Part shown: in pieces, positions 1 to 64,000 of the stretch | How positions within the stretch are numbered: position 1 is the first letter of the stretch | Layout: every line of letters begins with the position of its first letter | Notes under the pieces: generated by a model | Told to the model about the DNA's origin: nothing | What the model saw: only the letters and a program-made list of their open reading frames with translations | Databases searched by the model: none | Assembly (NCBI GenBank): GCA_027452025.1 | Contig: DAIDHI010000065.1 | Span: 1 to 64,000, forward strand | Reading direction: 5' to 3' | Length of the DNA: 64,000 bases | DNA from: Elusimicrobiota bacterium | Lineage (GTDB): Bacteria > Elusimicrobiota > Elusimicrobia > UBA1565 > UBA9628 | Position numbers and translations under genes: made by a program

Positions 1-360
1 TAAAGCCCGTCGACCCGGCCAAGCCCGTCGAGCCCGTCAGACCGCCGACGCCGGTCAAGCCTTGCGCCCCCGTCGCGCCGGTGAGTCCCTCGAGGCCCGT
101 GTTGCCCGTGCCGCCGGCAGCACCCGTGGCGCCGGCGCTTCCGGTAGTGCCGGTCAGGCCCTGCACGCCCGTCTCGCCGGTAAAGCCCGTCGACCCGGCC
201 AAGCCGGTCGAACCCGTAAGGCCCCCGGCGCCGGTCAAGCCCTGCGCTCCCGTCGCGCCGGTGAGACCCTCGACGCCGGTATTGCCCGTGCCGCCGCCAG
301 CGCCCGTGGCGCCGGCGCTTCCGGTAGTGCCGGTCAGGCCCTGGACGCCGGTCTCGCCGG
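1..360. repeat. 180-bp tandem repeat inside collagen-like gene
   Basis: Positions 1-180 and 181-360 are two near-identical 180-bp units, both starting taaagcccgtcgacccggcc. A third unit begins at 361 but is shortened and drifts. Each unit encodes 60 residues, exactly 20 Gly-X-Y triplets. The copies differ mostly by silent changes and a few substitutions (for example GLEGLTG/GVEGLTG and GVGGLTG/GAGGLTG). The array continues past the left edge of the window, so the copy number is unknown. Confidence 0.9.
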
Positions 361-2098
361 TAAAGCCGGTCGCACCCGCCAGGCCGGTCGAGCCCGTGGG
401 GCCGGCGCCGCCCGTGGCGCCGGTCAGGCCCTGCACACCGGTCTCGCCCGTGAAGCCCGTCGCGCCGGCCACGCCCGTCGCGCCGGGGCCGCCGGTCGCG
501 CCGCTGACGCCCTGAACGCCGGTCGTGCCGGTGACGCCGCTGGCTCCCGCCGTGCCCGTGGCGCCGGCCGCGCCCGTCAGGCCCTGCCCGCCCGTCGCGC
601 CTGTCAGGCCCTGGACGCCCGAGGCGCCGGTCAGCCCCTGGTCGCCGGTCGGGCCCTGCGCGCCGGTGGGACCTTGCAGGCCCGTGCCGCCGGCGGGGCC
701 GGTGACGCCTTGCGGGCCGGTAAAGCCGATCGGACCGGTCACGCCGGTGGCGCCGACGCCGGTGGCGCCGAGCCCGCCCGTGGCGCCCTGCGGTCCGGTG
801 GAGCCCGTCAAGCCCTGCACGCCGGTGGCGCCCGTCGCGCCGTTGGAACCCGTCGTGCCGACGCCTCCGGTCGCTCCGGGCGGTCCGGTTTCGCCGGTGG
901 CTCCCGTCATGCCTTGGAGTCCGGTCGTTCCGGCGGGCCCGGTCGCTCCCGCGGGGCCCGTCGCGCCGGTGCTGCCTTGCAGGCCCGTCGTTCCGGTGAC
1001 GCCGCCGGCGCCCGTGGCGCCCGTCGACCCGGCGGGGCCGGTCACGCCTTGGGAGCCCGTTGCTCCGGTGGAGCCGCTTCCACCCGTCGGCCCGCTTCCG
1101 CCCGTCGGTCCTGCGGGTCCCGTCGGCCCTACGGGGCCGGTCGCGCCGCCGACGCCCGTGGTGCCGACGCCGGTGGCGCCAGCGGGTCCGGTCGCGCCGG
1201 CCGCTCCGGTGGCGCCGTTAAGACCGGTCGCGCCGGCCAGGCCCGTCGTGCCGGCCGCTCCGGTCGCGCCCGCCGCTCCGGTGGCTCCGGCCGGGCCGCT
1301 CGGGCCCATCACGCCGGTGGCGCCGATGGCGCCCGTAGTGCCCGCGCCGGCGGGCCCCGTGGCGCCGGCCGGCCCCATCGCGCCCGTCGCGCCCGACGGT
1401 CCCGCGGGACCGGTGGCGCCGGCCGGGCCCGTGCCCGAGCCGGATCCGACCGGCACCCAAGCGGCTCCGTTGTAGACCTGCAGCTGGCCGAGGTCGGAAC
1501 GATACTCCACCATGCCGGTCGCGCCCGGGACGACGTCGGAGGTTTGGCTGGCGAAGACGATCGTGGAAGCGAAGACGCCGTACGGGGCCGTCGCGCCCGG
1601 CCCGAGCTGATCGGCCACGAGGGCATGGAGGGAATATCCGACGGCGGCGACCTGCTCGCGCGGAGTCAGCGTTTCGCAGGGCGCCACGCAGGACGGGCCG
1701 CTGTAGCTGATGCCCGTGCTGTTGCTGTGAGGTTGGACCGACACCTCGAGGTAAAGCGTCGCCGTGTTGAAGACCGACGCCGGGAGGGCTTGATGCGTGC
1801 CGATCTCGACGGTGTAGATGCCGTTGGCGACGGAGACGCCGCTGCCCGTCGTCGTTCTGTCCCAGACCTCCGTATAGAGGACCGTGGCGCAGCCGTTGTC
1901 GGCGCAAAGCCGGAATCCAAAGTCGTAGTTGCCCGTGAGCGGATTGCCCGAGGAATCGGCGAGCTTGCCCTGGTAGTTGAGAAGCTGCGGCACGGCGGCC
2001 GAGGCCTCTTGGGTCAAGGCCGGCAAAGACGAAAGGGCCAAGCACGCCGAAAGCGTGCAGGCCAATCCGCGGCTAAACCAGGAGCGCTGCCGTTTCAA
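1..2098 (-). CDS. Secreted collagen-like (Gly-X-Thr repeat) protein, 3' end outside window
   Basis: The frame is open from a TTG at 2098 through position 1, about 699 codons without a stop, so the C-terminus lies outside the window. The N-terminus (MKRQRSW..., hydrophobic core, ASAA before [11 protein letters not shown]) looks like a signal peptide. Residues about 36-215 form a globular head that begins with the NYQGKL-DxxGNPL pattern seen in many secreted or surface proteins. From about residue 220 the protein is an almost unbroken Gly-X-Y collagen-like tract with Thr or Ala often in the Y position ([13 protein letters not shown]). No ATG is available, because an in-frame TGA at 2122-2120 closes the frame upstream; TTG is therefore the likely start. 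A surface fibre or stalk role is inferred, not shown. Shadow frames on the plus strand are long only because of the repeats. Confidence 0.85.
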
Positions 2099-2210
2099 GT
2101 TGATCTCACAACCGGTCCGTCAATGAGTCCGATCGCTTCTTTTTAGCCGATTCATGCGAAATTTTTATTACGAGGCCGCGACGAAACCCACAAATAAAAA
2201 ACGGTCCTCC

Positions 2211-2238
2211 AGTATAGCTTTCCAGGGCGGTTTGTCAA
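2211..2238 (-). promoter_or_regulatory. Sigma70-like promoter of collagen-like gene
   Basis: On the minus strand TTGACA (2238-2233), a 16-nt spacer and TATACT (2216-2211) form a near-consensus promoter. The start site would be near 2204, giving a leader of about 105 nt before the TTG start, unlike most genes in this window. The leader contains a short ATG frame (2155) ending at TGA 2122-2120, eight codons before the TTG and in the same frame. Confidence 0.75.
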
Positions 2239-2313
2239 TTTCTGCTAAAATCTTGCTAAGTCGGCTGCGCCGCGGCGATCTTCCCCCCTGCGCGAGCGGC
2301 GGGCCAGGATTGG

Positions 2314-2319
2314 TATAAT
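2314..2319 (+). promoter_or_regulatory. TATAAT -10 box 6 nt before start (leaderless)
   Basis: A perfect TATAAT, with TG one base upstream of it (extended -10), lies 6 nt before the ATG at 2326. There is no ribosome binding site between them, so the transcript probably starts at or next to the ATG. Confidence 0.7.
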
Positions 2320-2325
2320 CGCGGC

Positions 2326-3462
2326 ATGCGCCTCTCTTACGACGACTTGGTTCGGCAGTATCTGGAGACCCTCAACGCGAAGCTGCGCAATTTCGCCGTC
2401 GAGCCGGAGTTCGTCGCTACTTGGGTGCATGACGAAGACGATCACCGCAGCCTCTACGACCTTTTCGTCGCCGCCCAGGGCGGCGGCTGCCGCGACCTGA
2501 CCGTCGTGGTCGGCGCCGAGCGGGCGGCGCGGCTGGACGCGGCTCGTCTCGATAAGGAGTTGGGCGTGCTGGGAGCGCCGAAGATCGCGCGCGGCCCGGA
2601 CGGAACGCTCGAAGTGGCCGTCGCGCTCAAGGACAAGGTGGACTTCGTGCCCGGCCGGGAGGTCGCGGCCGCGACGCGCAAGAGCCAGGCCTCTGGCGGC
2701 GTCCGCGCGTTCAAGCGCCGCGAGGTCCCCGCAGGCGAGATCGACCCCTCCTATCGAGCCGGGATCGAGTCGCGCAAGATCCGCTTCGAGGGCGCCTTGA
2801 TGGACGCGACGGTCTCGGTATCGGACGGCGGCGCGACGCTCTGCGTCGTGCTGGGCGAGGGCGGCGTCGTGGCGAAGGCGAGGCACTCGGGCGCCGCGGG
2901 TGCGCTGCGCGCGCTGCTCGACGTCCTCTGCGAGGTCATGGAAGGCCGCCCGCTGCAGGAGGCCGCCGATCACGCCGTCATCCGGATGGAGGCGTCGCTG
3001 CGGGACCGCTCCGTGCCCGCGCCCGTCGAAGGGCTGCTGACGCCGCGCACGGCGGGAAGCCTCTTCGAGGCGCCCGAGCGGCTCGTGCGGGTCCTCTACC
3101 GGGAGCGCGTCGCCAAGACGGGCGAAAAGGCCGGCTGGAACTACTGGGACGACGCCGCGGCCGAGGCCTGGGGCGCGCTGCCGGAGGCCCGGAAGCTCGA
3201 GAAGGCCAAAGCGGCCGTCGCCGAGGCCGCCCGCGCGCTGGGCCTGCCGCCCGAGGGCATCGAGGTCGTGGAGGTCATGGGCGGCGTGCGCGTCGTTCTC
3301 GCGCACACGACGGTCACGGCGCAGACCGCCTTCGGCGCGTCGATGATGAGGATCGAGGGACTGGTCAAGAAGGCGCTCGATGCGCGCATCGAGCTGCAAC
3401 TCGAGAGTCTGGAAGACAGGAACCGCCGCGCGCAGCGAACGGCGCGCACCGGCAAGGTCTAG
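2326..3462 (+). CDS. Hypothetical protein, 378 aa
   Basis: I do not recognise the family. The protein is soluble in appearance, with no signal peptide or membrane segment, and is rich in Ala, Arg and Glu. It has an N-terminal segment rich in aromatic and acidic residues (YDDLVRQYLETL, WVHDEDDH), a central region with beta-strand-like stretches (LCVVLGEGGVV) and a basic C-terminus. It is a single gene, divergent from the collagen-like gene and convergent with the radical SAM gene 3 nt away. The ATG is chosen because a TATAAT box sits 6 nt upstream. Codon use matches the neighbours, so it is likely a real gene. Confidence 0.75.
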   Translation: MRLSYDDLVRQYLETLNAKLRNFAVEPEFVATWVHDEDDHRSLYDLFVAAQGGGCRDLTVVVGAERAARLDAARLDKELGVLGAPKIARGPDGTLEVAVALKDKVDFVPGREVAAATRKSQASGGVRAFKRREVPAGEIDPSYRAGIESRKIRFEGALMDATVSVSDGGATLCVVLGEGGVVAKARHSGAAGALRALLDVLCEVMEGRPLQEAADHAVIRMEASLRDRSVPAPVEGLLTPRTAGSLFEAPERLVRVLYRERVAKTGEKAGWNYWDDAAAEAWGALPEARKLEKAKAAVAEAARALGLPPEGIEVVEVMGGVRVVLAHTTVTAQTAFGASMMRIEGLVKKALDARIELQLESLEDRNRRAQRTARTGKV

Positions 3463-3465
3463 CCG

Positions 3466-4596
3466 CTAGACGAAGTTGAGATGCTGCGGGGGCTCGCCCT
3501 GCGGCTGCTCCAGCTCGATCTTCCCTTTCATGTAGCCGTCGAGATACTCGTTGACCTTGTGCTGGAGGCAAAGGCTTCCGCACATCTTCTGGGCGTTGAA
3601 GCTCGGGCCGGCCAGGTAGTTCATCACTTCCCAGTAGCGGTCGCCGAAGACGATGTCCTTGAAGCGCTCCTGCGTGATGTTGCCGATGTGGAACTTCTTG
3701 TACTTCTCGTTGAAGAGCATGCCGCAGGGAGCCACCAGGCCCGAGCCTGAGAGCTGGATCATGAAGGGCGGCCCGTAGCAGCGCTGATAGCTGCGCTTGC
3801 CCTCGGCCTGGATCTTGGACCACTTCACGACGACTTTGTATTCGTCGTCCGAGAGGGCTTCCGCTTCGCGCAGCTTGTCGTAGAGCTTCTTGTAGCCGGC
3901 GTAGTCGACGCCGAGGAAGCCGTCCTCGTTGTCGCTGCAGTGCTTGATGACCAAGTAGTCGGGACGCAGCTCCTTGCCGAGACGAGCCAGCGGCATGATC
4001 TGGTCCTCGTATTGGGGCATGAGCACCATCTGCAGGCCGATGGTGACCTTGAGCCCGAGCTCCTTCTTGATGCGGACCATGTCGCGGATGTTCGAGATGA
4101 CCTGGTCGTAGTAACGCTCGGGCACGCCCATGATCTCGGCGTAGCGCTGGCGCTCGCCGGCCGTGATGTTGACGCGCAGGTAGGTCAGGTGCGGCAGGAC
4201 CTGCCGCAGCTTGTTCTCCGTGAGCACGTAGGCGTTGGTGCCGCAGGCCATGGAGATGCCGAGCTCGCTGCCGCGCACGACGCTGTCGATGAAGACGGGC
4301 GAGATCGTGCTTTCCCCGTCGGAGACGAAGCTGATCGCCTTGACGCCGATCTCGGCGCAGTCGTCCAGGAAGTTGGACATCACCTCCTTGGTGATCGGGT
4401 AGCGCTCGTTTTCCTGCATCATGGCGTAGCAGTAGTGGCAGCCGAAGTTGCAGGCGCGTGTCAGCGCCATGTCGATGGTGATGGGCGCGATGCGCTCGCC
4501 GCGGGCCCAGGCCGCGATGCGGTCCTGGTGCCAGGCGATCTTCGTGCCGTCGAGGATCAGCTTGGTGTGCTCTTGGGCCAGGGAGGAAGTGGACAT
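3466..4596 (-). CDS. Radical SAM/SPASM-type enzyme
   Basis: The 376-residue protein carries the radical SAM Cx3Cx2C motif at C49, C53 and C56 (ACNFGCHYC), which binds the SAM-cleaving 4Fe-4S cluster. A second set of cysteines lies in the C-terminal part (RCYGPP, APCGML, MCGSLC), arranged like a SPASM/twitch auxiliary cluster domain. Members of this superfamily modify peptides, sugars or cofactors; the substrate cannot be read from sequence. The gene lies 54 nt downstream of the E1 beta gene on the same strand and may belong to the envelope or sugar cluster that runs from 8935 down. A TAAACT box 15 nt upstream of the ATG could instead give it its own promoter. Confidence 0.85.
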   Translation of the reverse strand: MSTSSLAQEHTKLILDGTKIAWHQDRIAAWARGERIAPITIDMALTRACNFGCHYCYAMMQENERYPITKEVMSNFLDDCAEIGVKAISFVSDGESTISPVFIDSVVRGSELGISMACGTNAYVLTENKLRQVLPHLTYLRVNITAGERQRYAEIMGVPERYYDQVISNIRDMVRIKKELGLKVTIGLQMVLMPQYEDQIMPLARLGKELRPDYLVIKHCSDNEDGFLGVDYAGYKKLYDKLREAEALSDDEYKVVVKWSKIQAEGKRSYQRCYGPPFMIQLSGSGLVAPCGMLFNEKYKKFHIGNITQERFKDIVFGDRYWEVMNYLAGPSFNAQKMCGSLCLQHKVNEYLDGYMKGKIELEQPQGEPPQHLNFV

Positions 4597-4650
4597 ATTA
4601 GGTCTCGAATCAGTTTAACAGAGAGCCGGTCGGTTTGCCAGTCGCATTCC

Positions 4651-5691
4651 TTAAAAGGGGCCGATATAGGCTTCCTGGCGCGGGCCGCTTGAGGCGACCT
4701 TCCTGCCGACCTTGCGCCCGAGAGTCCGCTCTACGGCGGCGACGATCTCGCGCGTCCCGGGGTAAAAGAGCGGCTCCAGGGCCGCGCTCGTGGGCGCCGG
4801 GTAGTCCGGAAGGGCGACGCGCGCCACGGGCGCCTTGAGGTAGGAGAAGCCCTCCTCCGCGGCGAGGGCGGCGATCTCCGCGCTGACGCCGCAGGTCTTC
4901 CACGAGGTGTCCAGCACGACCAAGCGGCCGGTTTTCTTGAGGGACTTGAGGATTAGGGCTTTGTCGAGCGGCTTGACCCAGCGCGGGTCGACGATCTCCG
5001 CGTCGATCCTGCGCGCCTTGAGAGCTTCGGCGGCCGCCAGGGCCTCGGAAACCATCAGGGAGACGGCGACGATGGTCACGTCCTTGCCTTTGCGCACGAC
5101 GGCGCCCTGGCCGGGCCTGACGGTATAACGTTCCTCGGGCACGGCCGCCTTGACGTCATGAAGCCGGCGGTGTTCGATGATGACCACCGGGGCGTTGCCG
5201 GAGACGGCCTGCAGGAAGACGCCCTTGGCGTCGTAGGGCGTGGCGGGGACGGCTACTTGGATGCCGGGCAGATGGGCGAAGAGCGCCTGCAGGCTTTGGG
5301 AATGCTGCGCCCCCTGGCCCCAGCCCTTGCCGACGATGGCGCGCACGACTATCGGCGCGCGCATGACGCCGCCGAACATCGCGTGCCACTTGGCCGCGTG
5401 ATTGGCGAGCTGGTCCATGCAGTAATAAAGGAAATCGTTGCGGGCGTGCACGAGGACCGGCCGCAGGCCGCCCAGGGCGGCGCCGATGGCCAGGCCCGTG
5501 AGAGCGTTCTCCGAGGCGGGCGTGTCGAAGACGCGGGAGGGCCCGAAGCGGCGCGCGGCCTCCTTTGTGGTGCCGAAGATCGCCTTCGGGTCGTCGACGC
5601 CGATGCCGTAAACGAAGACCCGCTCGTCGGCCTCGAGGGCCTGCACGGTGGCCTCGCCCACGGCCTGGGCGTAGGACAATTCCCGGGTCAT
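4651..5691 (-). CDS. TPP-dependent 2-oxoacid dehydrogenase E1, beta subunit
   Basis: The 346-residue protein matches the beta subunit of pyruvate/acetoin/branched-chain dehydrogenase E1 (transketolase pyrimidine-binding and C-terminal domains): SYAQAVGEA near the start, VYGIGVDDP, FDTPASENALTGLAIGAA, and a C-terminal half with VDPRWVKPLD. The start overlaps the E1 alpha stop by 4 nt (ATGA), so the two subunits are translationally coupled. No E2 acyltransferase or E3 lipoamide dehydrogenase is nearby. The pair instead follows a nucleotidyltransferase-kinase fusion, which points to a carboligation or decarboxylation step in a biosynthetic pathway rather than a classical complex. That role is inference. 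Confidence 0.85.
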   Translation of the reverse strand: MTRELSYAQAVGEATVQALEADERVFVYGIGVDDPKAIFGTTKEAARRFGPSRVFDTPASENALTGLAIGAALGGLRPVLVHARNDFLYYCMDQLANHAAKWHAMFGGVMRAPIVVRAIVGKGWGQGAQHSQSLQALFAHLPGIQVAVPATPYDAKGVFLQAVSGNAPVVIIEHRRLHDVKAAVPEERYTVRPGQGAVVRKGKDVTIVAVSLMVSEALAAAEALKARRIDAEIVDPRWVKPLDKALILKSLKKTGRLVVLDTSWKTCGVSAEIAALAAEEGFSYLKAPVARVALPDYPAPTSAALEPLFYPGTREIVAAVERTLGRKVGRKVASSGPRQEAYIGPF

Positions 5692-6665
5692 GCCTTGGCG
5701 CCCTCAAGATCGAGCGAGCCGGGAAACGGGCTTTTCTTGGCGAACGCCACGGCGGCTTCGACCTTTTCCAAGATTCCCTCGCGGATGAGCCGGCGCTGCT
5801 CCTTGGGCAGCGCCCCGGCGGCGTCGAGTCCGGCCTCGAAGCGCTTGATCGGGTCGGCGGCCATCCAGCGGCGCACTTCGGCTTCGCTGCGGTAGCCCAT
5901 GTCCCAGTCGAAGTTCGGCCCCACGTGCTCCCGCCAGCGGTAGGTCGCGCACTCGAGGAAGCTCGGGCCGCGGCCCTGACGGGCTCTGGCAACGGCTTTG
6001 GACGCGGCGTCGTAGACGGCCAGGACGTCGTTGCCGTCGAGAGCCTGGGCGGGGATGCCGGCGGCCTCGGCGCGCCCGGCGATGGGGATGGAGGGCTGGC
6101 GCCGCGAGATCGGAGTGCAGGTGGAGAGGCCGTTGTTCTCGCAGACAAAGACGACGGGCAGGCTCCAGAGCGCGGCCAAGTTCAAGCTTTCCGAGAAGGT
6201 CCCCTCCTCGACGGCGGCGTCCCCGAAGAAGCAGACGGCCACGCCGTCTTGCTTTTGCTGCTTGAAGGCGAAGGCGGAGCCGCAGGCGATCGGAATCGAG
6301 GCCGCGAGCAAGGCCGAGGTGCCCATCAGGCCGGCTTGCGGGTCGACGAGGTGCATCGAGCCCCCGCGGCCCTTCGTGCAGCCCGTGGCCTTGCCGTAGA
6401 GCTCGGCGATCATCTTGTTGAGATCGCCGCCCTTGGCGATGTAGCCGGCGTGGCAGCGGTGCGTCAGAAAGACGGTGTCGTCCTTTCGAAGATTGGCGCA
6501 GACCGCGGCCGGGATCGCTTCCTGGCCGATGGAGAGGTGCGTCGGGCAGCGCATCTCCTGCTCGGGGTAAAGGGCGGCGATCTTCTCCTCCGCCTCGCGG
6601 ATGAGCGTCATCCTGGTAAAGAGGTCCTTGAGCAGGGCGGCGGGGCGCCCGGAGCAGTCGATCAC
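5688..6665 (-). CDS. TPP-dependent 2-oxoacid dehydrogenase E1, alpha subunit
   Basis: This is 325 aa when started at GTG 6665, whose GTGA overlaps the stop of the upstream fusion gene. That length is usual for acetoin-type E1 alpha. The family features are RxAEExIAxLY, HLSIGQEAIPA, the GRGGSMH segment and the TPP/Mg motif ending in CENN. The motif reads GDAAVEEGTFSE, with Ala where the consensus GDG has its second Gly. E1 alpha and beta form an alpha2beta2 enzyme that decarboxylates a 2-oxoacid on TPP. Co-translation with a sugar-nucleotide-like fusion suggests a glycan precursor pathway. Confidence 0.88.
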   Translation of the reverse strand: MIDCSGRPAALLKDLFTRMTLIREAEEKIAALYPEQEMRCPTHLSIGQEAIPAAVCANLRKDDTVFLTHRCHAGYIAKGGDLNKMIAELYGKATGCTKGRGGSMHLVDPQAGLMGTSALLAASIPIACGSAFAFKQQKQDGVAVCFFGDAAVEEGTFSESLNLAALWSLPVVFVCENNGLSTCTPISRRQPSIPIAGRAEAAGIPAQALDGNDVLAVYDAASKAVARARQGRGPSFLECATYRWREHVGPNFDWDMGYRSEAEVRRWMAADPIKRFEAGLDAAGALPKEQRRLIREGILEKVEAAVAFAKKSPFPGSLDLEGAKA

Positions 6666-8197
6666 TTGAGCATCGCCGTCAGGAACTTGAACAGCGGCGC
6701 GGCCTCGATGGGCGTGCGGTTGCACACGGTCCCGACCTTCATGGCGCCGGCGGCGTTGCCGACGAAGGCGGTCACGTCGATGGGCAATCCCCCCGCCGCG
6801 CACAGCGAGGCCAAAGACAGATAAGCGTCGCCGGCTCCGACGCGGTCGACGACCTTCGAGGAAAAAACGGGGATCGACGTGAAGCCCTCCTTGCGCGAGT
6901 AGGCCAGCGACCCCTTGTGGCCGCGGGTGACGATCATCTGCTCGGTCCTCAGCTGCTTGGCGACGTCGAGCAGCAGCGTCTCGACGGGTCCGTGGCGATC
7001 GCGCGTGGCCATGCGCAGTTCGGGCTCGTCGATGCAGGCGAGGTGCGCCTTGGGATACTTGGTGATGACGTTGTAGCCGATGTTGGCGCTGTTGGTCTGC
7101 GTGTTGACGCAGAGAAAGCGCGCCTCGTGGCACAGCAGATCGACCGCGCGGGGGCCCAGCATGCCGTGGCCGTAGTCGGTGACGAGGACGAGATCGAACT
7201 TGGGCAGCTCGGCCTCCAGATGGCGCAGCATCGGCGCCTCGACTTCGGCCGGCAGTTCCTTGTCGCTCAAATACGAGACCTCGAACATCTTGGTCAGGAA
7301 GGCGGGATCGACGAAGCGGCGCTTGATGATCGACGAGGCGCCCTTTTGCAGAAAGAACTTGGGCTTGACGTTGGGCTTGAGGCGGCTGCGGATGAAGGCC
7401 TCCCGGGAGTCTTCCTGCCCTAGGCAGGCGACGAGCTGCACCTCGGAGGCGAAGCCCGACAGGTGGTTGGCGGCCGCAAGCGACCCTCCGGCGAAGGCCT
7501 CCGCCTCGATGAAGCGCGTGGAGACGATCGTCTCCTTGGGCGACTTGCCCATGGCCTGGCAGTAGTGGTATTCGTCGACGATCGCCTCTCCGACGACGAG
7601 CACCTTGAGCTTGCGCAGCGACTCGACGCTTCGGATGATGGAATCGGACGAATGCCGCTTGGAAAAGGAGTCGAGGAAGGCGCGCGTATCGGGCGGATAG
7701 ACGCCGAAGTGCTGGTTGAGCAGCTGCGTCGAGCTCAGCATGGGCTCTTCGGTGATGACGAGCTTGGCGCCGACGGACTTGGCGGCTTTTTCCTCCTGCC
7801 TGATGCCGCCCGTGACGTCCTTGTCGTGGTCCTTGTAGTCGTTGCCCTTGACGTAGAAATGGGGCCGGATCTTGCGGATCGCCTCGACGGCCGTGGGCGT
7901 ATCGTTGATCGCCACGTAGTCGACGCAGCCCAGCGCCGCCAGGGACTCGGCGCGCAGCTGCTGGGGGAAGACCGGCCGGCCCGGCCCCTTGTTGACGTAC
8001 TCGTCTCTGGTGATCGTGACGACGAGGACGTCGCCGTGGTGCTTGGCCGCTTGGAGGTGCCTGATGTGGCCGGGATGAAGGAGGTCGAAGACGCCGTGGC
8101 AGTGGACGATCTTGAGCCTTTTTGCGCGCGCCGTCTTGAGGGCCTGCGCGAGCGCGTCGAGGCTCAGGACGCGCGACCGGCTGCCGTTGGAGGCCAT
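6662..8197 (-). CDS. Nucleotidyltransferase-PfkB kinase fusion (HldE-like, reversed order)
   Basis: The 511-residue protein has an N-terminal cytidylyltransferase-like domain (about 28-165; CHGVFDLLHPGH carries the HxGH motif, then VKGNDYKDHD). A C-terminal PfkB/ribokinase-type sugar kinase domain follows (about 190-505; AGGSLAAANHL substrate site, DRVGAGDAYLS catalytic Asp and anion hole). HldE/RfaE of LPS heptose synthesis has the same two activities but with the kinase first; here the order is inverted. It probably phosphorylates a sugar phosphate and activates it as an NDP-sugar. It sits 12 nt downstream of a glycosyltransferase gene and overlaps E1 alpha by 4 nt, so these genes are one operon. 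Confidence 0.87.
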   Translation of the reverse strand: MASNGSRSRVLSLDALAQALKTARAKRLKIVHCHGVFDLLHPGHIRHLQAAKHHGDVLVVTITRDEYVNKGPGRPVFPQQLRAESLAALGCVDYVAINDTPTAVEAIRKIRPHFYVKGNDYKDHDKDVTGGIRQEEKAAKSVGAKLVITEEPMLSSTQLLNQHFGVYPPDTRAFLDSFSKRHSSDSIIRSVESLRKLKVLVVGEAIVDEYHYCQAMGKSPKETIVSTRFIEAEAFAGGSLAAANHLSGFASEVQLVACLGQEDSREAFIRSRLKPNVKPKFFLQKGASSIIKRRFVDPAFLTKMFEVSYLSDKELPAEVEAPMLRHLEAELPKFDLVLVTDYGHGMLGPRAVDLLCHEARFLCVNTQTNSANIGYNVITKYPKAHLACIDEPELRMATRDRHGPVETLLLDVAKQLRTEQMIVTRGHKGSLAYSRKEGFTSIPVFSSKVVDRVGAGDAYLSLASLCAAGGLPIDVTAFVGNAAGAMKVGTVCNRTPIEAAPLFKFLTAMLK

Positions 8198-8209
8198 GTC
8201 AAGGAGAGC

Positions 8210-8935
8210 TTATCTTTTTTCTGCGAAGATTTTATTTCGACGAGGCGAATGGCAGTCGATCCAGAGGTCCTTGAGCGTAGCCAAGACGCTCGCGATGTTC
8301 TTGACGCTCACCGCCTTGGAGCGGCCGCTTTGGCGGTACTGGAGCGGGATGGTCAATTGAACGTGAGAGTGGCCGCGCTTGAGGAGCGTGACCAGGATCG
8401 CCGCCATGTAGGCGAAGCCGTTGGTGCGCACGCGCACGTCAGAGACGAGCCGGCGCCGCAGCAGGCAGGGTCCGTTGTAGTAGTCGATCTTCAGGCCGAA
8501 GAGGACGTTGAGGAAGTTCACGAAGGCCCGCGACACGACGCGGCGGCCCCACGGACGCTGCTCCTGGCCGCTGAGCGACGGGATGATGAGGTCGGCCTTG
8601 CCCGCTTCCCTCAAGAGGGCGACGATGGCGTCTTGCGAGATCTCGTTGTCGCCGGGGACCATCATGGCGTAGTCTTCCGTCGCCCGGTCGACGCCCGTCC
8701 AGTAGTTGTAGCCCAGGCCCATCGTGCGCGGATTGTGGACGACGCGCACGCGCGCATCTGCGGCGGCCAGGGCGTCGGCAATGGCCCCTGTTTTATCCGC
8801 GGACCCGTCGTCGAAGACGTAGACGCCGCAGGGCAGGCCGGCTTTTTCGGCGCTGGCCAGGCAAGCCTCCACGGCGCTGCGGACGTTGGCTTCCTCGTTG
8901 AGAGCGGGAATGATGAAGGCGACGGAAGGGACCAT
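8210..8935 (-). CDS. Family 2 glycosyltransferase
   Basis: The 241-residue GT-A protein resembles dolichol/polyprenol-phosphate sugar transferases. It has FIIPALNEEANVRSAVE at the N-terminus, FDDGSADKTG for nucleotide binding, MVPGDNE in place of the usual DxD, and YYNGPCLLRR in the acceptor region. The C-terminal tail is basic, and no clear membrane helices are seen. It is 12 nt upstream of the nucleotidyltransferase-kinase gene, so it may transfer the sugar made by that operon. The ATG at 8935 is preceded by TACACT with an 8-nt gap, so this is probably the head of the transcription unit. Confidence 0.85.
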   Translation of the reverse strand: MVPSVAFIIPALNEEANVRSAVEACLASAEKAGLPCGVYVFDDGSADKTGAIADALAAADARVRVVHNPRTMGLGYNYWTGVDRATEDYAMMVPGDNEISQDAIVALLREAGKADLIIPSLSGQEQRPWGRRVVSRAFVNFLNVLFGLKIDYYNGPCLLRRRLVSDVRVRTNGFAYMAAILVTLLKRGHSHVQLTIPLQYRQSGRSKAVSVKNIASVLATLKDLWIDCHSPRRNKIFAEKR

Positions 8936-8943
8936 GACGATTG

Positions 8944-8949
8944 AGTGTA
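8944..8949 (-). promoter_or_regulatory. TACACT -10 box 8 nt before glycosyltransferase start
   Basis: TACACT on the minus strand lies 8 nt upstream of the ATG at 8935 with no Shine-Dalgarno between. This predicts a leaderless or near-leaderless transcript. Confidence 0.5.
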
Positions 8950-8952
8950 TCG

Positions 8953-10548
8953 TTAATGACGCGCGGCGGTCAAGACGGAGGCGGCCGCAAGGAAATCGGA
9001 GGCCCGATAGAGGCGATTTTCCACCGGGAAGGGCAGCTCCCCGTCCCGGATCATGTGATACTGGAACTCGTTGCTGAACTCTTGGAAGCTGGTGCTCTCG
9101 ACGCCGGGCACCGGGAAAAAGGGGGTGCGGCCGTCATAGATGCGGCGGACGGGGATGTCGAAGCGCTGCGGCGGAAGGAACCCGTTCCAGAACCACGGCG
9201 AAAGGTCGCTGACGAGGACCCAGCGCCGGCCTTGGGAGACCTCCCGCCTGAGGTCCGCCATGCTGCCGACGCGGGGCTGGCGCCCGGGTTCGTAGTTGTA
9301 GGGAATCGACGGGCCGACGATCACGGCCGGCCCCCCTCCTCCGTGGGCGGCGATCACCGCCTCGATCGCCTGACCCGCATGAAACGCCAGCCAGGTCCGG
9401 CGCAGCCGTCCCTCGTTGAAGAGCACCAGCGCCAACGCCAGGGCAACGGCCGCGGGCAGACGCGCTTTGGCCGGGGCGAGGTCGAGAAGGGCCTTGGCGC
9501 CCAGGCCCGCCAGCGGAAACAGGGCGATAACGGCGGGTAAACAAGTGCGCTCGAGCTTGATGGTGCTCGGGGCCTGGGCGAAAGCCAGCGAGGCCGCGGG
9601 CAGGACCAGCCACGGCCAAGTCCGAGGCTCTTTGAGACGTCGCGCGAGGGCCCCCCCCCCGATCAGCGAAAGCGCGCCGAGCGCGGCCGCGAAGGCCGGG
9701 GATTCGCAGGTGCGCAGCAAATCGAGGAAATAAAAGCCCGCGTCGCGAAACGTCCGCGGCACTCCCTGGGCGGCGTGGAATTGCCAATAAAGGGTCTCCC
9801 AATAGTGATGCTTCGGGATGGCGAAGGTGAAGGCTTCAAGGGTCGCTAGAATCGCCGCCGCGCCGGCCGAAAACGCCGTCGCGGCGCGCCACGGCCAACG
9901 CCGCTCGCGCACGGCCCCGGCGGCCAGCCACGCGGCCCAGGCCAGGCCCAGGGCGGCGAGCATCGGCGCCATATGGTAGCTCGACAGCAGAGCCGCGCCC
10001 CAACAAAGTCCGAAAAGGAAGACCCGCCCGCTCGGGGCGGCCGGCGGCCCCGACACCGTCCAGAGGCCGGCGGCGAGCCAAAGGAAGGCCTGTCCTTGCC
10101 AGGAGTGGCCGCCGTAGAGGGCCTGCTGTAGCGCGACGTTGGAGCCCAAGGCGAAGCCGGCGAAGACCACTCCGGCCGCGAGGCCTCCGTCGCCGCGGGA
10201 AAGCGCGGCCTGGACGAGCGCCATGAGGAGGATCACGAAAAAGCCGGTGAAGAGCTCGTAGCCGACGTGATCGCCCGGCAGCCCGCACAGGATCGCCGCC
10301 GACAGAAGGCCCGACTGGAGGGGCTTGGCGCCGGGATCCGAGGCGACGGCGCAGAGCCAGCCCAGCGGCCCGCGCGCGTTCCATCGGGCGACGGGCTCCA
10401 GGGCCTGGGACAGCTGCTCGCTCGGGTCCGAGTTGTCGAAAGCGCGCGTGCCGGTGTCGAGCCAGAGCCGTCCGGCCCACCAGAGAGCCGGGACCAGAAG
10501 ACAGGCCGCGAAGGCGAGGGCGCCTCGCCTGGCCGCGCCCGAGCTCAA
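8953..10548 (-). CDS. Polytopic membrane protein, GT-C-like
   Basis: The 531-residue protein has about ten hydrophobic segments over its first 380 residues, followed by a soluble C-terminal domain of about 150 residues (VIVGPSIPYNYEPG, WVLVSDLSPWFWNG). An acidic motif follows the first helix (DTGTRAFDNSDPSEQ), a layout found in GT-C glycosyltransferases such as PMT/ArnT-like proteins. No family-defining motif is certain. The ATG overlaps the stop of the TMTC-like gene by 4 nt, so the two are co-translated and probably act together on lipid-linked sugars or surface proteins. That function is inferred. Confidence 0.7.
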   Translation of the reverse strand: MSSGAARRGALAFAACLLVPALWWAGRLWLDTGTRAFDNSDPSEQLSQALEPVARWNARGPLGWLCAVASDPGAKPLQSGLLSAAILCGLPGDHVGYELFTGFFVILLMALVQAALSRGDGGLAAGVVFAGFALGSNVALQQALYGGHSWQGQAFLWLAAGLWTVSGPPAAPSGRVFLFGLCWGAALLSSYHMAPMLAALGLAWAAWLAAGAVRERRWPWRAATAFSAGAAAILATLEAFTFAIPKHHYWETLYWQFHAAQGVPRTFRDAGFYFLDLLRTCESPAFAAALGALSLIGGGALARRLKEPRTWPWLVLPAASLAFAQAPSTIKLERTCLPAVIALFPLAGLGAKALLDLAPAKARLPAAVALALALVLFNEGRLRRTWLAFHAGQAIEAVIAAHGGGGPAVIVGPSIPYNYEPGRQPRVGSMADLRREVSQGRRWVLVSDLSPWFWNGFLPPQRFDIPVRRIYDGRTPFFPVPGVESTSFQEFSNEFQYHMIRDGELPFPVENRLYRASDFLAAASVLTAARH

Positions 10549-12830
10549 CGGCTCTTTCTCCAGCAGTGCGCGTTGCCGGCCATGGAGGGTTCGAGCCGGA
10601 CGGCCTCGCTGCAGAAGCGATCCGCCTCGTCGAGGCGCCGCTGCGTCGTCAAAAGTATCCCCAGGTTGAGGAAGGCATTCGCCGCTTTGGGGTTGAGGCG
10701 CGCGGCCTCGCGGTAGTGGCCCTCGGCTTCCGAGAGCCGTCCCATCGACTGGAGCACGAAGCCGAGATTGAAGTGGGCGTTGGCGAAATCGGGTTTGAGC
10801 TGCGCGGCGCGGCGGAACTCCTCGGCCGCGGCGGGCAGGTCCCCTTTCTGGACCAGGGCGAAGCCCAGATTGTAATGGGACTGGGCGTCCAGGGAATCGA
10901 TGGCCAGGGCGCCTTTGAACTGCGAGACGGCCTCATCGAAGCGGCGGGCCTGCAGCGCCTTCATCGCCGCGGCGACATAGCCGGCCTCGGTCGTCTTGCG
11001 GGCTTGCGCGACGGGGGTCTTGGCGGCGACGGCCGCCTGCGCGTCGGCCAGCCCCCGCGTCGCCGTCGGCTCCTTGGGGGCGATGCCCAGAGTCGCGCGG
11101 TATTCCTGCGCGGCCTCGGGGAAGTCCCCCTCGCGCGAGAAGAAGTAGCCCAGGTTGTCGTGGACCTTCGTTTGGTTGGGCGCCAGTTGCTCCGCTTTCT
11201 GGGTCTCGGCGATGGCCTCGTCGAGCAGGCCGCGGCGGCTGAAGAAGTAGCCGAGGTTGAAGTGGGCGTCCGAGTCGTCGGGAGCGGCCTCCAGGCCGCG
11301 GCGGGCCAAGGCCCAGGCGGCCTGGATTTGCCCCAGGTTCTCGTAGGAGATCGCGCCGTTGGCCAGCGCCAGCGTGTAATCCGGCTTGATGCGCAGGGAA
11401 GCCAGGGCGTGGGCCAGGCCTTCGGCGTAGCGGCCGTGGTCGTTGTAATAGACGGCGAGGTTGTTGTGGCAGAAATAGCAGTCGGGCTCGACGGCCAGAT
11501 TATGCAGATAGACCGTTTCGGTATCGTGCCAAGTGCGGGTCTGGAAAAAGGAAAGGACGGCCAGCGCGGCCAGCACGGCGGCCGCCGCCTGCGCGAGGCG
11601 CTCGCGATTGAAGGCGGGGTTCTGCAGCGCCCAGAGGAGCGCGCCGCCGGCGACCAGACCCCAGACGGCCGAAGCCAGGTAATACCACTTGTCGGCGGCG
11701 ATCTGCAGCATCAGGCCGTACTGCGACAGGCCCAGCATCGGCGAAAGCGCCACGACGTGGGCCAGCCACGCGGCGAGCAGCCATGGATGGCGCTTGCGCA
11801 GGGCCAGCGCGGCCGCCGTGATCGCCAGCGCGAGGACGGTGCGCGGAAGGCAGAGATCGTCCCAGGGGCTCAAGTGCGGCGGCAGCGAGTAAAACGGCGC
11901 CAAGCCGATCGGCAGGAGCGTTTTCTCCAGGTAGAACACCACCCCGAAGAAGGCTTCGCCCAGCCGCTGCCCGATGCCGAACTTGGCCACGGGAACCATC
12001 GCGCCGAAGACGACGCGCCCCTTGGCGGCCATGTAGGCGGATGCCGCGGCCAGGACGAAGAGCGGAATCTTCTCGACGATCAGCGGCGCGATCTCCTGCC
12101 GGTCGAAGCGGCGCAGGCGCTTGAGCGGGTACCAGTCGGCGATGAGCAGCGTCGCCGGCAGGGTCATGGCGATGCTCTTGGACAACAGCGAGAGCGCGAA
12201 ATAGAAGGCGCAGGCGGCCATCTGCGCGTTTTTCGAGGCCAGCCTCGAGCCGTGCGCCTTGAAGTAGGCGTTGAGCGCGAGAATGTAGAACAGCCCGGGC
12301 AGGACATAGGAGCGGTTCGAGGCCCAGGCCACGACTTCCACGCGCTGCGGGTGGATCGCGAAGAAGAGGGCTGCGAAGGCCGCGCTCCAACGCAGCAGCG
12401 GCTCCTGCCCCGACTGGGGCTCCAAGCAAAGGCGCAGCACGCGCACGGCCAGGAAATAGAAGGCGGCGCCCGTCAGCGACATCAGGATGATGTTGGTGAG
12501 GTGATAGCCGGCCGGGTTCATCCCCCAGACCAGATACTCCAGGGCGTGAGTCACCCAAGCCAGGGGCTGATAGACGCCGCCGAGCTGGAAGCCGGTGAAC
12601 ATCCACTTCAACTGCGCCGGGCCCAGGCCGCGATAATTCTGGTTCTTGAGGAAATTGAAGTCGTCGTCGAGCATCAGGAACTTCGCCCGCAGCGCCGGCA
12701 GGAACGGAAGAGCGGTGACGACGGCGACGGCCCAAGGCAGCCAGGGGCCGGGGCGCCGCGCCCACTCGGGCCAGAGGCGCGCGGATTGGCCGGCCGAGGC
12801 CGGGCTCGTGGTCGGGGCGGTGGCGGGCAT
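10545..12830 (-). CDS. TMTC-like membrane protein with C-terminal TPR repeats
   Basis: The protein is about 761 aa from ATG 12830. The N-terminal half is polytopic and begins with a lumenal-type acidic motif after helix 1 (LDDDFNFLKNQNYRGLG), then QPLAWVTHALEYLVWGMNPAGYHLTN. This is the pattern of the DUF1736/TMTC-type GT-C family, whose animal members O-mannosylate cadherins. The C-terminal half (from about residue 435) holds roughly nine TPR units (LAVEPDCYFCHNNLAVYY, DAHFNLGYFFSRRG, SHYNLGFALVQKG). An upstream in-frame extension exists to 12887, but it lacks a better start. A GT-C glycosyltransferase of periplasmic acceptors is the best guess. Confidence 0.8.
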   Translation of the reverse strand: MPATAPTTSPASAGQSARLWPEWARRPGPWLPWAVAVVTALPFLPALRAKFLMLDDDFNFLKNQNYRGLGPAQLKWMFTGFQLGGVYQPLAWVTHALEYLVWGMNPAGYHLTNIILMSLTGAAFYFLAVRVLRLCLEPQSGQEPLLRWSAAFAALFFAIHPQRVEVVAWASNRSYVLPGLFYILALNAYFKAHGSRLASKNAQMAACAFYFALSLLSKSIAMTLPATLLIADWYPLKRLRRFDRQEIAPLIVEKIPLFVLAAASAYMAAKGRVVFGAMVPVAKFGIGQRLGEAFFGVVFYLEKTLLPIGLAPFYSLPPHLSPWDDLCLPRTVLALAITAAALALRKRHPWLLAAWLAHVVALSPMLGLSQYGLMLQIAADKWYYLASAVWGLVAGGALLWALQNPAFNRERLAQAAAAVLAALAVLSFFQTRTWHDTETVYLHNLAVEPDCYFCHNNLAVYYNDHGRYAEGLAHALASLRIKPDYTLALANGAISYENLGQIQAAWALARRGLEAAPDDSDAHFNLGYFFSRRGLLDEAIAETQKAEQLAPNQTKVHDNLGYFFSREGDFPEAAQEYRATLGIAPKEPTATRGLADAQAAVAAKTPVAQARKTTEAGYVAAAMKALQARRFDEAVSQFKGALAIDSLDAQSHYNLGFALVQKGDLPAAAEEFRRAAQLKPDFANAHFNLGFVLQSMGRLSEAEGHYREAARLNPKAANAFLNLGILLTTQRRLDEADRFCSEAVRLEPSMAGNAHCWRKSR

Positions 12831-12962
12831 GGGGCTTGGCGCGGCGACGCGCGCATAGTGTATACCGGAATTTCCCCGAAGGGTCAATACCTGGGGCGAC
12901 CCTGGACACGAGGCCGAGACTTTCTTAACATCTTGTCGTTGCTGCAGGCCTGGGGGCTTTCG

Positions 12963-13376
12963 ATGAGATCATGGCTCGTGCTCGTCGTCTTGACGGCGCT
13001 GGTTCCGGGCGTTTGCGCGGCGTCGTCCGCCCGCGCGCCCTCCGCGCGGGCGCAGCGGGAGTTCGATCTGGGCACCCGCCTCGGGCGGCAAGGTCGCCTC
13101 GCGCCGGCGATCCGGCACCTCCAGCGGGCCGTCAGGCTTCGGCCCGCGTTCGCTCCGGCTCACTTCAACCTGGGCGTGCTCTACCAGGCGACGGGCAAGG
13201 AGGCGGCCGCGCAACGGGAGTTCCGCAAGACCCTGCGCTACGATCCGAGGGCGGCCAATGCCGAACTCAATCTCGGCATCCTGCTGGCCAAGCGGGGCTC
13301 TCCCGAGGCCGCGCGGCACTGCCGCAAGGCCGAGCGGCTCCAGCCGGGACTGACCAGCCCGTCCTGTCCGAGATAG
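12963..13376 (+). CDS. Small secreted TPR protein
   Basis: The 137-residue protein starts with a signal peptide (MRSWLVLVVLTALVPGVCAA). About three TPR units follow (FDLGTRLGRQGRLAPAIRHL, AHFNLGVLYQATGKEAA, AELNLGILLAKRG). The ATG at 12963 follows a G-rich stretch (tgggggctttcg) that may act as a ribosome binding site. It is divergent from the TMTC-like gene and convergent with the receiver gene at 13387. The repeats resemble the last TPRs of that neighbour, so the two could share partners or origin. The function is unknown beyond protein-protein contact. Confidence 0.7.
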   Translation: MRSWLVLVVLTALVPGVCAASSARAPSARAQREFDLGTRLGRQGRLAPAIRHLQRAVRLRPAFAPAHFNLGVLYQATGKEAAAQREFRKTLRYDPRAANAELNLGILLAKRGSPEAARHCRKAERLQPGLTSPSCPR

Positions 13377-13386
13377 CCGCCGGCCG

Positions 13387-13776
13387 TCAGGCCTTGCGTC
13401 CGCGCCGCTCGAGCAGGGTCTGGACGCGGGCCAGCAGCTCGGCGGGAGAGAAGGGCTTGGTCATGTAGGCGTTGACCTGGCCTTCCCGCAGCCCATGGAC
13501 CTGCTCCTCGGGGCGGCTGTTGACGCTCAGCATGACGAGCACGACCGCGTCGTAGCGCGGCTGGCCCCTGATGCGGCGGGCCAACTCCACGCCGGAGGCG
13601 CCGGGAAGGTTCCAGTCCAGGATCGCCACGTCCGGCACGCGGGTCTCCAGCGCCACCCAGCCCTCCTCGGCGCTCGAGGCCTCGACGATGCGAAAGCCGG
13701 CGGGCTCGAGCGTGCGCGAGAGCAGCCTTCGGTAGTCGGCGTTGTCGTCGACGACGAGAGCCGTCCGGTCACGCAT
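13387..13776 (-). CDS. Single-domain response regulator (receiver)
   Basis: This 129-residue CheY-like receiver has no output domain. The acidic pair (VVDDNADY), the phospho-acceptor Asp (AILDWNLPG), the conserved Ser (MLSVN) and Lys (TKPFSP) are all present, so it should be phosphorylatable. Its start overlaps the end of the histidine kinase gene by 8 nt, so the kinase is the likely phosphodonor. Confidence 0.9.
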   Translation of the reverse strand: MRDRTALVVDDNADYRRLLSRTLEPAGFRIVEASSAEEGWVALETRVPDVAILDWNLPGASGVELARRIRGQPRYDAVVLVMLSVNSRPEEQVHGLREGQVNAYMTKPFSPAELLARVQTLLERRGRKA

Positions 13777-14749
13777 GAGCCGAGGCCCCCACGGTGAAGC
13801 GGTACCGGCTGCCGCGGCCGACGGCGCTTTCGACCCAGATGCGGCCTCCGTGGGACTCGATGATCGCCCGGCAGATATAGAGGCCCAGGCCGGCGCCGTC
13901 GCCGTCGGGCGCCGCGAGCCTCGAGAACTTCTTGAAGAGGCGGCCCTGCGCCTCCTCGGCGATGCCCGGCCCGGTGTCGGCGATGGCGCACTCGAGCCCG
14001 CCGTTCTCGGCTTTTTCGAGCGACACTCGGACCGCCCCGCCGGAAGGGGTGTGCCGCAAGGCGTTGGACAGAAGATTGTGGAAGACTTGGCGCAGGCGGG
14101 CGGCGTCGGCGTCGGCCGCGGGCAGCCCGTCGGCCGCGCTCAGGGCGAGGCTGACGCCGCAGGCGTGCGCTCTGGCCGAGTGCAGGCGCAGGCAGTCCTG
14201 CGCCAGCGCGCGCAAGTCGATGGGCGCGCGGACGAGCTTGAGCGTGCCCGACTCGAGCTGGGCCGCCTCCAGCAGGTCCGCCAAGGTCTGCCGCAAGCCT
14301 GCCGTCGTCGACTTCAAATGCCGGGCGTCCTCGAGCCACTGCTGGGCTTGGGCGGCGTCCGAGGCGGCGCCCTCCTGGACCATGAGCTCGAGGTAGGTCT
14401 CGATGGCCGACAGCGGCGTCTTGAGCTCGTGGGCGACGACGGCCAGGGCCGCGGACTGGCGCGCGGCGGTCCTGCGGCGCCACGCCAAAGCCAGCAGGGC
14501 GAAGGCGGCCAGGCCAAGCGCGAGGCCCCCGGCCGCCGACCAAAGGCGCGCCTGCGCCGGCGAGGCCGTTTTCAAGCTCGTCGTGAAGTGAGCGCTCTCC
14601 GGCGCGCGAGCTTGAGAGACCGTGGAGACGACCTGCTGCGCGTTGGAATAGAGACGGAGGTTCTTGAAGCGGGGGCTGGAATGCTCCCCCGCCCGCGCGA
14701 AAGCGGCCAACCAAAGCGCCGCGCAGGCAATGGTCCAGCGGGCGGTCAT
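13769..14749 (-). CDS. Membrane histidine kinase
   Basis: The protein is about 326 aa from ATG 14749. It has a signal or first hydrophobic segment (MTARWTIACAALWLAAFARA), a short periplasmic part, then one transmembrane helix (LAAFALLALAW, about residue 85). HisKA follows with the phospho-accepting His in VVAHELKTPLSAIETYLEL, then a HATPase_c domain with the N box (HNLLSNALRHTPSGG), G1 (ADTGPGIAEE) and G2 (GAGLGLYICRAI). An upstream open extension has no better start. A TATACT sits about 21 nt before the ATG. It overlaps the receiver gene downstream and lies 38 nt after an OmpR-like regulator, giving a three-gene signalling set. Confidence 0.88.
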   Translation of the reverse strand: MTARWTIACAALWLAAFARAGEHSSPRFKNLRLYSNAQQVVSTVSQARAPESAHFTTSLKTASPAQARLWSAAGGLALGLAAFALLALAWRRRTAARQSAALAVVAHELKTPLSAIETYLELMVQEGAASDAAQAQQWLEDARHLKSTTAGLRQTLADLLEAAQLESGTLKLVRAPIDLRALAQDCLRLHSARAHACGVSLALSAADGLPAADADAARLRQVFHNLLSNALRHTPSGGAVRVSLEKAENGGLECAIADTGPGIAEEAQGRLFKKFSRLAAPDGDGAGLGLYICRAIIESHGGRIWVESAVGRGSRYRFTVGASAHA

Positions 14750-14787
14750 AGCCGGGCGAGACGGGCTTCCAGTATAGCCCCTCGTCG

Positions 14788-15513
14788 TCAATCGCGCCAT
14801 CGGTAACCCACGCCCGGGACGGTCTCGATGCGGTCGCCGAGAGGCCCGAGCACCTGCCGCAGCCGCATGACGTGCTGGACGAGCGTGCGAGACCCGCTCT
14901 GCAGCCGCGCCGGGCGCCAGCCCCGCGCGGTGAAATCCTTCCAACGCACCGCTTGGTTGGCGCGCCCCAGCAGCAGGGCCAGGACCTCCATCTGCCTGCG
15001 CGTCAGTCGGCAATCCTCGTAATCGAGTCCCGCCTGGATCCGGCAGCGGAAGGCTTTGAGATCGAGTACGAGGCGGCCGTCGCGCGCTCGGAGGATTCCC
15101 GGCCCCCACGGCTTGGCGGGCGCCGCGCGCCGGGCGGTGGCCAGCGCGGCCTCGACTCGGGCGGCCAGCAACTCGCCGTCGACGGGCTTGACCAGGCAGT
15201 CGTCAGCGCCCGCTTTGAGCAGCTCCTCGGCGGCGCAACGGCCTTCGGTCAGGAAGATGATCGGAAGCGCCCGCGTCCGGGTCTGGGCGCGCACGCGGCG
15301 CACGACCCGACGAGCGTCCGCCTTCAGCAGGTCCAGATCGACGATCAGGGCATCGACGCGCGACGCCTTGGCCGCGCGAAGCGCGGCGGCCAGATCCGGC
15401 GCGAAGAGCGCTTCCCAGGTCCGCCCGGCGGCGGGGACCGACGCTCTGGCGGCGACGACGCAGACGCGGTCGCGGGTTTCCCCCTCCGGACGGCTAAGGC
15501 CGGTATTCGGCAA
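14788..15513 (-). CDS. OmpR-type DNA-binding response regulator, receiver lacking acidic pair
   Basis: The protein is 241 aa. The N-terminal receiver keeps the phospho-acceptor Asp (ALIVDLDLLKAD), Thr (IIFLTEG) and Lys (LVKPVDGE). The Mg-binding acidic pair after the first strand is missing (VCVVAARAS instead of a DD). The C-terminal winged helix is of the OmpR/PhoB type (LTRRQMEVLALLLGR, HVMRLRQVLGPLGDRIETVPGVGYRW). It probably regulates transcription, but its phosphorylation may be weak or absent. It overlaps the PTPS gene end by 20 nt and is followed by the kinase. Confidence 0.85.
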   Translation of the reverse strand: MPNTGLSRPEGETRDRVCVVAARASVPAAGRTWEALFAPDLAAALRAAKASRVDALIVDLDLLKADARRVVRRVRAQTRTRALPIIFLTEGRCAAEELLKAGADDCLVKPVDGELLAARVEAALATARRAAPAKPWGPGILRARDGRLVLDLKAFRCRIQAGLDYEDCRLTRRQMEVLALLLGRANQAVRWKDFTARGWRPARLQSGSRTLVQHVMRLRQVLGPLGDRIETVPGVGYRWRD

Positions 15514-15895
15514 ACGAGTTGACCGTCTCCCAGAGACGGACCCAGGCCACGGGCAGTTCCTGCGAACGGGCGTAGTCGAAGATGTGGCGGGCGATGTTCT
15601 CGGCCGTCGGATTGGCGCTCATGACGACGACTGGCTCTCCCATGTCCCGGAGGACCTTGACGAGCGGGTCCCGGGCGTTGAGCAGCATCCGGTGATCGAG
15701 CTCGGCGTCGACCCAGCGCTGGACCTTGGCCTTGATCTCCTCGAAGTCGACGACCATGCCCAGGCGATCGAGCTTGGCCGAATCGACGGCGATCTCGATC
15801 TTCCCGTTATGGCCGTGAGGGTGGCGGCACTTGCCCTCGTAATCGAGCAGCCGGTGTCCGTAGCAGAAATGGATGACGCGGGTGACTTGGTACAT
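15494..15895 (-). CDS. 6-pyruvoyl-tetrahydropterin synthase / QueD family
   Basis: The 133-residue protein has the T-fold family features: zinc-binding histidines (FCYGHRL and HGHN), the catalytic Cys four residues before HGHN (GKCRHPHGHN), VVDFEEIKAKV, the His of ELDHRMLL, and the C-terminal Glu of RLWETVNSFAEY. QueD makes 6-carboxytetrahydropterin for queuosine; PTPS makes the tetrahydrobiopterin precursor. The two cannot be told apart here. The next gene upstream is a pteridine-reductase-like SDR only 11 nt away, which favours a reduced-pterin role. No other queuosine gene is visible. Confidence 0.88.
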   Translation of the reverse strand: MYQVTRVIHFCYGHRLLDYEGKCRHPHGHNGKIEIAVDSAKLDRLGMVVDFEEIKAKVQRWVDAELDHRMLLNARDPLVKVLRDMGEPVVVMSANPTAENIARHIFDYARSQELPVAWVRLWETVNSFAEYRP

Positions 15896-15906
15896 GGACG
15901 CTCCTT

Positions 15907-16644
15907 TCAGGCGATCAGACGGCCTCCGTCTACGGCGAGTTCCGCGCCGGTCATGAAATCGCCGTCCTCGAGCAGGAACAAGACGGCGCGCGCGACGTCC
16001 TGCGGGCTGCCCAGGCGCTTGACGATGGTGGCGCGCTCGACGGCTTGCCGCTCGGCGCGGCTCATGCCCTCGGGCAGCAGGACCGGCCCGGGCAAAACGG
16101 CGTTGACGAGGATTTCCGGGCCGAGGGCCTTCGCCAAGGCCTTGTTGAGGCACAAGAGCCCGGCCTTGGAAACGCAGTAAGGGATGTAGCCCGGATAAGG
16201 CCTGTGGGCGGCCCAATCGGCGATGTTGACGATTCGCCCGGCCCCCGCTTTGCGCATGTGGCGCGCCGCGGCCTGGGCGAGGAAGAAGGGGCCCTTGAGA
16301 TTGGCGTCGAGATGCGCGTCCCAATCGCGCTCGGTGACGCGGGCGAACTCTCGGCGCTCGTAGAGCGAGGCGTTGTTGACCAGCACGTCGAGGCGCCCGA
16401 GCGCGCCGGCGGCGGCGTCGGCCAGCCGGGACGCCTCGCGCGCTCGGGACAAGTCGGCCCGCAGCAAAACGCAGCGCGTCCCGAATCGCCGCCGCAGATC
16501 GCGCGCCAGCTCGTCGGCCTGCGCGCGCGAGCGGTGGTAGTGAAGGGCCAGGCACGCGCCGCGACCGGCCAGGGCGGCGGCGATGGTCCGGCCCACCCGC
16601 TTGGCCGCTCCGGTGACCAGCGCGGCCTTTCCCTCGAGGGTCAT
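15907..16644 (-). CDS. SDR, pteridine reductase (PTR1/FolM)-like
   Basis: The 245-residue classical short-chain dehydrogenase has a cofactor loop reading TGAAKRVGRTIA. An Arg/Lys-containing TGxxxRxG form is typical of pteridine reductases and of NADPH preference. NNAS (structural), the active-site Tyr/Lys in YIPYCVSKAG, and the C-terminal TGAELAVDGGRL are all present. The usual SDR Ser lies in the INIADWAAHR region, where Asp replaces it, as in PTR1-type enzymes. It likely reduces dihydropterins or dihydrofolate. It is coupled to the PTPS gene. Confidence 0.83.
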   Translation of the reverse strand: MTLEGKAALVTGAAKRVGRTIAAALAGRGACLALHYHRSRAQADELARDLRRRFGTRCVLLRADLSRAREASRLADAAAGALGRLDVLVNNASLYERREFARVTERDWDAHLDANLKGPFFLAQAAARHMRKAGAGRIVNIADWAAHRPYPGYIPYCVSKAGLLCLNKALAKALGPEILVNAVLPGPVLLPEGMSRAERQAVERATIVKRLGSPQDVARAVLFLLEDGDFMTGAELAVDGGRLIA

Positions 16645-17210
16645 TTTCGCTCCTCCCCGGCTCCGGCGGATTTTGGCGCGAGCCCTCCCATGAGATCCAG
16701 GCTGAGCTGCTGGGCGCGCTTCATCCTCCGGGCCATGAGCTTGAAATCGGCCGGGCGCGAGGAGCGCGCGTCGGCTTCCGCCTCGTTGAGCATCGTCTGC
16801 AGTTGGCGGTAGTCCCGCGCCTGCCGCGGCGAAAGGCGGCTGGTGAACATCGGATTATCGAGCAGCGGACGAAGGCCGTCGACGAGGGCGAGGCTGGCCT
16901 GCCGCAAGGCCGCCACCTGCGCGGCCGACGGCCCCGGCGCGGGCGTTGCCGCCGCCGGCTTGGCGGAAAGGATCAGGTCCAGGCCGGAAACGCGCGCCTG
17001 CGCGCTCGACAGCGCTTGAGCGAAGTCGGCCGGCAACGGCTGCTGCGACGGCACCGGCGCGGGCGGCCGGCTCAGGTCGGAAAAGCCCGGTTGCGCGCGC
17101 ACTTGGCGGATCATCGAGGTCGTCAGCCAGCTAGACAGCGCGCGGTAGCCAAGCCATGCGGCGGCGGCGATCGCGAGCGGGATCAAGGCGCGGCGAAGCA
17201 GGGCCATCAT
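16641..17210 (-). CDS. Hypothetical membrane-anchored protein
   Basis: The protein is 189 aa from ATG 17210. One N-terminal hydrophobic segment (ALIPLAIAAAAWLGYRAL) should anchor it, with the rest probably periplasmic. The middle is Pro/Ala-rich, and the C-terminal third is helical and charged (RQARDYRQLQTMLNEAEADAR, LMARRMKRAQQLSLDLMGG). I recognise no family. Its stop overlaps the SDR start by 4 nt, so it heads the operon that continues through the pterin genes. The start is ambiguous by one codon, because two ATGs are adjacent. Confidence 0.6.
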   Translation of the reverse strand: MMALLRRALIPLAIAAAAWLGYRALSSWLTTSMIRQVRAQPGFSDLSRPPAPVPSQQPLPADFAQALSSAQARVSGLDLILSAKPAAATPAPGPSAAQVAALRQASLALVDGLRPLLDNPMFTSRLSPRQARDYRQLQTMLNEAEADARSSRPADFKLMARRMKRAQQLSLDLMGGLAPKSAGAGEERK

Positions 17211-17249
17211 GGACCGGTCTTGCGAGGCTTTCCAGTATACCCAAAATAG

Positions 17250-17255
17250 TAGAAT
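17250..17255 (+). promoter_or_regulatory. TAGAAT -10 box 10 nt before kinase start
   Basis: TAGAAT lies 10 nt before the ATG at 17266. The opposite strand carries TATACT (17236-17231) about 20 nt before the ATG of the divergent gene at 17210, so the 55-bp intergenic space holds both promoters. Confidence 0.5.
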
Positions 17256-17265
17256 TTGTCGCAGC

Positions 17266-18696
17266 ATGCGCCTGAGCCACCGCCTGACCCTGGTGTTCTC
17301 CCTCTTCGGCCTCGCGATCGCGGGCGGCTTCCAATACACGCGCATCCGCAACCTGCGGGCGCAGAGCTACGTCGTCACGCGGGACATGGCCGACGGCACG
17401 GCCGCGGCCGTCCAGGCGCTGGTGGAAGACGAGTCCCGCGCGGGAGATTTTTCGACGATCGGCCGCAATCTGCAGAGAGTCATCCGCCGCACGGGCATCG
17501 CCACGATCGTGGTGCTCGACAAGAAGGGGCGGCGCCTCGTGGGCCGTTCCGACGACGTCGGGCTCACGACTCGTCAGCCCCACCCCGGCGTGCCGATCGA
17601 GTTGGTCGACGACGGCGTCTACGACGTGGAGAGGCCCGTGGACCTCGGTCCCCGGGGGCGGGGCGTCGTCGAGGTCGGGTTTCGCACCGACCGGCTCGAG
17701 GCGCGCCTGCGGCAAATCGGCGCCGAGGCCGTGCGCGAGGGCGCGATGGCGACGTTGGCCATCGGCTTTTTGGCCTGGTTCATCGGCATGTGGTTCGGGC
17801 GGCAACTCGAGCGCATCGTGCCCCGCATCGAGGCTCTGCCCAAGGATCCCGAGGCGTTTAGGCCCCTGCGCCTTCCCGCTTCGGCGGGAGACGAGGTGGC
17901 CCGTCTCGTCGCCGCCTTCAACCGCCTGGGCGCCTCGCTCAAAGCCGAGACCAGCCAGCGCCGGGAGCTGGAGCGCGAGCGGCGGGAGCTCTCGGCGATG
18001 CTCGTGCACGACCTCAAGACCCCGCTCACCGTCATCAGCTCGGGCATCACGCTCCTGCGCGAGCAGATGGGCGAGGCGGTCGTGCCCTCGCGAAGGGAGG
18101 CCGTCCCGGCTCGCGGCGCGCGCCGGACCTTCGAGCTTCTCGAGATGTCCACGCAGCGGCTGCGCCGGATGGTCGAGGACGTTATTCAGTTGGCGCGCCT
18201 GGAGGAAGTCTCGGGCTTGCGCGAGCGAGCGCCCGTCGACCTGGCGGCGATGGCCGCGGCCTGCGTCAAGGACTTCGAGCTGGTGTGCTCGGAGCGCGGC
18301 CAGAAGATCTCGGCGAGGCTTCCCAAAGGCGCGGTTCCGGAGGTCCCGGGCGACGCCGCGCTGCTGCGGCGGGTGCTCGACAACCTCGTGCACAACGCCG
18401 TCGAACACACGCCCTCCGGAGGCATGATTCGGGTCGCCGTGGCCGTCGAGGGCGCGCGCGTGCGCGTGAGCGTCTCGGACTCCGGCCCGGGCGTTCCGCC
18501 CGAGGCCAGGGCGGAGATCTTTCGGAAGTTCTTCCAAAAGGACGTCAAGCGCTACGTCGGCAACGTCGGGCTGGGCTTGGCTTTTTGCGAGAAGGTCGTG
18601 CTCAGGCACGACGGCGCGATCGGGATCGAGGACGCCAAGCCTCGGGGCGCGCGCTTCTACTTCGAGCTGCCCGCGACGCAGTCCGAGCTTCTCTGA
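17266..18696 (+). CDS. Orphan sensor histidine kinase
   Basis: The protein is 476 aa from ATG 17266; an in-frame extension to 17209 is less likely. The layout is a transmembrane helix (about 6-22), a periplasmic sensor of about 140 residues, a second helix (MATLAIGFLAWFIGMWFG), a HAMP-like linker (DEVARLVAAFNRL), HisKA (AMLVHDLKTPLTVISSGITL) and HATPase_c (DNLVHNAVEHTPSGG, DSGPGVP, GLGLAFCEKVV). No response regulator is adjacent. The last 95 bp overlap the end of the convergent maf gene. Confidence 0.88.
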   Translation: MRLSHRLTLVFSLFGLAIAGGFQYTRIRNLRAQSYVVTRDMADGTAAAVQALVEDESRAGDFSTIGRNLQRVIRRTGIATIVVLDKKGRRLVGRSDDVGLTTRQPHPGVPIELVDDGVYDVERPVDLGPRGRGVVEVGFRTDRLEARLRQIGAEAVREGAMATLAIGFLAWFIGMWFGRQLERIVPRIEALPKDPEAFRPLRLPASAGDEVARLVAAFNRLGASLKAETSQRRELERERRELSAMLVHDLKTPLTVISSGITLLREQMGEAVVPSRREAVPARGARRTFELLEMSTQRLRRMVEDVIQLARLEEVSGLRERAPVDLAAMAAACVKDFELVCSERGQKISARLPKGAVPEVPGDAALLRRVLDNLVHNAVEHTPSGGMIRVAVAVEGARVRVSVSDSGPGVPPEARAEIFRKFFQKDVKRYVGNVGLGLAFCEKVVLRHDGAIGIEDAKPRGARFYFELPATQSELL

Positions 18697-19258
18697 GCGC
18701 GCGGCGCAGCAGCCGGCCGCAGGCCTCCACCGGCAGTCCGATGACGTTGTCGAAGTCCCCTTCCACGCGCTCGATGAACGGATCGTCGCGGTCCTGAACG
18801 GCGTAGGCCCCGGCCTTGTCCATGTGCTTGCCGGCGAGGGCGGCGAGCCGCTCTTGCGGCAGACGGCGCGCGAGCACGCGGCTGCCGACCGCCGTCGACC
18901 ATATCCTCGAGCCGCCGTCGATCGCCACGGCCGCTCCCGTGTAGACCCTCTGCCAGCGGCCATTGAGCAGCCGCAGGATGCGCAGCGAGTCGGCCGGATT
19001 CCGAGGCTTGCCTAAGATCCGGCCTCGGCAGACGACGAGCGTGTCGGCGCCCAGGACGATGGCCCCGGGATGCCGCCGGGCGACGGCCTTGGCCTTTCGG
19101 CGGGCCAGGAGAACGACGAGCTTTCGCGGATCGCGCTCGGCGCTGCGCTCGCCGACGCGGCTGGGCACGATCCGGAAGGGGATGCGCAGCTTCTTGAGCA
19201 GCGTCCGCCTCTGCGGCGAGCCGGAGGCGAGGATCAGAGGTCGGAGTAGTCGCCCCAT
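18602..19258 (-). CDS. maf: Maf-family nucleotide pyrophosphatase
   Basis: The protein is 218 aa. The family motifs are LASGSPQRRTLLKKL at the N-terminus, ARRKAKAVA, VLGADTLVV with the catalytic Asp, GKPRNPADSLRILRLLNGR, and DKAGAYAVQ...FIERVEGDFDNVIGLPVE near the end. Maf proteins hydrolyse dTTP/UTP or modified nucleotides as house-cleaning enzymes. The protein is about 20-25 residues longer than usual. The extra basic tail is read antisense through the end of the histidine kinase gene, which suggests an ancestral stop was lost. It overlaps the flavin reductase gene by 25 nt. Confidence 0.88.
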   Translation of the reverse strand: MGRLLRPLILASGSPQRRTLLKKLRIPFRIVPSRVGERSAERDPRKLVVLLARRKAKAVARRHPGAIVLGADTLVVCRGRILGKPRNPADSLRILRLLNGRWQRVYTGAAVAIDGGSRIWSTAVGSRVLARRLPQERLAALAGKHMDKAGAYAVQDRDDPFIERVEGDFDNVIGLPVEACGRLLRRALREARTASRAARSRSARPEAWRPRSRSRRRA

Positions 19259-19950
19259 CGCTCGTGATGAATGCTCGCTTGCGGCACGCCGGCGCCGCTC
19301 AGCGCCTTGGACATGTCGGCGATGAGCGCCTGCGGCCCGCAGATGTAGAAGAGGCATTCGCGGAAATCCGGGACTTCGCGGCGCACGACGCCGAGGTCGA
19401 TGCGGCCGCGAGGGCCCGTCCATTCTTGAGGAGGCCGCGTCAGCGTGACGAAGACGCGCATGCCGGCGGCGCGGAACCTCTGGAGGTCGCGGCCGTAGAG
19501 CAGGTCCTCGGGAGTCTTGGCCGAGTAGAGGATGACGACGCGATCGGCGCGGCCCTCCTCGACGGCGAGGCGGCCCATGGAGCGAAACGGCGTCAGCCCG
19601 GTCCCGCCTGAGATGAGGACGGCGCGGCGCGGAGCGTCTCGCCAGTGCCATTTGCCGAGCGGGCCTTTCACCATGAGTTTCTGGCCCGCCTTGAGAGCGA
19701 AGAGCCGGCTCGTGAACGCCCCGACGTTGCCGAGGCTGATTTCGATGTAGCCGCGCTCTCGCGGGGAAGTCGAGATGGAGTAGGCGCGCGACACCGCCGG
19801 GTCGTCCTCGAAATGGAGCATGACCCACATGCCGGGAATGAAGGTGAAGGACGGCGGCACCTTGAGCCTGAAGGTCTTGACCTTGGGGCTTTCGTCGTAG
19901 ACGGCCAGGATTTCGGAGGCGAACGCCCGCGCGGAGGCGGAAGGCGTCAC
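19234..19950 (-). CDS. FAD/NAD(P)H-binding oxidoreductase (ferredoxin reductase-like)
   Basis: The 238-residue FNR-fold protein has an FAD-binding barrel with the RAYSISTSP motif and GNVGAFTSRL. The NAD(P)-binding domain has ISGGTGLTPFRSM and the CGPQALIADM motif near the C-terminus. It has no [2Fe-2S] ferredoxin domain, so it must pair with a separate electron acceptor, which is not identified here. It is the middle of a tightly packed run; its start overlaps the cutA stop by 4 nt. Confidence 0.85.
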   Translation of the reverse strand: MTPSASARAFASEILAVYDESPKVKTFRLKVPPSFTFIPGMWVMLHFEDDPAVSRAYSISTSPRERGYIEISLGNVGAFTSRLFALKAGQKLMVKGPLGKWHWRDAPRRAVLISGGTGLTPFRSMGRLAVEEGRADRVVILYSAKTPEDLLYGRDLQRFRAAGMRVFVTLTRPPQEWTGPRGRIDLGVVRREVPDFRECLFYICGPQALIADMSKALSGAGVPQASIHHERWGDYSDL

Positions 19951-20264
19951 CGGGTATTCTCCGCGATCCAGTCGAGATAGGGCTTGTCCCCCTCCAGGAT
20001 CGGCAGGGCGACGATCTCCGGGACCTTGGCGGGGTGGTGCTTGCGCACCAGCGAGGCGAGCTCGGGGAGGCGCTCGGCCCGCGTCTTGACGAGCAGGAGC
20101 AGTTCGGAGTCCCGGTGGAGCGCGCCTTCCCAGACGTAGTGCGAGGAGACGCCGCCGACGATATTGACGCAGGCGGCCAGACGCTCGGCGACGAGAAGGC
20201 GGGCGAGATTGTCGGCGGTGTCTTGGTCCGGAGCCGTGATCAGGACGACGCGCAGCTCGTTCAC
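19947..20264 (-). CDS. cutA: CutA1 divalent-ion tolerance protein family
   Basis: The protein is 105 aa from GTG 20264. That start was chosen because GTGA overlaps the PAP2 stop; an ATG six codons earlier (20282) is possible. The CutA features are VVLITAPDQDTADNLARLLVAERLAACVNI, SSHYVWEGALHRDSELLLLVKT, and HPAKVPEIVALPILEGDKPYLDWI. CutA forms trimers like PII proteins. Its exact role is unsettled, although metal tolerance was the first reported phenotype. Confidence 0.9.
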   Translation of the reverse strand: MNELRVVLITAPDQDTADNLARLLVAERLAACVNIVGGVSSHYVWEGALHRDSELLLLVKTRAERLPELASLVRKHHPAKVPEIVALPILEGDKPYLDWIAENTR

Positions 20265-20779
20265 CGGACGCGCCGCTTCCAAACGCGGCCCATGGCCAGG
20301 CCGCAGGCGACGCCGATGAGCAAGCCCCCGGCGACGTCGGACGGGAAGTGCGCGCCCACGTAAATGCGCGACACCGCCGTCAGCGCCGCGGCCGGCAGGA
20401 GCCAGGCGCCGACCGGCGGATCGCCGATCATCAGCGCGCAGGCGGCGGAAAACGCGCGCGCCGTGTGGCCCGAAGGGAATCCCCGGTAAAGCTCGGGCTT
20501 GCCGAGGACCCTGACTTGTCCGGGCCCGAGGGCGGCGAGGGGCCGCAAGGTGTTGAAGACGAACTTCAGCGGCTCAGCGACGGCCATGGCCAGCACGATC
20601 GCCGCGGCCAGCAGCGACGCGTTGCGGAAAAAACGCGCGCGGTTCCGGAAGTAGAGGACGGCGGCGACGGTCAGCAGCAGGACGACGGGATTGGCCCAGA
20701 TGGTGGCGGCGCGCATGACGGGGTCGAGCCATGGGCGCGCCCAGCCCTGGTTGACGGCCAAGAAAAGCCGCCGGTCCAT
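20261..20779 (-). CDS. PAP2-superfamily membrane phosphatase
   Basis: The 172-residue protein has about five membrane segments and the full PAP2 signature: KFVFNTLRP (Kx6RP), PSGHT, and SRIYVGAHFPSDVAGG (SRx5Hx3D). Such enzymes dephosphorylate phosphatidic acid, undecaprenyl pyrophosphate or lipid A; the substrate is not decidable. Its ATG shares one base with the stop codon of the pyruvate kinase gene, so translation is coupled. Confidence 0.88.
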   Translation of the reverse strand: MDRRLFLAVNQGWARPWLDPVMRAATIWANPVVLLLTVAAVLYFRNRARFFRNASLLAAAIVLAMAVAEPLKFVFNTLRPLAALGPGQVRVLGKPELYRGFPSGHTARAFSAACALMIGDPPVGAWLLPAAALTAVSRIYVGAHFPSDVAGGLLIGVACGLAMGRVWKRRVR

Positions 20780-22245
20780 CAGCGGTAGGTGTGCGAGCCG
20801 ATGACCTGAATCTTGAGCATGTTCGAGGCCTTGTGCTTGGCCGTGCCGCCGGCCGTGATCAGGACGGTCTGGCCCGGCTTGACGAGGCCCTTCTTGAGCA
20901 GGATGCGCTCGCCCATCGCGAGCATGGCGTCCGTGGCTTTGCCGAGCGGGCAGATGACCGGTGTGACTCCCCAGTAGAGCGACAGCTGGTTGAAGGTGGA
21001 CTGCAGGGGCGTCAGCGCGTAGATCGGGGCGTTGGGGCGGAACTTCGACATCACGCGCGCCGACCAGCCGGTGAGGGTGTAGACGACGACGGCCTGCGCT
21101 CCGGTGACGTCGCAGGCGTCGTGCGCGGCGCGCGCCAGGGCGTGGGCAAAGCCCGTCTCCTTGGTGTCGACCAGGCCCTTGGGGATGTGGTTGTACTTGA
21201 AGGGAGACGCCTCGGCCTTGCGGATGATGTCCGACATGATCGTCACGGCTTCGATCGGGTATTGGCCGACGGCCGTCTCGCCGGAGAGCATGACGACGTC
21301 CGCCCCGTCGTAGATCGCGTTGGCGACGTCGGAGGCCTCGGCGCGGGTGGGGCTTGAGTGAGTGATCATGGACTCGAGCATCTGGGTCGCCACGATGCAG
21401 ATCTTGCCGGCCTCGTTGGCCTTGCGCACCAGCTGCTTCTGGGCCGCCGGCACGTCGGCGGGCGAGAGCTCCACGGCGAGGTCTCCGCGAGCCACCATGA
21501 TGCCGTCGGCCGCGTCGAGGATCGGGTGGATGCGTATCAGGGCCAGGGGATGCTCGATCTTGGCGATGACCCGCATCTGGGAGCCCGCCGCCTGGATCAT
21601 GCGGCGCGCGCGCAGGATATCGTCCGGGCTGCGCACGAACGAGAGCGCGACGTGGCTCAGGCCGAGCTTGAGGCCGGCCTGCAGGTCCTTGATGTCCTTG
21701 GCCGTCAGCGCCGGCAGGTCGATGTCGGCGCCGGGCAGGTTGATGCCCTTGTGTTCCTTGAGCAGGCCTCCGACGGCGACCTCGCATTGGACCTCGCTTT
21801 TGCGCGTCTTGACCACGTGCAAGACGATCGTCCCATCGTCGAGCAGGATCTGGGAGCCTTTCGACACCGTCTGCGGGAGCTTGCTGAAGTTGGTGGAGAT
21901 CTCCTCCTCGGTCCCGGGGACGTCGAAGGTGACGATCTTGAGGGGCGCCCCTTTGCGAAGCGCGACCGGCTCGCCGTTGCGAAGCCGGCCCACGCGCAGG
22001 CGCGGGCCCTGCAGGTCCATGACGATGGACGCGGGGATGCGGGCTTTCTGCGCGGTGCTGCGGATGAGCTGCACGGTGTGGGCCAACTCCGTCATGGAGG
22101 CGTGCGAGCAGTTGAGGCGGAAGGCGTTGACGCCGACCTCCTGGAGACTCTTGAGCACGTCGGGCTTGGCCGAGGCGGGGCCCACCGTGGCCAGGATCTT
22201 CGTCATTTTGGGACGGCTGGTTTCTTTGGCTTCGAGCGCGATCAT
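20779..22245 (-). CDS. pyk: Pyruvate kinase
   Basis: The 488-residue protein is normal for the family. It converts phosphoenolpyruvate and ADP to pyruvate and ATP in the last step of glycolysis. Motifs are TKILATVGPASA at the N-terminus, RLNCSHAS, MDLQGPRLRVGRL, the catalytic Lys/Mg region AKIEHPLALI and MVARGDLAVELSP, then CIVATQMLESMITHSSPTRAEASDVANAIYDG. A typical C-terminal domain follows. In RxNxSH, Cys takes one common variable position. The start lies 3 nt after the mtnA stop, in the same operon. Confidence 0.95.
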   Translation of the reverse strand: MIALEAKETSRPKMTKILATVGPASAKPDVLKSLQEVGVNAFRLNCSHASMTELAHTVQLIRSTAQKARIPASIVMDLQGPRLRVGRLRNGEPVALRKGAPLKIVTFDVPGTEEEISTNFSKLPQTVSKGSQILLDDGTIVLHVVKTRKSEVQCEVAVGGLLKEHKGINLPGADIDLPALTAKDIKDLQAGLKLGLSHVALSFVRSPDDILRARRMIQAAGSQMRVIAKIEHPLALIRIHPILDAADGIMVARGDLAVELSPADVPAAQKQLVRKANEAGKICIVATQMLESMITHSSPTRAEASDVANAIYDGADVVMLSGETAVGQYPIEAVTIMSDIIRKAEASPFKYNHIPKGLVDTKETGFAHALARAAHDACDVTGAQAVVVYTLTGWSARVMSKFRPNAPIYALTPLQSTFNQLSLYWGVTPVICPLGKATDAMLAMGERILLKKGLVKPGQTVLITAGGTAKHKASNMLKIQVIGSHTYR

Positions 22246-22248
22246 GGA

Positions 22249-23271
22249 TTATCCTAGGACCTTTTTGAGATGCCGGCCGTCGACGGGCCGGACGATCCCC
22301 CGCTCCGTGACGATGGCGGTCACGAGGTCGTGAGGGGTGACGTCGAAAGCGAAGTGATGGGCGCGGGCGCCTTTCGGGGCGATCGGCCTGCCGAAGATCT
22401 CCACGACTTCCTTGGCGCTGCGCTCCTCGATGGGTATCAAGTCCCCCCGCGCGCAGTCCAGATCCACGGTCGTAGCCGGAGCCACGACGTAAAACGGGAT
22501 GCCGTGGTGCCGGGCCAAAATCGCCAGGCCGTAGGTGCCGATCTTGTTGCAGACGTCGGCGTTGGCCGCGATGCGGTCGCTGCCGACGATCACGGCGTCG
22601 ATTCGGCCGGTCTTCATCAGATGGGCCGCCATGTTGTCGGTGATCAGAGTGGCCGGCACCCGGCCCCGCATGAGCTCCCAGAGGGTCAAGCGGCTGCCCT
22701 GGAGGTAGGGACGCGTCTCGCAAGGGTAGGCGTGGGACACCTTGCCGAGGTAATGGGCGTAGCGAATCATGCCCACGGCGGTGCCCAAGCCCGAGGTCGC
22801 CAGGGCGCCGGCGTTGCAGTGCGTGATGACCCGCGATCCTCTCTTGAGCAGGCTCGCGCCGAGGCGGGCCATCGTCTGGTTGGCGCGCAGGTCGGTCTCG
22901 AAGTAACGCTGCGCGGCGGCGGCCATGGCCATCGGGCGATCGCCGTTTGCGCGCTTGGCAGCTTCGAGCATGTATTGGACGGCGTTGGCCAGATTGACGG
23001 CGGTGGGGCGCGCCGCGAGCAGAGTCTTGGCCGCGCGGGAGAGGTCCTCGCCGCGCCGGGCGGCCAGGGCCATGCCGTAGGCCGCGGCGCAGCCGATGAG
23101 CGGCGCGCCCCGCAGCACCATGGCGCGGGTGGCGTCGGCCACGTCCTGAGCGCTTCGGCAGTCGACGTAGCGCAGGCGCCGCGGCAGCAGGCGCTGGTCC
23201 AGGACGCGCAGGCGGTCGCCCCGCCAGTCGATGTGTCTGACGGCGTCTTTTAAAGGGAAACGATAGGACAT
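22249..23271 (-). CDS. mtnA: S-methyl-5-thioribose-1-phosphate isomerase
   Basis: The 340-residue protein has eIF2B-like MtnA features. They include an N-terminal RLLPRRLRYVDC region, MVLRGAPLIGCAAAYGMALA, the catalytic Cys in THCNAGALATSGLG, and the catalytic Asp in VGSDRIAANADVCNKIGTY. It isomerises the aldose to 5-methylthioribulose-1-phosphate in the methionine salvage pathway. Other salvage genes are not in the window. It stands immediately before pyk and is separated from yggU by a 77-nt gap with a hairpin. Confidence 0.94.
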   Translation of the reverse strand: MSYRFPLKDAVRHIDWRGDRLRVLDQRLLPRRLRYVDCRSAQDVADATRAMVLRGAPLIGCAAAYGMALAARRGEDLSRAAKTLLAARPTAVNLANAVQYMLEAAKRANGDRPMAMAAAAQRYFETDLRANQTMARLGASLLKRGSRVITHCNAGALATSGLGTAVGMIRYAHYLGKVSHAYPCETRPYLQGSRLTLWELMRGRVPATLITDNMAAHLMKTGRIDAVIVGSDRIAANADVCNKIGTYGLAILARHHGIPFYVVAPATTVDLDCARGDLIPIEERSAKEVVEIFGRPIAPKGARAHHFAFDVTPHDLVTAIVTERGIVRPVDGRHLKKVLG

Positions 23272-23288
23272 TGGGAAAAATTTCCCGC

Positions 23289-23320
23289 CCTGCCGCCGCC
23301 AATTTCTTGGAGGCGGCAGG
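23289..23320 (-). terminator. Hairpin between yggU and mtnA
   Basis: A perfect 9-bp stem (CCTGCCGCC at 23289-23297 with GGCGGCAGG at 23312-23320) and a 14-nt loop lie downstream of yggU on the minus strand. AAATTTTTCCC follows shortly before the mtnA ATG. It could be a partial terminator or an RNA-stability element in the mtnA leader. Confidence 0.45.
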
Positions 23321-23348
23321 ACGGGTATGGGAGGCTGATGGGACAGCC

Positions 23349-23612
23349 TTACGGAATGGATTCCATCACGCGCTTGAGCTGCTCCTCAGTGCGGCCGACG
23401 ATCTCCACGGTCTTCTCGCGACCGTTGGCTCCACGGAGGATGTTCACCTTGCGCGACGGAACCTCGAAGAACTCGGCCAGATAGTTCTTCAGGGCGTTGT
23501 TCGCCTTCTCGTCGATGGCGGGGGCAGTGACCTTGACTCTCAGGACGCTGCCGATGCGGCTGACGACCTCGTTGTCAGGGGCGTTGGGGATCACCCGGAC
23601 CTTTACGATCAT
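23349..23612 (-). CDS. yggU: DUF167/YggU-family protein
   Basis: The 87-residue protein fits the small alpha/beta DUF167 family: VKVRVIPNAPDNEVV at the N-terminus, LRVKVTAPAIDEKANNALKNYLAEFF in the middle, and ILRGANGREKTVEIVG. It is commonly found next to yggS, as here, where it is 24 nt downstream. The molecular function is not known. Confidence 0.9.
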   Translation of the reverse strand: MIVKVRVIPNAPDNEVVSRIGSVLRVKVTAPAIDEKANNALKNYLAEFFEVPSRKVNILRGANGREKTVEIVGRTEEQLKRVMESIP

Positions 23613-23636
23613 GTGTGCCCTCCCTCAGTTGCTGGT

Positions 23637-24311
23637 TCACGAAAAAAGCGCGGTTCCGACCCGGATGTGAGTGGCTCCTTCCTCCACGGCGATCTCCAAG
23701 TCCCGGCTCATGCCCATCGACAACTCGGCGTCGGGACGGTCGGAGAAAAATTGTTGGTGCAGCCGGCGCAGGCTCCGGAAATAAGGCCTCACGGCTTCCA
23801 GGGGCTCGACGTTTGGCGCGATGCCCATGAGCCCGCGGACCTCGAGATGAGGGTAGGCGGCCAGCGCTTTGAGCAGGGCTTCCAGATTTTCCGGCGCGAC
23901 GCCGGACTGCGTCTGGCGCTCGCTGAGCTTGACTTGAGCGAGGACGGGTAGACGGCGCTTCTCGCCGGCCAACGCCCTTTCGAGGGCCTCGGCGGTGCGC
24001 TCCGCGTCGATGGAATCGATGCGGTCGAAGGCTTCTACGGCCTTCCTGGCCTTGTTGGTTTGGAGGTGTCCGATGAGCCGCCAGCGGACCTTGCCCGCCA
24101 GGGCTCCCAGCTGTTCCTTTTTGGACAGGGCGTCCTGGACCCGGCTTTCCCCCACCTCGTCCACGGCTCCGGATTCCAGGAGCCTGCGCACGTCTTCAGG
24201 CGCGGCGTACTTTGTCACTGCGATGAGCCGGACTCCGTTCGGGTCTCTGCCGGCTCGCAATGCCGCCGCGCTTGCGCGGAAGCGTATTTTCTCTATATTG
24301 TCAAGGATCAC
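23637..24311 (-). CDS. yggS: YggS/PLPBP-family PLP homeostasis protein
   Basis: The protein is about 224 aa from GTG 24311. It binds PLP on a TIM barrel and balances vitamin B6 and amino-acid pools. Motifs are LIAVTKYAAPEDV (PLP-binding Lys), VGESRVQDALSKKEQL, WRLIGHLQTNKAR, LMGIAPN, and ELSMGMSRDLEIAVEEGATHIRVGTALF. Longer frames to ATG 24323 or 24386 exist. However, the TATAAT box overlaps ATG 24323, so GTG 24311, 10 nt further on, fits a transcript start better. Confidence 0.88.
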   Translation of the reverse strand: MILDNIEKIRFRASAAALRAGRDPNGVRLIAVTKYAAPEDVRRLLESGAVDEVGESRVQDALSKKEQLGALAGKVRWRLIGHLQTNKARKAVEAFDRIDSIDAERTAEALERALAGEKRRLPVLAQVKLSERQTQSGVAPENLEALLKALAAYPHLEVRGLMGIAPNVEPLEAVRPYFRSLRRLHQQFFSDRPDAELSMGMSRDLEIAVEEGATHIRVGTALFS

Positions 24312-24321
24312 CGAACGAGTC

Positions 24322-24327
24322 ATTATA
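24322..24327 (-). promoter_or_regulatory. TATAAT -10 box upstream of yggS
   Basis: TATAAT runs into a possible ATG (24323) and lies 10 nt before the GTG at 24311. If it is the promoter, the upstream ATG cannot be translated from this transcript. Confidence 0.5.
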
Positions 24328-24439
24328 TCAAAGAGGGCGCGACGAAACAACCGGCGGTCGAGTAAATTTCCCGCGAAGTTGTCCATCGGGCGAAAGGCCT
24401 AGGCCCCCTAGGCTGTCAGGCCGCGTCAGGCCGGGCGGT

Positions 24440-25060
24440 CTACCAGTCGCGCACGACGGCGTCCGCGTAGGAGGGATCGGACTCGAGCCGCTTGAAGTAT
24501 TGGGCGTAGTAGGACGCGTAGCCCAGGTCGGCGAGGATGGAGAACTGGAAAGCCAGGCATTTCCGTTCGGCGGCCGGCCCCGTGTAGACGTCGGGGGCCA
24601 CGCCCGTCTCGTTTGCGCCCCGCGCCCAAGCGTCCCAAAAGAGCTTGGAATGCATGCTGTCGTGGGCGATGGCTCCGGCGTACCAGACCGGGCCCGCCTT
24701 CCAGGTCGGGCCGCCGACGCGAAACGCCTTGGGCATCACGTACATGCCGCTTCCCATATCGTCGTCCGGCTCGTAAATCATCTTGATGTAGCGCTGGATC
24801 CGCTCGAGTACTTGCGCCTCGGCGAGGTAGTCCAGGGCCTGCTTCGTCATCTGGATGAATCGGGGCGTTCCCCAGATCTCGATGGACCCGTAATTGACGC
24901 GTTCCCGCTGGCGGCTGCGGGAACGGAAACTGCTCTTAGTCGCCGCTATCCTGCCGTGGGCCCGGCCGTACGCCGTGCTCAGGCTTGCCGTCGGCGCCGC
25001 GACGGCCGCGCAGGAAATCAGGCAGGTCAGCGCGACGGCGGCGAAGGATCCCCCCTTCAT
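24440..25060 (-). CDS. Hypothetical secreted protein with HxxxH motif
   Basis: The protein is 206 aa from ATG 25060. It starts with a clear signal peptide (MKGGSFAAVALTCLISCAAVAA). The mature part contains IAHDSMHSKLF followed about 30 residues later by AAERKCLAFQF. An HxxxH with a downstream Glu is a possible metal site, as in some metallopeptidases, but no known family is recognised. TATCCT with a 7-nt gap precedes the ATG; the frame extends further upstream without support. It stands alone between yggS and a receiver gene. Confidence 0.65.
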   Translation of the reverse strand: MKGGSFAAVALTCLISCAAVAAPTASLSTAYGRAHGRIAATKSSFRSRSRQRERVNYGSIEIWGTPRFIQMTKQALDYLAEAQVLERIQRYIKMIYEPDDDMGSGMYVMPKAFRVGGPTWKAGPVWYAGAIAHDSMHSKLFWDAWARGANETGVAPDVYTGPAAERKCLAFQFSILADLGYASYYAQYFKRLESDPSYADAVVRDW

Positions 25061-25067
25061 GGGAATC

Positions 25068-25073
25068 AGGATA
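25068..25073 (-). promoter_or_regulatory. TATCCT -10 box 7 nt before start 25060
   Basis: The hexamer lies 7 nt before the ATG with no ribosome binding site between them, which also supports starting at the signal-peptide Met. Confidence 0.45.
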
Positions 25074-25136
25074 ACTCTTGTCGCAAATCGCGGACAGGGG
25101 CCAAAGGCCCACCTCTCTAGGACCGGGCCCAACGCT

Positions 25137-25589
25137 TCATGATCGCGACCGGAGCGAGGGCGCCGGCTCGTTGAGCAGCAGCCAATAGAGGCCGAGCTGC
25201 GCCACGGCGCGACTGAATTGCGAGAAGTCGACCGGCTTGCGCACGAAGCTGTTGGCCCCCGCCGAATAGCACCGGTAGCGGTCTTCCTCTTCCCGCGAGG
25301 AGGTCAGGATGACCACCGGGAGAAGCCGCGTGCGAGGATCGGAGCGGATGCGCTTGAGGACCTCGTCTCCCGAGAGCTTGGGCAGCTTCAGATCCATAAG
25401 CACGACGGCCGGCTGCGATTGCGGATTCCTGCCTGAAAACGGCCCCTTGGCGAAAAGGTAGTCCAGCGCTTGCGCGCCGTCGCCGGCGACCGCTACCTCG
25501 TTGGTTATGTTCGCCTGCCTGAGGGCGCGCCGCGTCAAATCGATCTCGTCAGCGCCGTCTTCCACGAGCAGGATCGTCTTCTCGTTCAT
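25137..25589 (-). CDS. Rcp1-type single-domain response regulator
   Basis: This 150-residue receiver has the acidic residues (LLVEDGADE), the phospho-acceptor Asp (VVLMDLKLPKLSG), Thr (VILTSS) and Lys (VRKPVDFSQF). The DxxLTRRAL and DLxLPxLxGxE forms are typical of the family that pairs with phytochrome-like or PAS kinases. There is no output domain. It overlaps the histidine kinase stop by 4 nt and is surely its partner. Confidence 0.9.
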   Translation of the reverse strand: MNEKTILLVEDGADEIDLTRRALRQANITNEVAVAGDGAQALDYLFAKGPFSGRNPQSQPAVVLMDLKLPKLSGDEVLKRIRSDPRTRLLPVVILTSSREEEDRYRCYSAGANSFVRKPVDFSQFSRAVAQLGLYWLLLNEPAPSLRSRS

Positions 25590-27811
25590 GAGGGCCTCCG
25601 GGCTTGGTCCGGGTCCGACTCCAGGGTGAAGCGGAATACGGCGCCTTCTCCCGGCCGGGCGTCGGCCCAGACGCGTCCGCCGTGACGCGCGATGATGCGC
25701 GAGACGATGGTCAGACCTATTCCCGTCCCGGGGAACTCCTCGCTGCTGTGCAGCCTGGCAAAGGGCTTGAAGAGCTGGCTCGCATAGGCCGGGTCAAAGC
25801 CTGCGCCGTTGTCCCTGACGAAATAGGTCGTCTGTCCGTCGCCCGCTTCCAGGCCGAACTCGATGCGGGCCTGCGGCTTCTTGGAGGTGTATTTCCAGGC
25901 GTTGCCCAGGAGGTTTTCGAGCACCGACCTCACCAGGTTGGGATCCCCGCGCGCGACGAGCCCGTCCTGGATGCTGAACACGGCCTTTCTTCCCGGCTCC
26001 TGGCGCTGCAGTTCCGCAGCCACGGAGCGAGCCATCCCGCTGAGGTCGATTTCCTCTCGACGCATCTCGCAGCGCGCGACACGGGAGAGGCTTAGCATGT
26101 CGTCGATGATGTCCCCCATCCTATGCGTGGCCTGGCGAATCCGTCCCAGAAGACTGCGCCCGCTGTCATCCAATTTGTCTCCATAGTCCTCGAGCACGAT
26201 GCTGCTGAAGCCGTCGATGGACCGCAGAGGTCCGCGCAGGTCGTGCGAGGTGGAGTAGGAGAAGCTCTCCAGCTCCGCGTTGGCGGCGCGCAGCTGCGCC
26301 GTGCGGTCCGCCACCCGCCGCTCCAGGTCCGCGTTGAGGCGGCGGATCTCCGCCTCCGCGCGGTGCTGCTGCGTCACGTCGCGGAAGCTCCAGACCCTGC
26401 CCACCGATTCTCCCGCCAAGCGTTGAGGTTTGGAGAAGCGCTCGAAGATCCGGCCGTCCTTGAACTCCAACAGGTCGAAGCTTTCGTCTTCGGGCCTTGC
26501 ATAAAGCTCGCGCACCTTGCTCAGGAATGCGGACGGTTCCTTGAGCTGCTCGCCGACCCAGGACAAGGCGCGGGCATCGTCTCGGGAGCGCAGGATATCC
26601 CGGGGTATCCTCCACATCCGGGCGAACTTGCGGTTATAGCTGGCGATGCGCCCGGCGCTGTCGACGACCAGGATGCCGTCGGCCGTGGACTCCAGGGTCG
26701 CCTGGAGCAGGGACAGAGCTCTCTGGCGTTCCGCCTCGGCGCGCTTGCGCTCGGTGATATCGAGGGCCATCCCGCAGACCCCATAACGATTGCCGGCCTC
26801 GTCGCGCAGAGGGAAGCGGACCGTGAGGTAGGTGCGTCCCCCGCCCCGCGGCGGCACCGTCTCTTCCACGGTCAAGGGCTCGCCGGTCTCGAGCACCAGC
26901 AGGTCCCTGGCGCTCACCGCCTGGGCGAACTCGGCCGGCCAGACGTCGGCGGAGGTTCGGCCGACGATCTCTTGCCGCGACACTTGAAGCAGCGTCTCGT
27001 AATTGCGATTTACGAAGAGGAACCGGCCGTCGGTTCCCTTGGCGAAGATGACCGCGGGCGAAAATTCGATGACGTCTCGCAGCTGCCGCCGGCTGTTCCT
27101 GACCTGGGTGTCCGCGGCCTGGATGCGCTCGAGCATTGCGTTGAAGCAGCCGGCGAGCTGTCCTAGTTCGTCGGCGCCGCCTTTGGGGGCCCGTATCGAG
27201 TAGTCTCCGTTGCTGGAAATGCTGCGGACGGCGGCCGTCAGTTCGAGAATCGGCTTCGAAACGAGGCGCTGGAATCGCATCGCCAGCGTAAACGCCGCGG
27301 CGCAGGCCGCCAGCAGGATGGCCGCGGAAATAGCTAGGAAAAACCACAATTCCCGCCGCATCTCGCGCAGGTCTTCCTCGATGAAAATCGTTCCGAGCCT
27401 CGCCGGGCCCAGGAAGATGCCTTGCGTCCGGCGAAGGCGCCGACGAGCGAAGCGATGCCCATCGCTTCCCGGACGGGGCGGAGGACGTTCGGCGGTGCCC
27501 CGCCTCGCGTAAGAGGCAAGCAGGCTGCCGTCGGCCCGGTATATGCCTGCGAGCACGACGTCCGGGTCTTGGGCGAGAGCGGCCAGGACCCGGCCAGCGG
27601 CCGAGGCGTTCTTCGAGCGTAGGGCGGAGGCCGCGTCTGTTCCCACGATCCGCTCCCGGGTGGTCAGGGTGCGCACCATGAGGCGGCGAAAACTGGCGAC
27701 GCGGTAGGCCAAAAACGCCCCGCAGGCGAGCGTGACGGCGAGCGCGCTGGTGAGCGTCATCATCAGCGTCAGCTTGCGCTGGATGGATAGCCTTTCGATA
27801 GGGTTCGCCAT
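25586..27811 (-). CDS. Hybrid-sensor-type PAS histidine kinase
   Basis: The 741-residue protein has a membrane helix (about 13-35), an extracytoplasmic sensor of about 115 residues, a second helix (about 153-175), HAMP (ELGQLAGCFNAMLERI), PAS 1 (about 240-355, with VCGMALDITERK) and PAS 2 (about 365-475, with VWSFRDVTQQ). A coiled coil follows, then HisKA with SYSTSHDLRGPLRSIDGFS, and HATPase_c (ENLLGNAWKYTSK, DNGAGFD, GTGIGLTIVSRI). This HisKA type often works with Rcp1-like receivers, as found directly downstream. TACAAT lies 11 nt before the ATG. Confidence 0.92.
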   Translation of the reverse strand: MANPIERLSIQRKLTLMMTLTSALAVTLACGAFLAYRVASFRRLMVRTLTTRERIVGTDAASALRSKNASAAGRVLAALAQDPDVVLAGIYRADGSLLASYARRGTAERPPPRPGSDGHRFARRRLRRTQGIFLGPARLGTIFIEEDLREMRRELWFFLAISAAILLAACAAAFTLAMRFQRLVSKPILELTAAVRSISSNGDYSIRAPKGGADELGQLAGCFNAMLERIQAADTQVRNSRRQLRDVIEFSPAVIFAKGTDGRFLFVNRNYETLLQVSRQEIVGRTSADVWPAEFAQAVSARDLLVLETGEPLTVEETVPPRGGGRTYLTVRFPLRDEAGNRYGVCGMALDITERKRAEAERQRALSLLQATLESTADGILVVDSAGRIASYNRKFARMWRIPRDILRSRDDARALSWVGEQLKEPSAFLSKVRELYARPEDESFDLLEFKDGRIFERFSKPQRLAGESVGRVWSFRDVTQQHRAEAEIRRLNADLERRVADRTAQLRAANAELESFSYSTSHDLRGPLRSIDGFSSIVLEDYGDKLDDSGRSLLGRIRQATHRMGDIIDDMLSLSRVARCEMRREEIDLSGMARSVAAELQRQEPGRKAVFSIQDGLVARGDPNLVRSVLENLLGNAWKYTSKKPQARIEFGLEAGDGQTTYFVRDNGAGFDPAYASQLFKPFARLHSSEEFPGTGIGLTIVSRIIARHGGRVWADARPGEGAVFRFTLESDPDQARRPS

Positions 27812-27822
27812 GGCCTGCGGCC

Positions 27823-27828
27823 ATTGTA
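27823..27828 (-). promoter_or_regulatory. TACAAT -10 box 11 nt before kinase start
   Basis: The hexamer lies 11 nt before the ATG at 27811. It is at the long end of the short-gap series seen in this window. Confidence 0.4.
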
Positions 27829-27886
27829 AGCGCGCCCGCGCCCCGGCGGCGTCAAGGCGGCGTCAGAGTTTTGTGACCGAAAGCGA

Positions 27887-27914
27887 AGCCCCCGGCTCTC
27901 GCGAGCCGGGGGCT
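27887..27914 (-). terminator. Terminator-like hairpin after groEL
   Basis: A perfect 12-bp GC-rich stem (AGCCCCCGGCTC at 27887-27898, GAGCCGGGGGCT at 27903-27914) with a 4-nt loop lies 33 nt downstream of the groEL stop. A T-containing stretch (TTCGCTTTCGG) follows on the minus strand. It most likely ends the groESL transcript. Confidence 0.75.
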
Positions 27915-27947
27915 GGTTTGCGGCGGGTCTGATCTTGCGATCAGCTC

Positions 27948-29600
<1,653 letters not shown>

Positions 29601-29610
29601 TTATAAGCGG

Positions 29611-29925
29611 TTACTTGAGGATGCCGAGGATGTCGTCCTGATGCATGATCAGGTACTCCTGATCCTCGATCTTGATCTCGTTTCCGGAATACTTGCCGTA
29701 AAGGATGCGGTCGCCGGCCTTGACGTCCATCGCAAGGACCTTGCCGTCCTCCGTGACCTTGCCCTTGCCCACGGCGACGATCTCGCCCTCTTGCGGCTTT
29801 TCCTTGGCGGTGTCGGGGATGATGATGCCGCCGCGCTTGGTCTCCTTAGTCTCGACGGGCTTGACCAGGACGCGATCCCCCAGCGGCTGGATCTTCACTT
29901 TCGTCAGCGTCGCTTCTGCAGCCAT
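29611..29925 (-). CDS. groS: Co-chaperonin GroES (Cpn10)
   Basis: The protein is 104 aa from ATG 29925, chosen because GGAGG lies 10 nt upstream and the family start ([13 protein letters not shown]) follows soon after. It forms the heptameric lid of GroEL. Motifs are the mobile loop ([26 protein letters not shown]) and [16 protein letters not shown]. It is the first gene of the groESL operon under CIRCE control. Confidence 0.96.
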
Positions 29926-29984
29926 TTGTTTCTGACCTCCGGATTTCTTGGGATGAGCCACTGTCTTAATCGTGCTGAGCGATC

Positions 29985-30011
29985 TTAGCACTCGCTCATT
30001 GGCAGTGCTAA
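29985..30011 (-). promoter_or_regulatory. CIRCE element 1 (HrcA operator)
   Basis: TTAGCACTC (29985-29993), a 9-nt spacer, and cAGTGCTAA (30003-30011) match the CIRCE inverted repeat with one changed base. It begins at the -10 box and covers the expected transcription start, so HrcA binding should block groESL transcription. Confidence 0.93.
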
Positions 30012-30040
30012 TTTTAGCATGGGTCGCCCAAAACTGTCAA
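30011..30040 (-). promoter_or_regulatory. groESL sigma70 promoter
   Basis: TTGACA (30040-30035), an 18-nt spacer and TAAAAT (30016-30011) form a near-consensus vegetative promoter. The leader to groES is about 80 nt. The -10 box is shared with the edge of CIRCE 1. Confidence 0.85.
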
Positions 30041-30063
30041 TCAAAATATTCGAGTGCCAACTT

Positions 30064-30090
30064 TAAGCAGTCCGGCGGCGGGAGTGCTAA
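30064..30090 (-). promoter_or_regulatory. CIRCE-like element 2 upstream of promoter
   Basis: TAAGCAGTC (30064-30072, 7 of 9 matches), a 9-nt spacer, and a perfect GAGTGCTAA (30082-30090) form a second CIRCE-like repeat about 24 bp upstream of the -35 box. A further GAGTGCCAA half site lies at 30052-30060 without a good partner. Confidence 0.65.
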
Positions 30091-30150
30091 TTCTTGCGCC
30101 GCCGATGGCGCAAGCGCCTCAGGCGGCTGCCTTCGGCGCGAGCCGAGGGC

Positions 30151-31140
30151 TCAGTGCTCGTATTTGTTGATGAGCTTTCGGAAGCGTTTGACGAGCGCTT
30201 CCTGAGCGGCCGTGCTTGACTTGGGAGGCAGCGGAGGCCGCGCGGGCAGCGGCTCGATGGCAGGCAGCGGCTTCCCCTCCTCGGCGGGCGGCTCCGGGGC
30301 GTCGAGGGGCGCCGGACCTTGCGGCGGCAGGGCCTCGGCGACCGGCGCCGCGGCGGGCGCGGGGGCGAGGGCCGGCGGGGGCTCGCTCTTGGCCGGGGCG
30401 GCCTCGCGGGGCGTCGGCGGCGGGCAGAGGCGGTTGAGATCCTCCTCGAGGCGGCGGATGACGCCCAAAGCCTTGGCGAGGCTGAGCTCCTTCTCGGTCA
30501 GATCGCGGCTGAGCTTGTCGACGAGGCGGTTTCGGATCGCCAGGTCGTTGACGGACTCGCCGAGGCGGCGTTTGGCATTCTCGAACTCCAGGCGCAGCTT
30601 CTCGAGCTGGATGCGCTGCTCTCCCATGCCTTGCTCGCGCGCCTTGACCGCGCTCTCGAGCTTGGCGATCTGCGCCTGGTCGCGCCGCGCGGCCTCCTCG
30701 AGCTCCGCGATGCGGGCCATGCGCGTCTCGAGGTGCTCGGAGCGCTCCCGGGCCTGTCGCAGCTGCTCCTTGACGTCGAGCAGCTGGCGCTGCAAGGAGA
30801 CGGTCAGCGCCCGCTCCTCGCGGCGGTTCTCCAGTTCCTTCATGAGGTCGGAGACGTGCGAGAAAAGCCGGCTGCTGGCCGTGTCGAGCAGGGCGTTGAT
30901 GTCCCCCGTCATGACCGCTTCCTGGGCTTGGCGCGGTCCGGAAGGCGGCAGTTTTGCGTCGCGCTCGTGAAGGACCTTGATGACCTCCTCGAATTCCCCG
31001 GCGCGCCGCCAATTCTTCTCCAAAATCTCCCCTTCGGCGGGGCAGATCAGGGTCGTCATCGAAAAGCCGACGAGTCCCGCGAGCTCCGTGGGCGCGTAGC
31101 TGCCCGGGACTTCGCCGTTCATGTAAACCCAGTATTTCAT
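30151..31140 (-). CDS. GYF_2-like/coiled-coil protein
   Basis: The 329-residue protein has an N-terminal segment YWVYMNGEVPGSYAPTELAGLVGFSMTTLICPAEG, which fits a GYF_2-type small domain (aromatic start, G-Y/P motif, L-V ending). A long coiled coil follows (about 105-245, heptads with RREERALTVSLQRQLLDVKEQLRQ). Then comes a Pro/Ala-rich linker and a charged C-terminus (EALVKRFRKLINKYEH). No membrane segment is seen. It overlaps the upstream coiled-coil gene by 4 nt (ATGA). It is probably a cytoplasmic scaffold; the function is unknown. Confidence 0.7.
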   Translation of the reverse strand: MKYWVYMNGEVPGSYAPTELAGLVGFSMTTLICPAEGEILEKNWRRAGEFEEVIKVLHERDAKLPPSGPRQAQEAVMTGDINALLDTASSRLFSHVSDLMKELENRREERALTVSLQRQLLDVKEQLRQARERSEHLETRMARIAELEEAARRDQAQIAKLESAVKAREQGMGEQRIQLEKLRLEFENAKRRLGESVNDLAIRNRLVDKLSRDLTEKELSLAKALGVIRRLEEDLNRLCPPPTPREAAPAKSEPPPALAPAPAAAPVAEALPPQGPAPLDAPEPPAEEGKPLPAIEPLPARPPLPPKSSTAAQEALVKRFRKLINKYEH

Positions 31141-31835
31141 CGTGTCTCCTCGAAAGGCCGCCGGGCGGACGGGTCGCGCAGCTGCTCGACCAGGAGCCGG
31201 AGTTCCTGGCGCAGAAGGGCGACGTCGGAATCGGTGAGCTCCTTGGCGCGGGCCAAGCGCTCCTGGTAGGAGGACGATTGCCTCCGCAGCTCGCAAAGCG
31301 CCCCTTCCTTCGCCGCCGCCTCCTCGCGGGAGCGCGCGAGCTCCTTTTCGAGCCCCTCGAGCCGCCGTCCGAGCTCGAGGCGCTCCCGCTGCTCGAGCAG
31401 GATCTTCTCGTCCTTGAGCCGCGCGTCCTGCTCCAGGCGCTGAATCTGCGCGCGCGCGCCATCGAGAGCCGCCCGGTCCTCCTCCAAGAGCTTGACCTGC
31501 TGCTCGAGCCCGCGCTTTTCCGCCTCGAGCTGGCCGATGCGGGCCTCGTAGGACTGCCGGGCGCGCGACAGGCTCGCGTCGAACTGGGCGAGCTTGGTCT
31601 CGATCTCGGCTTGCCGTTCGCGCAGGCGGGCGTTTTCGCGCGTCAGGGCGTCGACGCGGTGGGTCAGGCTTGCCCGGTCCTCGGCTAAGCGTTCCAGGCG
31701 CGAGGCAAGCTCGGCTGGGGCGCGCTCGGCAGGCTCGTCCGCGGGCTTGCCGGACAAGGTGATGTCCTGGGGCGTGCGCCACCAATCCCGGTTGAACTCA
31801 TCGAGCCAGCCCTCGAAGGGCGGCTTGTCGGCCAT
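31137..31835 (-). CDS. Coiled-coil protein
   Basis: The 232-residue protein has a short N-terminal region rich in aromatic residues (FEGWLDEFNRDWWRTPQDI). From about residue 40 to 225 it is one almost continuous coiled coil rich in Glu, Arg, Leu and Gln. No enzyme motif or membrane segment is seen. It is translationally coupled to the GYF_2-like gene, so the two coiled coils may pair. TATCCT lies 6 nt before the ATG. Confidence 0.7.
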   Translation of the reverse strand: MADKPPFEGWLDEFNRDWWRTPQDITLSGKPADEPAERAPAELASRLERLAEDRASLTHRVDALTRENARLRERQAEIETKLAQFDASLSRARQSYEARIGQLEAEKRGLEQQVKLLEEDRAALDGARAQIQRLEQDARLKDEKILLEQRERLELGRRLEGLEKELARSREEAAAKEGALCELRRQSSSYQERLARAKELTDSDVALLRQELRLLVEQLRDPSARRPFEETR

Positions 31836-31841
31836 AGGCGA

Positions 31842-31847
31842 AGGATA
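31842..31847 (-). promoter_or_regulatory. TATCCT -10 box 6 nt before start 31835
   Basis: The hexamer lies 6 nt before the ATG, without a Shine-Dalgarno motif. It marks a new transcription unit after the TPR genes. Confidence 0.5.
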
Positions 31848-31872
31848 CCTCGGGCCGGCGGCCGACGCAAGG

Positions 31873-33093
31873 TCAAAAATGTTTCGGATCCGAGGGCGGC
31901 CAGGGCTGGTCCTGGGACTTGGCGCGCAGATAGGCCAGGAAGGCTTCGCGGGTCAGGGGCGCCGCCGTGAGCTCCTCGGCCCGGGCGTGGGCGTCGCCCC
32001 AATCCCGGTGAGCCAGGACCCAGGCGTAGTCGGCGAGCGCCTCGCGGCGCCGACCGAGGAGGTCGCGGGCGTAGCCTCGAAAGAGCCGCAAGACCACTTG
32101 GAAGCGCTCGCGGCGCGGGCGGGCCTCGATGGCGCGGTCGAGCCACAGCTGCGCGGCGGCGGCCGCCGGGCGCGAGAGGCAGTCCCGGCCGGTCATCCCG
32201 CAGACGAGGGTGAGCAGCTTGCGGTCGAAGCCCGCGGGATCGTCCTTGACCTCGCTCCAGAACGACTCGGCGTCCGCGAGAGAGCCGTCCCAGTCCCCCA
32301 CCTGCCGTCTCAGCGCCAGCGACAAGAAGCGGAAATAAGGGCTGTCCGGGTATTGCGCCACCAGAGGCTGAATGTAGGCCAGAGCCTTGGCGTAGTCCTG
32401 CCGGTCGAGGATGTAGATCGACGCGAGGAATTCCGCGGACTGCGGCCGGCTGTAGCGGCTTTTGTCCATCGCCGTCTCGATCTCGGAAAGTCCGCGCTCC
32501 TCGTCGCCGCGCAGGCCGCCGAGCAGCGCGCCGAGCCGGAGCACGCCTGCGAAGCGCGAGGCTTGGTAGTCGAAGACTCCGAGGCCGAGGTCGGCGTCGT
32601 AATAGCCCGGGTCGAGCGTGACGGCCCGGCGCAGGCTCTTGATGGCCTTGCGGCCGCTGAAATAGGCCTCCAGCCAGCGGTGGCGCAGGATGCACCATTG
32701 CCCGTCGGTGCCCAGCGCCATGCCCAAGGCGAAGCTTCCGTCGACCTGCGCGGCGGAGTCCTGGGACACCGCCCATGCCTGAGCCTTGTCCACCGCGTCG
32801 GCCATGTCCTTCTCGAAGAGACCTTCCAGGGCGGGCGTGTCCTCAAAAAGGCCGTATTCCTGGGACGACTCCCACCAGATGGCGCCCGACTCGAAGAGGT
32901 AGCCGAAGGGGTTGTCGGGCTCGTCTTGGATGAGCTTTCGGAAGTCCGCGCGAGACTTCGCATAGTCGAGGGCGTAGAGATCGCGCAGGCCGTCTTGCAG
33001 GACCTGCTGCGCCTCGGGGCTGAGCGCCGCGCGCGCGGGAACGGCCCCGAGCAGCGCCATCGCCAAGGATGCCGCGGCGGCGCTAATCCGCAT
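31873..33093 (-). CDS. Secreted TPR-like protein
   Basis: The 406-residue protein has a signal peptide (MRISAAAASLAMALLGAVPARA). Helical repeats follow, with TPR-like units (LRDLYALDYAKSRADFRKLI, ASIYILDRQDYAKALAYIQPL). The central GxxxGLGVFDYQASRF segment recalls a group of periplasmic TPR proteins of unknown role. It overlaps the preceding TPR gene by 11 nt and ends the operon that starts with the TatT gene, so it may work with the TRAP transporter. That link is only positional. Confidence 0.7.
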   Translation of the reverse strand: MRISAAAASLAMALLGAVPARAALSPEAQQVLQDGLRDLYALDYAKSRADFRKLIQDEPDNPFGYLFESGAIWWESSQEYGLFEDTPALEGLFEKDMADAVDKAQAWAVSQDSAAQVDGSFALGMALGTDGQWCILRHRWLEAYFSGRKAIKSLRRAVTLDPGYYDADLGLGVFDYQASRFAGVLRLGALLGGLRGDEERGLSEIETAMDKSRYSRPQSAEFLASIYILDRQDYAKALAYIQPLVAQYPDSPYFRFLSLALRRQVGDWDGSLADAESFWSEVKDDPAGFDRKLLTLVCGMTGRDCLSRPAAAAAQLWLDRAIEARPRRERFQVVLRLFRGYARDLLGRRREALADYAWVLAHRDWGDAHARAEELTAAPLTREAFLAYLRAKSQDQPWPPSDPKHF

Positions 33094-33922
33094 AGATCCG
33101 GTCTCCCGCCCGCCCGTGGGAGCTTCGCGGCTTGCGCCGGAGGGGCGGCGGGATCAGCCGGTCGCGTTCCGCGCGCACGGCGGCGGCTTCCGCGGCGAGC
33201 AGGGAGATGTCCACCGGCGCGGCTCGCGAGCGGCGCAGGGCCAGGAGGCGCCGGTCGTAGCCGGCCAGCGCGCGTTCGTAGTCGACCAAGGCCCGACGCA
33301 GGCCTCCGTCTCGGGCCTCGCAGCGCGCCCGCGCCGCGAGGGCGGCCTCGGACAGGCTCGAGGACCCCGCCAGCAGGCGCAGCGCCTGAGCGCAGCGCCC
33401 CCGCCGCGACAAGGCGGCCGCCCGGGCCCAGGACGGACGGGGATCGGAGCCGTCCGCGGCCGCGGCGGCGCGCGAGAAGGCGGACTCGGCCGAGCGCAGG
33501 CGCCCCGCGGCGTCCTCGACGCGCCCGAGCTCGAGCCAGCCCTCCTCGTCTCCGGGCTTGAGCCGGCAATAGGCGGAGAGGTCCCGCGCCGCCGCAGCCC
33601 ACCGCCGCTTGCGGACCCACGCGCGTCCGCGGGCCAGATACGCTTGGCCGATGCCCGGGTCGAGCTTGAGCGCCGCCGTCAGCTGCGCGGCGGCCGCCGT
33701 CGCCAGATCGAGCTCGTAATCCGCCTGGCCGAGACGAAAGCGCGCGTCGGCCAAGAGCGCCGTCCCGTCGCTGACGTCCCAGGCCGCGATGGCCCGGGCA
33801 TAATAGACGGCCTGCTCGTCGGGGCTCTCTCGGGTTTGGGCCTTTTGCCAGTTGGCCAGGAAAGCGTCGGTCGTCTGCGCCGCGGCCGCGCACGCCAAGA
33901 CGGCGGTCAGCCAGCGCAGCAT
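33083..33922 (-). CDS. TPR protein with N-terminal signal
   Basis: The 279-residue protein has a short hydrophobic start (MLRWLTAVLACAAAAQ) that fits a signal peptide. Four or five TPR-like units follow (ADARFRLGQADYELDLATAA, IGQAYLARGRAWVRKRRWAAA, EEGWLELGRVEDAAGRL). The C-terminus is basic and low in complexity. It starts 4 nt after the LOG gene stop and overlaps the next TPR gene, so it is in the TRAP operon. Confidence 0.7.
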   Translation of the reverse strand: MLRWLTAVLACAAAAQTTDAFLANWQKAQTRESPDEQAVYYARAIAAWDVSDGTALLADARFRLGQADYELDLATAAAAQLTAALKLDPGIGQAYLARGRAWVRKRRWAAAARDLSAYCRLKPGDEEGWLELGRVEDAAGRLRSAESAFSRAAAAADGSDPRPSWARAAALSRRGRCAQALRLLAGSSSLSEAALAARARCEARDGGLRRALVDYERALAGYDRRLLALRRSRAAPVDISLLAAEAAAVRAERDRLIPPPLRRKPRSSHGRAGDRIYAD

Positions 33923-33926
33923 CCGC

Positions 33927-34874
33927 TCACCGCCGCTTCTTGGGCGAGGTTCCGCCGTTGTCCACGGGCTCGTCGGCGCTCATCTGTTCCTTGGATTGGG
34001 CCTGCGGCCTGTGCTCCCGCCAGAAGCGCTGGATGTGGTCCCAGGCGTCCTCGGCTTTCTCGACCATCTTGACCAGGCGGGTGTCTTCCCAGGAGATCAT
34101 CCCCTGCTCGGCCAGGAAATTCCAGTCCACCACCCGGCTCCAGAAGTCCTTGCCGAAAAGGACGATCGGCAGCGGCCGCTTCTTGCCGGTCTGGACGAGC
34201 GTCAGGGTCTCGAAGAGCTCGTCGAACGTGCCGTAGCCGCCCGGAAACGCCACCAGGGCCTTGGCGCGCATCATAAAATGCATCTTGCGCAACGAGAAGT
34301 AATGGAACTGGAAGCTGAGCTCAGGCGTGATGTAGGGGTTGGGATCCTGCTCGTGCGGCAGGGTGATGTTGAGGCCGATGCTCTTGGACCCCGCTTCCCA
34401 GCAGCCGCGGTTGGCGGCCTCCATGATGCCCGGGCCGCCGCCCGTGACGATGACGAACTCCAGCGTCTTGTCGTTCTGCTGTGCCTTCGAAATGAGAGCG
34501 GCGAAGCGGCGCGACTCCTCGTAATAGCGCGATTGCGTCAGGCGCATCTGGGCGTGCTTGAGCCGCCGGCGCAGGGCGTCGGAGCGCGGATCGGCATCGG
34601 CCGCCTTGCGGGCTTGGTCGAACTGCGCGCGCGCCCGCGCCGGGGAGAGCACCCGCGCGGAGCCGAACACGACGATCGTGGAGCGGATCTTGTGCTCGCG
34701 CAGCAGCAGCTCCGGCTTTAGCAGCTCGAGCTGCAGGCGCACCGGCCGAAGGTCCTTCTTGCTCATGAACTCCAGGTCCTCGTAGGCGCGCAGATAGGCG
34801 CGCGAGGCCCGGATCTTTTGCACGAGGTGCGTCTTTTCGGCGTCCGTCAGTTCGGAGTCGTTCGATGGTCTCAT
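33927..34874 (-). CDS. LOG-family (lysine decarboxylase-like) nucleotide monophosphate glycosidase
   Basis: The 315-residue protein has the LOG Rossmann-fold motifs VTGGGPGIMEAANRG and the signature PGGYGTFDELFETLTLVQTGK. In characterised members these hydrolyse nucleoside 5'-monophosphates to base and ribose 5-phosphate, or make cytokinins. The N-terminus (about 65 residues) is longer than in the short LOG proteins, as in the TIGR00730-type long forms, and the C-terminus is charged. It lies 3 nt after the TRAP large-subunit gene. Confidence 0.88.
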   Translation of the reverse strand: MRPSNDSELTDAEKTHLVQKIRASRAYLRAYEDLEFMSKKDLRPVRLQLELLKPELLLREHKIRSTIVVFGSARVLSPARARAQFDQARKAADADPRSDALRRRLKHAQMRLTQSRYYEESRRFAALISKAQQNDKTLEFVIVTGGGPGIMEAANRGCWEAGSKSIGLNITLPHEQDPNPYITPELSFQFHYFSLRKMHFMMRAKALVAFPGGYGTFDELFETLTLVQTGKKRPLPIVLFGKDFWSRVVDWNFLAEQGMISWEDTRLVKMVEKAEDAWDHIQRFWREHRPQAQSKEQMSADEPVDNGGTSPKKRR

Positions 34875-34877
34875 AAA

Positions 34878-36152
34878 TCAGTGGATATGCAGGAGGTTGG
34901 GCAGCCAGAGGCTGACCGCGGGGACGTAGGTTACCAGGACCAGCGCGGCGACGAGCACCGCCCAGAAGGGCAGGGCGGCCTTGTAGAGGTCGGGCAAGGG
35001 CCGGTCGAAGCGGCGGCTGGACAAGAAGAGATTGAGCCCCATCGGCGGCGTCATGTAGCCGATCTCGAGGTTCAGGAGAAACAGGGCGCCGAGGTGGATC
35101 GGGTCGACTTGGAATCGCATGGCCACGGGCACGATGATGGGCACGACGATGATGATAGCGGAAAAGATCTCCACCATGTTGACGACGAGGAGGAAAACGT
35201 TGAGCAGGGCCAGGAAGCCCCATTGGCTGGCGATGTGCGCGCGCAGCAGCTCGAAGAGCCGCGACGGGATCTCCGCGTCGATGAGGTAGTTGGTCAGCCC
35301 CAAGGCCGTCCCGAGCACGGCCAGGATGGCGCCGACGAGCATCATGCTGCGGGCCATCGTGCCCGCCAGCTGCGAGAGCTTCAGGTCGCGGTAGATCAGG
35401 CATTCGACGACGACCACGTAGAACGCCATGACGGCGGCGGCCTCGGAGGCGGTGAAGATGCCGGCGTAGATGCCTCCGACCACGATGAAGGGCAGCGGGA
35501 TCTCCCAGGCCGCGTTCCGGACGGCTTTGGCCAGCGCGCGCCCCGAGAAGGGGATGCGCGGGACCCGGTGCTTGAAGGCCACGAGGACCACGTAGAGGCT
35601 CAGCACGACGAGCAGGATCACGCCGGGGCCGGCGGCGGCGGCGAAAAGGCGGTCGACGGAGATCTTGCCGACCAGGGCGTACAGGATGATCGGCAGGCTC
35701 GGCGGAAACAATAGCCCCAGGCTCCCCGTCGTCGTGACCAGGCCGAGAGAAAAGTCGTCGGGATACTGCTGGCGGCGCAGGAGCGGATAGATCAGGCCTC
35801 CGAGGGCGATGATCGTGACGCCGGACGCGCCCGTAAACGCGGTGAACATGGCGCAGGCGCACAGTCCCGCGATCGCCACCCCTCCCGGAAGCCAGCCAAA
35901 CAGCGCCTCGGCCAGCGCCACGATGCGCTGAGGGCTGCCGCTCTCCGCCAGGACGTAGCCGGCGAAGGTGAAGAGCGGGATCGCGATGAGCGACGGGAGC
36001 GTGGCCAGGCGCGAGAGCTCGATGATGACGGCCGACGGCTCGATCTGCGCCGTGTGAAAGAGCCACAGCGCCAGGCCGCCCATCAAAGCGAAGATTGGGG
36101 TGCCGACGGCGGCCAGGACGGCGAAGACGGCGAAGACCAGCCAGCCGGTCAT
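34878..36152 (-). CDS. TRAP transporter large membrane subunit (DctM type)
   Basis: The 424-residue protein has about 12 membrane segments. Characteristic stretches are LAIPLFTFAGYVLAESG-like PSLIAIPLFTFAGYVLAESG, TGASGVTIIALGGLIYPLL, GSLGLLFPPSLPIILYALV, and MTPPMGLNLFLSS near the C-terminus. It carries the Na+-coupled transport path of tripartite ATP-independent periplasmic transporters. The ATG overlaps the small-subunit stop by 4 nt. The substrate is unknown. Confidence 0.93.
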   Translation of the reverse strand: MTGWLVFAVFAVLAAVGTPIFALMGGLALWLFHTAQIEPSAVIIELSRLATLPSLIAIPLFTFAGYVLAESGSPQRIVALAEALFGWLPGGVAIAGLCACAMFTAFTGASGVTIIALGGLIYPLLRRQQYPDDFSLGLVTTTGSLGLLFPPSLPIILYALVGKISVDRLFAAAAGPGVILLVVLSLYVVLVAFKHRVPRIPFSGRALAKAVRNAAWEIPLPFIVVGGIYAGIFTASEAAAVMAFYVVVVECLIYRDLKLSQLAGTMARSMMLVGAILAVLGTALGLTNYLIDAEIPSRLFELLRAHIASQWGFLALLNVFLLVVNMVEIFSAIIIVVPIIVPVAMRFQVDPIHLGALFLLNLEIGYMTPPMGLNLFLSSRRFDRPLPDLYKAALPFWAVLVAALVLVTYVPAVSLWLPNLLHIH

Positions 36153-36646
36153 CGGGCGTCTCGCAGGGAGCCGAGCGCTTCCAGGCCGCGGACCGCCAGG
36201 TGGATCGCGATGAGCGCGAACCCCGCGGGGATGATCGTGGAAAACCACCAGGCCGGAATCTGCCGCGAGCCGATCTGGAAGAGGACGTCGCCCGCCGCGC
36301 GCTCGTCGCAGAGAAACGACCAGGACGCCCGGACGAGCGCGCAGGTGATCGCCACCGCGGCGGCGCTGGCGGCCGCGCGCATGGCCGCGCCCATTCTGCC
36401 CGCCTTTTGCGCCGCCGGCTCCCAGGCGAAGTGCTTGTTGTCCGCGGCGGCGAGGCCGGCGCCCAGGAAGCCGACCCAGAGCACGAGATGGCGCAGGAAC
36501 GTGTCGGCCCACAGGATGCCGAGCCCGAACGCCTGGCGCAGCACTACCTGCAGGAAGGAAAGGGCGACCATCACCGACAGCAGGACGACGAGCAGCCCCT
36601 TTTCCGCGCCCAGCAGGAGCCGCTCAGCCTTTCTTACGCTTTCCAC
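36149..36646 (-). CDS. TRAP transporter small membrane subunit (DctQ type)
   Basis: The 165-residue protein has four hydrophobic segments and the family pattern LLVVLLSVMVALSFLQVVLRQ and WADTFLRHLVLWVGFLGAGLA, with AAADNKHF before helix 3. It starts at GTG 36646 inside the end of the DctP gene (23-nt overlap) and ends over the DctM start. It helps hold the transporter in the membrane. Confidence 0.92.
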   Translation of the reverse strand: MESVRKAERLLLGAEKGLLVVLLSVMVALSFLQVVLRQAFGLGILWADTFLRHLVLWVGFLGAGLAAADNKHFAWEPAAQKAGRMGAAMRAAASAAAVAITCALVRASWSFLCDERAAGDVLFQIGSRQIPAWWFSTIIPAGFALIAIHLAVRGLEALGSLRDAR

Positions 36647-37652
36647 CTTCGTGCCGGCTCGCCCGGTATTGGCCGAGGGCCTTCTCCACCGAGTCCAGGA
36701 GGCTTTGCGGGTACAAGACGCCGACCAGCTGCCGCCTGGCGGCCCGGCCGAGCCGCTCCAAGCGCTGCGTGTCCTGAGGCGTGGGCTTGGGCGACATGAC
36801 CAGCCCCTGTTTTTCGAGAGAAAGGAGCGCCTGGTCGTTCTCCTTGCGCGACAGCTCGTTGAGCCGCTTGATATGCTTGGCCGCGACCTCGAGCAGCGTC
36901 TTTTGCTGATCCGGCGACAGCTGCGAGAAGGCCCTTTTCGAGACGAGGACGGCGCCCGTGGAATGGGCGACGGGCGTCGAATAGATGTACTTCGTGCGCG
37001 TGAACCACTGGAGCGCGATGACGCCCATCGGAGGGCCGTAGACGGCGTTTATGAGCCCCGTCTCCAGCGAGGACATGACGTCGACGACCGAAAGCGGGAT
37101 CGGATCGACGCCCACGGCTTTGTAGGCGGCCTGGGCGATGGGGTCGCCTTCCCACACCCACATCTTCTGCGCCCGCATGTCGGAGGGCTTGTCGATCGGG
37201 TTCTTGCTGAAGATGTAGACCCATCCGAGATCGGTAAAACCCAGGTTCGCGTAGCCGCCCTTCTCGATGGCGGCGTCGAAGACCGGGTCGAACTTCTTGT
37301 GGATGAATTCCACTTCCCCGTCGTTGTGGAACAGCCAAGGGGCGTCGAGGATGCGCACCTCGGGGGCGATCTCCCCCATCCCCACGCCCGTGAATCCCGC
37401 GGCCTGGAGCTCTCCGATGCGGACCTTGCGCACGACGTCCTTCTCGTCGCCTTCGATGCCGCCCGGATACATGCGGAACTTGACCTGTCCCGCAGTACGC
37501 TGCTCGAGCTCGGAGTTGAGGTCGTGCATCACCTTCATCCACGTGGAGCCCTCCGGCGCGAGCGTGGCGAACTTCAGGACGTGGACCTCGGCCGCCGCCG
37601 GCGCAGCCAGGGTCGCGGCCAAGACGAAAGCCGCCGTCTTAGAACAGGTCAT
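36624..37652 (-). CDS. TRAP transporter substrate-binding protein (DctP/TatP type)
   Basis: The 342-residue protein has a signal peptide (TAAFVLAATLAAPAAA) and the DctP fold. Features are LKFATLAPEGSTWMKVMHDLN, FRMYPGGIEGDEKDVVRKVRIGELQAAG, and a ligand region with WVWEGDP and YGPPMGVIALQWFTRTKYIY. The usual ligand-contact Arg that often binds a carboxylate is not obvious at its normal place. This fits the TatP type that works with a TatT lipoprotein and may bind hydrophobic ligands. It overlaps the TatT stop by 14 nt. Confidence 0.92.
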   Translation of the reverse strand: MTCSKTAAFVLAATLAAPAAAEVHVLKFATLAPEGSTWMKVMHDLNSELEQRTAGQVKFRMYPGGIEGDEKDVVRKVRIGELQAAGFTGVGMGEIAPEVRILDAPWLFHNDGEVEFIHKKFDPVFDAAIEKGGYANLGFTDLGWVYIFSKNPIDKPSDMRAQKMWVWEGDPIAQAAYKAVGVDPIPLSVVDVMSSLETGLINAVYGPPMGVIALQWFTRTKYIYSTPVAHSTGAVLVSKRAFSQLSPDQQKTLLEVAAKHIKRLNELSRKENDQALLSLEKQGLVMSPKPTPQDTQRLERLGRAARRQLVGVLYPQSLLDSVEKALGQYRASRHEGGKRKKG

Positions 37653-38496
37653 TGATCTTCTCCTTGAGGTCGGCCGCTTGCCGCTTGGCGACCTCGTCCG
37701 TCAGCCGCGCGTCCGGCAGTTGTCCCGCCGGCTCCTGCGCGACCTTGTCCAGCAGGGAGGAAAACAGATCCCGGTCCTGCGCGGCCACGGCGAAGTATCG
37801 CGCCTCGAGGACATACGCCATCAGGTATTTGCCGGCCGTCCGCCGGCGAGCGTCCTCGAAGTAGGACTTCGCCTTGCGCAGGTCGCCCCCGAGGATGGCC
37901 GGCCGGGAGGCGTAATAGGCGCCGAAGAACAGATCGGCGCCGGCGAAATGGTAGTCGGGCGCCAGCTGCTCGACGCGGGTCATCAAGGCCGCGGCCTTGG
38001 GCAGCTCGGCGAGGGACTCGGGCGAGTCCTTCGAGAGGTTGATCGCGCCCGCCCAGCCGAAGCCGGCCCAGAACAGGCCGGGCGCGTCCGCGGGCTTGGC
38101 ATGGGCCAGCGCGGCCTGGAAGGCGTCCAGCTCGAGGGAGGCCAGGCGGGAAAGCGCGCGCTTGCGCGCGAGCAGGCGCAGGCCATAGTCGCGTCCGCGC
38201 AAATAGAATCGCTTGGCCCGCTCGGGCTGCGCTTGTTCCAGGAAGAGGAAGGCGTACCCGTTGAAGGCTTCGGCAGCGAGCTCCAGAAGCTCGGGGTTGT
38301 CCGGGTCGTTTCGCAGCAAGACCTCGGCCAGACCCATCTGGCCGGGCAGCGCCTGGCTCGCGAAATCGGGATCGGGCTCCTCGAAAAGAGCGGGAGAGCC
38401 CTTGTCGATGAGATTGACCGTGGAGCGCAGCGCGATCTTATCCATGCTGCACCCGCAAAAGGCGGCGCAGGCGAGGAGCCAAAAAGCCCTTTTCAA
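37639..38496 (-). CDS. TRAP transporter TatT-type TPR lipoprotein
   Basis: The 285-residue protein starts at TTG 38496. A lipobox ends at Cys15 or 16 (LLACAAFCGCS), so it should be an outer- or inner-membrane lipoprotein. The rest has the TatT fold signature: VNLIDKGSPALFEE..., LAEVLLRNDPDNPELLELAAEAFNGYAF, RGRDYGLRLL, FWAGFGWAGAINLSKDSPE, FFGAYYASRPAILGGDL. In Treponema pallidum the TatT/TatP pair forms a complex with a pore thought to carry hydrophobic ligands. Here it heads the TRAP operon; TAGAAT lies 9 nt before the TTG. Confidence 0.88.
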   Translation of the reverse strand: MKRAFWLLACAAFCGCSMDKIALRSTVNLIDKGSPALFEEPDPDFASQALPGQMGLAEVLLRNDPDNPELLELAAEAFNGYAFLFLEQAQPERAKRFYLRGRDYGLRLLARKRALSRLASLELDAFQAALAHAKPADAPGLFWAGFGWAGAINLSKDSPESLAELPKAAALMTRVEQLAPDYHFAGADLFFGAYYASRPAILGGDLRKAKSYFEDARRRTAGKYLMAYVLEARYFAVAAQDRDLFSSLLDKVAQEPAGQLPDARLTDEVAKRQAADLKEKINDLF

Positions 38497-38505
38497 AGCA
38501 CCAGG

Positions 38506-38511
38506 ATTCTA
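38506..38511 (-). promoter_or_regulatory. TAGAAT -10 box 9 nt before TatT TTG start
   Basis: The hexamer is the only promoter-like signal in the gap after the Omp85 gene and supports the non-ATG start. Confidence 0.5.
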
Positions 38512-38527
38512 GCAAAATGCCGGGCCG

Positions 38528-40243
38528 TCACTGCGGCGCCGGCTCGAGCTGGGTGGTCGGGCTTTCCCGGACGTCGCGCGCCGAGCTGTTGAACATGTCG
38601 AAGCCCTGTCCGCCGGCCAGCGAGACGACCCAACGGCTGCCGCCGGGGCCCTGGTTGAGGGCGTAGGCGACGTCGAGGCGCACGACGCCGCCGCTTTGCG
38701 AGCGCGTGGCCGCGGCCCGCAGTCCCACGCCGGCGTCGGCCTTGAAGCCGTCGTAGGTGATGCCCGAGCCCTGCGGCGCCACCTCCCCGACGTCATAGAA
38801 GGCCGCCACGCCGAAGCGGGCGAGGTGAAAATACTCGCCCGGGAAGAAGACCCGGTCCTCGACGTTGAACAGCATCGACTTGTCGCCGACGAAGCTGTAG
38901 CTCTTGTAGCCGCGCAGCCCGTTGTTTCCGCCCAGGACGACCTGGTTCTCCAAGTCCAGGTTGCGCCCCTGGTTGGCCTCCATGTGCGCGACGAGGGTCT
39001 GGGGCAGGCCCAGATCCATCTTCCAAAAAAGATTCATGTTGGCGAAGAACAGCGCGTTCTCGAGCTGCGTGCCGGCAACCCGGCCGTTGGCCCCGACCTG
39101 GCCCAGCGCGAACCGGCCGGGCATGAAGTAGAACCCTTGCTGGTCCATGACGTTGAAGAGCCAGCGGTCCTCGTCGGAGGCGAGGGCCTTGGCCATGTAG
39201 CCGCCGTAGAGGGTCAGCTCGTTGCCCAGATCGAAGTCCTCGACGTGCTCCATCTTGTTGATGTAGTTCTCCTTGACGTAGCGCGGGGCGATCCAATAAT
39301 AGCCGGCCGTGGGGCCGGACATCTCGCGTCCGGCCGGGAGCGTGCCTGGCGTCGTCTCCGAGGTGGCCATGAAGGCGGCCTTTTGGGCGTACCATCCGAC
39401 CTCCCCGCGCTGGACGAAATTCTCCCCGTGGTTGAGCCTCGTGGCGTAGCCGGCGGTGACCACCCGGTTCTGCTCGACGAAGCTGGTGGACTGGCTGCCG
39501 TTCTGATAGAGGATGACCTGATCGATGCTGCGGTCCCAGCCGACTTGCCCGGCGAAGGGGTCGGTGAGGGTCAGGAAGGGCAGGTCCAGGGAGGTGCCGA
39601 TGGCGTCGCCCAAATTGGTCTTGGCGTAGTAGGGGGACAGGGCCATGCGCGTCTGGAGGAAGCGCGGATCGGTGTAGCGCACCTCGTCGCGCAGGATCGG
39701 GCCGTCTTGCGAATGGTAGGCGGCGATCTGCTTGCCCATGCCGAGGACGTTGTTCTCCTCGAAGCCGTAGCTGAAGGAATTCTGGCCGCCCTCCGTGCCG
39801 ATGCCGAAGATGGGAATGGTGGTCCAGGCGTCCTGGGTCTTGACGTCCAAGTCGATTTTGCCGTCCGGCCGGGGCACGGGCCGCACGTCCGCGTAGCGGA
39901 AAATGTTGAGCTCGCGCATGTTCCGCTCGGATTCCAGGGCCAACAACGGATCCCAAGGGTCTCCCGGGTGAAGCAGCAGCTCCCGGCGGACGACCTTTTG
40001 CCTCGTCACGACGTGGATCTTGTTGGCGAAGCGAAACGGCCAATAGTCCTCCCCCGGCAAGGACAGATCGAACACGTTGAGCCTCTCGATGCGGATCCCC
40101 TCGATCACCGGCCTGGAGGAGACGAGCACGGCGGCCGCGGTCGAAGCCGCCACGACTGGCGACGTCGACAGCGGCACGGGCTCGTTGATCTGGGCCCGGG
40201 CCGCGGAGGCGAGCGACAACAGCGCCGCGGCGAGGAGGACCAC
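38528..40243 (-). CDS. Omp85/BamA-TamA-like outer-membrane barrel protein
   Basis: The 571-residue protein starts at GTG 40243, 2 nt after the metF stop. It has a signal peptide (VVLLAAALLSLASAARAQ) and a POTRA-like region (about 45-130: INVFDL..., RRELLLHPGDPWDPLLALESERNMREL). A 16-strand-type barrel with many aromatic and glycine residues follows. The Omp85 motif is visible in GGNNGLRGYKSYSFVGDKSMLFNVEDRVFFPGE-like order, with LRGY and NVEDR. It probably inserts or exports proteins or lipids at the outer membrane. Only one POTRA-like domain is seen, so it is not the main BamA. Confidence 0.78.
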   Translation of the reverse strand: MVLLAAALLSLASAARAQINEPVPLSTSPVVAASTAAAVLVSSRPVIEGIRIERLNVFDLSLPGEDYWPFRFANKIHVVTRQKVVRRELLLHPGDPWDPLLALESERNMRELNIFRYADVRPVPRPDGKIDLDVKTQDAWTTIPIFGIGTEGGQNSFSYGFEENNVLGMGKQIAAYHSQDGPILRDEVRYTDPRFLQTRMALSPYYAKTNLGDAIGTSLDLPFLTLTDPFAGQVGWDRSIDQVILYQNGSQSTSFVEQNRVVTAGYATRLNHGENFVQRGEVGWYAQKAAFMATSETTPGTLPAGREMSGPTAGYYWIAPRYVKENYINKMEHVEDFDLGNELTLYGGYMAKALASDEDRWLFNVMDQQGFYFMPGRFALGQVGANGRVAGTQLENALFFANMNLFWKMDLGLPQTLVAHMEANQGRNLDLENQVVLGGNNGLRGYKSYSFVGDKSMLFNVEDRVFFPGEYFHLARFGVAAFYDVGEVAPQGSGITYDGFKADAGVGLRAAATRSQSGGVVRLDVAYALNQGPGGSRWVVSLAGGQGFDMFNSSARDVRESPTTQLEPAPQ

Positions 40244-40245
40244 CG

Positions 40246-41115
40246 CTAGAGCGCTTGGCGCAGGCGCGTCAGGATCTCGGCCGTGGCGTGGGACTTATTG
40301 AGCGTGAAGAAGTGGATCCCGGGCGCTCCGGCCGCCAGGAGCTCGCGGCACTGCTTGACGGCGTAATCGACGCCGAACCTGGCGACCGCGGCCGCATCGT
40401 GCTGGAGCCGCTCCAGCTCCCGCTCCATTTCGGGCGGTATCTTGGCGCCGCAGAGGCTGGTGAAGCGCTTGAGCTGGGCGTAGCCGGTCACGGGCATGAT
40501 CCCGGGAACGATCGGCACGCTGACGCCGGCCGCGCGCGCCTTGGCTACGAAGCCCGCGTAGGAACGGTTGTCGAAGAACAGCTGCGTGATGACCCAGTCG
40601 CCTCCGGCCCGGACTTTGCGGGCGAGGTTCTCGATGTCTGCCTGCGGCGAGGCCGCGTCGGGATGCGTCTCCGGATAGCCGGCCACCGCCATTCGAAATC
40701 CCCCGCGCCTTTTCACCAGCGTCACGAGGTCGGCCGCATAGGGCAGCTCCCGGCGCTCGGCCGAGAGGGCCGAGCCGTCCTTGGGCTGGTCTCCCCGCAA
40801 GGCGACGAGGTGGCGGATGCCCAGGGCGTTTATGCGGTCCAGCAGCTGCGCGATCTCGGCGCGCGTATGGGAGATGCAGGTGAGGTGGCACGCGGTCTCA
40901 ATGCCCAGCTCGTTTTGCAGGCGTCCGGCCGCGTTCAGCGTTTGGTCTCGGGAGCCGCCCCCCGCGCCGTAGGTCAGCGTCACGAAATCCGGGCGCAGGG
41001 CTTTGAGCTCCCGCACGCTCGCCAGAAAGCCGCTCAAGTCGGCCGGGGCCTTGGGAAGGAAGAACTCGAACGAGAAGACGGGACGCCCTGCGCCGAAGAG
41101 CGCCGGAATTTCCAC
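40246..41115 (-). CDS. metF: Methylenetetrahydrofolate reductase
   Basis: The protein is 289 aa from GTG 41115. It reduces 5,10-methylene-THF to 5-methyl-THF with an FAD-bound TIM barrel, supplying methionine synthesis. Motifs are FSFEFFLPK at the N-terminus, VTLTYGAGGGSRDQT, HLTCISHTRAEI, LVALRGDQPKDG, ITQLFFDNRSYAGF, VPGIMPVTGYAQLKRFTSLCGA and HFFTLNKSHAT. TAAAAT lies 5 nt before the GTG. It is coupled to the Omp85 gene downstream, an unusual pairing. Confidence 0.95.
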   Translation of the reverse strand: MEIPALFGAGRPVFSFEFFLPKAPADLSGFLASVRELKALRPDFVTLTYGAGGGSRDQTLNAAGRLQNELGIETACHLTCISHTRAEIAQLLDRINALGIRHLVALRGDQPKDGSALSAERRELPYAADLVTLVKRRGGFRMAVAGYPETHPDAASPQADIENLARKVRAGGDWVITQLFFDNRSYAGFVAKARAAGVSVPIVPGIMPVTGYAQLKRFTSLCGAKIPPEMERELERLQHDAAAVARFGVDYAVKQCRELLAAGAPGIHFFTLNKSHATAEILTRLRQAL

Positions 41116-41120
41116 GCCGC

Positions 41121-41126
41121 ATTTTA
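41121..41126 (-). promoter_or_regulatory. TAAAAT -10 box 5 nt before metF GTG
   Basis: The hexamer sits only 5 nt before the GTG, so the transcript would begin at or just inside the start codon if this is the promoter. Confidence 0.55.
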
Positions 41127-41136
41127 CAACAGAAGG

Positions 41137-44094
41137 TCAGCTTTTGCTATTGGCGAAGCGGGCCTGGGCTTCGTCGATGAGCTTCTTGTACTCTTTGACC
41201 AGCGCGGGGTCGTTGTTGAGGTAGCTGGCGATCTTGTACTCGGCCGTCGCGTCGCCGTAGCTGCGCATGTTGGCGAAGGTCGCGGCGCGGTTTCGATAGA
41301 AGCGGTCGGCGCTGGGCTGCAGAGCGATGGCCCGGCTGAAGTCCTCCAAGGCCATCGGATAGTTGCGCAAGGCGAAATAGCCCAGGCCCGCGGCGTTGTA
41401 GGCGTCGGCGCTGCCCGGGGCGAACTTCACCGCGAGCAGGTAATCGTCGAGGGCTTTCGCGAAGTCCTTTTGGAAATAGCGGACGTTGCCCGCCCGGATG
41501 TAGGCTTGGGCGTCGTGCGCATCGAGCTTGAGCGCCTTGTCGCACTCCGCGAGCGCCCCCTTGTAGTCGCCCTTGGCGGTCAGGATGCGCGCCAGGCGCG
41601 TGTGATAGGACGGCTCCTGCGCTTTGAGCTCTATGGCCTTGAGCAGGTCCTGCTGCGCGGCGTCGAGAGCGTCTTGCTCGAGCAGGGCCATGCCCCGGGC
41701 CGCGTAGGCGTCGGCGTTGTTGCCGTCGAGCTCCAGGGCCTTGGTGTACTCGCTGACCGCCTTGTCGTAGCGCTGCGAGTTGTCCATGCTGTCGCCCCGG
41801 ATCATATAGAGGTAGGGCTGATCGGAGTCCTTATCGGTGATCTTGTCGAGGTCGCCGATGGCGTTATAAAAGTCGTCGAGGTCGTCTCGCGCGGGCGCGA
41901 AGCCCGCTCGCGTCGAGTGGGCCGAGGGATCGATCTGCATGGCCTGCAGATAGTCGTTGTGGGCGTCGCGATACTGCCGCGTGGCCGTATGGATGATGGC
42001 CTGCGCCAAAAACGCGTCGGCGCTGCGCACTCCGAGCGCGGAGACGGTGGCGAAGTCGTCGAGCGCTCGGTCCGCCTCGTGGGTCGCGAGGCGGCAGAGG
42101 CCCCGCTGCAGGTAGGCGGGCGCGTAGTAGGCGTCGAGCTCGATGGCCCGGTTGCAGTCGGTCACGGCCCAGGCCGCGTCGTTGTCGAGGCGCCGCGCCT
42201 GGCAAAGATAGGTGAAGGCCTCCTTGGAGTGGCGGTCGAGCTCCGTCGCCTTGGTCAGATCCTGCAGGGCGTAGCGCAGGTTGCCCAAGGCGCCGTACGC
42301 GCGCCCGCGATGGATGAGCGCGGAGACGTTCTGCGGGTCGAGCAGCAGCGCCTGGTCGAGGTCGCGCACGGCCTGCTCGTATTCGTGGGTGCGCAGCCGC
42401 ATGGCGCCGAGCGTGTCGAAGGCCATGCTGTACTTCGGGTCCTTCTCGAGGGCCGTTTGGACGTCCTGCAGCGCCGCCGCGTGGTCTCCGAGCTGGGAGT
42501 AGGCGTCGGCTCTCGCCGCCAGAATCCGCGAGGGCGGCCCTTTGAGCGCGAGAGCCCTATTGAAGGCGTCGAGGGCTCCCGGGAAGTCGCGCGACTTGAG
42601 GCGCAGCATCCCCAGGTTGAAGACGTAGGTGGGGTCCTGCGGACGCAGGTCGATGGCTTTCTGAATATCGGCGAAGGCCTTGTCCAGGTCGTTGAGCGCG
42701 TTGGCGTAGAGGGCTCCGCGCGCGTTGTAGGCCTCGGCGTCTCGCGGGTCGGCGTCCAGGGCCACTTGGAGGTCCTGCAAAGCGAGCTTGGGCTTGCCGA
42801 CGCGCGCGTAATAGTCCGCCCGCGCCACGAGCACGGCCGAGTCGCGGGGCGAGAGCTTGACGGCCTCATTGAGGTCGGCGAAGGCCCGGTCGTCCTGGCC
42901 CAGGCGCAGCTCGAGCGTCCCGCGCGCGGCCCAGGCGTCGGCGCGGGCCGGCGCCTTGGCGACGGCCTCGGAAAGATACGTCAGAGCCCGCTTGTCGTCC
43001 TTGAGGGCCTGCCACGCCCGCGCCGAGCGCAGCAGGGCGTCGACCGCCGGGGCGGCCAGCTCTCCGGGCTTGGACTGTCGGCCGCCGGATAGGTCGTAGG
43101 CCCGGTGGTAGGCCTCCAAGGCCTCGCGCCAGAGCTGGAAGTCGGACAGGCGGTCGCCGATGCGCACGGCAAATCGAGGATCGAGCGCGACAGCGCGCTC
43201 CGCCTTGCGGTAGTCTTCGAGGGCGTCGTCGCGCTTGCCCAGGCGGAGCTCCGCTTCGGCTCGGTTGAAGTAAGGCGCGTAGTCGTAGGCGGCGACGCGC
43301 ACGGCCTCGCTGAAGTCGGAGAAGGCCGCCTCGTCGACGCCCTGCGACAGCCGCAGGGCCGCGCGCCCGAGATAGGCGAATGAGTATTGCGCGTTGACCT
43401 CCAAGGCTTTGTTGTAAGCCTCCAAGGCCCGCTTGGCGTCCCCCTTCTGGGCGAGGACGGCGCCGACCAGGCCGTAGGCCGGATAGAAGCCCTGGTTGAG
43501 GCGCAGCGCGTTGGTCAGATCCGTGATCGCCGCGTCGTAGCGGCCGAACTGATAGAGCGTCTCGGCGCGGTCATAATAGTAGACGGGAAGATGGCAGTCC
43601 GGCCTCTTGAGCAGCTGGTCGAAGTCCTCCAGCGCGTTTTGGAATTGGCCGCGGGCGCGAAAGACCCGGGCCCGGCCCGCCAGAGCCTCGGAGGAGCCCG
43701 CGTCCATGCGCAGGGCCGCGTCGAAAGCGGGAAAAGCCTCCTCGGTGCGGCCGCTCAGCAGCAAGGCGTTGCCGAGCGCGATGAGCTCGGCTTCGCTCGG
43801 CGACGACTTGTCCTCCAGCCGGTCGATCACCCTTTGCGCGTCCTTGCGCATTTCGGGCGCGTCGCCGAGGACGTTCCAAAGCCGGGCGCGCAGCGCCAGG
43901 GCCGTCATCAGCGAGGCGTCGTCGGTGACGGCGTCGGAGACCTCGGCCATGGCGCGCTTGAAGTTGCCCTGAAGATAGAAGTCGGCCGCGCGGTCGTAGG
44001 TTTCCCGGCTCCGGGCTACGTCCCCGGCCATCGGCGGCATGGCGCAGGCTGCGGCTAGCGCGAGCAGGGCGCAGAGTTCGAGGGGTCTTCGCAT
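41137..44094 (-). CDS. Giant TPR lipoprotein, 985 aa
   Basis: The N-terminus MRRPLELCALLALAAACAMPP has a lipobox (LAAAC), so the protein is probably a lipoprotein. Almost all the rest is TPR units, roughly 25, each with the W/L-G-Y-A-F-A-P spacing (for example AYGLVGAVLAQKGDAKRALEAYNKALEVN, ADAYAARGMALLEQDALDAA). It ends with KKLIDEAQARFANSKS. It is a single gene that ends just before metF. A scaffold for an envelope complex is the likeliest role. TATATT lies 6 nt before the ATG. Confidence 0.85.
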   Translation of the reverse strand: MRRPLELCALLALAAACAMPPMAGDVARSRETYDRAADFYLQGNFKRAMAEVSDAVTDDASLMTALALRARLWNVLGDAPEMRKDAQRVIDRLEDKSSPSEAELIALGNALLLSGRTEEAFPAFDAALRMDAGSSEALAGRARVFRARGQFQNALEDFDQLLKRPDCHLPVYYYDRAETLYQFGRYDAAITDLTNALRLNQGFYPAYGLVGAVLAQKGDAKRALEAYNKALEVNAQYSFAYLGRAALRLSQGVDEAAFSDFSEAVRVAAYDYAPYFNRAEAELRLGKRDDALEDYRKAERAVALDPRFAVRIGDRLSDFQLWREALEAYHRAYDLSGGRQSKPGELAAPAVDALLRSARAWQALKDDKRALTYLSEAVAKAPARADAWAARGTLELRLGQDDRAFADLNEAVKLSPRDSAVLVARADYYARVGKPKLALQDLQVALDADPRDAEAYNARGALYANALNDLDKAFADIQKAIDLRPQDPTYVFNLGMLRLKSRDFPGALDAFNRALALKGPPSRILAARADAYSQLGDHAAALQDVQTALEKDPKYSMAFDTLGAMRLRTHEYEQAVRDLDQALLLDPQNVSALIHRGRAYGALGNLRYALQDLTKATELDRHSKEAFTYLCQARRLDNDAAWAVTDCNRAIELDAYYAPAYLQRGLCRLATHEADRALDDFATVSALGVRSADAFLAQAIIHTATRQYRDAHNDYLQAMQIDPSAHSTRAGFAPARDDLDDFYNAIGDLDKITDKDSDQPYLYMIRGDSMDNSQRYDKAVSEYTKALELDGNNADAYAARGMALLEQDALDAAQQDLLKAIELKAQEPSYHTRLARILTAKGDYKGALAECDKALKLDAHDAQAYIRAGNVRYFQKDFAKALDDYLLAVKFAPGSADAYNAAGLGYFALRNYPMALEDFSRAIALQPSADRFYRNRAATFANMRSYGDATAEYKIASYLNNDPALVKEYKKLIDEAQARFANSKS

Positions 44095-44100
44095 CTGCGC

Positions 44101-44106
44101 AATATA
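44101..44106 (-). promoter_or_regulatory. TATATT -10 box 6 nt before giant TPR gene
   Basis: The hexamer precedes the ATG at 44094 by 6 nt. The 92-bp divergent region also holds the promoter of the glycosyltransferase gene. Confidence 0.55.
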
Positions 44107-44171
44107 TAGGAAGGAATTGTTAAATTTTCAAGTCGCGCGGCGCGGCGTGGCGGGCGAGCGCGCAAAATGAC

Positions 44172-44177
44172 TATAAT
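44172..44177 (+). promoter_or_regulatory. TATAAT -10 box 9 nt before glycosyltransferase TTG
   Basis: A perfect TATAAT lies 9 nt before the TTG at 44187, in the same divergent region as the TPR gene promoter. It supports the TTG start. Confidence 0.6.
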
Positions 44178-44186
44178 CCGGTCGCC

Positions 44187-44900
44187 TTGAAGACCCTGGT
44201 CTGCGTCGCCGCCTACAACGAGGGCGTCAAGCTCGAGACGACGCTGTCGCGCTTTCCCAAGGACCGGCCCTACGACGTGTTGATCGTCGACGACGGCTCG
44301 ACCGACGACACGGCCGAGCGCCTCAAGCGCTTCCCCGACATGACCGTCCTGCGCCACGAGCGCAACCTCGGCGTCGGCGCCGCCCAGCGCGACGCCTTCC
44401 GCTACGTGCTCGAGCGCGGCTACGACGTCATCGCGTTCGTCGCGGCCAACAACAAGGACGATCCCGCGCTCATCCCGCGGCTGCTGGCGCCGATCTCCGA
44501 GGAAGGCTGCGATTTCGTGCAGGGCTCGCGCTACCTCGACGGCGGCTCCCACGCCAAGATGCCGCTCTACCGGGTTTTCGGCACCCGCTACGTCCACCCC
44601 TTCTTGTTCTTTCTGGCCAGCGGGCGCTGGGTGTCGGACACGACCAACGGGTTTCGCGCCATCCGCGCAAGCCTTTTGCGCGACCCGCGCATCGACCTCG
44701 AGCAAGCCTGGCTCGACCAATACGAGCTCGAGCCGTATCTGTTCTGCAAGGCGGTGCGCCTCGGCTACCGGGTCAAGGAAGTGCCCGTGACCAAGATCTA
44801 TCCGCCCAAGGCCCTGGGCTACACCAAGATCAAGCCGATCACGGGCTGGTGGAGCATCATGCGGCCCCTGGTGCTGATGGCCTTGCGCTTGAAGGGCTAG
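44187..44900 (+). CDS. Family 2 glycosyltransferase (DPM1-like)
   Basis: The protein is 237 aa from TTG 44187. GT-A motifs are VAAYNEGVKLETTL, LIVDDGSTDDTAERL, FVAANNKDDPALI in the DxD region (NNKDDP replaces the common DADLQDDP), GSRYLDGGS, and TNGFRAIRASLL. It likely moves a sugar from a nucleotide donor to a polyprenyl phosphate or glycan. The predicted sequence has no membrane helix at the C-terminus. Its stop overlaps the convergent aldo/keto reductase stop by 4 nt. Confidence 0.87.
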   Translation: MKTLVCVAAYNEGVKLETTLSRFPKDRPYDVLIVDDGSTDDTAERLKRFPDMTVLRHERNLGVGAAQRDAFRYVLERGYDVIAFVAANNKDDPALIPRLLAPISEEGCDFVQGSRYLDGGSHAKMPLYRVFGTRYVHPFLFFLASGRWVSDTTNGFRAIRASLLRDPRIDLEQAWLDQYELEPYLFCKAVRLGYRVKEVPVTKIYPPKALGYTKIKPITGWWSIMRPLVLMALRLKG

Positions 44901-45907
44901 TTGTAGAAGTTGCGCACCCAGCGGTGCTGGGCGATCCTGGCCAGCTCCCCGGCGTCGTAGTAGCGGCCGTCGGCCGCCCGGACGTTTTGTTGGACGTGCG
45001 TGACCTTGCGCATGCCCGGGATCACGGTGGAGACGGCGTCGAAGCTCAGGCAGAACTTGAGCGCGGCGATCGGCAGGGTGGCCGCCTTGGGACCGAGCGC
45101 GACTTTCTCGAGCTGCGCGACGCGGGCGCAGGTCTGAGCCAGGCGCTCGCCGCCGAAATAGTGGCTGCGAAAGTCCTCCGGCTCGAAGCGGGTGTCCGGC
45201 CGCAGGGATCCCGTCAGTCCCCCCTCGTCGAACGGGCAACGCACGACGACGGCCACGCCCTTTTCCTTGCACAGCGGAAACAGGCGGTCGACCGCGCGCT
45301 GATCGAAGAGGTTGAAAAGCACTTGAATCTGGTCGACGAAGCCCGAGCGCACGAGCTCCAAGGCCGTGTTGGGGTCGTCGTCGCCGATCGACGCGCCGAG
45401 GAAGCGCACCTTTCCCTCCTTTTTGAGATCCTCGAAGGTGCGCACGACCTCCGGCCAAAGCGGGTCCTTGAGCCAGGCGTCGGTCCAAACGTGGAACTGG
45501 TAGAGCTCGAGGCGCTCGGCCGAGAGGTTGCGCAGGGAGCGCTCCACGCAAAGCCGGATCCAGTCGGGCGGAAACGCGAGGGACAGAGCGGTGCTCGCGC
45601 GCGCGGGCCACTCCATGTTGCGCGGCGGGATCTTCGTCGACACCGTCAAGCGGCGCCCCACCTCCTTGAAAAGGCGCGCGATGAGGCGCTCGGAGTGCCC
45701 GTGGCCGTAGGCGAAAGCGGTGTCGTAATAGTCGATGCCGGCGTCGTAGGCGGCATGCAGCGCGCGCATCGACTCGGTGTCGTCGGTGCGCCCCCACATG
45801 GACTTGCCGATGCCCCAGCCGCCGAAGCCGATCTCGGAGACCAGGATGCCGGTGCGTCCCAGGGGCCGGCGCGGCAGCGCGGCGCGGCTCTGCGCGGGTT
45901 GGGCCAT
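44897..45907 (-). CDS. Aldo/keto reductase
   Basis: The 336-residue TIM-barrel NADPH enzyme has RTGILVSEIGFGGWGIG at the N-terminus. The catalytic Asp and Tyr are in IDYYDTAFAYGHGHSE, the Lys is in TVSTKIPP, and the His is in YQFHVWTD. The sequence CLSFDAVSTVIPGMRKVTHVQQN matches the cofactor-binding end of the family. The physiological substrate is unknown. TATAGT lies 7 nt before the ATG. Confidence 0.92.
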   Translation of the reverse strand: MAQPAQSRAALPRRPLGRTGILVSEIGFGGWGIGKSMWGRTDDTESMRALHAAYDAGIDYYDTAFAYGHGHSERLIARLFKEVGRRLTVSTKIPPRNMEWPARASTALSLAFPPDWIRLCVERSLRNLSAERLELYQFHVWTDAWLKDPLWPEVVRTFEDLKKEGKVRFLGASIGDDDPNTALELVRSGFVDQIQVLFNLFDQRAVDRLFPLCKEKGVAVVVRCPFDEGGLTGSLRPDTRFEPEDFRSHYFGGERLAQTCARVAQLEKVALGPKAATLPIAALKFCLSFDAVSTVIPGMRKVTHVQQNVRAADGRYYDAGELARIAQHRWVRNFYN

Positions 45908-45914
45908 CGTCGGT

Positions 45915-45920
45915 ACTATA
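45915..45920 (-). promoter_or_regulatory. TATAGT -10 box 7 nt before aldo/keto reductase
   Basis: The hexamer lies 7 nt before the ATG at 45907, in the 34-bp gap after the clpS stop. Confidence 0.55.
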
Positions 45921-45941
45921 ACAAGATTGCCGAGGCCGCGC

Positions 45942-46226
45942 CTACTGCGAGACCTTGACGATCAGGCCGATATCCTCGAGGACCATCGCCACGGCCTCGC
46001 AGCGCTCCCGCGGGCCTCGGTAGACGACGGCCGAGCCTTTCGTGTGGACTTCCATCGAATATTTTCGCGCCTGCGAAAGCGTGCAGCGTATGGCCTTGAT
46101 GAGCTGGCGCTCCACCTCGTCGAAGGTATGGCACTCGCAGTTGAACAGGATGGTCTTCCAGCCCGAAGTCTGGCCGGTGTCCGCCTCTTCGGTCTCCGAG
46201 GCCGCGGGAGCCGGGCCGGCCGCCAT
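45942..46226 (-). CDS. clpS: ClpS-like Clp protease adaptor, altered N-degron pocket
   Basis: The 94-residue protein has an N-terminal acidic tail of about 22 residues, then a ClpS core: TILFNCECHTFDEVERQLIKA, CTLSQARKYSMEVHTKGSAVVY, RERCEAVAMVLEDIGLIVKV. ClpS hands N-end-rule substrates to ClpAP. The His of the specificity pocket is kept (EVHTKG). The usual NDD near the start of the pocket reads NCE, changing both Asp residues and adding a CxC pair. It lies 10 nt after a 113-aa gene of unknown function in the same operon; clpA is not in the window. Confidence 0.82.
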   Translation of the reverse strand: MAAGPAPAASETEEADTGQTSGWKTILFNCECHTFDEVERQLIKAIRCTLSQARKYSMEVHTKGSAVVYRGPRERCEAVAMVLEDIGLIVKVSQ

Positions 46227-46236
46227 CAGAGCCGCC

Positions 46237-46578
46237 TCACAGCCCGAGCCACTGGAAGACCTTCCATTTCTCGACGGCGTCGAGGCGCCCTTCGCCGTCG
46301 CGCTTGAGGCGGAAGCGCCGCCGCAGCGCCCGAAAGTCGCTGCGAAGCGCCCGCTGCTCGGGGCCCAGCAGCCCCACGCGGTTTTGGCGGAACATGAAGT
46401 CGATGAAGGCCATGGCGTCCGCGATGGCCGGCGCCTGCCCGCCGCTGCGATTTTCCTGGGCATAGGCCAGGAAGAGCGCGCGGTAGCGGGTGCCCAGGAA
46501 GCGCACGCTCTTGGGCATAAAGCGCGCCGCTTGCCACAGCCGCTCGACTTGGGCCGACTGCTCCTTGTCCAGCGTCAC
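46237..46578 (-). CDS. Hypothetical protein, clpS operon partner
   Basis: The protein is 113 aa from GTG 46578. It looks soluble and helical, rich in Arg, Phe and Trp (VERLWQAARFMPKSVRFLGTRYRALFLAYAQE, FIDFMFRQNRVGLLGPEQ). It ends with VEKWKVFQWLGL. I recognise no family. It shares an operon with clpS and is preceded by TAACCT with a 6-nt gap. It might be a substrate, partner or unrelated gene. Confidence 0.65.
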   Translation of the reverse strand: MTLDKEQSAQVERLWQAARFMPKSVRFLGTRYRALFLAYAQENRSGGQAPAIADAMAFIDFMFRQNRVGLLGPEQRALRSDFRALRRRFRLKRDGEGRLDAVEKWKVFQWLGL

Positions 46579-46584
46579 GGTGCA

Positions 46585-46590
46585 AGGTTA
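46585..46590 (-). promoter_or_regulatory. TAACCT -10 box 6 nt before clpS operon
   Basis: The hexamer lies 6 nt before the GTG at 46578. It faces away from the dinG-like promoter 37 bp further on. Confidence 0.45.
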
Positions 46591-46627
46591 GCAGTCCGCC
46601 GCCGGAGCGTCAAGGCGGCCGATTGGC

Positions 46628-46633
46628 TATAAT
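46628..46633 (+). promoter_or_regulatory. TATAAT -10 box 8 nt before helicase GTG
   Basis: A perfect TATAAT lies 8 nt before the GTG at 46642. Together with the opposite box it packs two divergent promoters into 63 bp. Confidence 0.6.
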
Positions 46634-46641
46634 CTCAGGCG

Positions 46642-48606
46642 GTGGCCGCGCCTACCGACGTCGATTTGCTGCTCGCCCCAGGGGGCGCGCTCTCGGTCGA
46701 GGACCCGGGGTTCGAGGACCGCCCGGGGCAGCGCGCGATGGCTCGGGCCGTTTCCGAGGCGCTGGAGGGCGGCGGCTGCTTGGTCGCCGAAGCCGGCACG
46801 GGCGTCGGCAAGTCCCTGGCCTACCTTCTGCCGGGAGCTCTCTGGGCCCTGCGTCACGGGCGCCGCCTGCTCGTCTCCACGCACACGCGAGCGCTCCAGG
46901 AGCAGATCGTCGACAAGGACCTCCCTCTGGCCGCCGCCGCCTTGACGCGCCTGGGCCTGACGCTTCGCTTCGCCATGCTCCAGGGCGCCGAGAACTACCT
47001 GTGCGTCCAGCGCTTGGATCGCCTGGCGCGGGACGCTCCGGATCTTTTCGACGGCGCGCCTGCGCTGATCGATCGCCTCGCCCGCTGGGCCAGGACGTCG
47101 GAAACCGGGCACCGGTCGAAGATCCCGGAGCTCGTGCCGCAGGCGCTGTGGTCGCGTCTATGCCGGGATCCCGACCTGTGCCTGGGGCCCAACGGCCGGC
47201 TCTGGTCCTCCTGCCTGTATCGCAAGGACAAGGAGCGCGCCGAGCGAGCCCACGTGCTCGTCGTCAACCACGCGCTGCTGCTCTCGGGAGCGCGCCTGCC
47301 CTCCTACGACGCTTTGGTGGTCGACGAGGCGCATACCTTGGAGGACGCCGCCGCCTCGCATTTCGGCCTCGCCGTCTCCAAGTCCCGCCTCACCCGCTTG
47401 CTGGAGGATGCCCGCCCGCTTTCCCGGCGGCACCCGGAGCTGCTTTCGGCGCTCAAGCGCTGCGGCGAGGACGGAGCCCGGTTCTTCGACGCCGCCGCGC
47501 GCGCGCACGGTCTCGAGACGGGCCGGCGAGAGGAGTCCTCGTCCAGGCTTCTGGAGCCCTCGCTTTTGCCCGAGGAGCCGGCGGCTCTGCGAGAGCTCGA
47601 GGCGCTCTGTCTGCGCCTGATGGAGACCCGGGCGGCGGGCCCGGAGCCCTCCGCCGGCGAGGAAGAGGCGGCCTGGGCCGCGGACCTTCGGCTGCTGCAC
47701 CTGCGCGTGGCGGGCTTTCGAGGCGAGCTGTCTTCCATCGTCAACGGCGTCGACGAGGAGACGGCCCGCTGGATCGAGGCCGGCGCGGGCGTGGAGCTGA
47801 AGGCCTCCCCTCTGGAAGTCGGCGCTCGCCTGGCCGAGACGGTCTTTTCGCGGGGCATTCCGACGATCCTGACTTCGGCCACGCTTTCGGGCGGCGGCAC
47901 CCTCAAGGAGTTTCGCCGCCGCCTGGGCCTGGAGGACGCGCGGGAGCTGGCGGTGGCCTCGCCCTTCGATTACCGCGCGCAGGCGGGCCTGCTGATGCTC
48001 GGCGACGTGCCCGATCCCTCGGATGACCGCCGCTACGCCACGGCCGTGGCGGCGCGCTGCCTGCGCATCGTGCGGGCCGTGCCCGGCGGAGTCTTCATCC
48101 TGTTTTCCAGCTGGCGCAGCCTGCGCGCGGTGCACGCGCGGCTGAGGCGCCGCATCAAGGACCGGCCGCTGTGGGTTCAGGGCGAGGCGGGCAACGACGT
48201 TCTGCTCGAGCAGTTCTCGCGGGCGGGCAACGCCGTCTTGCTCGGAGTCGACACCTTCTGGCAGGGCATCGACGTGCCGGGCGAGGCCCTGTCCTGCGTG
48301 GTCTTGACCAAGCTGCCGTTTCCGAACTTCGCCTCGCCCGTCGAGGAGTCCCGCAGGCGCTGGTTCCAGTCCCTGGGGCGCGACTATTTCCGCGATCACA
48401 GCCTGCCGCGCGCCGTCATGAAGTTCCGGCAGGGCTTCGGCCGCCTCATCCGCACGGCCACCGACCGGGGAGCCGTCGTCGTCCTGGATTCGCGCATCCT
48501 CAAGCGAGGCTACGGCGCGGCGTTTCGCGAAGCGTTGCCGCCTTGCCGGCAGCTCGCCGACCTGGAGGCTCTAGGCGAGTTCTTTCAAGTCGGCCGCCGC
48601 GCCTAG
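46642..48606 (+). CDS. DinG/XPD-type superfamily 2 DNA helicase
   Basis: The protein is 654 aa from GTG 46642. The helicase motifs in order are Walker A (AEAGTGVGKSLAYLLPG), motif Ia (LLVSTHTRALQEQI), four Cys spaced over about 70 residues (NYLCVQR, RLCRDPDLCLG, SSCLYRK) that fit a 4Fe-4S cluster as in DinG/XPD, motif II (VVDEAHTLED), and motifs V and VI (GVDTFWQGIDVPGEAL, FRQGFGRLIRTATDRG). DinG-type enzymes unwind D-loops, R-loops or structured DNA. The last 36 bp overlap the RND gene end convergently. Confidence 0.9.
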   Translation: MAAPTDVDLLLAPGGALSVEDPGFEDRPGQRAMARAVSEALEGGGCLVAEAGTGVGKSLAYLLPGALWALRHGRRLLVSTHTRALQEQIVDKDLPLAAAALTRLGLTLRFAMLQGAENYLCVQRLDRLARDAPDLFDGAPALIDRLARWARTSETGHRSKIPELVPQALWSRLCRDPDLCLGPNGRLWSSCLYRKDKERAERAHVLVVNHALLLSGARLPSYDALVVDEAHTLEDAAASHFGLAVSKSRLTRLLEDARPLSRRHPELLSALKRCGEDGARFFDAAARAHGLETGRREESSSRLLEPSLLPEEPAALRELEALCLRLMETRAAGPEPSAGEEEAAWAADLRLLHLRVAGFRGELSSIVNGVDEETARWIEAGAGVELKASPLEVGARLAETVFSRGIPTILTSATLSGGGTLKEFRRRLGLEDARELAVASPFDYRAQAGLLMLGDVPDPSDDRRYATAVAARCLRIVRAVPGGVFILFSSWRSLRAVHARLRRRIKDRPLWVQGEAGNDVLLEQFSRAGNAVLLGVDTFWQGIDVPGEALSCVVLTKLPFPNFASPVEESRRRWFQSLGRDYFRDHSLPRAVMKFRQGFGRLIRTATDRGAVVVLDSRILKRGYGAAFREALPPCRQLADLEALGEFFQVGRRA

Positions 48607-51600
48607 TCCCGGCGCCTGCGCCTCCTCTCGCGTCAGTCCCAGCTGCTTGTGGAGCAGCAGCACGAGCGTGGGCTGGAACACGCGGGTCAGCAGGGCGATC
48701 GAAAGGGAGCCGCCGATGATGACGATGGCCAGCGGCCGCTGGCTCTGGGCGCCGATGCGCGTCGACATCGCCGCGGGCAGCAGTCCCAGACCGTCTATGA
48801 GCGCCGTCATGATCACGGCGCGCATGCGCCGGTCGCAGCCTCGCACGACGCAATCCACCAGCGCGTGCCCCTCGTCCCATAATTGGCGGATGTAGAAGTT
48901 CATCAGGATGCCGTCCATGATCGCGATGGCGAAGATCGAGATGAAGCCGACCGCGGCCGAGACGCTGAAGGGCGTGCGCGTCACCGCCAGCGCGACGACG
49001 CCTCCCAGGCAGGCGAGCGGGATCTGTCCCATCAGGATGAGCGTGTTGACCAGCGAGAGCGTCGCCCAATAGAGGATGCAGGCGATGATGAGCAGCGCCA
49101 GGGGGACGATGATCATGAGGCGTCGGTCGGCGTCTTGGAGCTCGCCGTATTCCCCCGCCCAGGAAACGGTCACTCCCTCGGGCAGCTTTACGCCCTCGGC
49201 GATTCGCCTCTTGGCCTCCTCGATGGCGCTCTGCATGTCGCGGCCTCGGACGCTGAAGCGGATCGGCACGTAGCGCCGAAGGCCCTCGCGGTAGATGATC
49301 GACGCGCCCTCGCGGGACTCGATGCCGGCCACTTGGGCCAGCGGCACAAAGCCGCCTCCGGGCAAGGATATCCGGATGCGCCGAATGGCGTCGAGGCTCT
49401 CCCGGTCTTCGGGTCGCCAGCGCACGACCAGATTGAAGGCGCGGTCCCCCTCCAGCACCTGCGTCACCGCTTGGCCGCCGATGGCCGCCGAGACGACGGC
49501 GTTGACGTCGCCCACGTTGAGTCCGTAGCGGGAGCAAGCGGCGCGATCGGGGGTGATCACCACGTTGGGCTGGCCCATCGAGCGGTAGACGGCGATATCG
49601 GCCATGCCGCGGACGGCCCGCATGAGGGCGCTGATGCGCCCCGCGACGTTCTCGTCGACGTCGAGGTCGGGGCCGTAGACCTTCACCGCGTTTTGGCCTT
49701 TGACGCCCGAGATGCCTTCCTCGACGTTGTCGGAGATGTACTGCGAGTAGCCGAAGCTGGCCTCGGGGAACTTCCTTCTGAGCCGGTCGTCCATCTCCTG
49801 CGTCAGCTTCTCCTTGGTCATGCCCCAGGGCCACTGCGACGTCGGCTTGAGATCGACGAAGAACTCGATGTTCGAGAAGCCCGTGACGTCGGTGCCGTCG
49901 TCGGGGCGTCCCAGCTGCGAGACGACCTGCTTGACCTCCGGGAAGGACTTGAAGACGCGGCGGGCGCCGCGGGCGACCCTGTCCGCGTTCTCCAGCGAGG
50001 TCGTCAGCGGCAGGGTGGCGCGCGCCCAGATGTTGCCTTCCTCGAGCTTGGGCAGGAACTCCCCGCCCAGCAGCGGAAAGACGGCCAAGCCGGCGACCAT
50101 GACGCCCAGGACGATCCCCAACGCGGCTTTCGGCCGCTCGACGATCTTCACGTTCAGGTTGTGATAGAAGCGGTAAACGTTCTCCCACACCGGGTTTTCC
50201 GTCTCCTTGATGCCCTGGTGGAGGTAGAAGGAGCAAAGTACGGGAGAGAGCGTGACGGCGAGCACGATCGCCACGATCAGCGCGAAGGCATAGGTGCGCG
50301 ACATCGGGGAGAAGATCACGCCCTCGACGCCGCGCATCGTGAACAGCGGCAGGAAAGCGACGAGGAAGATCACCGTGGAGTAAAGCATCGGGCCGCCCAC
50401 CTCCCGCGAGGCGCCGCGGATGCACTCCCAGTCCGATTGGCCGTGCCTGCGGTCGGTGACCATGTGCCGGAAAATGTTCTCCACGACGATGATCGTGGAG
50501 TCTATGATGATGCCGAAATCGACCGCGCCCAAGGAGAGGAGGTTGGCCGGCGTGTTCGTCAGATAAAGCAGGATGAAGGCCCCGCACATCGCCAGAGGGA
50601 TGTTGACGACGGCGATCAGCGCCGCGCGAGGGCTGCCGAGGAAAAAGATCAAGACGAGGAAGACGATGAGGATGCCGAGGGTGACGTTCTCGAAGACGGT
50701 GCGCAGCGTCGCGCGGACGAGATCGGTCCGGTCGTAGATCGAGACGACCTTGAAGCCCTTGGGCAGAAGCCCGGAACCGTTGAGGTGTTTGACCCGGTCC
50801 TCGACCTGCTTGAGCGTCTTGAGCGTGTCGCCGTACTTGCGCATCAAGACGACCCCTTCCACGATCTCGTCGACGTCGTCGCGGCCGACGATGCCGAGCC
50901 TGGGCGCGAAGCCCACGGCCGCGTCCGCTACGTCCTGGACGCGCACCGGCGTGCCTTTAGCCGCCGAGATGGTGATCTTGCCGATGTCGTCGAGCGTCTT
51001 GATGAAGCCGATGCCCCGGACGTCGAAGGCCTGGTCGCCGACGTCGAGGAAGCTGCCGCCGACGTTCATGTTGGCGTCGGCGACGGCGCCGGTGAGTGCG
51101 GTCAAGCTTACGCCGTAGTGGGCCAGCTTCTCGGCATCGACGTCGACGTGGTATTCCTTCGTCAGGCCTCCGAAGCGCGAGGCGTCCTCCACGCCGCCGT
51201 CGGGAATGGTGCGCAGTTGGTTGCGCACGATCCAGTCCTGGACCTCTGCTTCCTTCATGAGATCGTGGTCCGGGCTGACGATCTCGTAGCGCATGATCTC
51301 GCCGATGGGATTCTCGGGGCTGAGCTGCGGGCCGGCCCCGGGCAGCGGTAGAGGCGTCATCGCCAGGCGGTTGAGCGTCTCGGCCCGGTCCCGGTAATAG
51401 TCGCTGCTCCAGTCGAAGTAGAGCTTGACGTCGGAAAGCCCGAACAGGGAGATCGTCCGTATCTTCTGGAGGTGGAGCATCCCGGCCAGTCCCCACTCCA
51501 GCGGGACCGTGACCAAGCGCTCGACTTCCTCGGCGCTCATGCCGAGGGGCTGGGTCACCAGCTCCACCTCCGGCTGCAGCGGATCCGGGTAGGCCTCGAT

Positions 51601-51705
51601 GTCGAGGCCTCGGAAAGCGAGTATCCCGCCGAGAGCGACGAGGACGGCGCCCGCGACGACGAGGCCGCGCTCCTTGAGCGCCATGTTCATGAGCCAGCGC
51701 AGCAT
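48571..51705 (-). CDS. HME-type RND efflux pump (CzcA-like)
   Basis: The 1044-residue protein has 12 transmembrane helices in the RND pattern, with two large periplasmic loops. Helix 4 reads LGAVDFGIIIDSTIIVVEN. The D-F-G-x3-D-x6-E spacing is the signature of heavy-metal RND pumps of the divalent (Co/Zn/Ni) type. It works with the adaptor and TolC-like genes upstream on the same strand. The metal cannot be fixed from sequence; no metal-specific Met cluster of the CusA type is obvious. Confidence 0.92.
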   Translation of the reverse strand: MLRWLMNMALKERGLVVAGAVLVALGGILAFRGLDIEAYPDPLQPEVELVTQPLGMSAEEVERLVTVPLEWGLAGMLHLQKIRTISLFGLSDVKLYFDWSSDYYRDRAETLNRLAMTPLPLPGAGPQLSPENPIGEIMRYEIVSPDHDLMKEAEVQDWIVRNQLRTIPDGGVEDASRFGGLTKEYHVDVDAEKLAHYGVSLTALTGAVADANMNVGGSFLDVGDQAFDVRGIGFIKTLDDIGKITISAAKGTPVRVQDVADAAVGFAPRLGIVGRDDVDEIVEGVVLMRKYGDTLKTLKQVEDRVKHLNGSGLLPKGFKVVSIYDRTDLVRATLRTVFENVTLGILIVFLVLIFFLGSPRAALIAVVNIPLAMCGAFILLYLTNTPANLLSLGAVDFGIIIDSTIIVVENIFRHMVTDRRHGQSDWECIRGASREVGGPMLYSTVIFLVAFLPLFTMRGVEGVIFSPMSRTYAFALIVAIVLAVTLSPVLCSFYLHQGIKETENPVWENVYRFYHNLNVKIVERPKAALGIVLGVMVAGLAVFPLLGGEFLPKLEEGNIWARATLPLTTSLENADRVARGARRVFKSFPEVKQVVSQLGRPDDGTDVTGFSNIEFFVDLKPTSQWPWGMTKEKLTQEMDDRLRRKFPEASFGYSQYISDNVEEGISGVKGQNAVKVYGPDLDVDENVAGRISALMRAVRGMADIAVYRSMGQPNVVITPDRAACSRYGLNVGDVNAVVSAAIGGQAVTQVLEGDRAFNLVVRWRPEDRESLDAIRRIRISLPGGGFVPLAQVAGIESREGASIIYREGLRRYVPIRFSVRGRDMQSAIEEAKRRIAEGVKLPEGVTVSWAGEYGELQDADRRLMIIVPLALLIIACILYWATLSLVNTLILMGQIPLACLGGVVALAVTRTPFSVSAAVGFISIFAIAIMDGILMNFYIRQLWDEGHALVDCVVRGCDRRMRAVIMTALIDGLGLLPAAMSTRIGAQSQRPLAIVIIGGSLSIALLTRVFQPTLVLLLHKQLGLTREEAQAPGLGAAADLKELA

Positions 51706-51732
51706 CGCTCCCCCTTTGCCTCGCCCGCCCGG

Positions 51733-52797
51733 TCAGTCGCTCTCGCCCCGGCTTCGGTGCCAGAGGGCGTTTAGCCGCAGCGACTCGGGCAGCACGAGCT
51801 CGCCGGTCTTTAGGCCGGAGACGACGCGGGCGTAGCCGCGCTCGTTCCAGCTGCTGATCTCGACTTTCCGGCGCTCCACCGAGTTCGCGCCGGTCTCGAC
51901 GAAGGCGTAGTAGGAGTCGCCGTCGAACACCAGCGACTTCTGCGGCACGACGAGCGCCGCCGCGGGCTTGGTCAAGACGCGCACGCGCGCTAGCATGCGC
52001 GGGCGAAGCCTCCCTCCGGGGTTCTCCACCTCGCATCTGATCTGCGCCGTATGGGACTCGGGGTCGATCTCGGGGCTGACGCGCGAGATCTTGCCTCGGA
52101 AGACTTCATCGGGATAGGCCGCCGTGACGGCCGCCAGCTCCTGGCCGACCTGCACGCGGCCCAGGTCCACTTCGTAGACGTCGGCGGTGATCCACACCCT
52201 GTCCAAGCGGCCGACTTGGAAGAGCGCGTCTCCGGGGTTGACGCTCGCCCCGCGCAGGGAGTCGTTCTGGAGAATGACCCCGCCGATGGGGGCCTTGAGG
52301 GCGATCACGGTCGAGGGCCGCTTGAGCGCCTCGATGTCGGAGTCCTCCATCCCCAGCAGCTCGAGCTTGCGCTTGGCCGCCTGCGCCATCCAGGCGCCCG
52401 CTTGGACGATCGCCCGGGAGCCCGTCATGCCCTTGGCTTGCAGATACTCGGCCTCGGCCGTGAGGAAGTCCGGGCTGTAGAGCTTGAGGATGGGCTGGCC
52501 CTCGGCGACGGTCTCCCAAAGGCTTGTGTCCACCTCCTCGATGCGTCCACGGACGCGCGAGGAGATGGTGGCGATGCGCCGGTCGTCGAAGGCGACTTGG
52601 CCCGTCGTTTCGAGCACGCCGGGAAGCAGGACCTCTCGCACCCTCGCGGCCTTGGCGCCGGACGGCTCGCCGGCGGCCGCCTCCACGTGGAAGCCCGCGG
52701 CGGGCGCGCGGCCGGCGGGGCCGCCGGCCGCGACCTGGCCGCTCGAGGCGCGTGAAAGAGCGGCGATGGCGAATAGAGTCAGCGCGATTTGTTTCAT
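51733..52797 (-). CDS. RND periplasmic adaptor (CusB/HlyD family)
   Basis: The 354-residue protein has a signal peptide (ALTLFAIAALSRASS) and the membrane-fusion order: lipoyl/barrel-sandwich half (TGQVAFDDRRIATISSRVRGRIEEV), an alpha-hairpin (about 110-160, FLTAEAEYLQAKGMTG), the second lipoyl half (APIGGVILQNDSLRGASVNPGDALFQVG), and a beta barrel and C-terminal domain (VPQKSLVFDGDSYYAFVE). It bridges the RND pump and outer-membrane channel. The TolC gene overlaps it by 4 nt. Confidence 0.9.
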   Translation of the reverse strand: MKQIALTLFAIAALSRASSGQVAAGGPAGRAPAAGFHVEAAAGEPSGAKAARVREVLLPGVLETTGQVAFDDRRIATISSRVRGRIEEVDTSLWETVAEGQPILKLYSPDFLTAEAEYLQAKGMTGSRAIVQAGAWMAQAAKRKLELLGMEDSDIEALKRPSTVIALKAPIGGVILQNDSLRGASVNPGDALFQVGRLDRVWITADVYEVDLGRVQVGQELAAVTAAYPDEVFRGKISRVSPEIDPESHTAQIRCEVENPGGRLRPRMLARVRVLTKPAAALVVPQKSLVFDGDSYYAFVETGANSVERRKVEISSWNERGYARVVSGLKTGELVLPESLRLNALWHRSRGESD

Positions 52798-54050
52798 GGC
52801 TTTTGGGCTCCCCCCATGGCCTGCTCCAGGGCGACGCGGCCCGCGAGGAACTGGTTGACGGCCGCCAGGTAGCCGAGGCGCGAGGAATAGACGCTCTGCA
52901 GTATGCTCGACAGCGTCGTGAAATCGATCTGTTTCGACTGATAGGAGATCAACGCGACCTTGAAGTTCTGGGCCGCCAGCGGCACGAGCAGATCTCTATA
53001 GAGGACGGCGTTGCGATACGCCTGCCGGGTCGACCGGTAGAGCTCGACGACGGACGCCATTGCCTGCAGCTCGGCGAGGCGCCGGTTGTCGCGGGCGGCC
53101 TCCAGCAGCCGAGAGGCCGCCGCGGCGTCTTCCTTTTGATGGAACCAGAAGAAGACCGGGACGCTCATGCCGATCGTCAGCGTGTTGTCTCGTACGTCGC
53201 CGGGCTGCGGAGCGAAGGATTCCTCGTAGAAGCGGTTATAGGCGTAGGACGCGCTGAAGTCGGGCAGCATCTCCATCCGCGCCAGCGTCCGAGCCGTCCC
53301 GGCGTTCTTCTCCGTCAGCGCGGCCGCGAGCAGTTCTTGGCGGCTCTCCAGGGCTCGCCGCTCGACGGCGTCGAGCGTCCACTCCAGCGGCTCGAGCTCC
53401 AGGCCGCCGGCCAGTTCCAGCGGCGACTCCGGATCGCGGCCCAGCACCAAGTTCAAGGCCGCCTCGTCGTTGGCCTCGGCCATCCTGCCGATCTGGGCGC
53501 CTTCGCGCGCCTGCGAGACGGCGGACTGGGCGCTGATGAGGTCGGTCTGGGAGGCGCGATTGGCGGTGTAGGCCACCTTGGCGATCTCCAGGACTTCCGA
53601 GAAGGCGCCCGCGCTCTCCAGGCAGATGTGAGCCGCGGCGCTGTCCAGCAGGGTCTGATAGAAGGCGATTCGCGCTTGCGTCGAGGCGTCGCGCACGGCC
53701 GCTTGATAGGTCAGCCGCGCGATTTCGGCCGCACGCCGGGCCGACTTGCCCTGTAGCCAGGACTTGCCGGGGAACTGGAAGTTCTCGCTCACCTGATACG
53801 CCGCCCCTTGCGGATGGTTGACGCCGGCGATGCTGTCGGCCGCGCTGTAGCTGACGGCCGGGTCCTGAGGGCTGTAGGCTTGGTCGATTTGATGGGCCGC
53901 GGCGCGATACTGAGCCTGGGCGGCGCGCACTTGAGGATTGTCGGCGACGGCCTGCCGCACGACGTCGTCGATGGACAGCGCGATCGCGGCGGCGGCGTTC
54001 GCCGCGAGGAGCAGCGTGCCGCATGCAAGGCCAAAGGCGAGGACGCGCAT
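52794..54050 (-). CDS. TolC-like outer-membrane efflux protein (HME operon)
   Basis: The protein is about 418 aa from ATG 54050; GTG 54056, two codons earlier, is possible. It has a signal peptide (VLAFGLACGTLLLAANAAAA) and the outer-membrane factor pattern with two similar halves of coiled-coil helix pairs (SIDDVVRQAVADNPQVRAAQAQYRAA, LGYLAAVNQFLAGRVALEQAMG). It forms the outer channel of the pump. TATACC lies 10 nt before the ATG, with AGGTGAG in between. Confidence 0.88.
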   Translation of the reverse strand: MRVLAFGLACGTLLLAANAAAAIALSIDDVVRQAVADNPQVRAAQAQYRAAAHQIDQAYSPQDPAVSYSAADSIAGVNHPQGAAYQVSENFQFPGKSWLQGKSARRAAEIARLTYQAAVRDASTQARIAFYQTLLDSAAAHICLESAGAFSEVLEIAKVAYTANRASQTDLISAQSAVSQAREGAQIGRMAEANDEAALNLVLGRDPESPLELAGGLELEPLEWTLDAVERRALESRQELLAAALTEKNAGTARTLARMEMLPDFSASYAYNRFYEESFAPQPGDVRDNTLTIGMSVPVFFWFHQKEDAAAASRLLEAARDNRRLAELQAMASVVELYRSTRQAYRNAVLYRDLLVPLAAQNFKVALISYQSKQIDFTTLSSILQSVYSSRLGYLAAVNQFLAGRVALEQAMGGAQKP

Positions 54051-54129
54051 TCTCACCTAAGGTATACGAATGAGGCGCGAATTAGTTCCCTTGCCGGGAA
54101 GGGGCCCTTGGGGCGGACCGGGAAATCAA

Positions 54130-54221
<92 letters not shown>

Positions 54222-54415
54222 AAATCGGTGCTGCCGGGTGATGATAGCAAATTGGCCTCGCCGCGACTGCTAGAGCGAGGCGAGAAGCCGTCTGGCCCCC
54301 TGCCGAACTGCTCCTAAAAATCCGGAGCGCCGCCCAGCCCGCGTTCACCCGAGAGTAACCTGGACGGTACGCCCTCATTACAGATCGTTGACGCGCGCTT
54401 TCTTACCATGTGGGC
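54222..54415. other. Intergenic region after tRNA-Ser
   Basis: The region holds the likely tRNA promoter (TATCAT at 54241-54246, minus) and a 7-bp inverted repeat (GCCTCGC at 54255-54261, GCGAGGC at 54275-54281) without a T run. A TTGACG at 54388-54393 is too close to the next -10-like box to form a standard promoter. I see no other gene. Confidence 0.5.
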
Positions 54416-54679
54416 GTGCCGGAAATGAATCGCCGATCATCGTCGCTATCCGCATTCCTGGCCCTCCTGGCCGGCCTCGCGCTCGACGCGATGCCGGCAT
54501 CGGCGATTTCACCCGCGCCTCACCGGCGCAACGATGCTTCAGCGCTGGGGATTGGTCCTGATCGTTCTAGGAATCCTGGCCTTCGCGCAGGCTTGGCGCC
54601 TGATGCGTCGGAAGTCGCCGCGCGTGGGTCCTTTCGCGCAAGCCTTCGCCATGGCGATTGCGCCGGCCATCGCGCGTAA
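54416..54679 (+). CDS. Possible small secreted protein
   Basis: A frame of about 87 codons from GTG 54416 starts with a fair signal peptide (MNRRSSSLSAFLALLAGLALDAMPASA) and continues with a basic, low-complexity tail. TACCAT at 54404-54409 lies 6 nt before the GTG, the same spacing as at established genes here. A second frame (54534-54722) overlaps its end and encodes a small membrane-like peptide (LVLIVLGILAFAQAWRLM). One of the two, or a frameshifted remnant joining them, is possible. No homology is recognised. Confidence 0.35.
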   Translation: MPEMNRRSSSLSAFLALLAGLALDAMPASAISPAPHRRNDASALGIGPDRSRNPGLRAGLAPDASEVAARGSFRASLRHGDCAGHRA

Positions 54680-54702
54680 TGGAATCCGCTCGCGCGCAAT
54701 GC

Positions 54703-54708
54703 TAGAGT
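54703..54708 (+). promoter_or_regulatory. TAGAGT -10 box 6 nt before hydrolase start
   Basis: The hexamer precedes the ATG at 54715 by 6 nt without a ribosome binding site. Confidence 0.5.
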
Positions 54709-54714
54709 GTCGTT

Positions 54715-55320
54715 ATGGCTGAACTGACTTTAAATCCGGCAAAGACCGCTCTGGTCGTCATTGATCTTCAAAAAGGAATCGTCGGCATGCCGACCGAGCC
54801 CCGAAGCTCGGCCGAAGTCGTCCAAAACGCCAAACGCTTGTCCCAGGCCTTGCGCGCGGCCGGGGCTTTCATCGTTTGGGTGCGGGTTTCCGGTTCTTCC
54901 GACGGCAAGGATAGGCTGAGCCAGGCCTGCGACTCCCCGATGGGAGCGGGGATCAAATTCCCGAGCGGTTGGGATGAACTCGTCCCTGAGCTGGCGTCCG
55001 AGGAAAAAGATCACGTCGTCACCAAGAAGCAGTGGGGCGCGTTCTACGGAACGGACCTCGACTTGCAGCTGCGCCGGCGCGGGATCGCAACGATCGTTCT
55101 CTGCGGCATCGCCACCTGCTACGGCGTGGAAAGCACGGCCCGCGACGCCTATGAGCGGGGCTACGAGCTGGTCTTCGCCGAGGACGCCATGGCCTCGCGC
55201 TGCGCCGCGGAGCATGAGCATTCCGTCAAGCGCATTTTCCCGCGCCTGGGCCGCGTGCGCGCCTCTTCCGAGATTCTGAGCGCCCTGGGCGCAGGCACTC
55301 TTCCCGGCGCGGCGCGATAA
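54715..55320 (+). CDS. Isochorismatase-family cysteine hydrolase
   Basis: The 201-residue protein has the Asp-Lys-Cys triad: Asp17 in ALVVIDLQKG, Lys in HVVTKKQWGAFYGT (about residue 103), and Cys in CGIATCYGVESTARDA (about residue 140). The cis-peptide region before the Cys is normal. Members hydrolyse isochorismate, nicotinamide, carbamoyl groups or similar. The specific substrate is not clear. The CLC gene follows after 12 nt, so they may be co-transcribed. Confidence 0.9.
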   Translation: MAELTLNPAKTALVVIDLQKGIVGMPTEPRSSAEVVQNAKRLSQALRAAGAFIVWVRVSGSSDGKDRLSQACDSPMGAGIKFPSGWDELVPELASEEKDHVVTKKQWGAFYGTDLDLQLRRRGIATIVLCGIATCYGVESTARDAYERGYELVFAEDAMASRCAAEHEHSVKRIFPRLGRVRASSEILSALGAGTLPGAAR

Positions 55321-55332
55321 GCTCGGCCGCGC

Positions 55333-56679
55333 ATGCCGAGACCCGACGAAGCGATCCCCGCCACGCTGGCGCGCCCCGGCGCGATGCGGTTTTGGCTGGC
55401 CGTCTGCTTGATCGGCACCACCACCGGCTTGGCCGCGGCGGCGCTCACCCGGCTGCTGGAACTCGTGCAGGGCGCGGTCTGGCGGGGATCCGGCACCAAT
55501 ATTATCCAGGCCGCCAGCCGCGCGGACCTGACGCGGCACGTCCTCGTGCTCCTCGCGGCGGGCATTCTCATCGGCGTCGGACAGCTCATCCTGACGGAGC
55601 TGTCGAGCGGCAACGGCATCGATACCACGGCGGCCATCTGGTTTTACGCGGGGCGCATGCCCGTCTTGCGGACGCTGGGCAGCGCGCTGCTGTCGATCTT
55701 TGCCGTGGGCATGGGCGCGTCCATGGGACGAGAGGGCGCGCCCAAGCAGGCGGGCGCCGTCTTCGCGAACCTTTTCTCGGATGCCGAAGGCCTCTCCGAT
55801 GAGCAGCGCAGGTTGCTGGTCGCCTGCGGCGCGGGAGCGGGCATGGGAGCGGCTTACGGGGTCCCCCTGGGCGGCTCGCTCTTCGCGCTGGAAGTGATGC
55901 GCGGGGAACTGGCCTTGCGCTTCGTTCTGCCGGCGCTTTTTGCCTCGCTCATCGCGACCGGCGTTTCGTGGCTGGCGCTGCCCAACGCGCCGACTTACAG
56001 CATTGCGCCATTCACGAATTCGGCGGCCCTGATGGCGTGGGTGATCGTGACCGCTCCCATCTTCGCGTTCGGGTCGGTCCTTTATGTGCGCCTAGTCCGC
56101 TGGGCCGATAAGAACAAGCCGGGCGGCTGGCGGCGTTTCATCGCCCCTGCGGTGGTTCTGGGCCTGCTGGGACTCGTCTCGGCGCGGTTTCCGCAGATAC
56201 TGGGCAACGGCAAGGACCTTTCGCAAGCGGTCTTTGCCGGCCAGATTGGGACGCAACTCGTCCTGGCCCTGCTTCTGCTCAAGCCGCTGGCCACCATCAT
56301 GTGCATGCGCAGCGGCGTGCCCGGAGGCCTGTTCACGCCGTCTCTGACATTCGGCGCGCTGCTGGGCGCGGCGCTCGGACATGCCTGGAGCGCCTTCTGC
56401 CCGGGCGTGCCGGCGGGATTTTTCGCCTTGCTCGGCGCCGGCGCCGTCCTCGCCGCGACGACCCAAGGGCCGATCTCGGCGGTCGTCCTGATCATGGAGT
56501 TGACGGGCAGAGACCGGTCGTTCATTTTGCCGCTGATCCTGATCGCCGGCATTGCCACTCTGATCGCCCGTTCGATCGATCACCGTTCCATTTATGACGC
56601 GCGCCTGAGCGATGAACAAGTGGCCAAGAGGCGCGACCTGCGGGACCGGGAACGGAGCGAGTTCGAAGCGCCGCGATAG
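55333..56679 (+). CDS. CLC-family chloride channel/antiporter
   Basis: The 448-residue protein has about 12 hydrophobic segments. CLC motifs are GMGASMGREGAPKQAGA (the GREGP motif with Pro changed to Ala but the gating Glu kept), GAGAGMGAAYGVPLGGSLFALEV, and SGVPGGLFTPSLTFGA near the centre. The typical GSGIP serine motif of the first half (usually before helix D) is read as SSGNGIDT, so Cl- selectivity could differ. It probably exchanges or conducts an anion. No CBS domains are present. Confidence 0.87.
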   Translation: MPRPDEAIPATLARPGAMRFWLAVCLIGTTTGLAAAALTRLLELVQGAVWRGSGTNIIQAASRADLTRHVLVLLAAGILIGVGQLILTELSSGNGIDTTAAIWFYAGRMPVLRTLGSALLSIFAVGMGASMGREGAPKQAGAVFANLFSDAEGLSDEQRRLLVACGAGAGMGAAYGVPLGGSLFALEVMRGELALRFVLPALFASLIATGVSWLALPNAPTYSIAPFTNSAALMAWVIVTAPIFAFGSVLYVRLVRWADKNKPGGWRRFIAPAVVLGLLGLVSARFPQILGNGKDLSQAVFAGQIGTQLVLALLLLKPLATIMCMRSGVPGGLFTPSLTFGALLGAALGHAWSAFCPGVPAGFFALLGAGAVLAATTQGPISAVVLIMELTGRDRSFILPLILIAGIATLIARSIDHRSIYDARLSDEQVAKRRDLRDRERSEFEAPR

Positions 56680-56711
56680 CCCGGCGTCCGTGGAGAACGC
56701 CAGCGGCCCGG

Positions 56712-57569
56712 CTAGCGCCGCTTCCAGACGCCGGTGATCGGCGCGGCGCTGGCGTCGTGGAGGCCGAGCGTCCCCAGCCCAAGGCCGTCTTCGACGGTGC
56801 GCAGCAGGCTGTAGTGGTTGTAGAACCGCTTGGAGACCGCGCCGCGGCGGACCATGTCGCCTCGAAGGGCCGTGTAGACCCGATTGGGCCCCCCCCGGTT
56901 GGAGTCTTCGTCGAAGGTAACGGCCAAAAGCGCGCCGTGGGGCCAGCGCGCCAGCAGGGGCCCAAAACGCCTGGCGAACCAGGCGTCGGCGTAGGCCGCG
57001 CTCGTGTCGTGTCCGTCGTCGTCGAGGTTGGGAATATAGAGCGAGAAGTCGGGCAGACGCTCGGCCTTGAGGTCGGCGTCGAGCCGGTCGGCGTTGACGA
57101 GCTTGGCGCAGTCCGCGGGGTTTTGCTGGACGCTGGCAAAGCTCGCCAGAGGATTGTGCCTGCGGACGTAGCGGCCGATGCGCATACTCAGGTCGCAATG
57201 GCCGGGGTAGCCCTCGGCGTAGACTTTCCAGCTCGAGTGTTTGCGGTTCAGCAGAGTGGCGAGGCTGGGCGCGGCGATGTCGACTTTGAAGTCGTCATGG
57301 ACTCCCTGCGTGCCGCCGGACACCAAGGCGACGTAGTTGGGCTGCGACGGGTGCCGGATGGCGTAATAGTCGGCGAGGTAGGCGCCGGAGCTGGCGAATG
57401 AGCGAAAGAAGGGCTGGGCGAGGGCGTCGGAGGCGTCGGTGTTCTCGAACACGACGATCATGACCTTGCGAAAGGGCGGCCGGGCCCGCGCGCGGCGGGC
57501 GTGGGACGCGGCCAAGGCGGGCGCGCAGAGGGCGGCGCTCAGGGCGACGGCGAGCGCTGCGCGGGTCAT
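56712..57569 (-). CDS. Secreted phosphoesterase-family protein (acid phosphatase-like)
   Basis: The 285-residue protein has a signal peptide (AALAVALSAALCAPALAA). It has the alkaline-phosphatase-like phosphoesterase (PF04185-type) pattern: IVVFENTDASDAL, IRHPSQPNYVALVSG, YIPNLDDDGHDT, VTFDEDSN, and NHYSLLRTVEDGLGL. It may be a phospholipase C or acid phosphatase in the periplasm or outside the cell. TAGAAT lies 6 nt before the ATG. Confidence 0.87.
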   Translation of the reverse strand: MTRAALAVALSAALCAPALAASHARRARARPPFRKVMIVVFENTDASDALAQPFFRSFASSGAYLADYYAIRHPSQPNYVALVSGGTQGVHDDFKVDIAAPSLATLLNRKHSSWKVYAEGYPGHCDLSMRIGRYVRRHNPLASFASVQQNPADCAKLVNADRLDADLKAERLPDFSLYIPNLDDDGHDTSAAYADAWFARRFGPLLARWPHGALLAVTFDEDSNRGGPNRVYTALRGDMVRRGAVSKRFYNHYSLLRTVEDGLGLGTLGLHDASAAPITGVWKRR

Positions 57570-57575
57570 GAAGGG

Positions 57576-57581
57576 ATTCTA
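57576..57581 (-). promoter_or_regulatory. TAGAAT -10 box 6 nt before phosphoesterase
   Basis: The hexamer is 6 nt upstream of the ATG at 57569, without a Shine-Dalgarno motif. Confidence 0.55.
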
Positions 57582-57681
57582 GCACACGCGGGAGTCGGGC
57601 GCAGGGCGTGACGACCGGCCGATCTCCGCGCACATTGCCGCGATGTAATGATGAGGTAAGACTTCGGCAACGTGGGTTTTG

Positions 57682-57687
57682 TATAAA
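57682..57687 (+). promoter_or_regulatory. TATAAA -10 box 6 nt before GTG 57694
   Basis: This box overlaps the second codon of a possible earlier TTG start at 57679, so GTG 57694 is the better start. Confidence 0.5.
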
Positions 57688-57693
57688 CTCGGG

Positions 57694-58956
57694 GTGAGGA
57701 TTTGCGCCGCCGTCCTCGCGCTGCTCGTTTCGAGCGTTTTCCCCTCCGGCGCCTCGGCCCAGGCGCTGACGCTGTCTCAGTGCCTGCAGCGGGCGAGCCA
57801 AAAGTCCGTTCAGGCGATCCAGGCGATCATCGCCGAGCGCCGGGCCAAGGCGGCGACGCGAGAGAGCCACGCGCAGCGCCTGCCGCAGTTCTTCTTCTCG
57901 GGACAGCTCCTGCGCTCCGACGATGCCCAGACCAACCTCCCGGACGACAACAACGGGACCTTCGCCGTCGAGCAGCGGCTTTTCCCGTTCAATTCGGGCT
58001 GGGTGCGCGGCCGGCAAGAGGACGCCCTGTATCAGGCGGCGATCCTGGCCAAAGTCGAGTCCGGGCAGGACGTGGAGCTGACCGTCAAACGCCTTTACTT
58101 CTCGATCCTGCAGGGCCAGGACGCCGAGCGCAGCATCGCCGAGGTCGATTCCGAGCTGCGGCGGCTTCTCGAGACGGTGGTGCCCAAATACACGGTCGGG
58201 CGCGCGCCGGCCTTCGACCCGGTCAAGGTCCGGGTGGCCCTGGCCGACTTGGCGCGCGACCGAGGCGGCCTGGAAGCGCGCCTGGCCGAGGAAAGGGAGA
58301 CTTTGGCGCTGATCGTCGGTCTGCCGGACGGCGCGCAGCTCGAACTGGTTCCGCTCTCGACATTTCCCTCCTTGCCGGGTCCCGACTTCGTCGCCCAAGC
58401 GCTCTCGGCCAACGCGACGCTCAAGACACAGGGAAAGAAGGTCGAGGCCGCGCGCCTGGGCATCAAGGCCGCGGAATACCTCCGGCTGCCCGATCTGGTC
58501 GGCCATCTCGACTACAACTACGCCGGCTATTACACCAACGGGATGACGGCCGGCTGGACGGCCGCCGTCGGGATGCAGTTCCCCGTCTTCGACTGGGGCG
58601 TGATCTCGGCCAAGGTCGCGCAGGAGCGCGCGTCCCTCGAGCAGCAAAAGACCCAGCTCGAAGCCGATCGCCAAAAGGTGCTCGACTCCCTGACCGGGGC
58701 GCTGGGACAGGCCAAGGCGCACGAGACCAACCGCAGGAATTATCTCGAGCTCCTGCCCCACGTCCACGAAGTCGCCGTGGCCGGCGTGACGCGCTACCGG
58801 CGGGGCGCCATGGGCATCCTCGAGGCCACCGACGGCGTCAGCCTGTGGCTCAACACGCTGCTGCAAGAGCGCGCGGCCTATTACGGCTACCTCTCCGATC
58901 TGGCGCGTCTGGAGCGGCTTTCGGGCGATAGCCTGAAGGTGGACTATGAGAGGTAG
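57694..58956 (+). CDS. TolC-like outer-membrane efflux protein (second RND system)
   Basis: The protein is 420 aa from GTG 57694. It has a signal peptide (RICAAVLALLVSSVFPSGASAQA) and the outer-membrane factor organisation with two helix-rich halves (LTLSQCLQRASQKSVQAIQAI, FPVFDWGVISAKVAQERASLEQQKTQLEADR). It is the first gene of a second tripartite export operon. Its end overlaps the lipoprotein adaptor gene by 11 nt. Confidence 0.88.
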   Translation: MRICAAVLALLVSSVFPSGASAQALTLSQCLQRASQKSVQAIQAIIAERRAKAATRESHAQRLPQFFFSGQLLRSDDAQTNLPDDNNGTFAVEQRLFPFNSGWVRGRQEDALYQAAILAKVESGQDVELTVKRLYFSILQGQDAERSIAEVDSELRRLLETVVPKYTVGRAPAFDPVKVRVALADLARDRGGLEARLAEERETLALIVGLPDGAQLELVPLSTFPSLPGPDFVAQALSANATLKTQGKKVEAARLGIKAAEYLRLPDLVGHLDYNYAGYYTNGMTAGWTAAVGMQFPVFDWGVISAKVAQERASLEQQKTQLEADRQKVLDSLTGALGQAKAHETNRRNYLELLPHVHEVAVAGVTRYRRGAMGILEATDGVSLWLNTLLQERAAYYGYLSDLARLERLSGDSLKVDYER

Positions 58957-59578
58957 GCTCTCGGCCGGCTGCGCGGCGCTTTTGGCGCTGTCGGCCTGCT
59001 CGGGCAAGCATGCCGTGGTCGTCCCGGACATCGACGACTCGCCGCGCGTGGCTGCGGCCCAGGTCAAGGACATCCCGGAGCTCGTTCCCGCCTACGGCCT
59101 CGCCGAGGGCCGCTCCCTGGTGGTCAATATCGAAGCCGAGGACACGCCTCATGTCCATGCGGGGGAGGCGGCCGACGCTTACATGGTGCCCTCCACGGCT
59201 GCGGTGGCCTGCCGGGTCATCCGCGTCCTGGGCCACGTCAGCGCCGAGACCAATCAATCCCTGGCCTGGCTCAAGCCCGTCGGCGGCGATGGATTTCCTC
59301 CCAACTCCTTCGTTTCCGCGAATATCGAGGTCGCCCGCCGCCGCGCCTTGGTGGTGCCGCGACCGGCCGTGATGATCCGCAACGGCCGGACGGTCGTTTT
59401 GCAGGTGCTCAGGGGCGCCGGCGGCAAGGTCTCCTACCAGCCGGTGCCGGTGAGCATGGGAGCGGAAAGCGGCGGGGACGTCGAGATCGGTTCCGGCCTC
59501 AAGGCGGGCGACGAGGTCGTGGTCGGCGAGGGCATCGGCCTGCTCTTTCCGGAGTTCAAGGCGGCGGCCGACGACTGA
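58946..59578 (+). CDS. Short RND adaptor lipoprotein lacking alpha-hairpin
   Basis: The 210-residue protein has a lipobox (LLALSACSG). It matches only the C-terminal half of membrane-fusion adaptors: a beta-barrel-like part with PNSFVSANIEVARRRALVVPRPAVMIRNGRTVVLQV and the C-terminal GLKAGDEVVVGEG region. The alpha-hairpin and the first lipoyl half are missing or very short, since the usual length is about 350-400. It lies between the TolC-like and RND genes (ATG overlap on one side, 1 nt gap on the other). It may be a minimal adaptor or a decayed one. Confidence 0.78.
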   Translation: MRGRLSAGCAALLALSACSGKHAVVVPDIDDSPRVAAAQVKDIPELVPAYGLAEGRSLVVNIEAEDTPHVHAGEAADAYMVPSTAAVACRVIRVLGHVSAETNQSLAWLKPVGGDGFPPNSFVSANIEVARRRALVVPRPAVMIRNGRTVVLQVLRGAGGKVSYQPVPVSMGAESGGDVEIGSGLKAGDEVVVGEGIGLLFPEFKAAADD

Positions 59579-59579
59579 C

Positions 59580-62500
59580 ATGGAGACGATCGAGTCGGTC
59601 CTGACCCGCGTGCTCAAGGCCAGGGGCTTCGTCGCTGTGGCCGCGGTCTTCCTGGTCGTCCTGGGGTTGTGGCTGTCGCGCGGGCTCAAGGTCGATCTCT
59701 TTCCCCCGCTCAACTTCCCGGTGCTTAACGTCATCGTGCAGGAGCCCAGCTTTTCTTCCCTCGAAATGGAGCGCCAGGTGACGCTGCCCATCGAAAGCGC
59801 GGCCAGCGGCGTCCTCGGGGTCACCGGCGTCAAGTCGGCTTCGGGCACGGGCATCGCCATGATCTCGGTTCAGTTTCAATGGGGCACCGACATGCTGGTG
59901 GCGCGCGAGCTCCTCACGGAGGCTCTTTCCGGGATCAGCGGCCAGCTGCCGCCCGGAGCCGACCCGTCCATCGAAAATCTGAGCGCGGCCCTGGCGATGA
60001 TCGAGGGCTACGCGATCCAGGGCGGAGGCGACCCGGTGGCCCTGCGCGACCAGGCGCTCTACGATCTCAAGCCCAGGCTTCAGCGCATCCCCGGCGTCTA
60101 CAAGGTCTTGGTCATGGGCGGCAAGGTGCTCGAATACGCCGTCTATCCGAACCCGACCCTGCTCATCAAATACGGCGTGACCCTCGAGGACCTGCGCTCG
60201 GCGCTCGATGCCAACAACATCGCGACGAGCCCCGGCGTGGTCAACGACTACAGCCAGGAGCTCGTCCTCAATCCCAACGGACAGTTCAAGGACGCCGCCG
60301 AGATCGGCGAGACGGTCATCGCAGTCAAGGACGGCATTCCGGTGCGGTTGAGCGACGTCGCGCGGGTGACCGACGCCTACGAGTACGAGCGCGGCGACAC
60401 CTCGGAGATGGGAAAGCCGGCCGTGCTGGTCAACGTCCTCAAGCAGCCTAGCTACGACACCGGCGCCGTGGCCAAGGCCGTGGCGGCCGAGATCGCCAAG
60501 TTCGAAAAGTCGCTGCCCCACGGCTACACCATACGCAACTATTACGACCAGGCCCAGCTCGTCGACGACTCCATCGCCAGCGTCAAGGAGAGCGTCTGGA
60601 TCGGGGCGCTGCTGGTCGTCCTGGTGCTCTTCGCCTTCCTGCGCCACGCCCGTACCACCGTCATCGCCACCCTGAGCATCCCCCTCTCCGTCCTCGCCGC
60701 TCTCGTCGCCATGCGCGCCTTCGGCATCGGCATCAACATCATGTCCTTGGGCGGCCTCGCCATAGGCACGGGCATCATCGTTGACGACGCCATCATCGTC
60801 TTGGAGAACATCTTCCGGTGGCTGGCCACGCCGGCCCTGCGCCAGGGGCTGTCCAACCCGCAGGTCGTGGCCAGGGCCGCCGCGGAGGTCGCGCCCCCCG
60901 TCATCGCCTCGACGTTCACCAATATCGGCATCTTCCTGCCGATGGTGCTCGTCGAGGGGCTGCCCGGCCGTCTCTTCGCCCCGGTCAGCGCCACGGTGAC
61001 CTTCGCGCTGCTGGCCTCGCTGTGCGCGGCCCTGACGATCATCCCCGTGATGGCCGACCGTTGGCTGCACGGCCAGGACCTTCCCGAGGAAAAGGAAGGC
61101 GCCCTGCACCGCCTCTACGAGCGGGCGCTGCGACCCGCGTTTCGCAGGCCCAAGCTGGCCGTGGCGCTGGGGCTGGCGCCGATGCTGCTCGCGATCTTCG
61201 TCTTCGGCAGGCTGGACTCGGCCTTCCTGCCCGACCTCGATGAGGGCGCCATCCTGGTCTCGGCCGACATGCCGGCCGGGACGTCACTGAACGAGGCCGA
61301 GCGCGTGGACCGCAAGCTCGAGAGTTGGCTCGAGAAGGTGCCGGGCGTCGTCGAGGTGGTGCGACGGACGGGGCACGCGGCGGGAGCCGAGGACACCGAC
61401 AACGTCAACCACAGCGACATCATGGTCAAGCTCCTGCCCAAGAACCGGAGGCCCCTGCCGATCCAGGACCTCATCAATCTTCTCGGCGCGAAAACCGACG
61501 CCATGCCCAACGTCGCGGTCAGCTATCTGATGCCCCTGGCCGACAAGATCAACGACGCCCTCGGAGGCGTTCCCGCCGATATCGGCGTCGATCTTTACGG
61601 CCCGGATCTCGTTCGCCTGCACGAGCTCTCGGACCGGCTCATCGCCAAGCTCCAGCGCGTCCGCGGCCTCGTCGATCTCAGGCCGCCGACGGATATGCCC
61701 GTGCCCTCTCTGGAAATCCAAGTCGATAAGGCCGCGGCCGGACGCCTCGGCGTGTCGGAAAGCCAGATTCACGACGCGCTCAAGGCGTATTCCTCGGGGC
61801 TGACGGTCACCGGCGTGCGCCAGGTCCAGAAGATCATAGGCGTCGTGCTCCACTATACGCCCGCCGGCCAAAACCTGAATTTGGAGGCCCTGCGCAGCCT
61901 GCCGCTGCGCACGGCGGGCGGAAACACCGTGCCGTTGGAGCAGGTGGCGACCTTCGGCTACGGCAGCATCCCCAGCCAAATCAACCACGACCACATGACG
62001 CGCAAGATCACGATCACCGCCAACGTCCGCGGCCGCAACGCCAAGGACGCGGCCGCCGACATCACCAAGGCGATGGATTCCCTCGGACTGCCGGCCGGCT
62101 ATTCCTGGGACTTCTCGGGCAAGTTCGCCGCCCAGCAGAGCGCCATGAGCAACATGGCGGAAGTCTTCGTGCTGGCCATCGCCGTCGTGGCCTTGATCCT
62201 CTGGATCGAGTTCCGCTCCTTCGGCCAAGTGGGGCTGGTGCTGCTGACCGTGCCCCTGGCTGCGGTCGGGGGCGTCGGGGCGCTGTGGGTGACCGGGCAG
62301 ACGCTCAACGTCTCGTCGATGATCGGGGCCGTGCTGCTCGTCGGCATCGTCGTGCGCAACGGGATCATGCTCTTGGACTACATGAATCTCCAGCTGGCGG
62401 CGGGCCGGCCGCTGGACGAGGCCGTCCACGCCGCGTCCATGAAGCGGCTGCGCCCGATCCTGATGACCACCGTCGTGATGGTTCTCGGCCTGCTGCCCCT

Positions 62501-62639
62501 GGCCGTCGGCTGGGGCACGGGCTCGGAGCTTCAGCGCCCGCTGGCCATCGCCGTGATCGGAGGCATCCTCACCTCGACGATCCTCACCCTGGTCGTCCTG
62601 CCCGCGGCGGCCATGGTGGTCGTCAGGCGCGCCCGATAG
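59580..62639 (+). CDS. RND efflux transporter (second system)
   Basis: The 1019-residue protein has 12 transmembrane helices and two periplasmic loops. Helix 4 has the proton-relay pattern GLAIGTGIIVDDAIIVLENIF, without the D-F-G of the metal-type pump at 48.6 kb. The N-terminus shows LFPPLNFPVLNVIVQEPSFSSLEMERQVTLPIE, and the C-terminal half shows VGIVVRNGIMLLDYMN. The substrate is unknown; drugs, lipids or metals are all possible. It follows the short adaptor gene by 1 nt. Confidence 0.92.
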   Translation: METIESVLTRVLKARGFVAVAAVFLVVLGLWLSRGLKVDLFPPLNFPVLNVIVQEPSFSSLEMERQVTLPIESAASGVLGVTGVKSASGTGIAMISVQFQWGTDMLVARELLTEALSGISGQLPPGADPSIENLSAALAMIEGYAIQGGGDPVALRDQALYDLKPRLQRIPGVYKVLVMGGKVLEYAVYPNPTLLIKYGVTLEDLRSALDANNIATSPGVVNDYSQELVLNPNGQFKDAAEIGETVIAVKDGIPVRLSDVARVTDAYEYERGDTSEMGKPAVLVNVLKQPSYDTGAVAKAVAAEIAKFEKSLPHGYTIRNYYDQAQLVDDSIASVKESVWIGALLVVLVLFAFLRHARTTVIATLSIPLSVLAALVAMRAFGIGINIMSLGGLAIGTGIIVDDAIIVLENIFRWLATPALRQGLSNPQVVARAAAEVAPPVIASTFTNIGIFLPMVLVEGLPGRLFAPVSATVTFALLASLCAALTIIPVMADRWLHGQDLPEEKEGALHRLYERALRPAFRRPKLAVALGLAPMLLAIFVFGRLDSAFLPDLDEGAILVSADMPAGTSLNEAERVDRKLESWLEKVPGVVEVVRRTGHAAGAEDTDNVNHSDIMVKLLPKNRRPLPIQDLINLLGAKTDAMPNVAVSYLMPLADKINDALGGVPADIGVDLYGPDLVRLHELSDRLIAKLQRVRGLVDLRPPTDMPVPSLEIQVDKAAAGRLGVSESQIHDALKAYSSGLTVTGVRQVQKIIGVVLHYTPAGQNLNLEALRSLPLRTAGGNTVPLEQVATFGYGSIPSQINHDHMTRKITITANVRGRNAKDAAADITKAMDSLGLPAGYSWDFSGKFAAQQSAMSNMAEVFVLAIAVVALILWIEFRSFGQVGLVLLTVPLAAVGGVGALWVTGQTLNVSSMIGAVLLVGIVVRNGIMLLDYMNLQLAAGRPLDEAVHAASMKRLRPILMTTVVMVLGLLPLAVGWGTGSELQRPLAIAVIGGILTSTILTLVVLPAAAMVVVRRAR

Positions 62640-62680
62640 GCCTAATCCTCGCTGCTGACGTTCCGAAAGTCCTGAGTCAT

Positions 62681-62700
62681 ATATGCTAATATGAGCATAT
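62681..62700. promoter_or_regulatory. Inverted repeat overlapping promoter and start of ArsR-type gene
   Basis: ATATGCT (62681-62687), a 6-nt spacer and AGCATAT (62694-62700) form a perfect 7-bp inverted repeat. It contains the TAATAT box (62687-62692) and runs into the ATG at 62699. This placement fits an autoregulatory ArsR operator. Confidence 0.75.
62687..62692 (+). promoter_or_regulatory. TAATAT -10 box 6 nt before ArsR-type gene
   Basis: The hexamer is inside the inverted repeat and 6 nt before the ATG at 62699. Confidence 0.55.
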
Positions 62701-63040
62701 GTCCACGTTAGACCGAATGGACACGGTCTTCAAGGTCAAGGCGGACTACCTCTCGGCGCTGGCCAACCCCGCGCGCTTGGCGGTCATCGAGGAGCTCAAG
62801 AGCGGGGAGTCGTCCGTCGGCCGGCTGGTGGAGCGCCTGCGCATCGAGCAGTCCAGCCTCTCCAAGCACCTGGCCATCCTGCGGCGGGCGGGCGTGCTGG
62901 TCTCGCGCCAGCACAAGACGACCGTTTTCTACTCCATCCGGGACCGGAGGATCTTCCAGGTGCTGCGTCCGATCTCGGAGATGCTGCGCAAGCAGATGGA
63001 GGAGAGCCGCGCGATCCTGGCGCGGCTCGGCAGGGCGTAG
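62699..63040 (+). CDS. ArsR/SmtB-type winged-helix regulator without Cys
   Basis: The 113-residue protein has the ArsR winged helix (SALANPARLAVIEEL, VGRLVERLRIEQSSLSKHLAILRRAGVLVSRQHKTTVFYSI). It has no Cys at all, so the usual alpha-3 metal site (ELCVC) is absent. It must sense something else or bind another ligand. It is 3 nt upstream of the DabA-like gene, in the same operon, and probably controls it through the operator at its start. Confidence 0.88.
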   Translation: MSTLDRMDTVFKVKADYLSALANPARLAVIEELKSGESSVGRLVERLRIEQSSLSKHLAILRRAGVLVSRQHKTTVFYSIRDRRIFQVLRPISEMLRKQMEESRAILARLGRA

Positions 63041-63043
63041 GCC

Positions 63044-64000
63044 GTGCCCGCCCCGGCCCTCGAAGCGGGAGGCAAGGAGACCCCGGAAGCGAGGCTCGAG
63101 CGCCTCGTCGACCGCGTGGCGCGGGTGCTTCCGGCCCAGGGCCCGATCGGCATCTTCATCCATCACAACACGCTCCACGCCTTCGAGTCGGAGGATTTCG
63201 AGCGCGCCGTCGTCGCGGCGGCGGAGGCCTTGTCGTGCGAGCCGTTCCTGCCGGAGGAAGAATACCGCGCGGAGTTCCGCAAGGGGCGCATCCTGCCGCG
63301 CGACGTGCGCTGGGCCGTGCGCGAGGAGTCCGCGGCCGGCGCCGACGTCGCCGTCCTGGGGCGCGTCACCCGCCTGGAACTGCGCTGGCGCGCGGCCGCC
63401 TACGGAATCCCGGACGCGCGCGGGCCGGCGCTGGACTGGCTGCTCAAGGAGACCGACGTCCTGCGCCGGCCCCGGCCGGACGTTCCCCCCGACGCCCGCC
63501 AGGCGCCTCTCGACGAGGCAGGCGTGGCCGCGCTCTGGCAAGCCTGCCTTTCGGCCGCGGCGCGGGCCCCGTCGGCGGCGGCCCGGGCGCCCGCGCCCGC
63601 CGCGCGCCACCGCGACCGCCTCAAGGCGGCGACGGGTCTCGACATCGACGAGTGGGTGCATCCGGTGCTCATCCGCTATGCCGGGGCCTATCTGGATCAG
63701 GGACTGGCCCGGTGGGCGCTGCCGGGGCGCGCGCGGGGCCTCTACGCCTGCTTCTTGGACCTGTACTCGCGCGAATGGGCCCGGCATTGCGGGCCCTGGG
63801 CCGAGGCCCTGCCCGAAGCCCTGCGCCGGGAACGGGACCTGGGACTGTCGCCCGCCGCGTCTTTGCGGGGGTCCTTGGAGGCTCTGGGCGTCTCGGAAGA
63901 CGAGGCCGAACGCTTCCTCGCGGCCACGGCGCTCGCCTTGCGCGGCTGGGCCGGGATGGCGCGCCAATTCGAGCGCCGGCCGGACCGCGTCCCGGCTTTG
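63044..64000 (+). CDS. DabA-like inorganic carbon transporter subunit (DUF2309), N-terminal part
   Basis: The frame from GTG 63044 stays open to the window end (319 codons). Near the N-terminus, PIGIFIHHNTLHAFESEDFERAV and the following SCEPFLPEEEYRAEFRKGRILPRDV match the DUF2309/DabA family. Together with a membrane subunit (DabB), DabA takes up CO2 or bicarbonate. The Zn-binding residues of DabA are further on and not visible. The gene is led by the ArsR-type regulator, so CO2 uptake may be controlled by it. Confidence 0.8.
   Translation, partial: MPAPALEAGGKETPEARLERLVDRVARVLPAQGPIGIFIHHNTLHAFESEDFERAVVAAAEALSCEPFLPEEEYRAEFRKGRILPRDVRWAVREESAAGADVAVLGRVTRLELRWRAAAYGIPDARGPALDWLLKETDVLRRPRPDVPPDARQAPLDEAGVAALWQACLSAAARAPSAAARAPAPAARHRDRLKAATGLDIDEWVHPVLIRYAGAYLDQGLARWALPGRARGLYACFLDLYSREWARHCGPWAEALPEALRRERDLGLSPAASLRGSLEALGVSEDEAERFLAATALALRGWAGMARQFERRPDRVPAL

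Follow-up and report, generated by a model that had tools for sequence, protein, structure and literature searches.

High-GC Elusimicrobiota of one family appear to use promoters that place the transcription start (+1) on the start codon and would thereby yield leaderless mRNAs, a reading to which we assign a probability of about 0.9. The source organism is a high-GC member of the phylum (about 68% GC), and leaderless transcription driven by sigma-70-type promoters is strongly supported there by the predicted promoter elements. Where the transcripts really begin, and how the ribosome then acts, is what we infer: the mRNAs of leaderless genes would carry neither a 5' leader nor a Shine-Dalgarno site, and the ribosome would start directly on a 5'-terminal AUG or GUG. 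By analogy with mycobacteria and Deinococcus, initiation would proceed via initiator-tRNA pairing, probably with 70S or tRNA-preloaded 30S ribosomes. Operon-internal genes would be translated via Shine-Dalgarno sites and stop-start overlaps.

Sample and methods

The window is the whole stretch of DNA that was analysed (64,000 nucleotides), and the own-genome sample covered 370 kb of 3.25 Mb (11% of the genome). Gene starts were called from coding potential without reading the upstream sequence (blind starts), and box counts were set against dinucleotide-preserving shuffles, 500 of them for the window. A joint start-and-signal model gave posteriors for leaderless (L) versus Shine-Dalgarno starts, with a cut at L > 0.8. 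Promoter-element statistics draw on 142 confidently called sites from seven family genomes taken together. The share of true -10 boxes was discarded as a measure because it is circular, the model itself having picked the boxes. A caller self-trained on G082, a relative with 69% GC, made GTG half of all starts; such training was unsuitable, and the codon model of the source genome was therefore applied to the high-GC relatives. When EM was run freely on small samples, the 'leaderless' motifs it returned lay at odd gaps and had no meaning, so the phylum comparison used a fixed matrix with shuffles together with a gene-call-free test.

Boxes before gene starts

The enrichment of TANNNT boxes before gene starts is real. 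At gaps of 5-11 nucleotides between box and start codon, 64 boxes stand before 311 blind starts in the 370-kb sample, where 11.0 ± 2.9 are expected. With the window left out, 47 boxes precede 254 starts (9.8 expected); in the window alone, 17 precede 57 blind starts, against 2.1 ± 1.5 in shuffles (maximum 7). The genome-wide scan for this hexamer proposed by the earlier note thus bears out the claim on the 370-kb sample, the enrichment surviving both the dinucleotide shuffle and omission of the window. TANNNT exceeds the dinucleotide-preserving background about 10-12 nucleotides before the start, and box distances peak at gap 6 with blind starts, putting +1 on the start codon. TANNNT is a loose motif, and a flexible hexamer allowed over a wide range of gaps might be matched by chance. 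This explanation is refuted and retains virtually no probability: TANNNT is rare at 68% GC, and shuffles, far-upstream positions, Cupriavidus and E. coli are without such an excess.

The joint model places 18 of the 57 window genes at L of at least 0.8. The predicted leaderless starts are given below with box, strand, gap, start codon and leaderless posterior.

2314..2319 (+), TATAAT, gap 6, ATG 2326; 1.00, blind start agrees
8944..8949 (-), TACACT, gap 8, ATG 8935, glycosyltransferase family 2, a co-directional gene lying 17 nt upstream; 0.98
17250..17255 (+), TAGAAT, gap 10, ATG 17266, histidine kinase; 0.98, new here
25068..25073 (-), TATCCT, gap 7, ATG 25060; 0.94
27823..27828 (-), TACAAT, gap 11, ATG 27811, PAS/HAMP histidine kinase; 0.96, new here
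31842..31847 (-), TATCCT, gap 6, ATG 31835; 0.95
41121..41126 (-), TAAAAT, gap 5, GTG 41115, methylenetetrahydrofolate reductase; 0.99
44101..44106 (-), TATATT, gap 6, ATG 44094, TPR protein; 0.81, blind start differs
44172..44177 (+), TATAAT, gap 9, TTG 44187, glycosyltransferase; 1.00, start codon doubtful
45915..45920 (-), TATAGT, gap 7, ATG 45907, aldo/keto reductase; 0.98
46585..46590 (-), TAACCT, gap 6, GTG 46578; 0.97
46628..46633 (+), TATAAT, gap 8, GTG 46642, DinG/YoaA-like helicase (below curated cut-offs); 1.00
54703..54708 (+), TAGAGT, gap 6, ATG 54715, isochorismatase family; 0.82, blind start ATG 54787
57576..57581 (-), TAGAAT, gap 6, ATG 57569, phosphoesterase family; 1.00
57682..57687 (+), TATAAA (not TANNNT), gap 6, GTG 57694, outer membrane efflux protein; 0.98, blind start TTG 57679
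62687..62692 (+), TAATAT, gap 6, ATG 62699, ArsR-type regulator; 0.96, blind start ATG 62717

The earlier note had claimed at least 16 such genes and named 15. All 15 carry the hexamer and gap given for them, although TATAAA at 57694 does not fit TANNNT. In the joint model 14 of the 15 have a leaderless posterior of 0.81-1.00, and for none of these 14 does the Shine-Dalgarno posterior exceed 0.10. The same model predicts further leaderless starts at 17266 (+) and 27811 (-); its operon-internal calls at 8197 (-) and 55333 (+) are more doubtful. GTG 46578 and GTG 46642 stand back-to-back within 63 bp. The match of GTG 41115 in the relative G101 is likewise called leaderless, and the alignment starts at both start codons. 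ATG 44094 does not reach 0.8 when the pooled model is used; its G101 match is called leaderless and has a similar-looking upstream sequence. Where the gap is 8-11, the mRNA could still keep a few leader nucleotides.

The nucleotide just upstream of the start codon is a weak indicator. Where a box lies at gap 6-8 from a blind start, this nucleotide is A in 7 and C in 63 of 109 cases, as against A in 116 and C in 292 of 656 starts without a box; however, C is also frequent there before Shine-Dalgarno genes (47%), and T is not enriched.

Promoter identity of the box

The learned motif converges on TAtAAT, with gap 6 accounting for 38%. A -35 TTG lies at spacers of 16, 17 and 18 in 8, 17 and 9 of the 142 pooled sites and in 0-3 at the other spacers from 13 to 23, and the TG of an extended -10 is found in 45 of the 142, against 6.5 at other positions. 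By these elements the box is a predicted sigma-70-type promoter with extended -10 and -35. The AT-rich element might alternatively be a translation signal, bound by ribosomal protein S1 or equivalent to the non-Shine-Dalgarno site of Bacteroidota, and no promoter at all. In the available part of Nakagawa 2017 (PMC5397173), an AT-rich bias around positions -20 to -10 is described as not simply attributable to leaderless promoters and perhaps reflecting S1 binding. We hold this very improbable here, as a translation site needs neither an exact TAtAAT preceded by TGn nor a TTG at -35 with spacer 16-18, and as the element clusters at divergent genes and is scarce inside operons, where a translation signal would be equally needed. 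The same promoter type also stands far from the start at groESL, with CIRCE directly after it.

29985..30016 (-), groESL promoter and CIRCE, with -10 TAAAAT at 30016-30011 and TGC just before it, from the sequence

TTGACA (30040-30035) lies 18 nt further upstream of this -10 and TGC, and the stretch 30011-29985 directly after the -10 is, by its consensus, presumably a CIRCE operator. The leader predicted for groES, whose product matches Cpn10, is about 79 nt long and has a Shine-Dalgarno GGAGG (29940-29936) before ATG 29925. The earlier note was right to except groESL as leadered with a Shine-Dalgarno site, which may be explained by the CIRCE operator that the leader contains.

Start codons

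Behind 211 TGNTANNNT sites, examined free of gene calls, ATG occurs 25 and 19 times at +6 and +7 (background 2.6) and GTG 7 and 4 times (2.2), whereas TTG is not enriched at these positions (0 and 0, against 2.4). The putative 5'-terminal codon is thus ATG or GTG and not TTG, in agreement with the mycobacterial rule, and the TTG starts proposed earlier as leaderless are left without support. TTG 44187 is doubtful for this reason, and TTG 38496 is not supported, the joint model preferring ATG 38445.

Among 619 promoter-like sites, 151 ATG or GTG codons were found at +6 to +8, and no excess of antisense ones (5 against 10.6). Intergenic ORFs follow such sites in 31 cases against a background of 10.5. 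We rejected abundant small leaderless ORFs, as in mycobacteria, as their explanation: many are probably ordinary uncalled genes, since 17 of the 31 measure 62-158 aa and one 257 aa.

Real promoters could also be combined with miscalled starts, the true start codon lying further into the gene and being served by a Shine-Dalgarno site in a leader. Blind and proposed starts coincide for 10 of the 15 sites and differ at 38496 (the unsupported TTG), 44094, 54715, 57694 and 62699. In-ORF ATG or GTG codons at +6 to +8 are in excess downstream of the called start (19 against 9.4) and also upstream (12 against 2.3), so the blind caller misplaces some starts both ways, and for 4 of 16 leaderless starts the alignments begin more than 15 residues downstream. 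Even so, this explanation has only a slim chance: starts called blind from coding potential show the peak at gap 6 by themselves, ATG and GTG accumulate at +6 and +7 without any gene calls, and 83 of the 151 codons at +6 to +8 coincide with a blind gene start, where 5.1 would be expected. A count with joint-model starts gave 102 against 4.5, but that model rewards the box. In half of the alignments (8 of 16) the first aligned residue is no more than 3 residues from the called start, and in 1 it lies more than 5 residues upstream. Start calling in such MAGs should include a leaderless model, because 4 of the 15 starts were reached only with one.

Gene classes and Shine-Dalgarno use

Boxes stand mainly before the first genes of transcription units and rarely inside operons. 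Across the seven family genomes, L exceeds 0.8 in 51% of the 180 divergent genes, while shuffles reach 10%, the false calls of the joint model. The 229 co-directional genes that lie more than 25 nt downstream pass this cut in 22% of cases (shuffles 5%), and the 342 operon-internal genes in 7% (shuffles 2%). Once the shuffle level is subtracted, some 40-45% of the divergent genes and about one in six of all genes would be leaderless, so that 'mostly leaderless', as first proposed, was too strong. Shine-Dalgarno sites show no clear excess before divergent genes as a whole (8 of 72, against 5.8 ± 1.8). Operon-internal genes use the ATGA/GTGA overlaps described for them, but also Shine-Dalgarno sites (71 of 164 in the own-genome sample, against 31.2 expected). 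With this use and an intact anti-Shine-Dalgarno, the genome does not show the genome-wide Shine-Dalgarno loss of the Bacteroidota type; bS21 is also present.

Relatives and controls

Six other high-GC genomes of the family show the box signal, one of them marginally; a genus with 50% GC has less, and the other sampled Elusimicrobiota little. The leaderless mode is apparently lineage-restricted, predicted to be strong in the high-GC family and weak in sampled relatives. In the same pipeline E. coli and Cupriavidus (65% GC) were negative and Deinococcus positive. Rhodococcus was a weak positive control (7 matches against 3.7 ± 1.8), with no separation under fixed parameters (0.067 of divergent genes against 0.060 shuffled), and the gene-call-free test had low power in Deinococcus and Rhodococcus, with 12 and 13 TGNTANNNT sites. 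GC content alone was rejected as the cause, Cupriavidus being negative at 65% GC, yet GC and leaderless share are confounded within the phylum. Orthologues lend thin support to the leaderless calls: among 42 pairs, 4 were leaderless in both members, 6 leaderless against Shine-Dalgarno and 2 leaderless against undecided. Genome G104 was excluded from the high-GC counts; its contig C29 (33% GC) is a probable contaminant, and its high-GC part is too small (60 kb, 15 first genes, boxes only at gaps 9, 11 and 16 within 0-20).

Meaning and comparison with known systems

Leaderless expression may have expanded in this one high-GC family, with ribosomes accepting 5'-terminal AUG or GUG, although we put this at slightly under even odds; an increase from the low level in relatives to roughly two in five divergent genes is just as tentative. 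If true, it would be a natural experiment for a shift from Shine-Dalgarno to leaderless initiation with bS21 and the anti-Shine-Dalgarno kept, and the contrast within the phylum could reveal companions of the switch such as GC content, ribosomal proteins or promoter strength. The Elusimicrobiota, a phylum named in a table of anti-Shine-Dalgarno types (PMC10783764), would then join the phyla with large-scale leaderless expression, a phenomenon known elsewhere.

In mycobacteria, ATG and GTG are functional as 5'-terminal codons and TTG and CTG only poorly so, according to the accessible sections of PMC4633059; the ATG/GTG rule is alike here, where it is read from sequence only. Around 20% of actinobacterial genes are leaderless in the portion available of Zheng 2011 (PMC3160421); this is another phylum, and bS21 is present here, whereas the Corynebacterium control gave no match. 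Caulobacter crescentus, a diderm with 67% GC, resembles the source organism in its intact anti-Shine-Dalgarno and leaderless mRNAs. The extract of PMC4117421 gives 375 experimentally mapped leaderless mRNAs (9.6% of CDSs) and 75.4% of genes without Shine-Dalgarno, while operon-internal genes are clearly Shine-Dalgarno-enriched here. The whole-genome share here is estimated, from sequence alone, to lie above that mapped 9.6%. The view that such use is notable in a diderm is weakened by Caulobacter and by the list in Zheng 2011, which, as far as available, includes several diderm phyla.

Deinococcus-Thermus has a -10 motif adjoining ORFs and leaderless genes, with shares of about 30% (PMC12340547, 2025) and around 40% (PMC3160421, 2011) in the excerpts of these papers. 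As far as these go, both systems have a TANNNT shortly before the start codon, with Shine-Dalgarno genes alongside. The box here carries more information (TAtAAT, TGn and a -35 that can be detected), a smaller share of all genes is predicted to be leaderless, and bS21 is kept, whereas the Thermus and Deinobacterium controls had no match.

Enrichment of -10 boxes before gene starts

The earlier note proposed that a TANNNT hexamer lies 5–11 nt before many start codons of the window. Gene starts were called with a purpose-written program that uses codon usage only and ignores the upstream sequence (blind starts), and the own-genome sample comprised the window and 20 other stretches (370 kb; one 1.7 kb stretch is all N). 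In this sample, 64 boxes were found at gaps of 5–11 nt before 311 starts versus 11.0 ± 2.9 in dinucleotide shuffles, with counts of 3, 19, 13, 11, 9, 4 and 5 at gaps 5 to 11, respectively, and values near expectation in the bins 0–4, 12–20, 21–30, 31–45 and 46–60. The proposed enrichment holds within the window (17 boxes at 57 starts; 2.1 expected) and in the sample without it (47 at 254; 9.8 expected). There are 31 boxes at the 72 starts of divergent genes (4.5 expected), 22 at the 72 starts of co-directional genes spaced by more than 25 nt (3.6 expected) and 11 at the 164 starts of operon-internal genes (3.1 expected).

Promoter identity and the codon rule

Start choice, -10 box, Shine–Dalgarno motif and the spacings of both signals were modelled together (joint model). 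In the own-genome sample the model converges on T-A-t-A-A/c-T, with a gap of 6 in 38%, and it yields the same result from seven pooled high-GC genomes of the family (922 kb, 798 genes). Among 142 confident sites, a -35-like TTG occurs at spacers of 16, 17 and 18 in 8, 17 and 9 cases, respectively, and at most three times at each other spacer from 13 to 23, while the extended -10 TG is present in 45 versus 6.5 elsewhere. Because transcription from sigma-70 promoters starts about 7 nt beyond the -10 box, +1 would coincide with the start codon at a gap of 6. Among 109 blind starts that follow a box at gap 6–8, the preceding base is A in 7 and C in 63; among 656 that lack such a box, it is A in 116 and C in 292. 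This bias is compatible with a transcription start after a pyrimidine; since T is not enriched, we give it little weight.

Codons were also counted downstream of promoter sequences in the seven genomes, which requires no gene calls (background, +20 to +59). Behind 211 TGNTANNNT sites, ATG occurs 25 and 19 times at +6 and +7 (background 2.6 ± 1.6), GTG 7 and 4 times (2.2 ± 1.5) and TTG at neither position (2.4). At +6 of 215 TTG-N19-21-TANNNT sites there are 19 ATG, 12 GTG and 2 TTG codons versus 2.7, 2.25 and 2.5. An ATG or GTG at +6 to +8 of 619 promoter-like sites coincides with a blind start 83 times (background 5.1), lies upstream or downstream of it in the same ORF 12 (2.3) or 19 (9.4) times, and begins another intergenic ORF 30 times (10.8); within genes there is no excess, either sense (2; 3.4) or antisense (5; 10.6). 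With joint-model starts, a partly circular version, coincidences number 102 versus 4.5, and same-ORF upstream and downstream codons fall to background (2 and 10 versus 2.0 and 10.3).

In that version, promoter-like sites of the family stretches are followed by 31 intergenic ATG or GTG codons that begin uncalled ORFs (background 10.5), for example L224:4769 (-) and L231:7631 (+) (sampled stretches; 0-based on the oriented strand). Several of these ORFs, of 62–158 aa, may be missed leaderless genes.

Frequency of predicted leaderless starts

With fixed joint-model parameters and a posterior cut-off of L > 0.8 for the leaderless state, 751 genes of the seven genomes were classified. Among the 180 divergent genes, 50.6% pass the cut-off, versus 10.1% in shuffles. 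The corresponding values are 22.3% versus 4.8% for 229 co-directional genes spaced by more than 25 nt and 6.7% versus 1.9% for 342 operon-internal genes. After subtraction of the shuffles, the leaderless share would be about 40–45%, 18% and 5%, respectively, and about 17% overall. The same test on divergent genes gives 16.7% of 24 in Deinococcus MP1 (0.8% in shuffles), 12.5% of 24 in the 50%-GC genus of the family (1.7%), 6.7% of 30 in Rhodococcus (6.0%), 3.6% of 28 in Cupriavidus (5.7%) and 4.5% of 22 in E. coli (1.8%).

Three divergent pairs of the window have predicted leaderless promoters on both sides:
46578–46642, starts 63 bp apart
44094–44187, starts 92 bp apart
57569–57694, starts 124 bp apart
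At these distances the two predicted promoters therefore interleave or abut.

Shine–Dalgarno usage and groESL

In the own-genome sample the Shine–Dalgarno motif precedes 71/164 operon-internal genes (31.2 expected), 20/72 co-directional distant genes (11.0) and 8/72 divergent genes (5.8). The suggestion that internal genes rely on overlaps was half right: 67 of them overlap by 4 nt, but 35 of these 67 also have the motif, and internal genes thus use both devices. The 16S rRNA of this 3.25 Mb genome (105 contigs; window GC 68%) ends in CCTCCTTTCT, so the anti-Shine–Dalgarno is intact. IF3 is present, and bS21 was detected in 75 of 79 phylum genomes, including this one. The sole frame with several S1 matches (G000:C8:24491–25141 of the own genome; 410 aa, three matches) is shorter than E. 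coli S1, which has six domains.

As the earlier note held, groESL is a leadered exception with a good Shine–Dalgarno motif. The (-) strand carries, in the window:
29985–30090 (-), region holding CIRCE directly behind the groESL -10 box and two further sites upstream
30090–30082 (-), left-half-CIRCE-like site TTAGCACTC, direct orientation
30060–30052 (-), left-half-CIRCE-like site TTGGCACTC, direct orientation
Upstream of groES the order is TTGACA, TGCTAAAAT and an element that we take, from its consensus, to be CIRCE; the leader is predicted to span about 79 nt, with GGAGG before the ATG. A known operator next to the same promoter type offers a reason for this leader and supports the interpretation of the hexamer as a promoter element.

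Among the matches listed (best 80 loci), named Elusimicrobiales MAGs are nearest to the GroEL (72–77% identity). A tree of this one gene groups them with the own genome (support 100/98), nested in a clade of 30 same-family genomes including it.

Elsewhere in the window, 6662–8197 (-) encodes an HldE-like fusion with swapped domain order: the adenylyltransferase domain (TIGR02199, residues 21–160) precedes the kinase domain (TIGR02198, 191–491), both below curated cut-offs. The usual HldE has the kinase domain first.

Spread among relatives

The sampling covered stretches of nine family genomes besides the own one (out of 43) and of 18 phylum genomes outside the family, and matches to a fixed matrix at gap 5–9 were counted before blind starts of first genes.

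Table. Matches per first genes in relatives and controls
Genomes; matches/first genes; expected
Own genome; 43/144; 7.5
Six other high-GC family genomes (G079, G082, G090, G101, G106, G116); 74/272; 14.0
50%-GC genus of the family (G071, G110); 10/69; 3.3
Other class members above 50% GC; 13/159; 8.1
Other class members below 50% GC; 9/69; 4.0
Rest of phylum; 26/312; 16.8
E. coli; 1/53; 2.4
Cupriavidus metallidurans; 5/96; 5.1
Deinococcus radiodurans MP1; 9/53; 2.3
Rhodococcus jostii pRHL1; 7/81; 3.7

Each of the six high-GC genomes singly has 6–18 matches versus 1.6–2.6 expected, G106 being marginal (6 versus 1.6 ± 1.5). Gap-6 counts in relatives (e.g. 6 versus 1.6) hint at a low leaderless level throughout. 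In the gene-call-free test, neither the 50%-GC genus (1 and 4 at +6 and +7 versus 1.9) nor the remaining phylum members (19 and 20 versus 27) show a clear ATG excess. The former has GTG at +6 behind -35/-10 pairs 8 times versus 1.5, and other class members have ATG at +6 in 6 versus 2.8 and 10 versus 4.6 cases; the relatives are therefore weak, not empty.

The family genome G104 stands outside the six-genome count. Its 165 kb contig C29 (L217, L218) has 33% GC, compared with 63–68% for contig C32 of the same MAG, carries a distant GroEL-like ORF (29%) and is probably a binning contaminant.

Among 42 reciprocal pairs (at least 40% identity), four are leaderless in both genomes, six match a leaderless gene with a Shine–Dalgarno gene, and two match a leaderless gene with an undecided one. 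Both MTHFR (41115) and L086:11788 have their start and box conserved in a different genus. The leaderless state may switch between genera in the mixed pairs; in two such pairs the alignment is out of register by hundreds of residues, and these may not be orthologues.

Comparison with known systems

Leaderless genes have been reported in 207 of 953 bacterial genomes, chiefly Actinobacteria and Deinococcus–Thermus (Zheng 2011, PMC3160421), and GeneMarkS-2 is reported to predict them in 21.6% of bacterial species (cited in PMC9581028). For Deinococcus–Thermus, a 2025 paper reports experimental evidence that the adjacent TANNNT box acts as the promoter (PMC12340547), and the diderm Caulobacter, with a GC content of 67%, possesses 375 leaderless mRNAs (PMC4117421). 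This kind of system is therefore established. The phylum list of Zheng 2011 (PMC3160421) is without Elusimicrobia, one genome there being unclassified. What is new here, as predicted from sequence, is that such genes occur in this phylum and concentrate in a single high-GC family, together with the codon rule, which is the same as the 5'-terminal codon rule measured in mycobacteria (PMC4633059).

Follow-up and report, generated by a model that had tools for sequence, protein, structure and literature searches.

A Lone E1 Pair in a Conserved Activated-Sugar Module May Act as a Stand-Alone TPP-Dependent C2-Carboligase

Introduction

Lone E1 pairs have been proposed to put the two carbons of pyruvate onto sugars (PMC4802897, PMC4425429, PMC4753412). 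AviB1/AviB2 of avilamycin biosynthesis and Pau11/Pau12 (equivalent to Plm8/Plm9) of paulomycin biosynthesis are the proposed agents of C2-branch attachment in eurekanate and paulomycose (PMC4425429, PMC4802897). For Gram-negatives, the enzyme reported in place of a lone E1 pair is a single flavoprotein, YerE (PMC4753412). This single-chain TPP flavoprotein of the yersiniose pathway equips a 4-keto-3,6-dideoxyhexose with an acetyl branch. A related exopolysaccharide cluster, wps-2 of Actinoplanes missouriensis, encodes transketolase N and C proteins and has two DegT genes (PMC13390465). The literature that we found on sugar-acting lone E1 carboligases covers only a few actinomycete antibiotics.

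Here we analyze a locus in a 64,000-nucleotide stretch of an Elusimicrobiota genome (“the window”), in which E1α and E1β genes lie beside a nucleotidyltransferase-PfkB fusion, referred to as NTK. As with AviB1/AviB2 and Pau11/Pau12, the E1α/E1β pair occurs without E2/E3 within a sugar cluster; compared by length alone, Pau11/Pau12 (325/345 aa) and the window pair (325/346 aa) are close. The described systems belong to actinomycete antibiotic clusters and involve dTDP-hexoses, whereas modules of the window type combine HldE/GmhA-like and radical SAM functions and occur in diderm bacteria and environmental genomes. The lone-E1 arrangement is thereby extended to diderm bacteria from many phyla, where its module shows a clear logic in gene content and has been traced to at least one isolate. 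A literature search found no description of an E1-NTK module.

Results and Discussion

Organization of the Window Operon

All five genes named in the original prediction were identified by Pfam profile matches, on the minus strand and in the order GT2, NTK, E1α, E1β, radical SAM (Table 1). The intervals between them (12, −4, −4, and 54 nt) agree with the earlier description of four tightly packed genes followed, after 54 nt, by the radical SAM gene. The 4-nt overlaps are GTGA for NTK/E1α and ATGA for E1α/E1β, and the E1α start is most likely the GTG at 6665, overlapping the NTK stop. Upstream on the same strand, a gene for a 531-aa membrane protein lies 17 nt ahead of GT2 and is itself overlapped by 4 nt by a gene for a 780-aa membrane protein; because of this adjacency the operon may hold seven genes, both membrane-protein genes counted. 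The 531-aa protein, which has no Pfam or NCBIfam match, is a candidate membrane glycosyltransferase, and the profile search with the 780-aa protein gave TPR families only. A Kyte-Doolittle scan revealed no transmembrane segment in GT2, homologues of which are encoded close to NTK in 16/84 loci examined.

Table 1. Features of the window operon and its flanking genes
Feature	Position	Strand	Basis or remark
ORF2326, 378 aa	2326..3462	+	convergent with the radical SAM gene, abuts its 3′ end
Radical SAM enzyme	3466..4596	-	PF04055 4.1e-14; SPASM 1.3e-4
E1β, 346 aa	4651..5691	-	PF02779 Transket_pyr 3.4e-28; PF02780 Transketolase_C 1.8e-39
E1β C-terminal tail past the PDH core, ending EAYIGPF-COOH	4654..4713	-	sequence comparison
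E1α, PDH-E1α-like TPP subunit, 325 aa	5688..6665	-	PF00676 2.9e-71
NTK fusion	6662..8197	-	CTP_transf_like residues 34-129 (3.4e-14); PfkB residues 198-492 (7.1e-17)
GT2, family 2 glycosyltransferase, 241 aa	8210..8935	-	PF00535 1.8e-19
531-aa membrane protein, about 8 hydrophobic segments	8953..10548	-	hydropathy; spacing
780-aa membrane protein, C-terminal TPRs, TMTC-like layout	10545..12887	-	TPR families; hydropathy

NTK Is a Reversed HldE-like Fusion

NTK carries its nucleotidyltransferase and kinase in one chain, as does HldE, but with the domain order reversed, and its catalytic motifs (HGVFD/HPGH and GAGD) are intact. Residues 5–160 align to HldE 317–468, with a score of 162 bits against an HldE cut-off of 521; the domain order and the sub-cut-off score rule out a plain HldE heptose synthase. 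At least 545 related stretches were found among the at least 584 pattern matches listed from genome contigs. At the pathway level, the module shares with the HldE/GmhA ADP-heptose route a SIS isomerase, a PfkB kinase, and a nucleotidyltransferase, but differs in its reversed NTK, in its epimerases, and in the addition of a TPP enzyme, DegT proteins, and a radical SAM enzyme.

The E1 Pair Stands Apart from Dehydrogenase Complexes

Both subunits have the E1 fold with TPP-binding and catalytic motifs present (Pfam E1_dh, Transket_pyr, and Transketolase_C), and the AF2 core of E1β resembles PDH E1β (1w85_B) with a TM-score of 0.89–0.95. The α subunit is of the E1_dh family, not Transketolase_N, PF00456 being found only in other loci. 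Each subunit misses its NCBIfam cut-off (E1α for PDH, 305.7 vs 393.85 bits; E1β for its subfamily, 290 vs 321 bits). The E1α loop reads YRWREHVGPNFDWDMGYR, where the E2-linked E1α proteins of Rhizobium and Aminobacter have R[HY]RGHSKSD. In the phylogenetic tree, lone E1β proteins form one clade (support 100/99) separate from E2-linked E1β proteins, and most keep an [FY]xGPF-COOH ending; this tail is disordered (pLDDT 41–51) in the E1β monomer model.

The absence of E2/E3, part of the original prediction, extends from the window operon to all 85 related neighbourhoods (0/85), and the proposed check of the wider genome located a single E2 gene, on contig C88, within a complete E1-E2-E3-lipB (PDH) operon. 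With E2/E3 absent beside the lone E1, and the one E2 of the genome having an E1 pair of its own, the earlier view that this is not a dehydrogenase complex is well supported. The fold and TPP/His motifs, which are those of PDH E1, would suit a 2-oxoacid dehydrogenase component that borrows E2/E3 from C88 and sits incidentally in a glycan operon, but this is highly improbable: the C88 operon already provides an E1 pair and an E3 for its E2, the lone E1β proteins are a distinct clade with a GPF tail, and the linkage of E1 to sugar genes is kept across phyla. A dehydrogenase role was rejected on the E2/E3 position together with the E1β tree.

E1 and Split Transketolase Interchange within a Conserved Module

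The neighbourhood set comprised 85 loci from many phyla, 83 with an NTK homologue. An E1 pair is present in 25 and a split transketolase in 32, with both together in none, a lack of overlap for which the hypergeometric probability is 4e-7, the loci not being independent. Parsimony on the NTK tree gives 11 changes between E1 and split transketolase, at least seven of them forced by starred branches, and the interchange includes the near-sister loci L086/L077 and L088/L079. Within the phylum, NTK lies within 10 kb of the radical SAM gene in 7/8 genomes carrying the latter, and E1α within 7 kb of NTK in 10/19; this phylum-wide linkage test rules out chance adjacency. The module is also present in an isolate, Azospirillum oryzae KACC 14407, and NTK, E1, and radical SAM genes occur jointly on an Azospirillum plasmid. 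The neighbourhood search thus bore out the expectation that these three are conserved neighbours, and assignment of the E1 pair to an activated-sugar module is well supported by the genes conserved around it. The transketolase type of the module recalls wps-2 in its split transketolase and DegT genes, to which the likeness extends; wps-2 differs from the window operon in having transketolase where the latter has E1.

The exchange of E1 for transketolase suggests that a two-carbon piece is added to a sugar. As to the TPP-dependent carbon-carbon chemistry originally envisaged, the sugar-module setting stands, and the chemistry itself we infer by analogy from the repeated interchange with split transketolase and from the published lone-E1 systems. 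Taking sequence and analogy together, we favor, with a probability of roughly 0.6, a stand-alone TPP C2-carboligase that follows the logic of AviB1/AviB2 in an HldE/GmhA-like activated-sugar pathway.

The mutual exclusion and repeated interchange also fit a role for E1 as an early replacement for transketolase, in which an aldose phosphate would receive a C2 unit (e.g. from hydroxypyruvate) and become the ketose phosphate used by the SIS isomerase and NTK; E1 would then supply the carbon skeleton and add no branch. The frequency of the SIS isomerase gene in both locus types (13/25 E1 loci and 17/32 transketolase loci) is consistent with this role. Such an early chain-building step would need a donor other than pyruvate, since a GmhA-type enzyme could not turn a pyruvate-derived 1-deoxyketose into an aldose by isomerization. 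We consider the early role unlikely, because contig C47 of the genome already encodes a split transketolase, the accessory genes differ between locus types, and lone E1 adjoins a DegT with histidine in place of the PLP lysine in loci where NTK is absent. An HAD-like plus APH-like pair occurs in 19/32 transketolase loci versus 1/25 E1 loci, and DegT is found more often in the E1 type (14/25 vs 9/32); given these differences, E1 and transketolase need not perform one step.

DegT proteins with this lysine-to-histidine replacement are encoded beside lone E1 at the Azospirillum loci L121/L131 and L120 and at locus L122 of Solidesulfovibrio. The histidine is the mark of ColD/RfbH-type 3-dehydratases. 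At these loci E1 would follow a 4-keto-3-deoxysugar enzyme, as in the logic of yersiniose synthesis. The parallel with YerE and 3,6-dideoxysugar routes comprises the proposed C2 transfer to a keto-sugar and, in several loci, the pairing of lone E1 with a His-type DegT. YerE belongs to another TPP enzyme family, whereas the window E1 has two subunits and its module includes NTK and a DegT of the Lys type.

The Radical SAM Enzyme and ORF2326

The radical SAM enzyme has a CxxxCxxC motif (C49, C53, C56) and C-terminal cysteines 273, 291, 339, and 343, all invariant in 16 sequences; the latter four are as expected for one auxiliary cluster of the SPASM/twitch kind, and the Pfam SPASM score (22.7 bits) is just above the 21.5-bit cut-off. 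The best PDB profile matches of the family include DesII (5e-12) and BtrN (2e-9), both of which work on amino sugars or aminocyclitols, with MoaA and PqqE scoring nearly equally. Unlike DesII, the window enzyme is far under the DesII equivalog cut-off (35.9 vs 450 bits).

ORF2326, which the original prediction does not include, is a conserved partner of the radical SAM enzyme and part of the module: its homologues adjoin the radical SAM or E1β gene in L020, L021, L022, L100, and L106, and one lies immediately ahead of the radical SAM gene in A. oryzae (L119). Searches of ORF2326 gave no Pfam or PDB profile match; the best Foldseek hits of its low-confidence model (pLDDT 64) are IscU/SufU at a non-significant E of 0.012–0.02, faintly hinting at a possible IscU/SufU-like domain.

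A Proposed Pathway

The SIS, epimerase, and DegT genes do not adjoin the window operon; two epimerase genes, epiA and epiB, and two DegT aminotransferase genes lie together on another contig of this genome, C103. In the proposed pathway NTK, aided by the GmhA-like SIS isomerase encoded elsewhere, would phosphorylate a ketose-derived sugar phosphate and convert the product to a nucleotide sugar in the manner of HldE, after which the two SDR epimerases and the DegT aminotransferases would yield keto and amino forms. E1 would then decarboxylate a 2-oxo acid, most likely pyruvate, and join the C2 unit to a sugar carbonyl rather than to lipoyl-E2, as proposed for AviB1/AviB2 and Pau11/Pau12. Further modification of the sugar may fall to the radical SAM enzyme together with the ORF2326 protein, perhaps in the way that DesII follows its DegT partner. 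Finally, GT2 and the two membrane proteins would hand the sugar to a surface acceptor.

A tailed lone E1 pair in a polyketide-type cluster of Streptomyces griseofuscus, in which the 29 kb inspected hold no sugar genes, raises the alternative that E1 decarboxylates a 2-oxo acid and releases it as a free aldehyde or as a carboxylate, or else acylates an acceptor other than a sugar, the product later decorating the glycan while the sugar is not extended. For the module this is improbable, its NTK, SIS, epimerase, and DegT neighbours all being sugar-acting. Returning to the carboligase reading, a broader and distinctly tentative proposal is that of a widespread sugar pathway in which an E2-independent, mostly [FY]xGPF-tailed E1 family, repeatedly swapped with split transketolase beside the reversed HldE-like fusion, varies the C2 extension of an amino-heptose-like sugar that the radical SAM enzyme and ORF2326 then reshape. 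The transketolase swap and the GPF tail offer direct entry points for biochemical work, as well as for the discovery of surface sugars of new branched or long-chain types.

A collagen-like protein as the glycan acceptor was not adopted, since its N-terminal domain co-occurs with NTK in 4/23 domain-bearing genomes (among 160 of the phylum), close to the 2.7 expected. A gene for such a Gly-X-Thr protein lies at the left end of the window, and two genes of this kind are neighbours of the pathway's two halves in the genome.

The Window E1 Pair Is Additional to the Dehydrogenase E1

The window covers positions 1-64000 of contig C65 in a 3.25 Mb assembly of 105 contigs. All five genes of the run in the original prediction, from the family 2 glycosyltransferase (GT2) to the radical SAM gene, were found on the minus strand, the spacing being, in that order, a 12 nt gap, two 4-nt overlaps, and a 54 nt gap. 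Upstream of GT2, two membrane-protein genes overlap by 4 nt, the second ending 17 nt before GT2.

Features of the window and of loci compared with it
Feature	Locus	Coordinates	Strand	Remark
Collagen-like secreted protein	Window	1-2119	minus	truncated by contig start
ORF2326	Window	2326-3462	plus	ends 3 nt from radical SAM stop
Radical SAM	Window	4596-3466	minus	
E1-beta	Window	5691-4651	minus	
E1-alpha	Window	6665-5688	minus	GTG start
NTK (nucleotidyltransferase-PfkB fusion)	Window	8197-6662	minus	
GT2	Window	8935-8210	minus	
Membrane protein	Window	10548-8953	minus	upstream of GT2
Membrane protein with C-terminal TPRs	Window	12887-10545	minus	upstream of GT2
Third E1-alpha/E1-beta pair	L116 (C82, same genome)	5900-7461		no E2 gene beside it
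Two DegT genes, epiA, epiB	L143 (C103, same genome)	1744-7448	one strand	contig of 7449 bp
Small nucleotidyltransferase-like gene pair	C103	5256-6028		between epiA and epiB
Fused E1-alpha/E1-beta	L088 (Magnetococcales)	12913-14982		single frame
Fused E1-alpha/E1-beta	L111 (Magnetococcales)	15014-17080		single frame
Tailed lone E1 pair	L118 (Streptomyces griseofuscus plasmid)	14007-16053		polyketide-type cluster

The window pair has the pyruvate dehydrogenase (PDH) E1 fold and scores under the curated PDH cut-offs. A search for E2/E3 elsewhere in the genome, as originally proposed, gave a single E2 gene, on contig C88, where the gene order, as read from the translations, is E1-alpha, E1-beta, E2, E3, and lipB, with lipoyl synthase upstream. 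Because C88 holds the only E2 together with its own E1 pair, the window pair is an additional E1. Nor are such E1 genes always accompanied by E2/E3 in relatives, since E2/E3 were found in none of 85 module neighborhoods, window included. The earlier reading, in which the pair carries out TPP chemistry on a sugar instead of serving a dehydrogenase, is thus well supported, if unproven.

Lone E1 Enzymes Form a Distinct Family

A branch with 100/99 support in the E1-beta tree separates the 29 lone E1-betas (those without E2/E3 beside them), without exception, from the five that are linked to E2 or a lipoyl protein; for the lone E1-alphas, support for the group is lower (91/91). Among the 28 lone E1-betas whose C-terminus can be read, our count gives 23 with a tail of ∼20–40 residues closing in GPF (GPY and GHF once each); the tail is disordered in an E1-beta monomer model. 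The tail is absent from the five linked E1-betas and from one subclade (L041, L045, L050, L056, and L122). Many lone enzymes have YRWREHxGPxxDxxxGYR in an E1-alpha loop; at this place the Omnitrophota/Elusimicrobia subclade without the tail has YRWKGHVGPxCDxxKGCR, and the E2-linked Rhizobium and Aminobacter enzymes have R[HY]RGHSKSD. Two Magnetococcales fuse both subunits (∼689 aa, still ending FTGPF). The S. griseofuscus cluster has gamma-butyrolactone regulators; sugar genes are absent from the stretch shown.

E1 and Transketolase Are Exchanged within a Conserved Module

An NTK alignment scan of genome_contigs yielded 80 loci, the best 80 of at least 545 related stretches; among those listed are Omnitrophota, Elusimicrobiota, Magnetococcales, Acidobacteriota, Planctomycetota, Nitrospinota, and others. 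Genes recurring around NTK encode an upstream NAD epimerase, a GmhA-like isomerase of the SIS type, another SDR, radical SAM enzymes, and DegT aminotransferases, the last often as tandem copies. The TPP enzyme, where there is one, is E1-alpha/E1-beta in some loci and a split transketolase in others. Adding four neighborhoods from relatives and the window gave 85 (L020 and L021 are counted, yet have no NTK within the fetched DNA), with E1 in 25 (the L062 assignment being weak), transketolase in 32, both in none, and neither in 28, several of these cut by contig ends. Were the loci independent, zero overlap would have a hypergeometric probability of 4e-7, only a guide as the loci are related. 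An NTK tree built from 57 loci shows 11 switches between the two states, of which at least seven are forced by starred branches, and near-sister loci (L086, E1, and L077, transketolase; L088 and L079) differ in type, so the two TPP enzymes were exchanged repeatedly in a common module. A HAD-like plus APH-like pair accompanies 19/32 transketolase loci versus 1/25 E1 loci; given this difference in accessory genes, the sugars made by the two types are probably related but not the same. This pair (HAD-like, DFDNT; APH-kinase-like) travels with the split transketolase type at L063, L064, L080, L094, and others.

The phylum of the window was sampled without bias in 160 genomes, of which eight have the radical SAM orthologue, 19 have NTK, and 28 have E1-alpha. 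In seven of the eight radical SAM genomes, NTK shares the contig at a distance of no more than 10 kb, and in the eighth E1-alpha lies within 3 kb; E1-alpha is within 7 kb of NTK in 10 of the 19. The fusion, E1, and radical SAM genes are conserved neighbors, as the original prediction required. Azospirillum oryzae KACC 14407, among the closest annotated plasmid E1-alpha relatives, has the row epimerase, SDR, NTK, SIS, SDR, E1-alpha, E1-beta, DegT, DegT, “hypothetical,” radical SAM, NUDIX, and glycosyltransferases. Its “hypothetical” protein is a homologue of ORF2326 (28% identity) beside the orthologue of the window's radical SAM protein, which places ORF2326 in the module. In the window's own genome, the epimerases and DegT genes lie on C103 and the SIS genes on other contigs.

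Proposed Pathway

The lone E1-like pairs AviB1/AviB2 (avilamycin) and Pau11/Pau12 (paulomycin) are proposed to transfer the two carbons of pyruvate to a sugar C4 (PMC4425429, PMC4802897, PMC4753412). Pau11/Pau12 have 325/345 aa and the window pair 325/346 aa. Of known kinds, the lone E1 carboligases of octose formation in actinomycetes come closest to the window pair, although the activation pathway differs and the bacteria here are diderm. In the most likely scheme, with every reaction read from gene content, conservation, and sequence features, NTK would form an NDP-sugar, SDR and DegT would oxidize and aminate it, E1 would transfer a C2 unit, the radical SAM enzyme would modify the sugar, and GT2 with the membrane proteins would transfer it.

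Replacement of the PLP lysine by histidine is a mark of the ColD/RfbH 3-dehydratases. DegT proteins beside lone E1 have this histidine in NTK-free Azospirillum plasmids and Solidesulfovibrio, implying that E1 there follows an enzyme making 4-keto-3-deoxysugars; yersiniose follows the same logic, but with another TPP enzyme. DegT proteins in the examined NTK loci retain the lysine, and their motifs mark them as aminotransferases.

The collagen-like protein, an N-terminal domain followed by at least 156 G-X-Y triplets with mostly Thr at Y (49/82 in the longest run), could be a glycosylation acceptor; across the phylum its N-terminal domain showed no co-occurrence with the module. A second collagen-like member adjoins the DegT/epimerase genes on C103.

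Among solved structures, the radical SAM family best matches DesII, and BtrN over its C-terminal part, both enzymes of amino sugars; the window protein scores far below the DesII cut-off. Omnitrophota and Elusimicrobia encode another radical SAM protein (L033, L040, L050, and L056), 25%–29% identical to that of the window and with the same seven invariant Cys, beside the NTK, SIS, and TPP enzyme genes.
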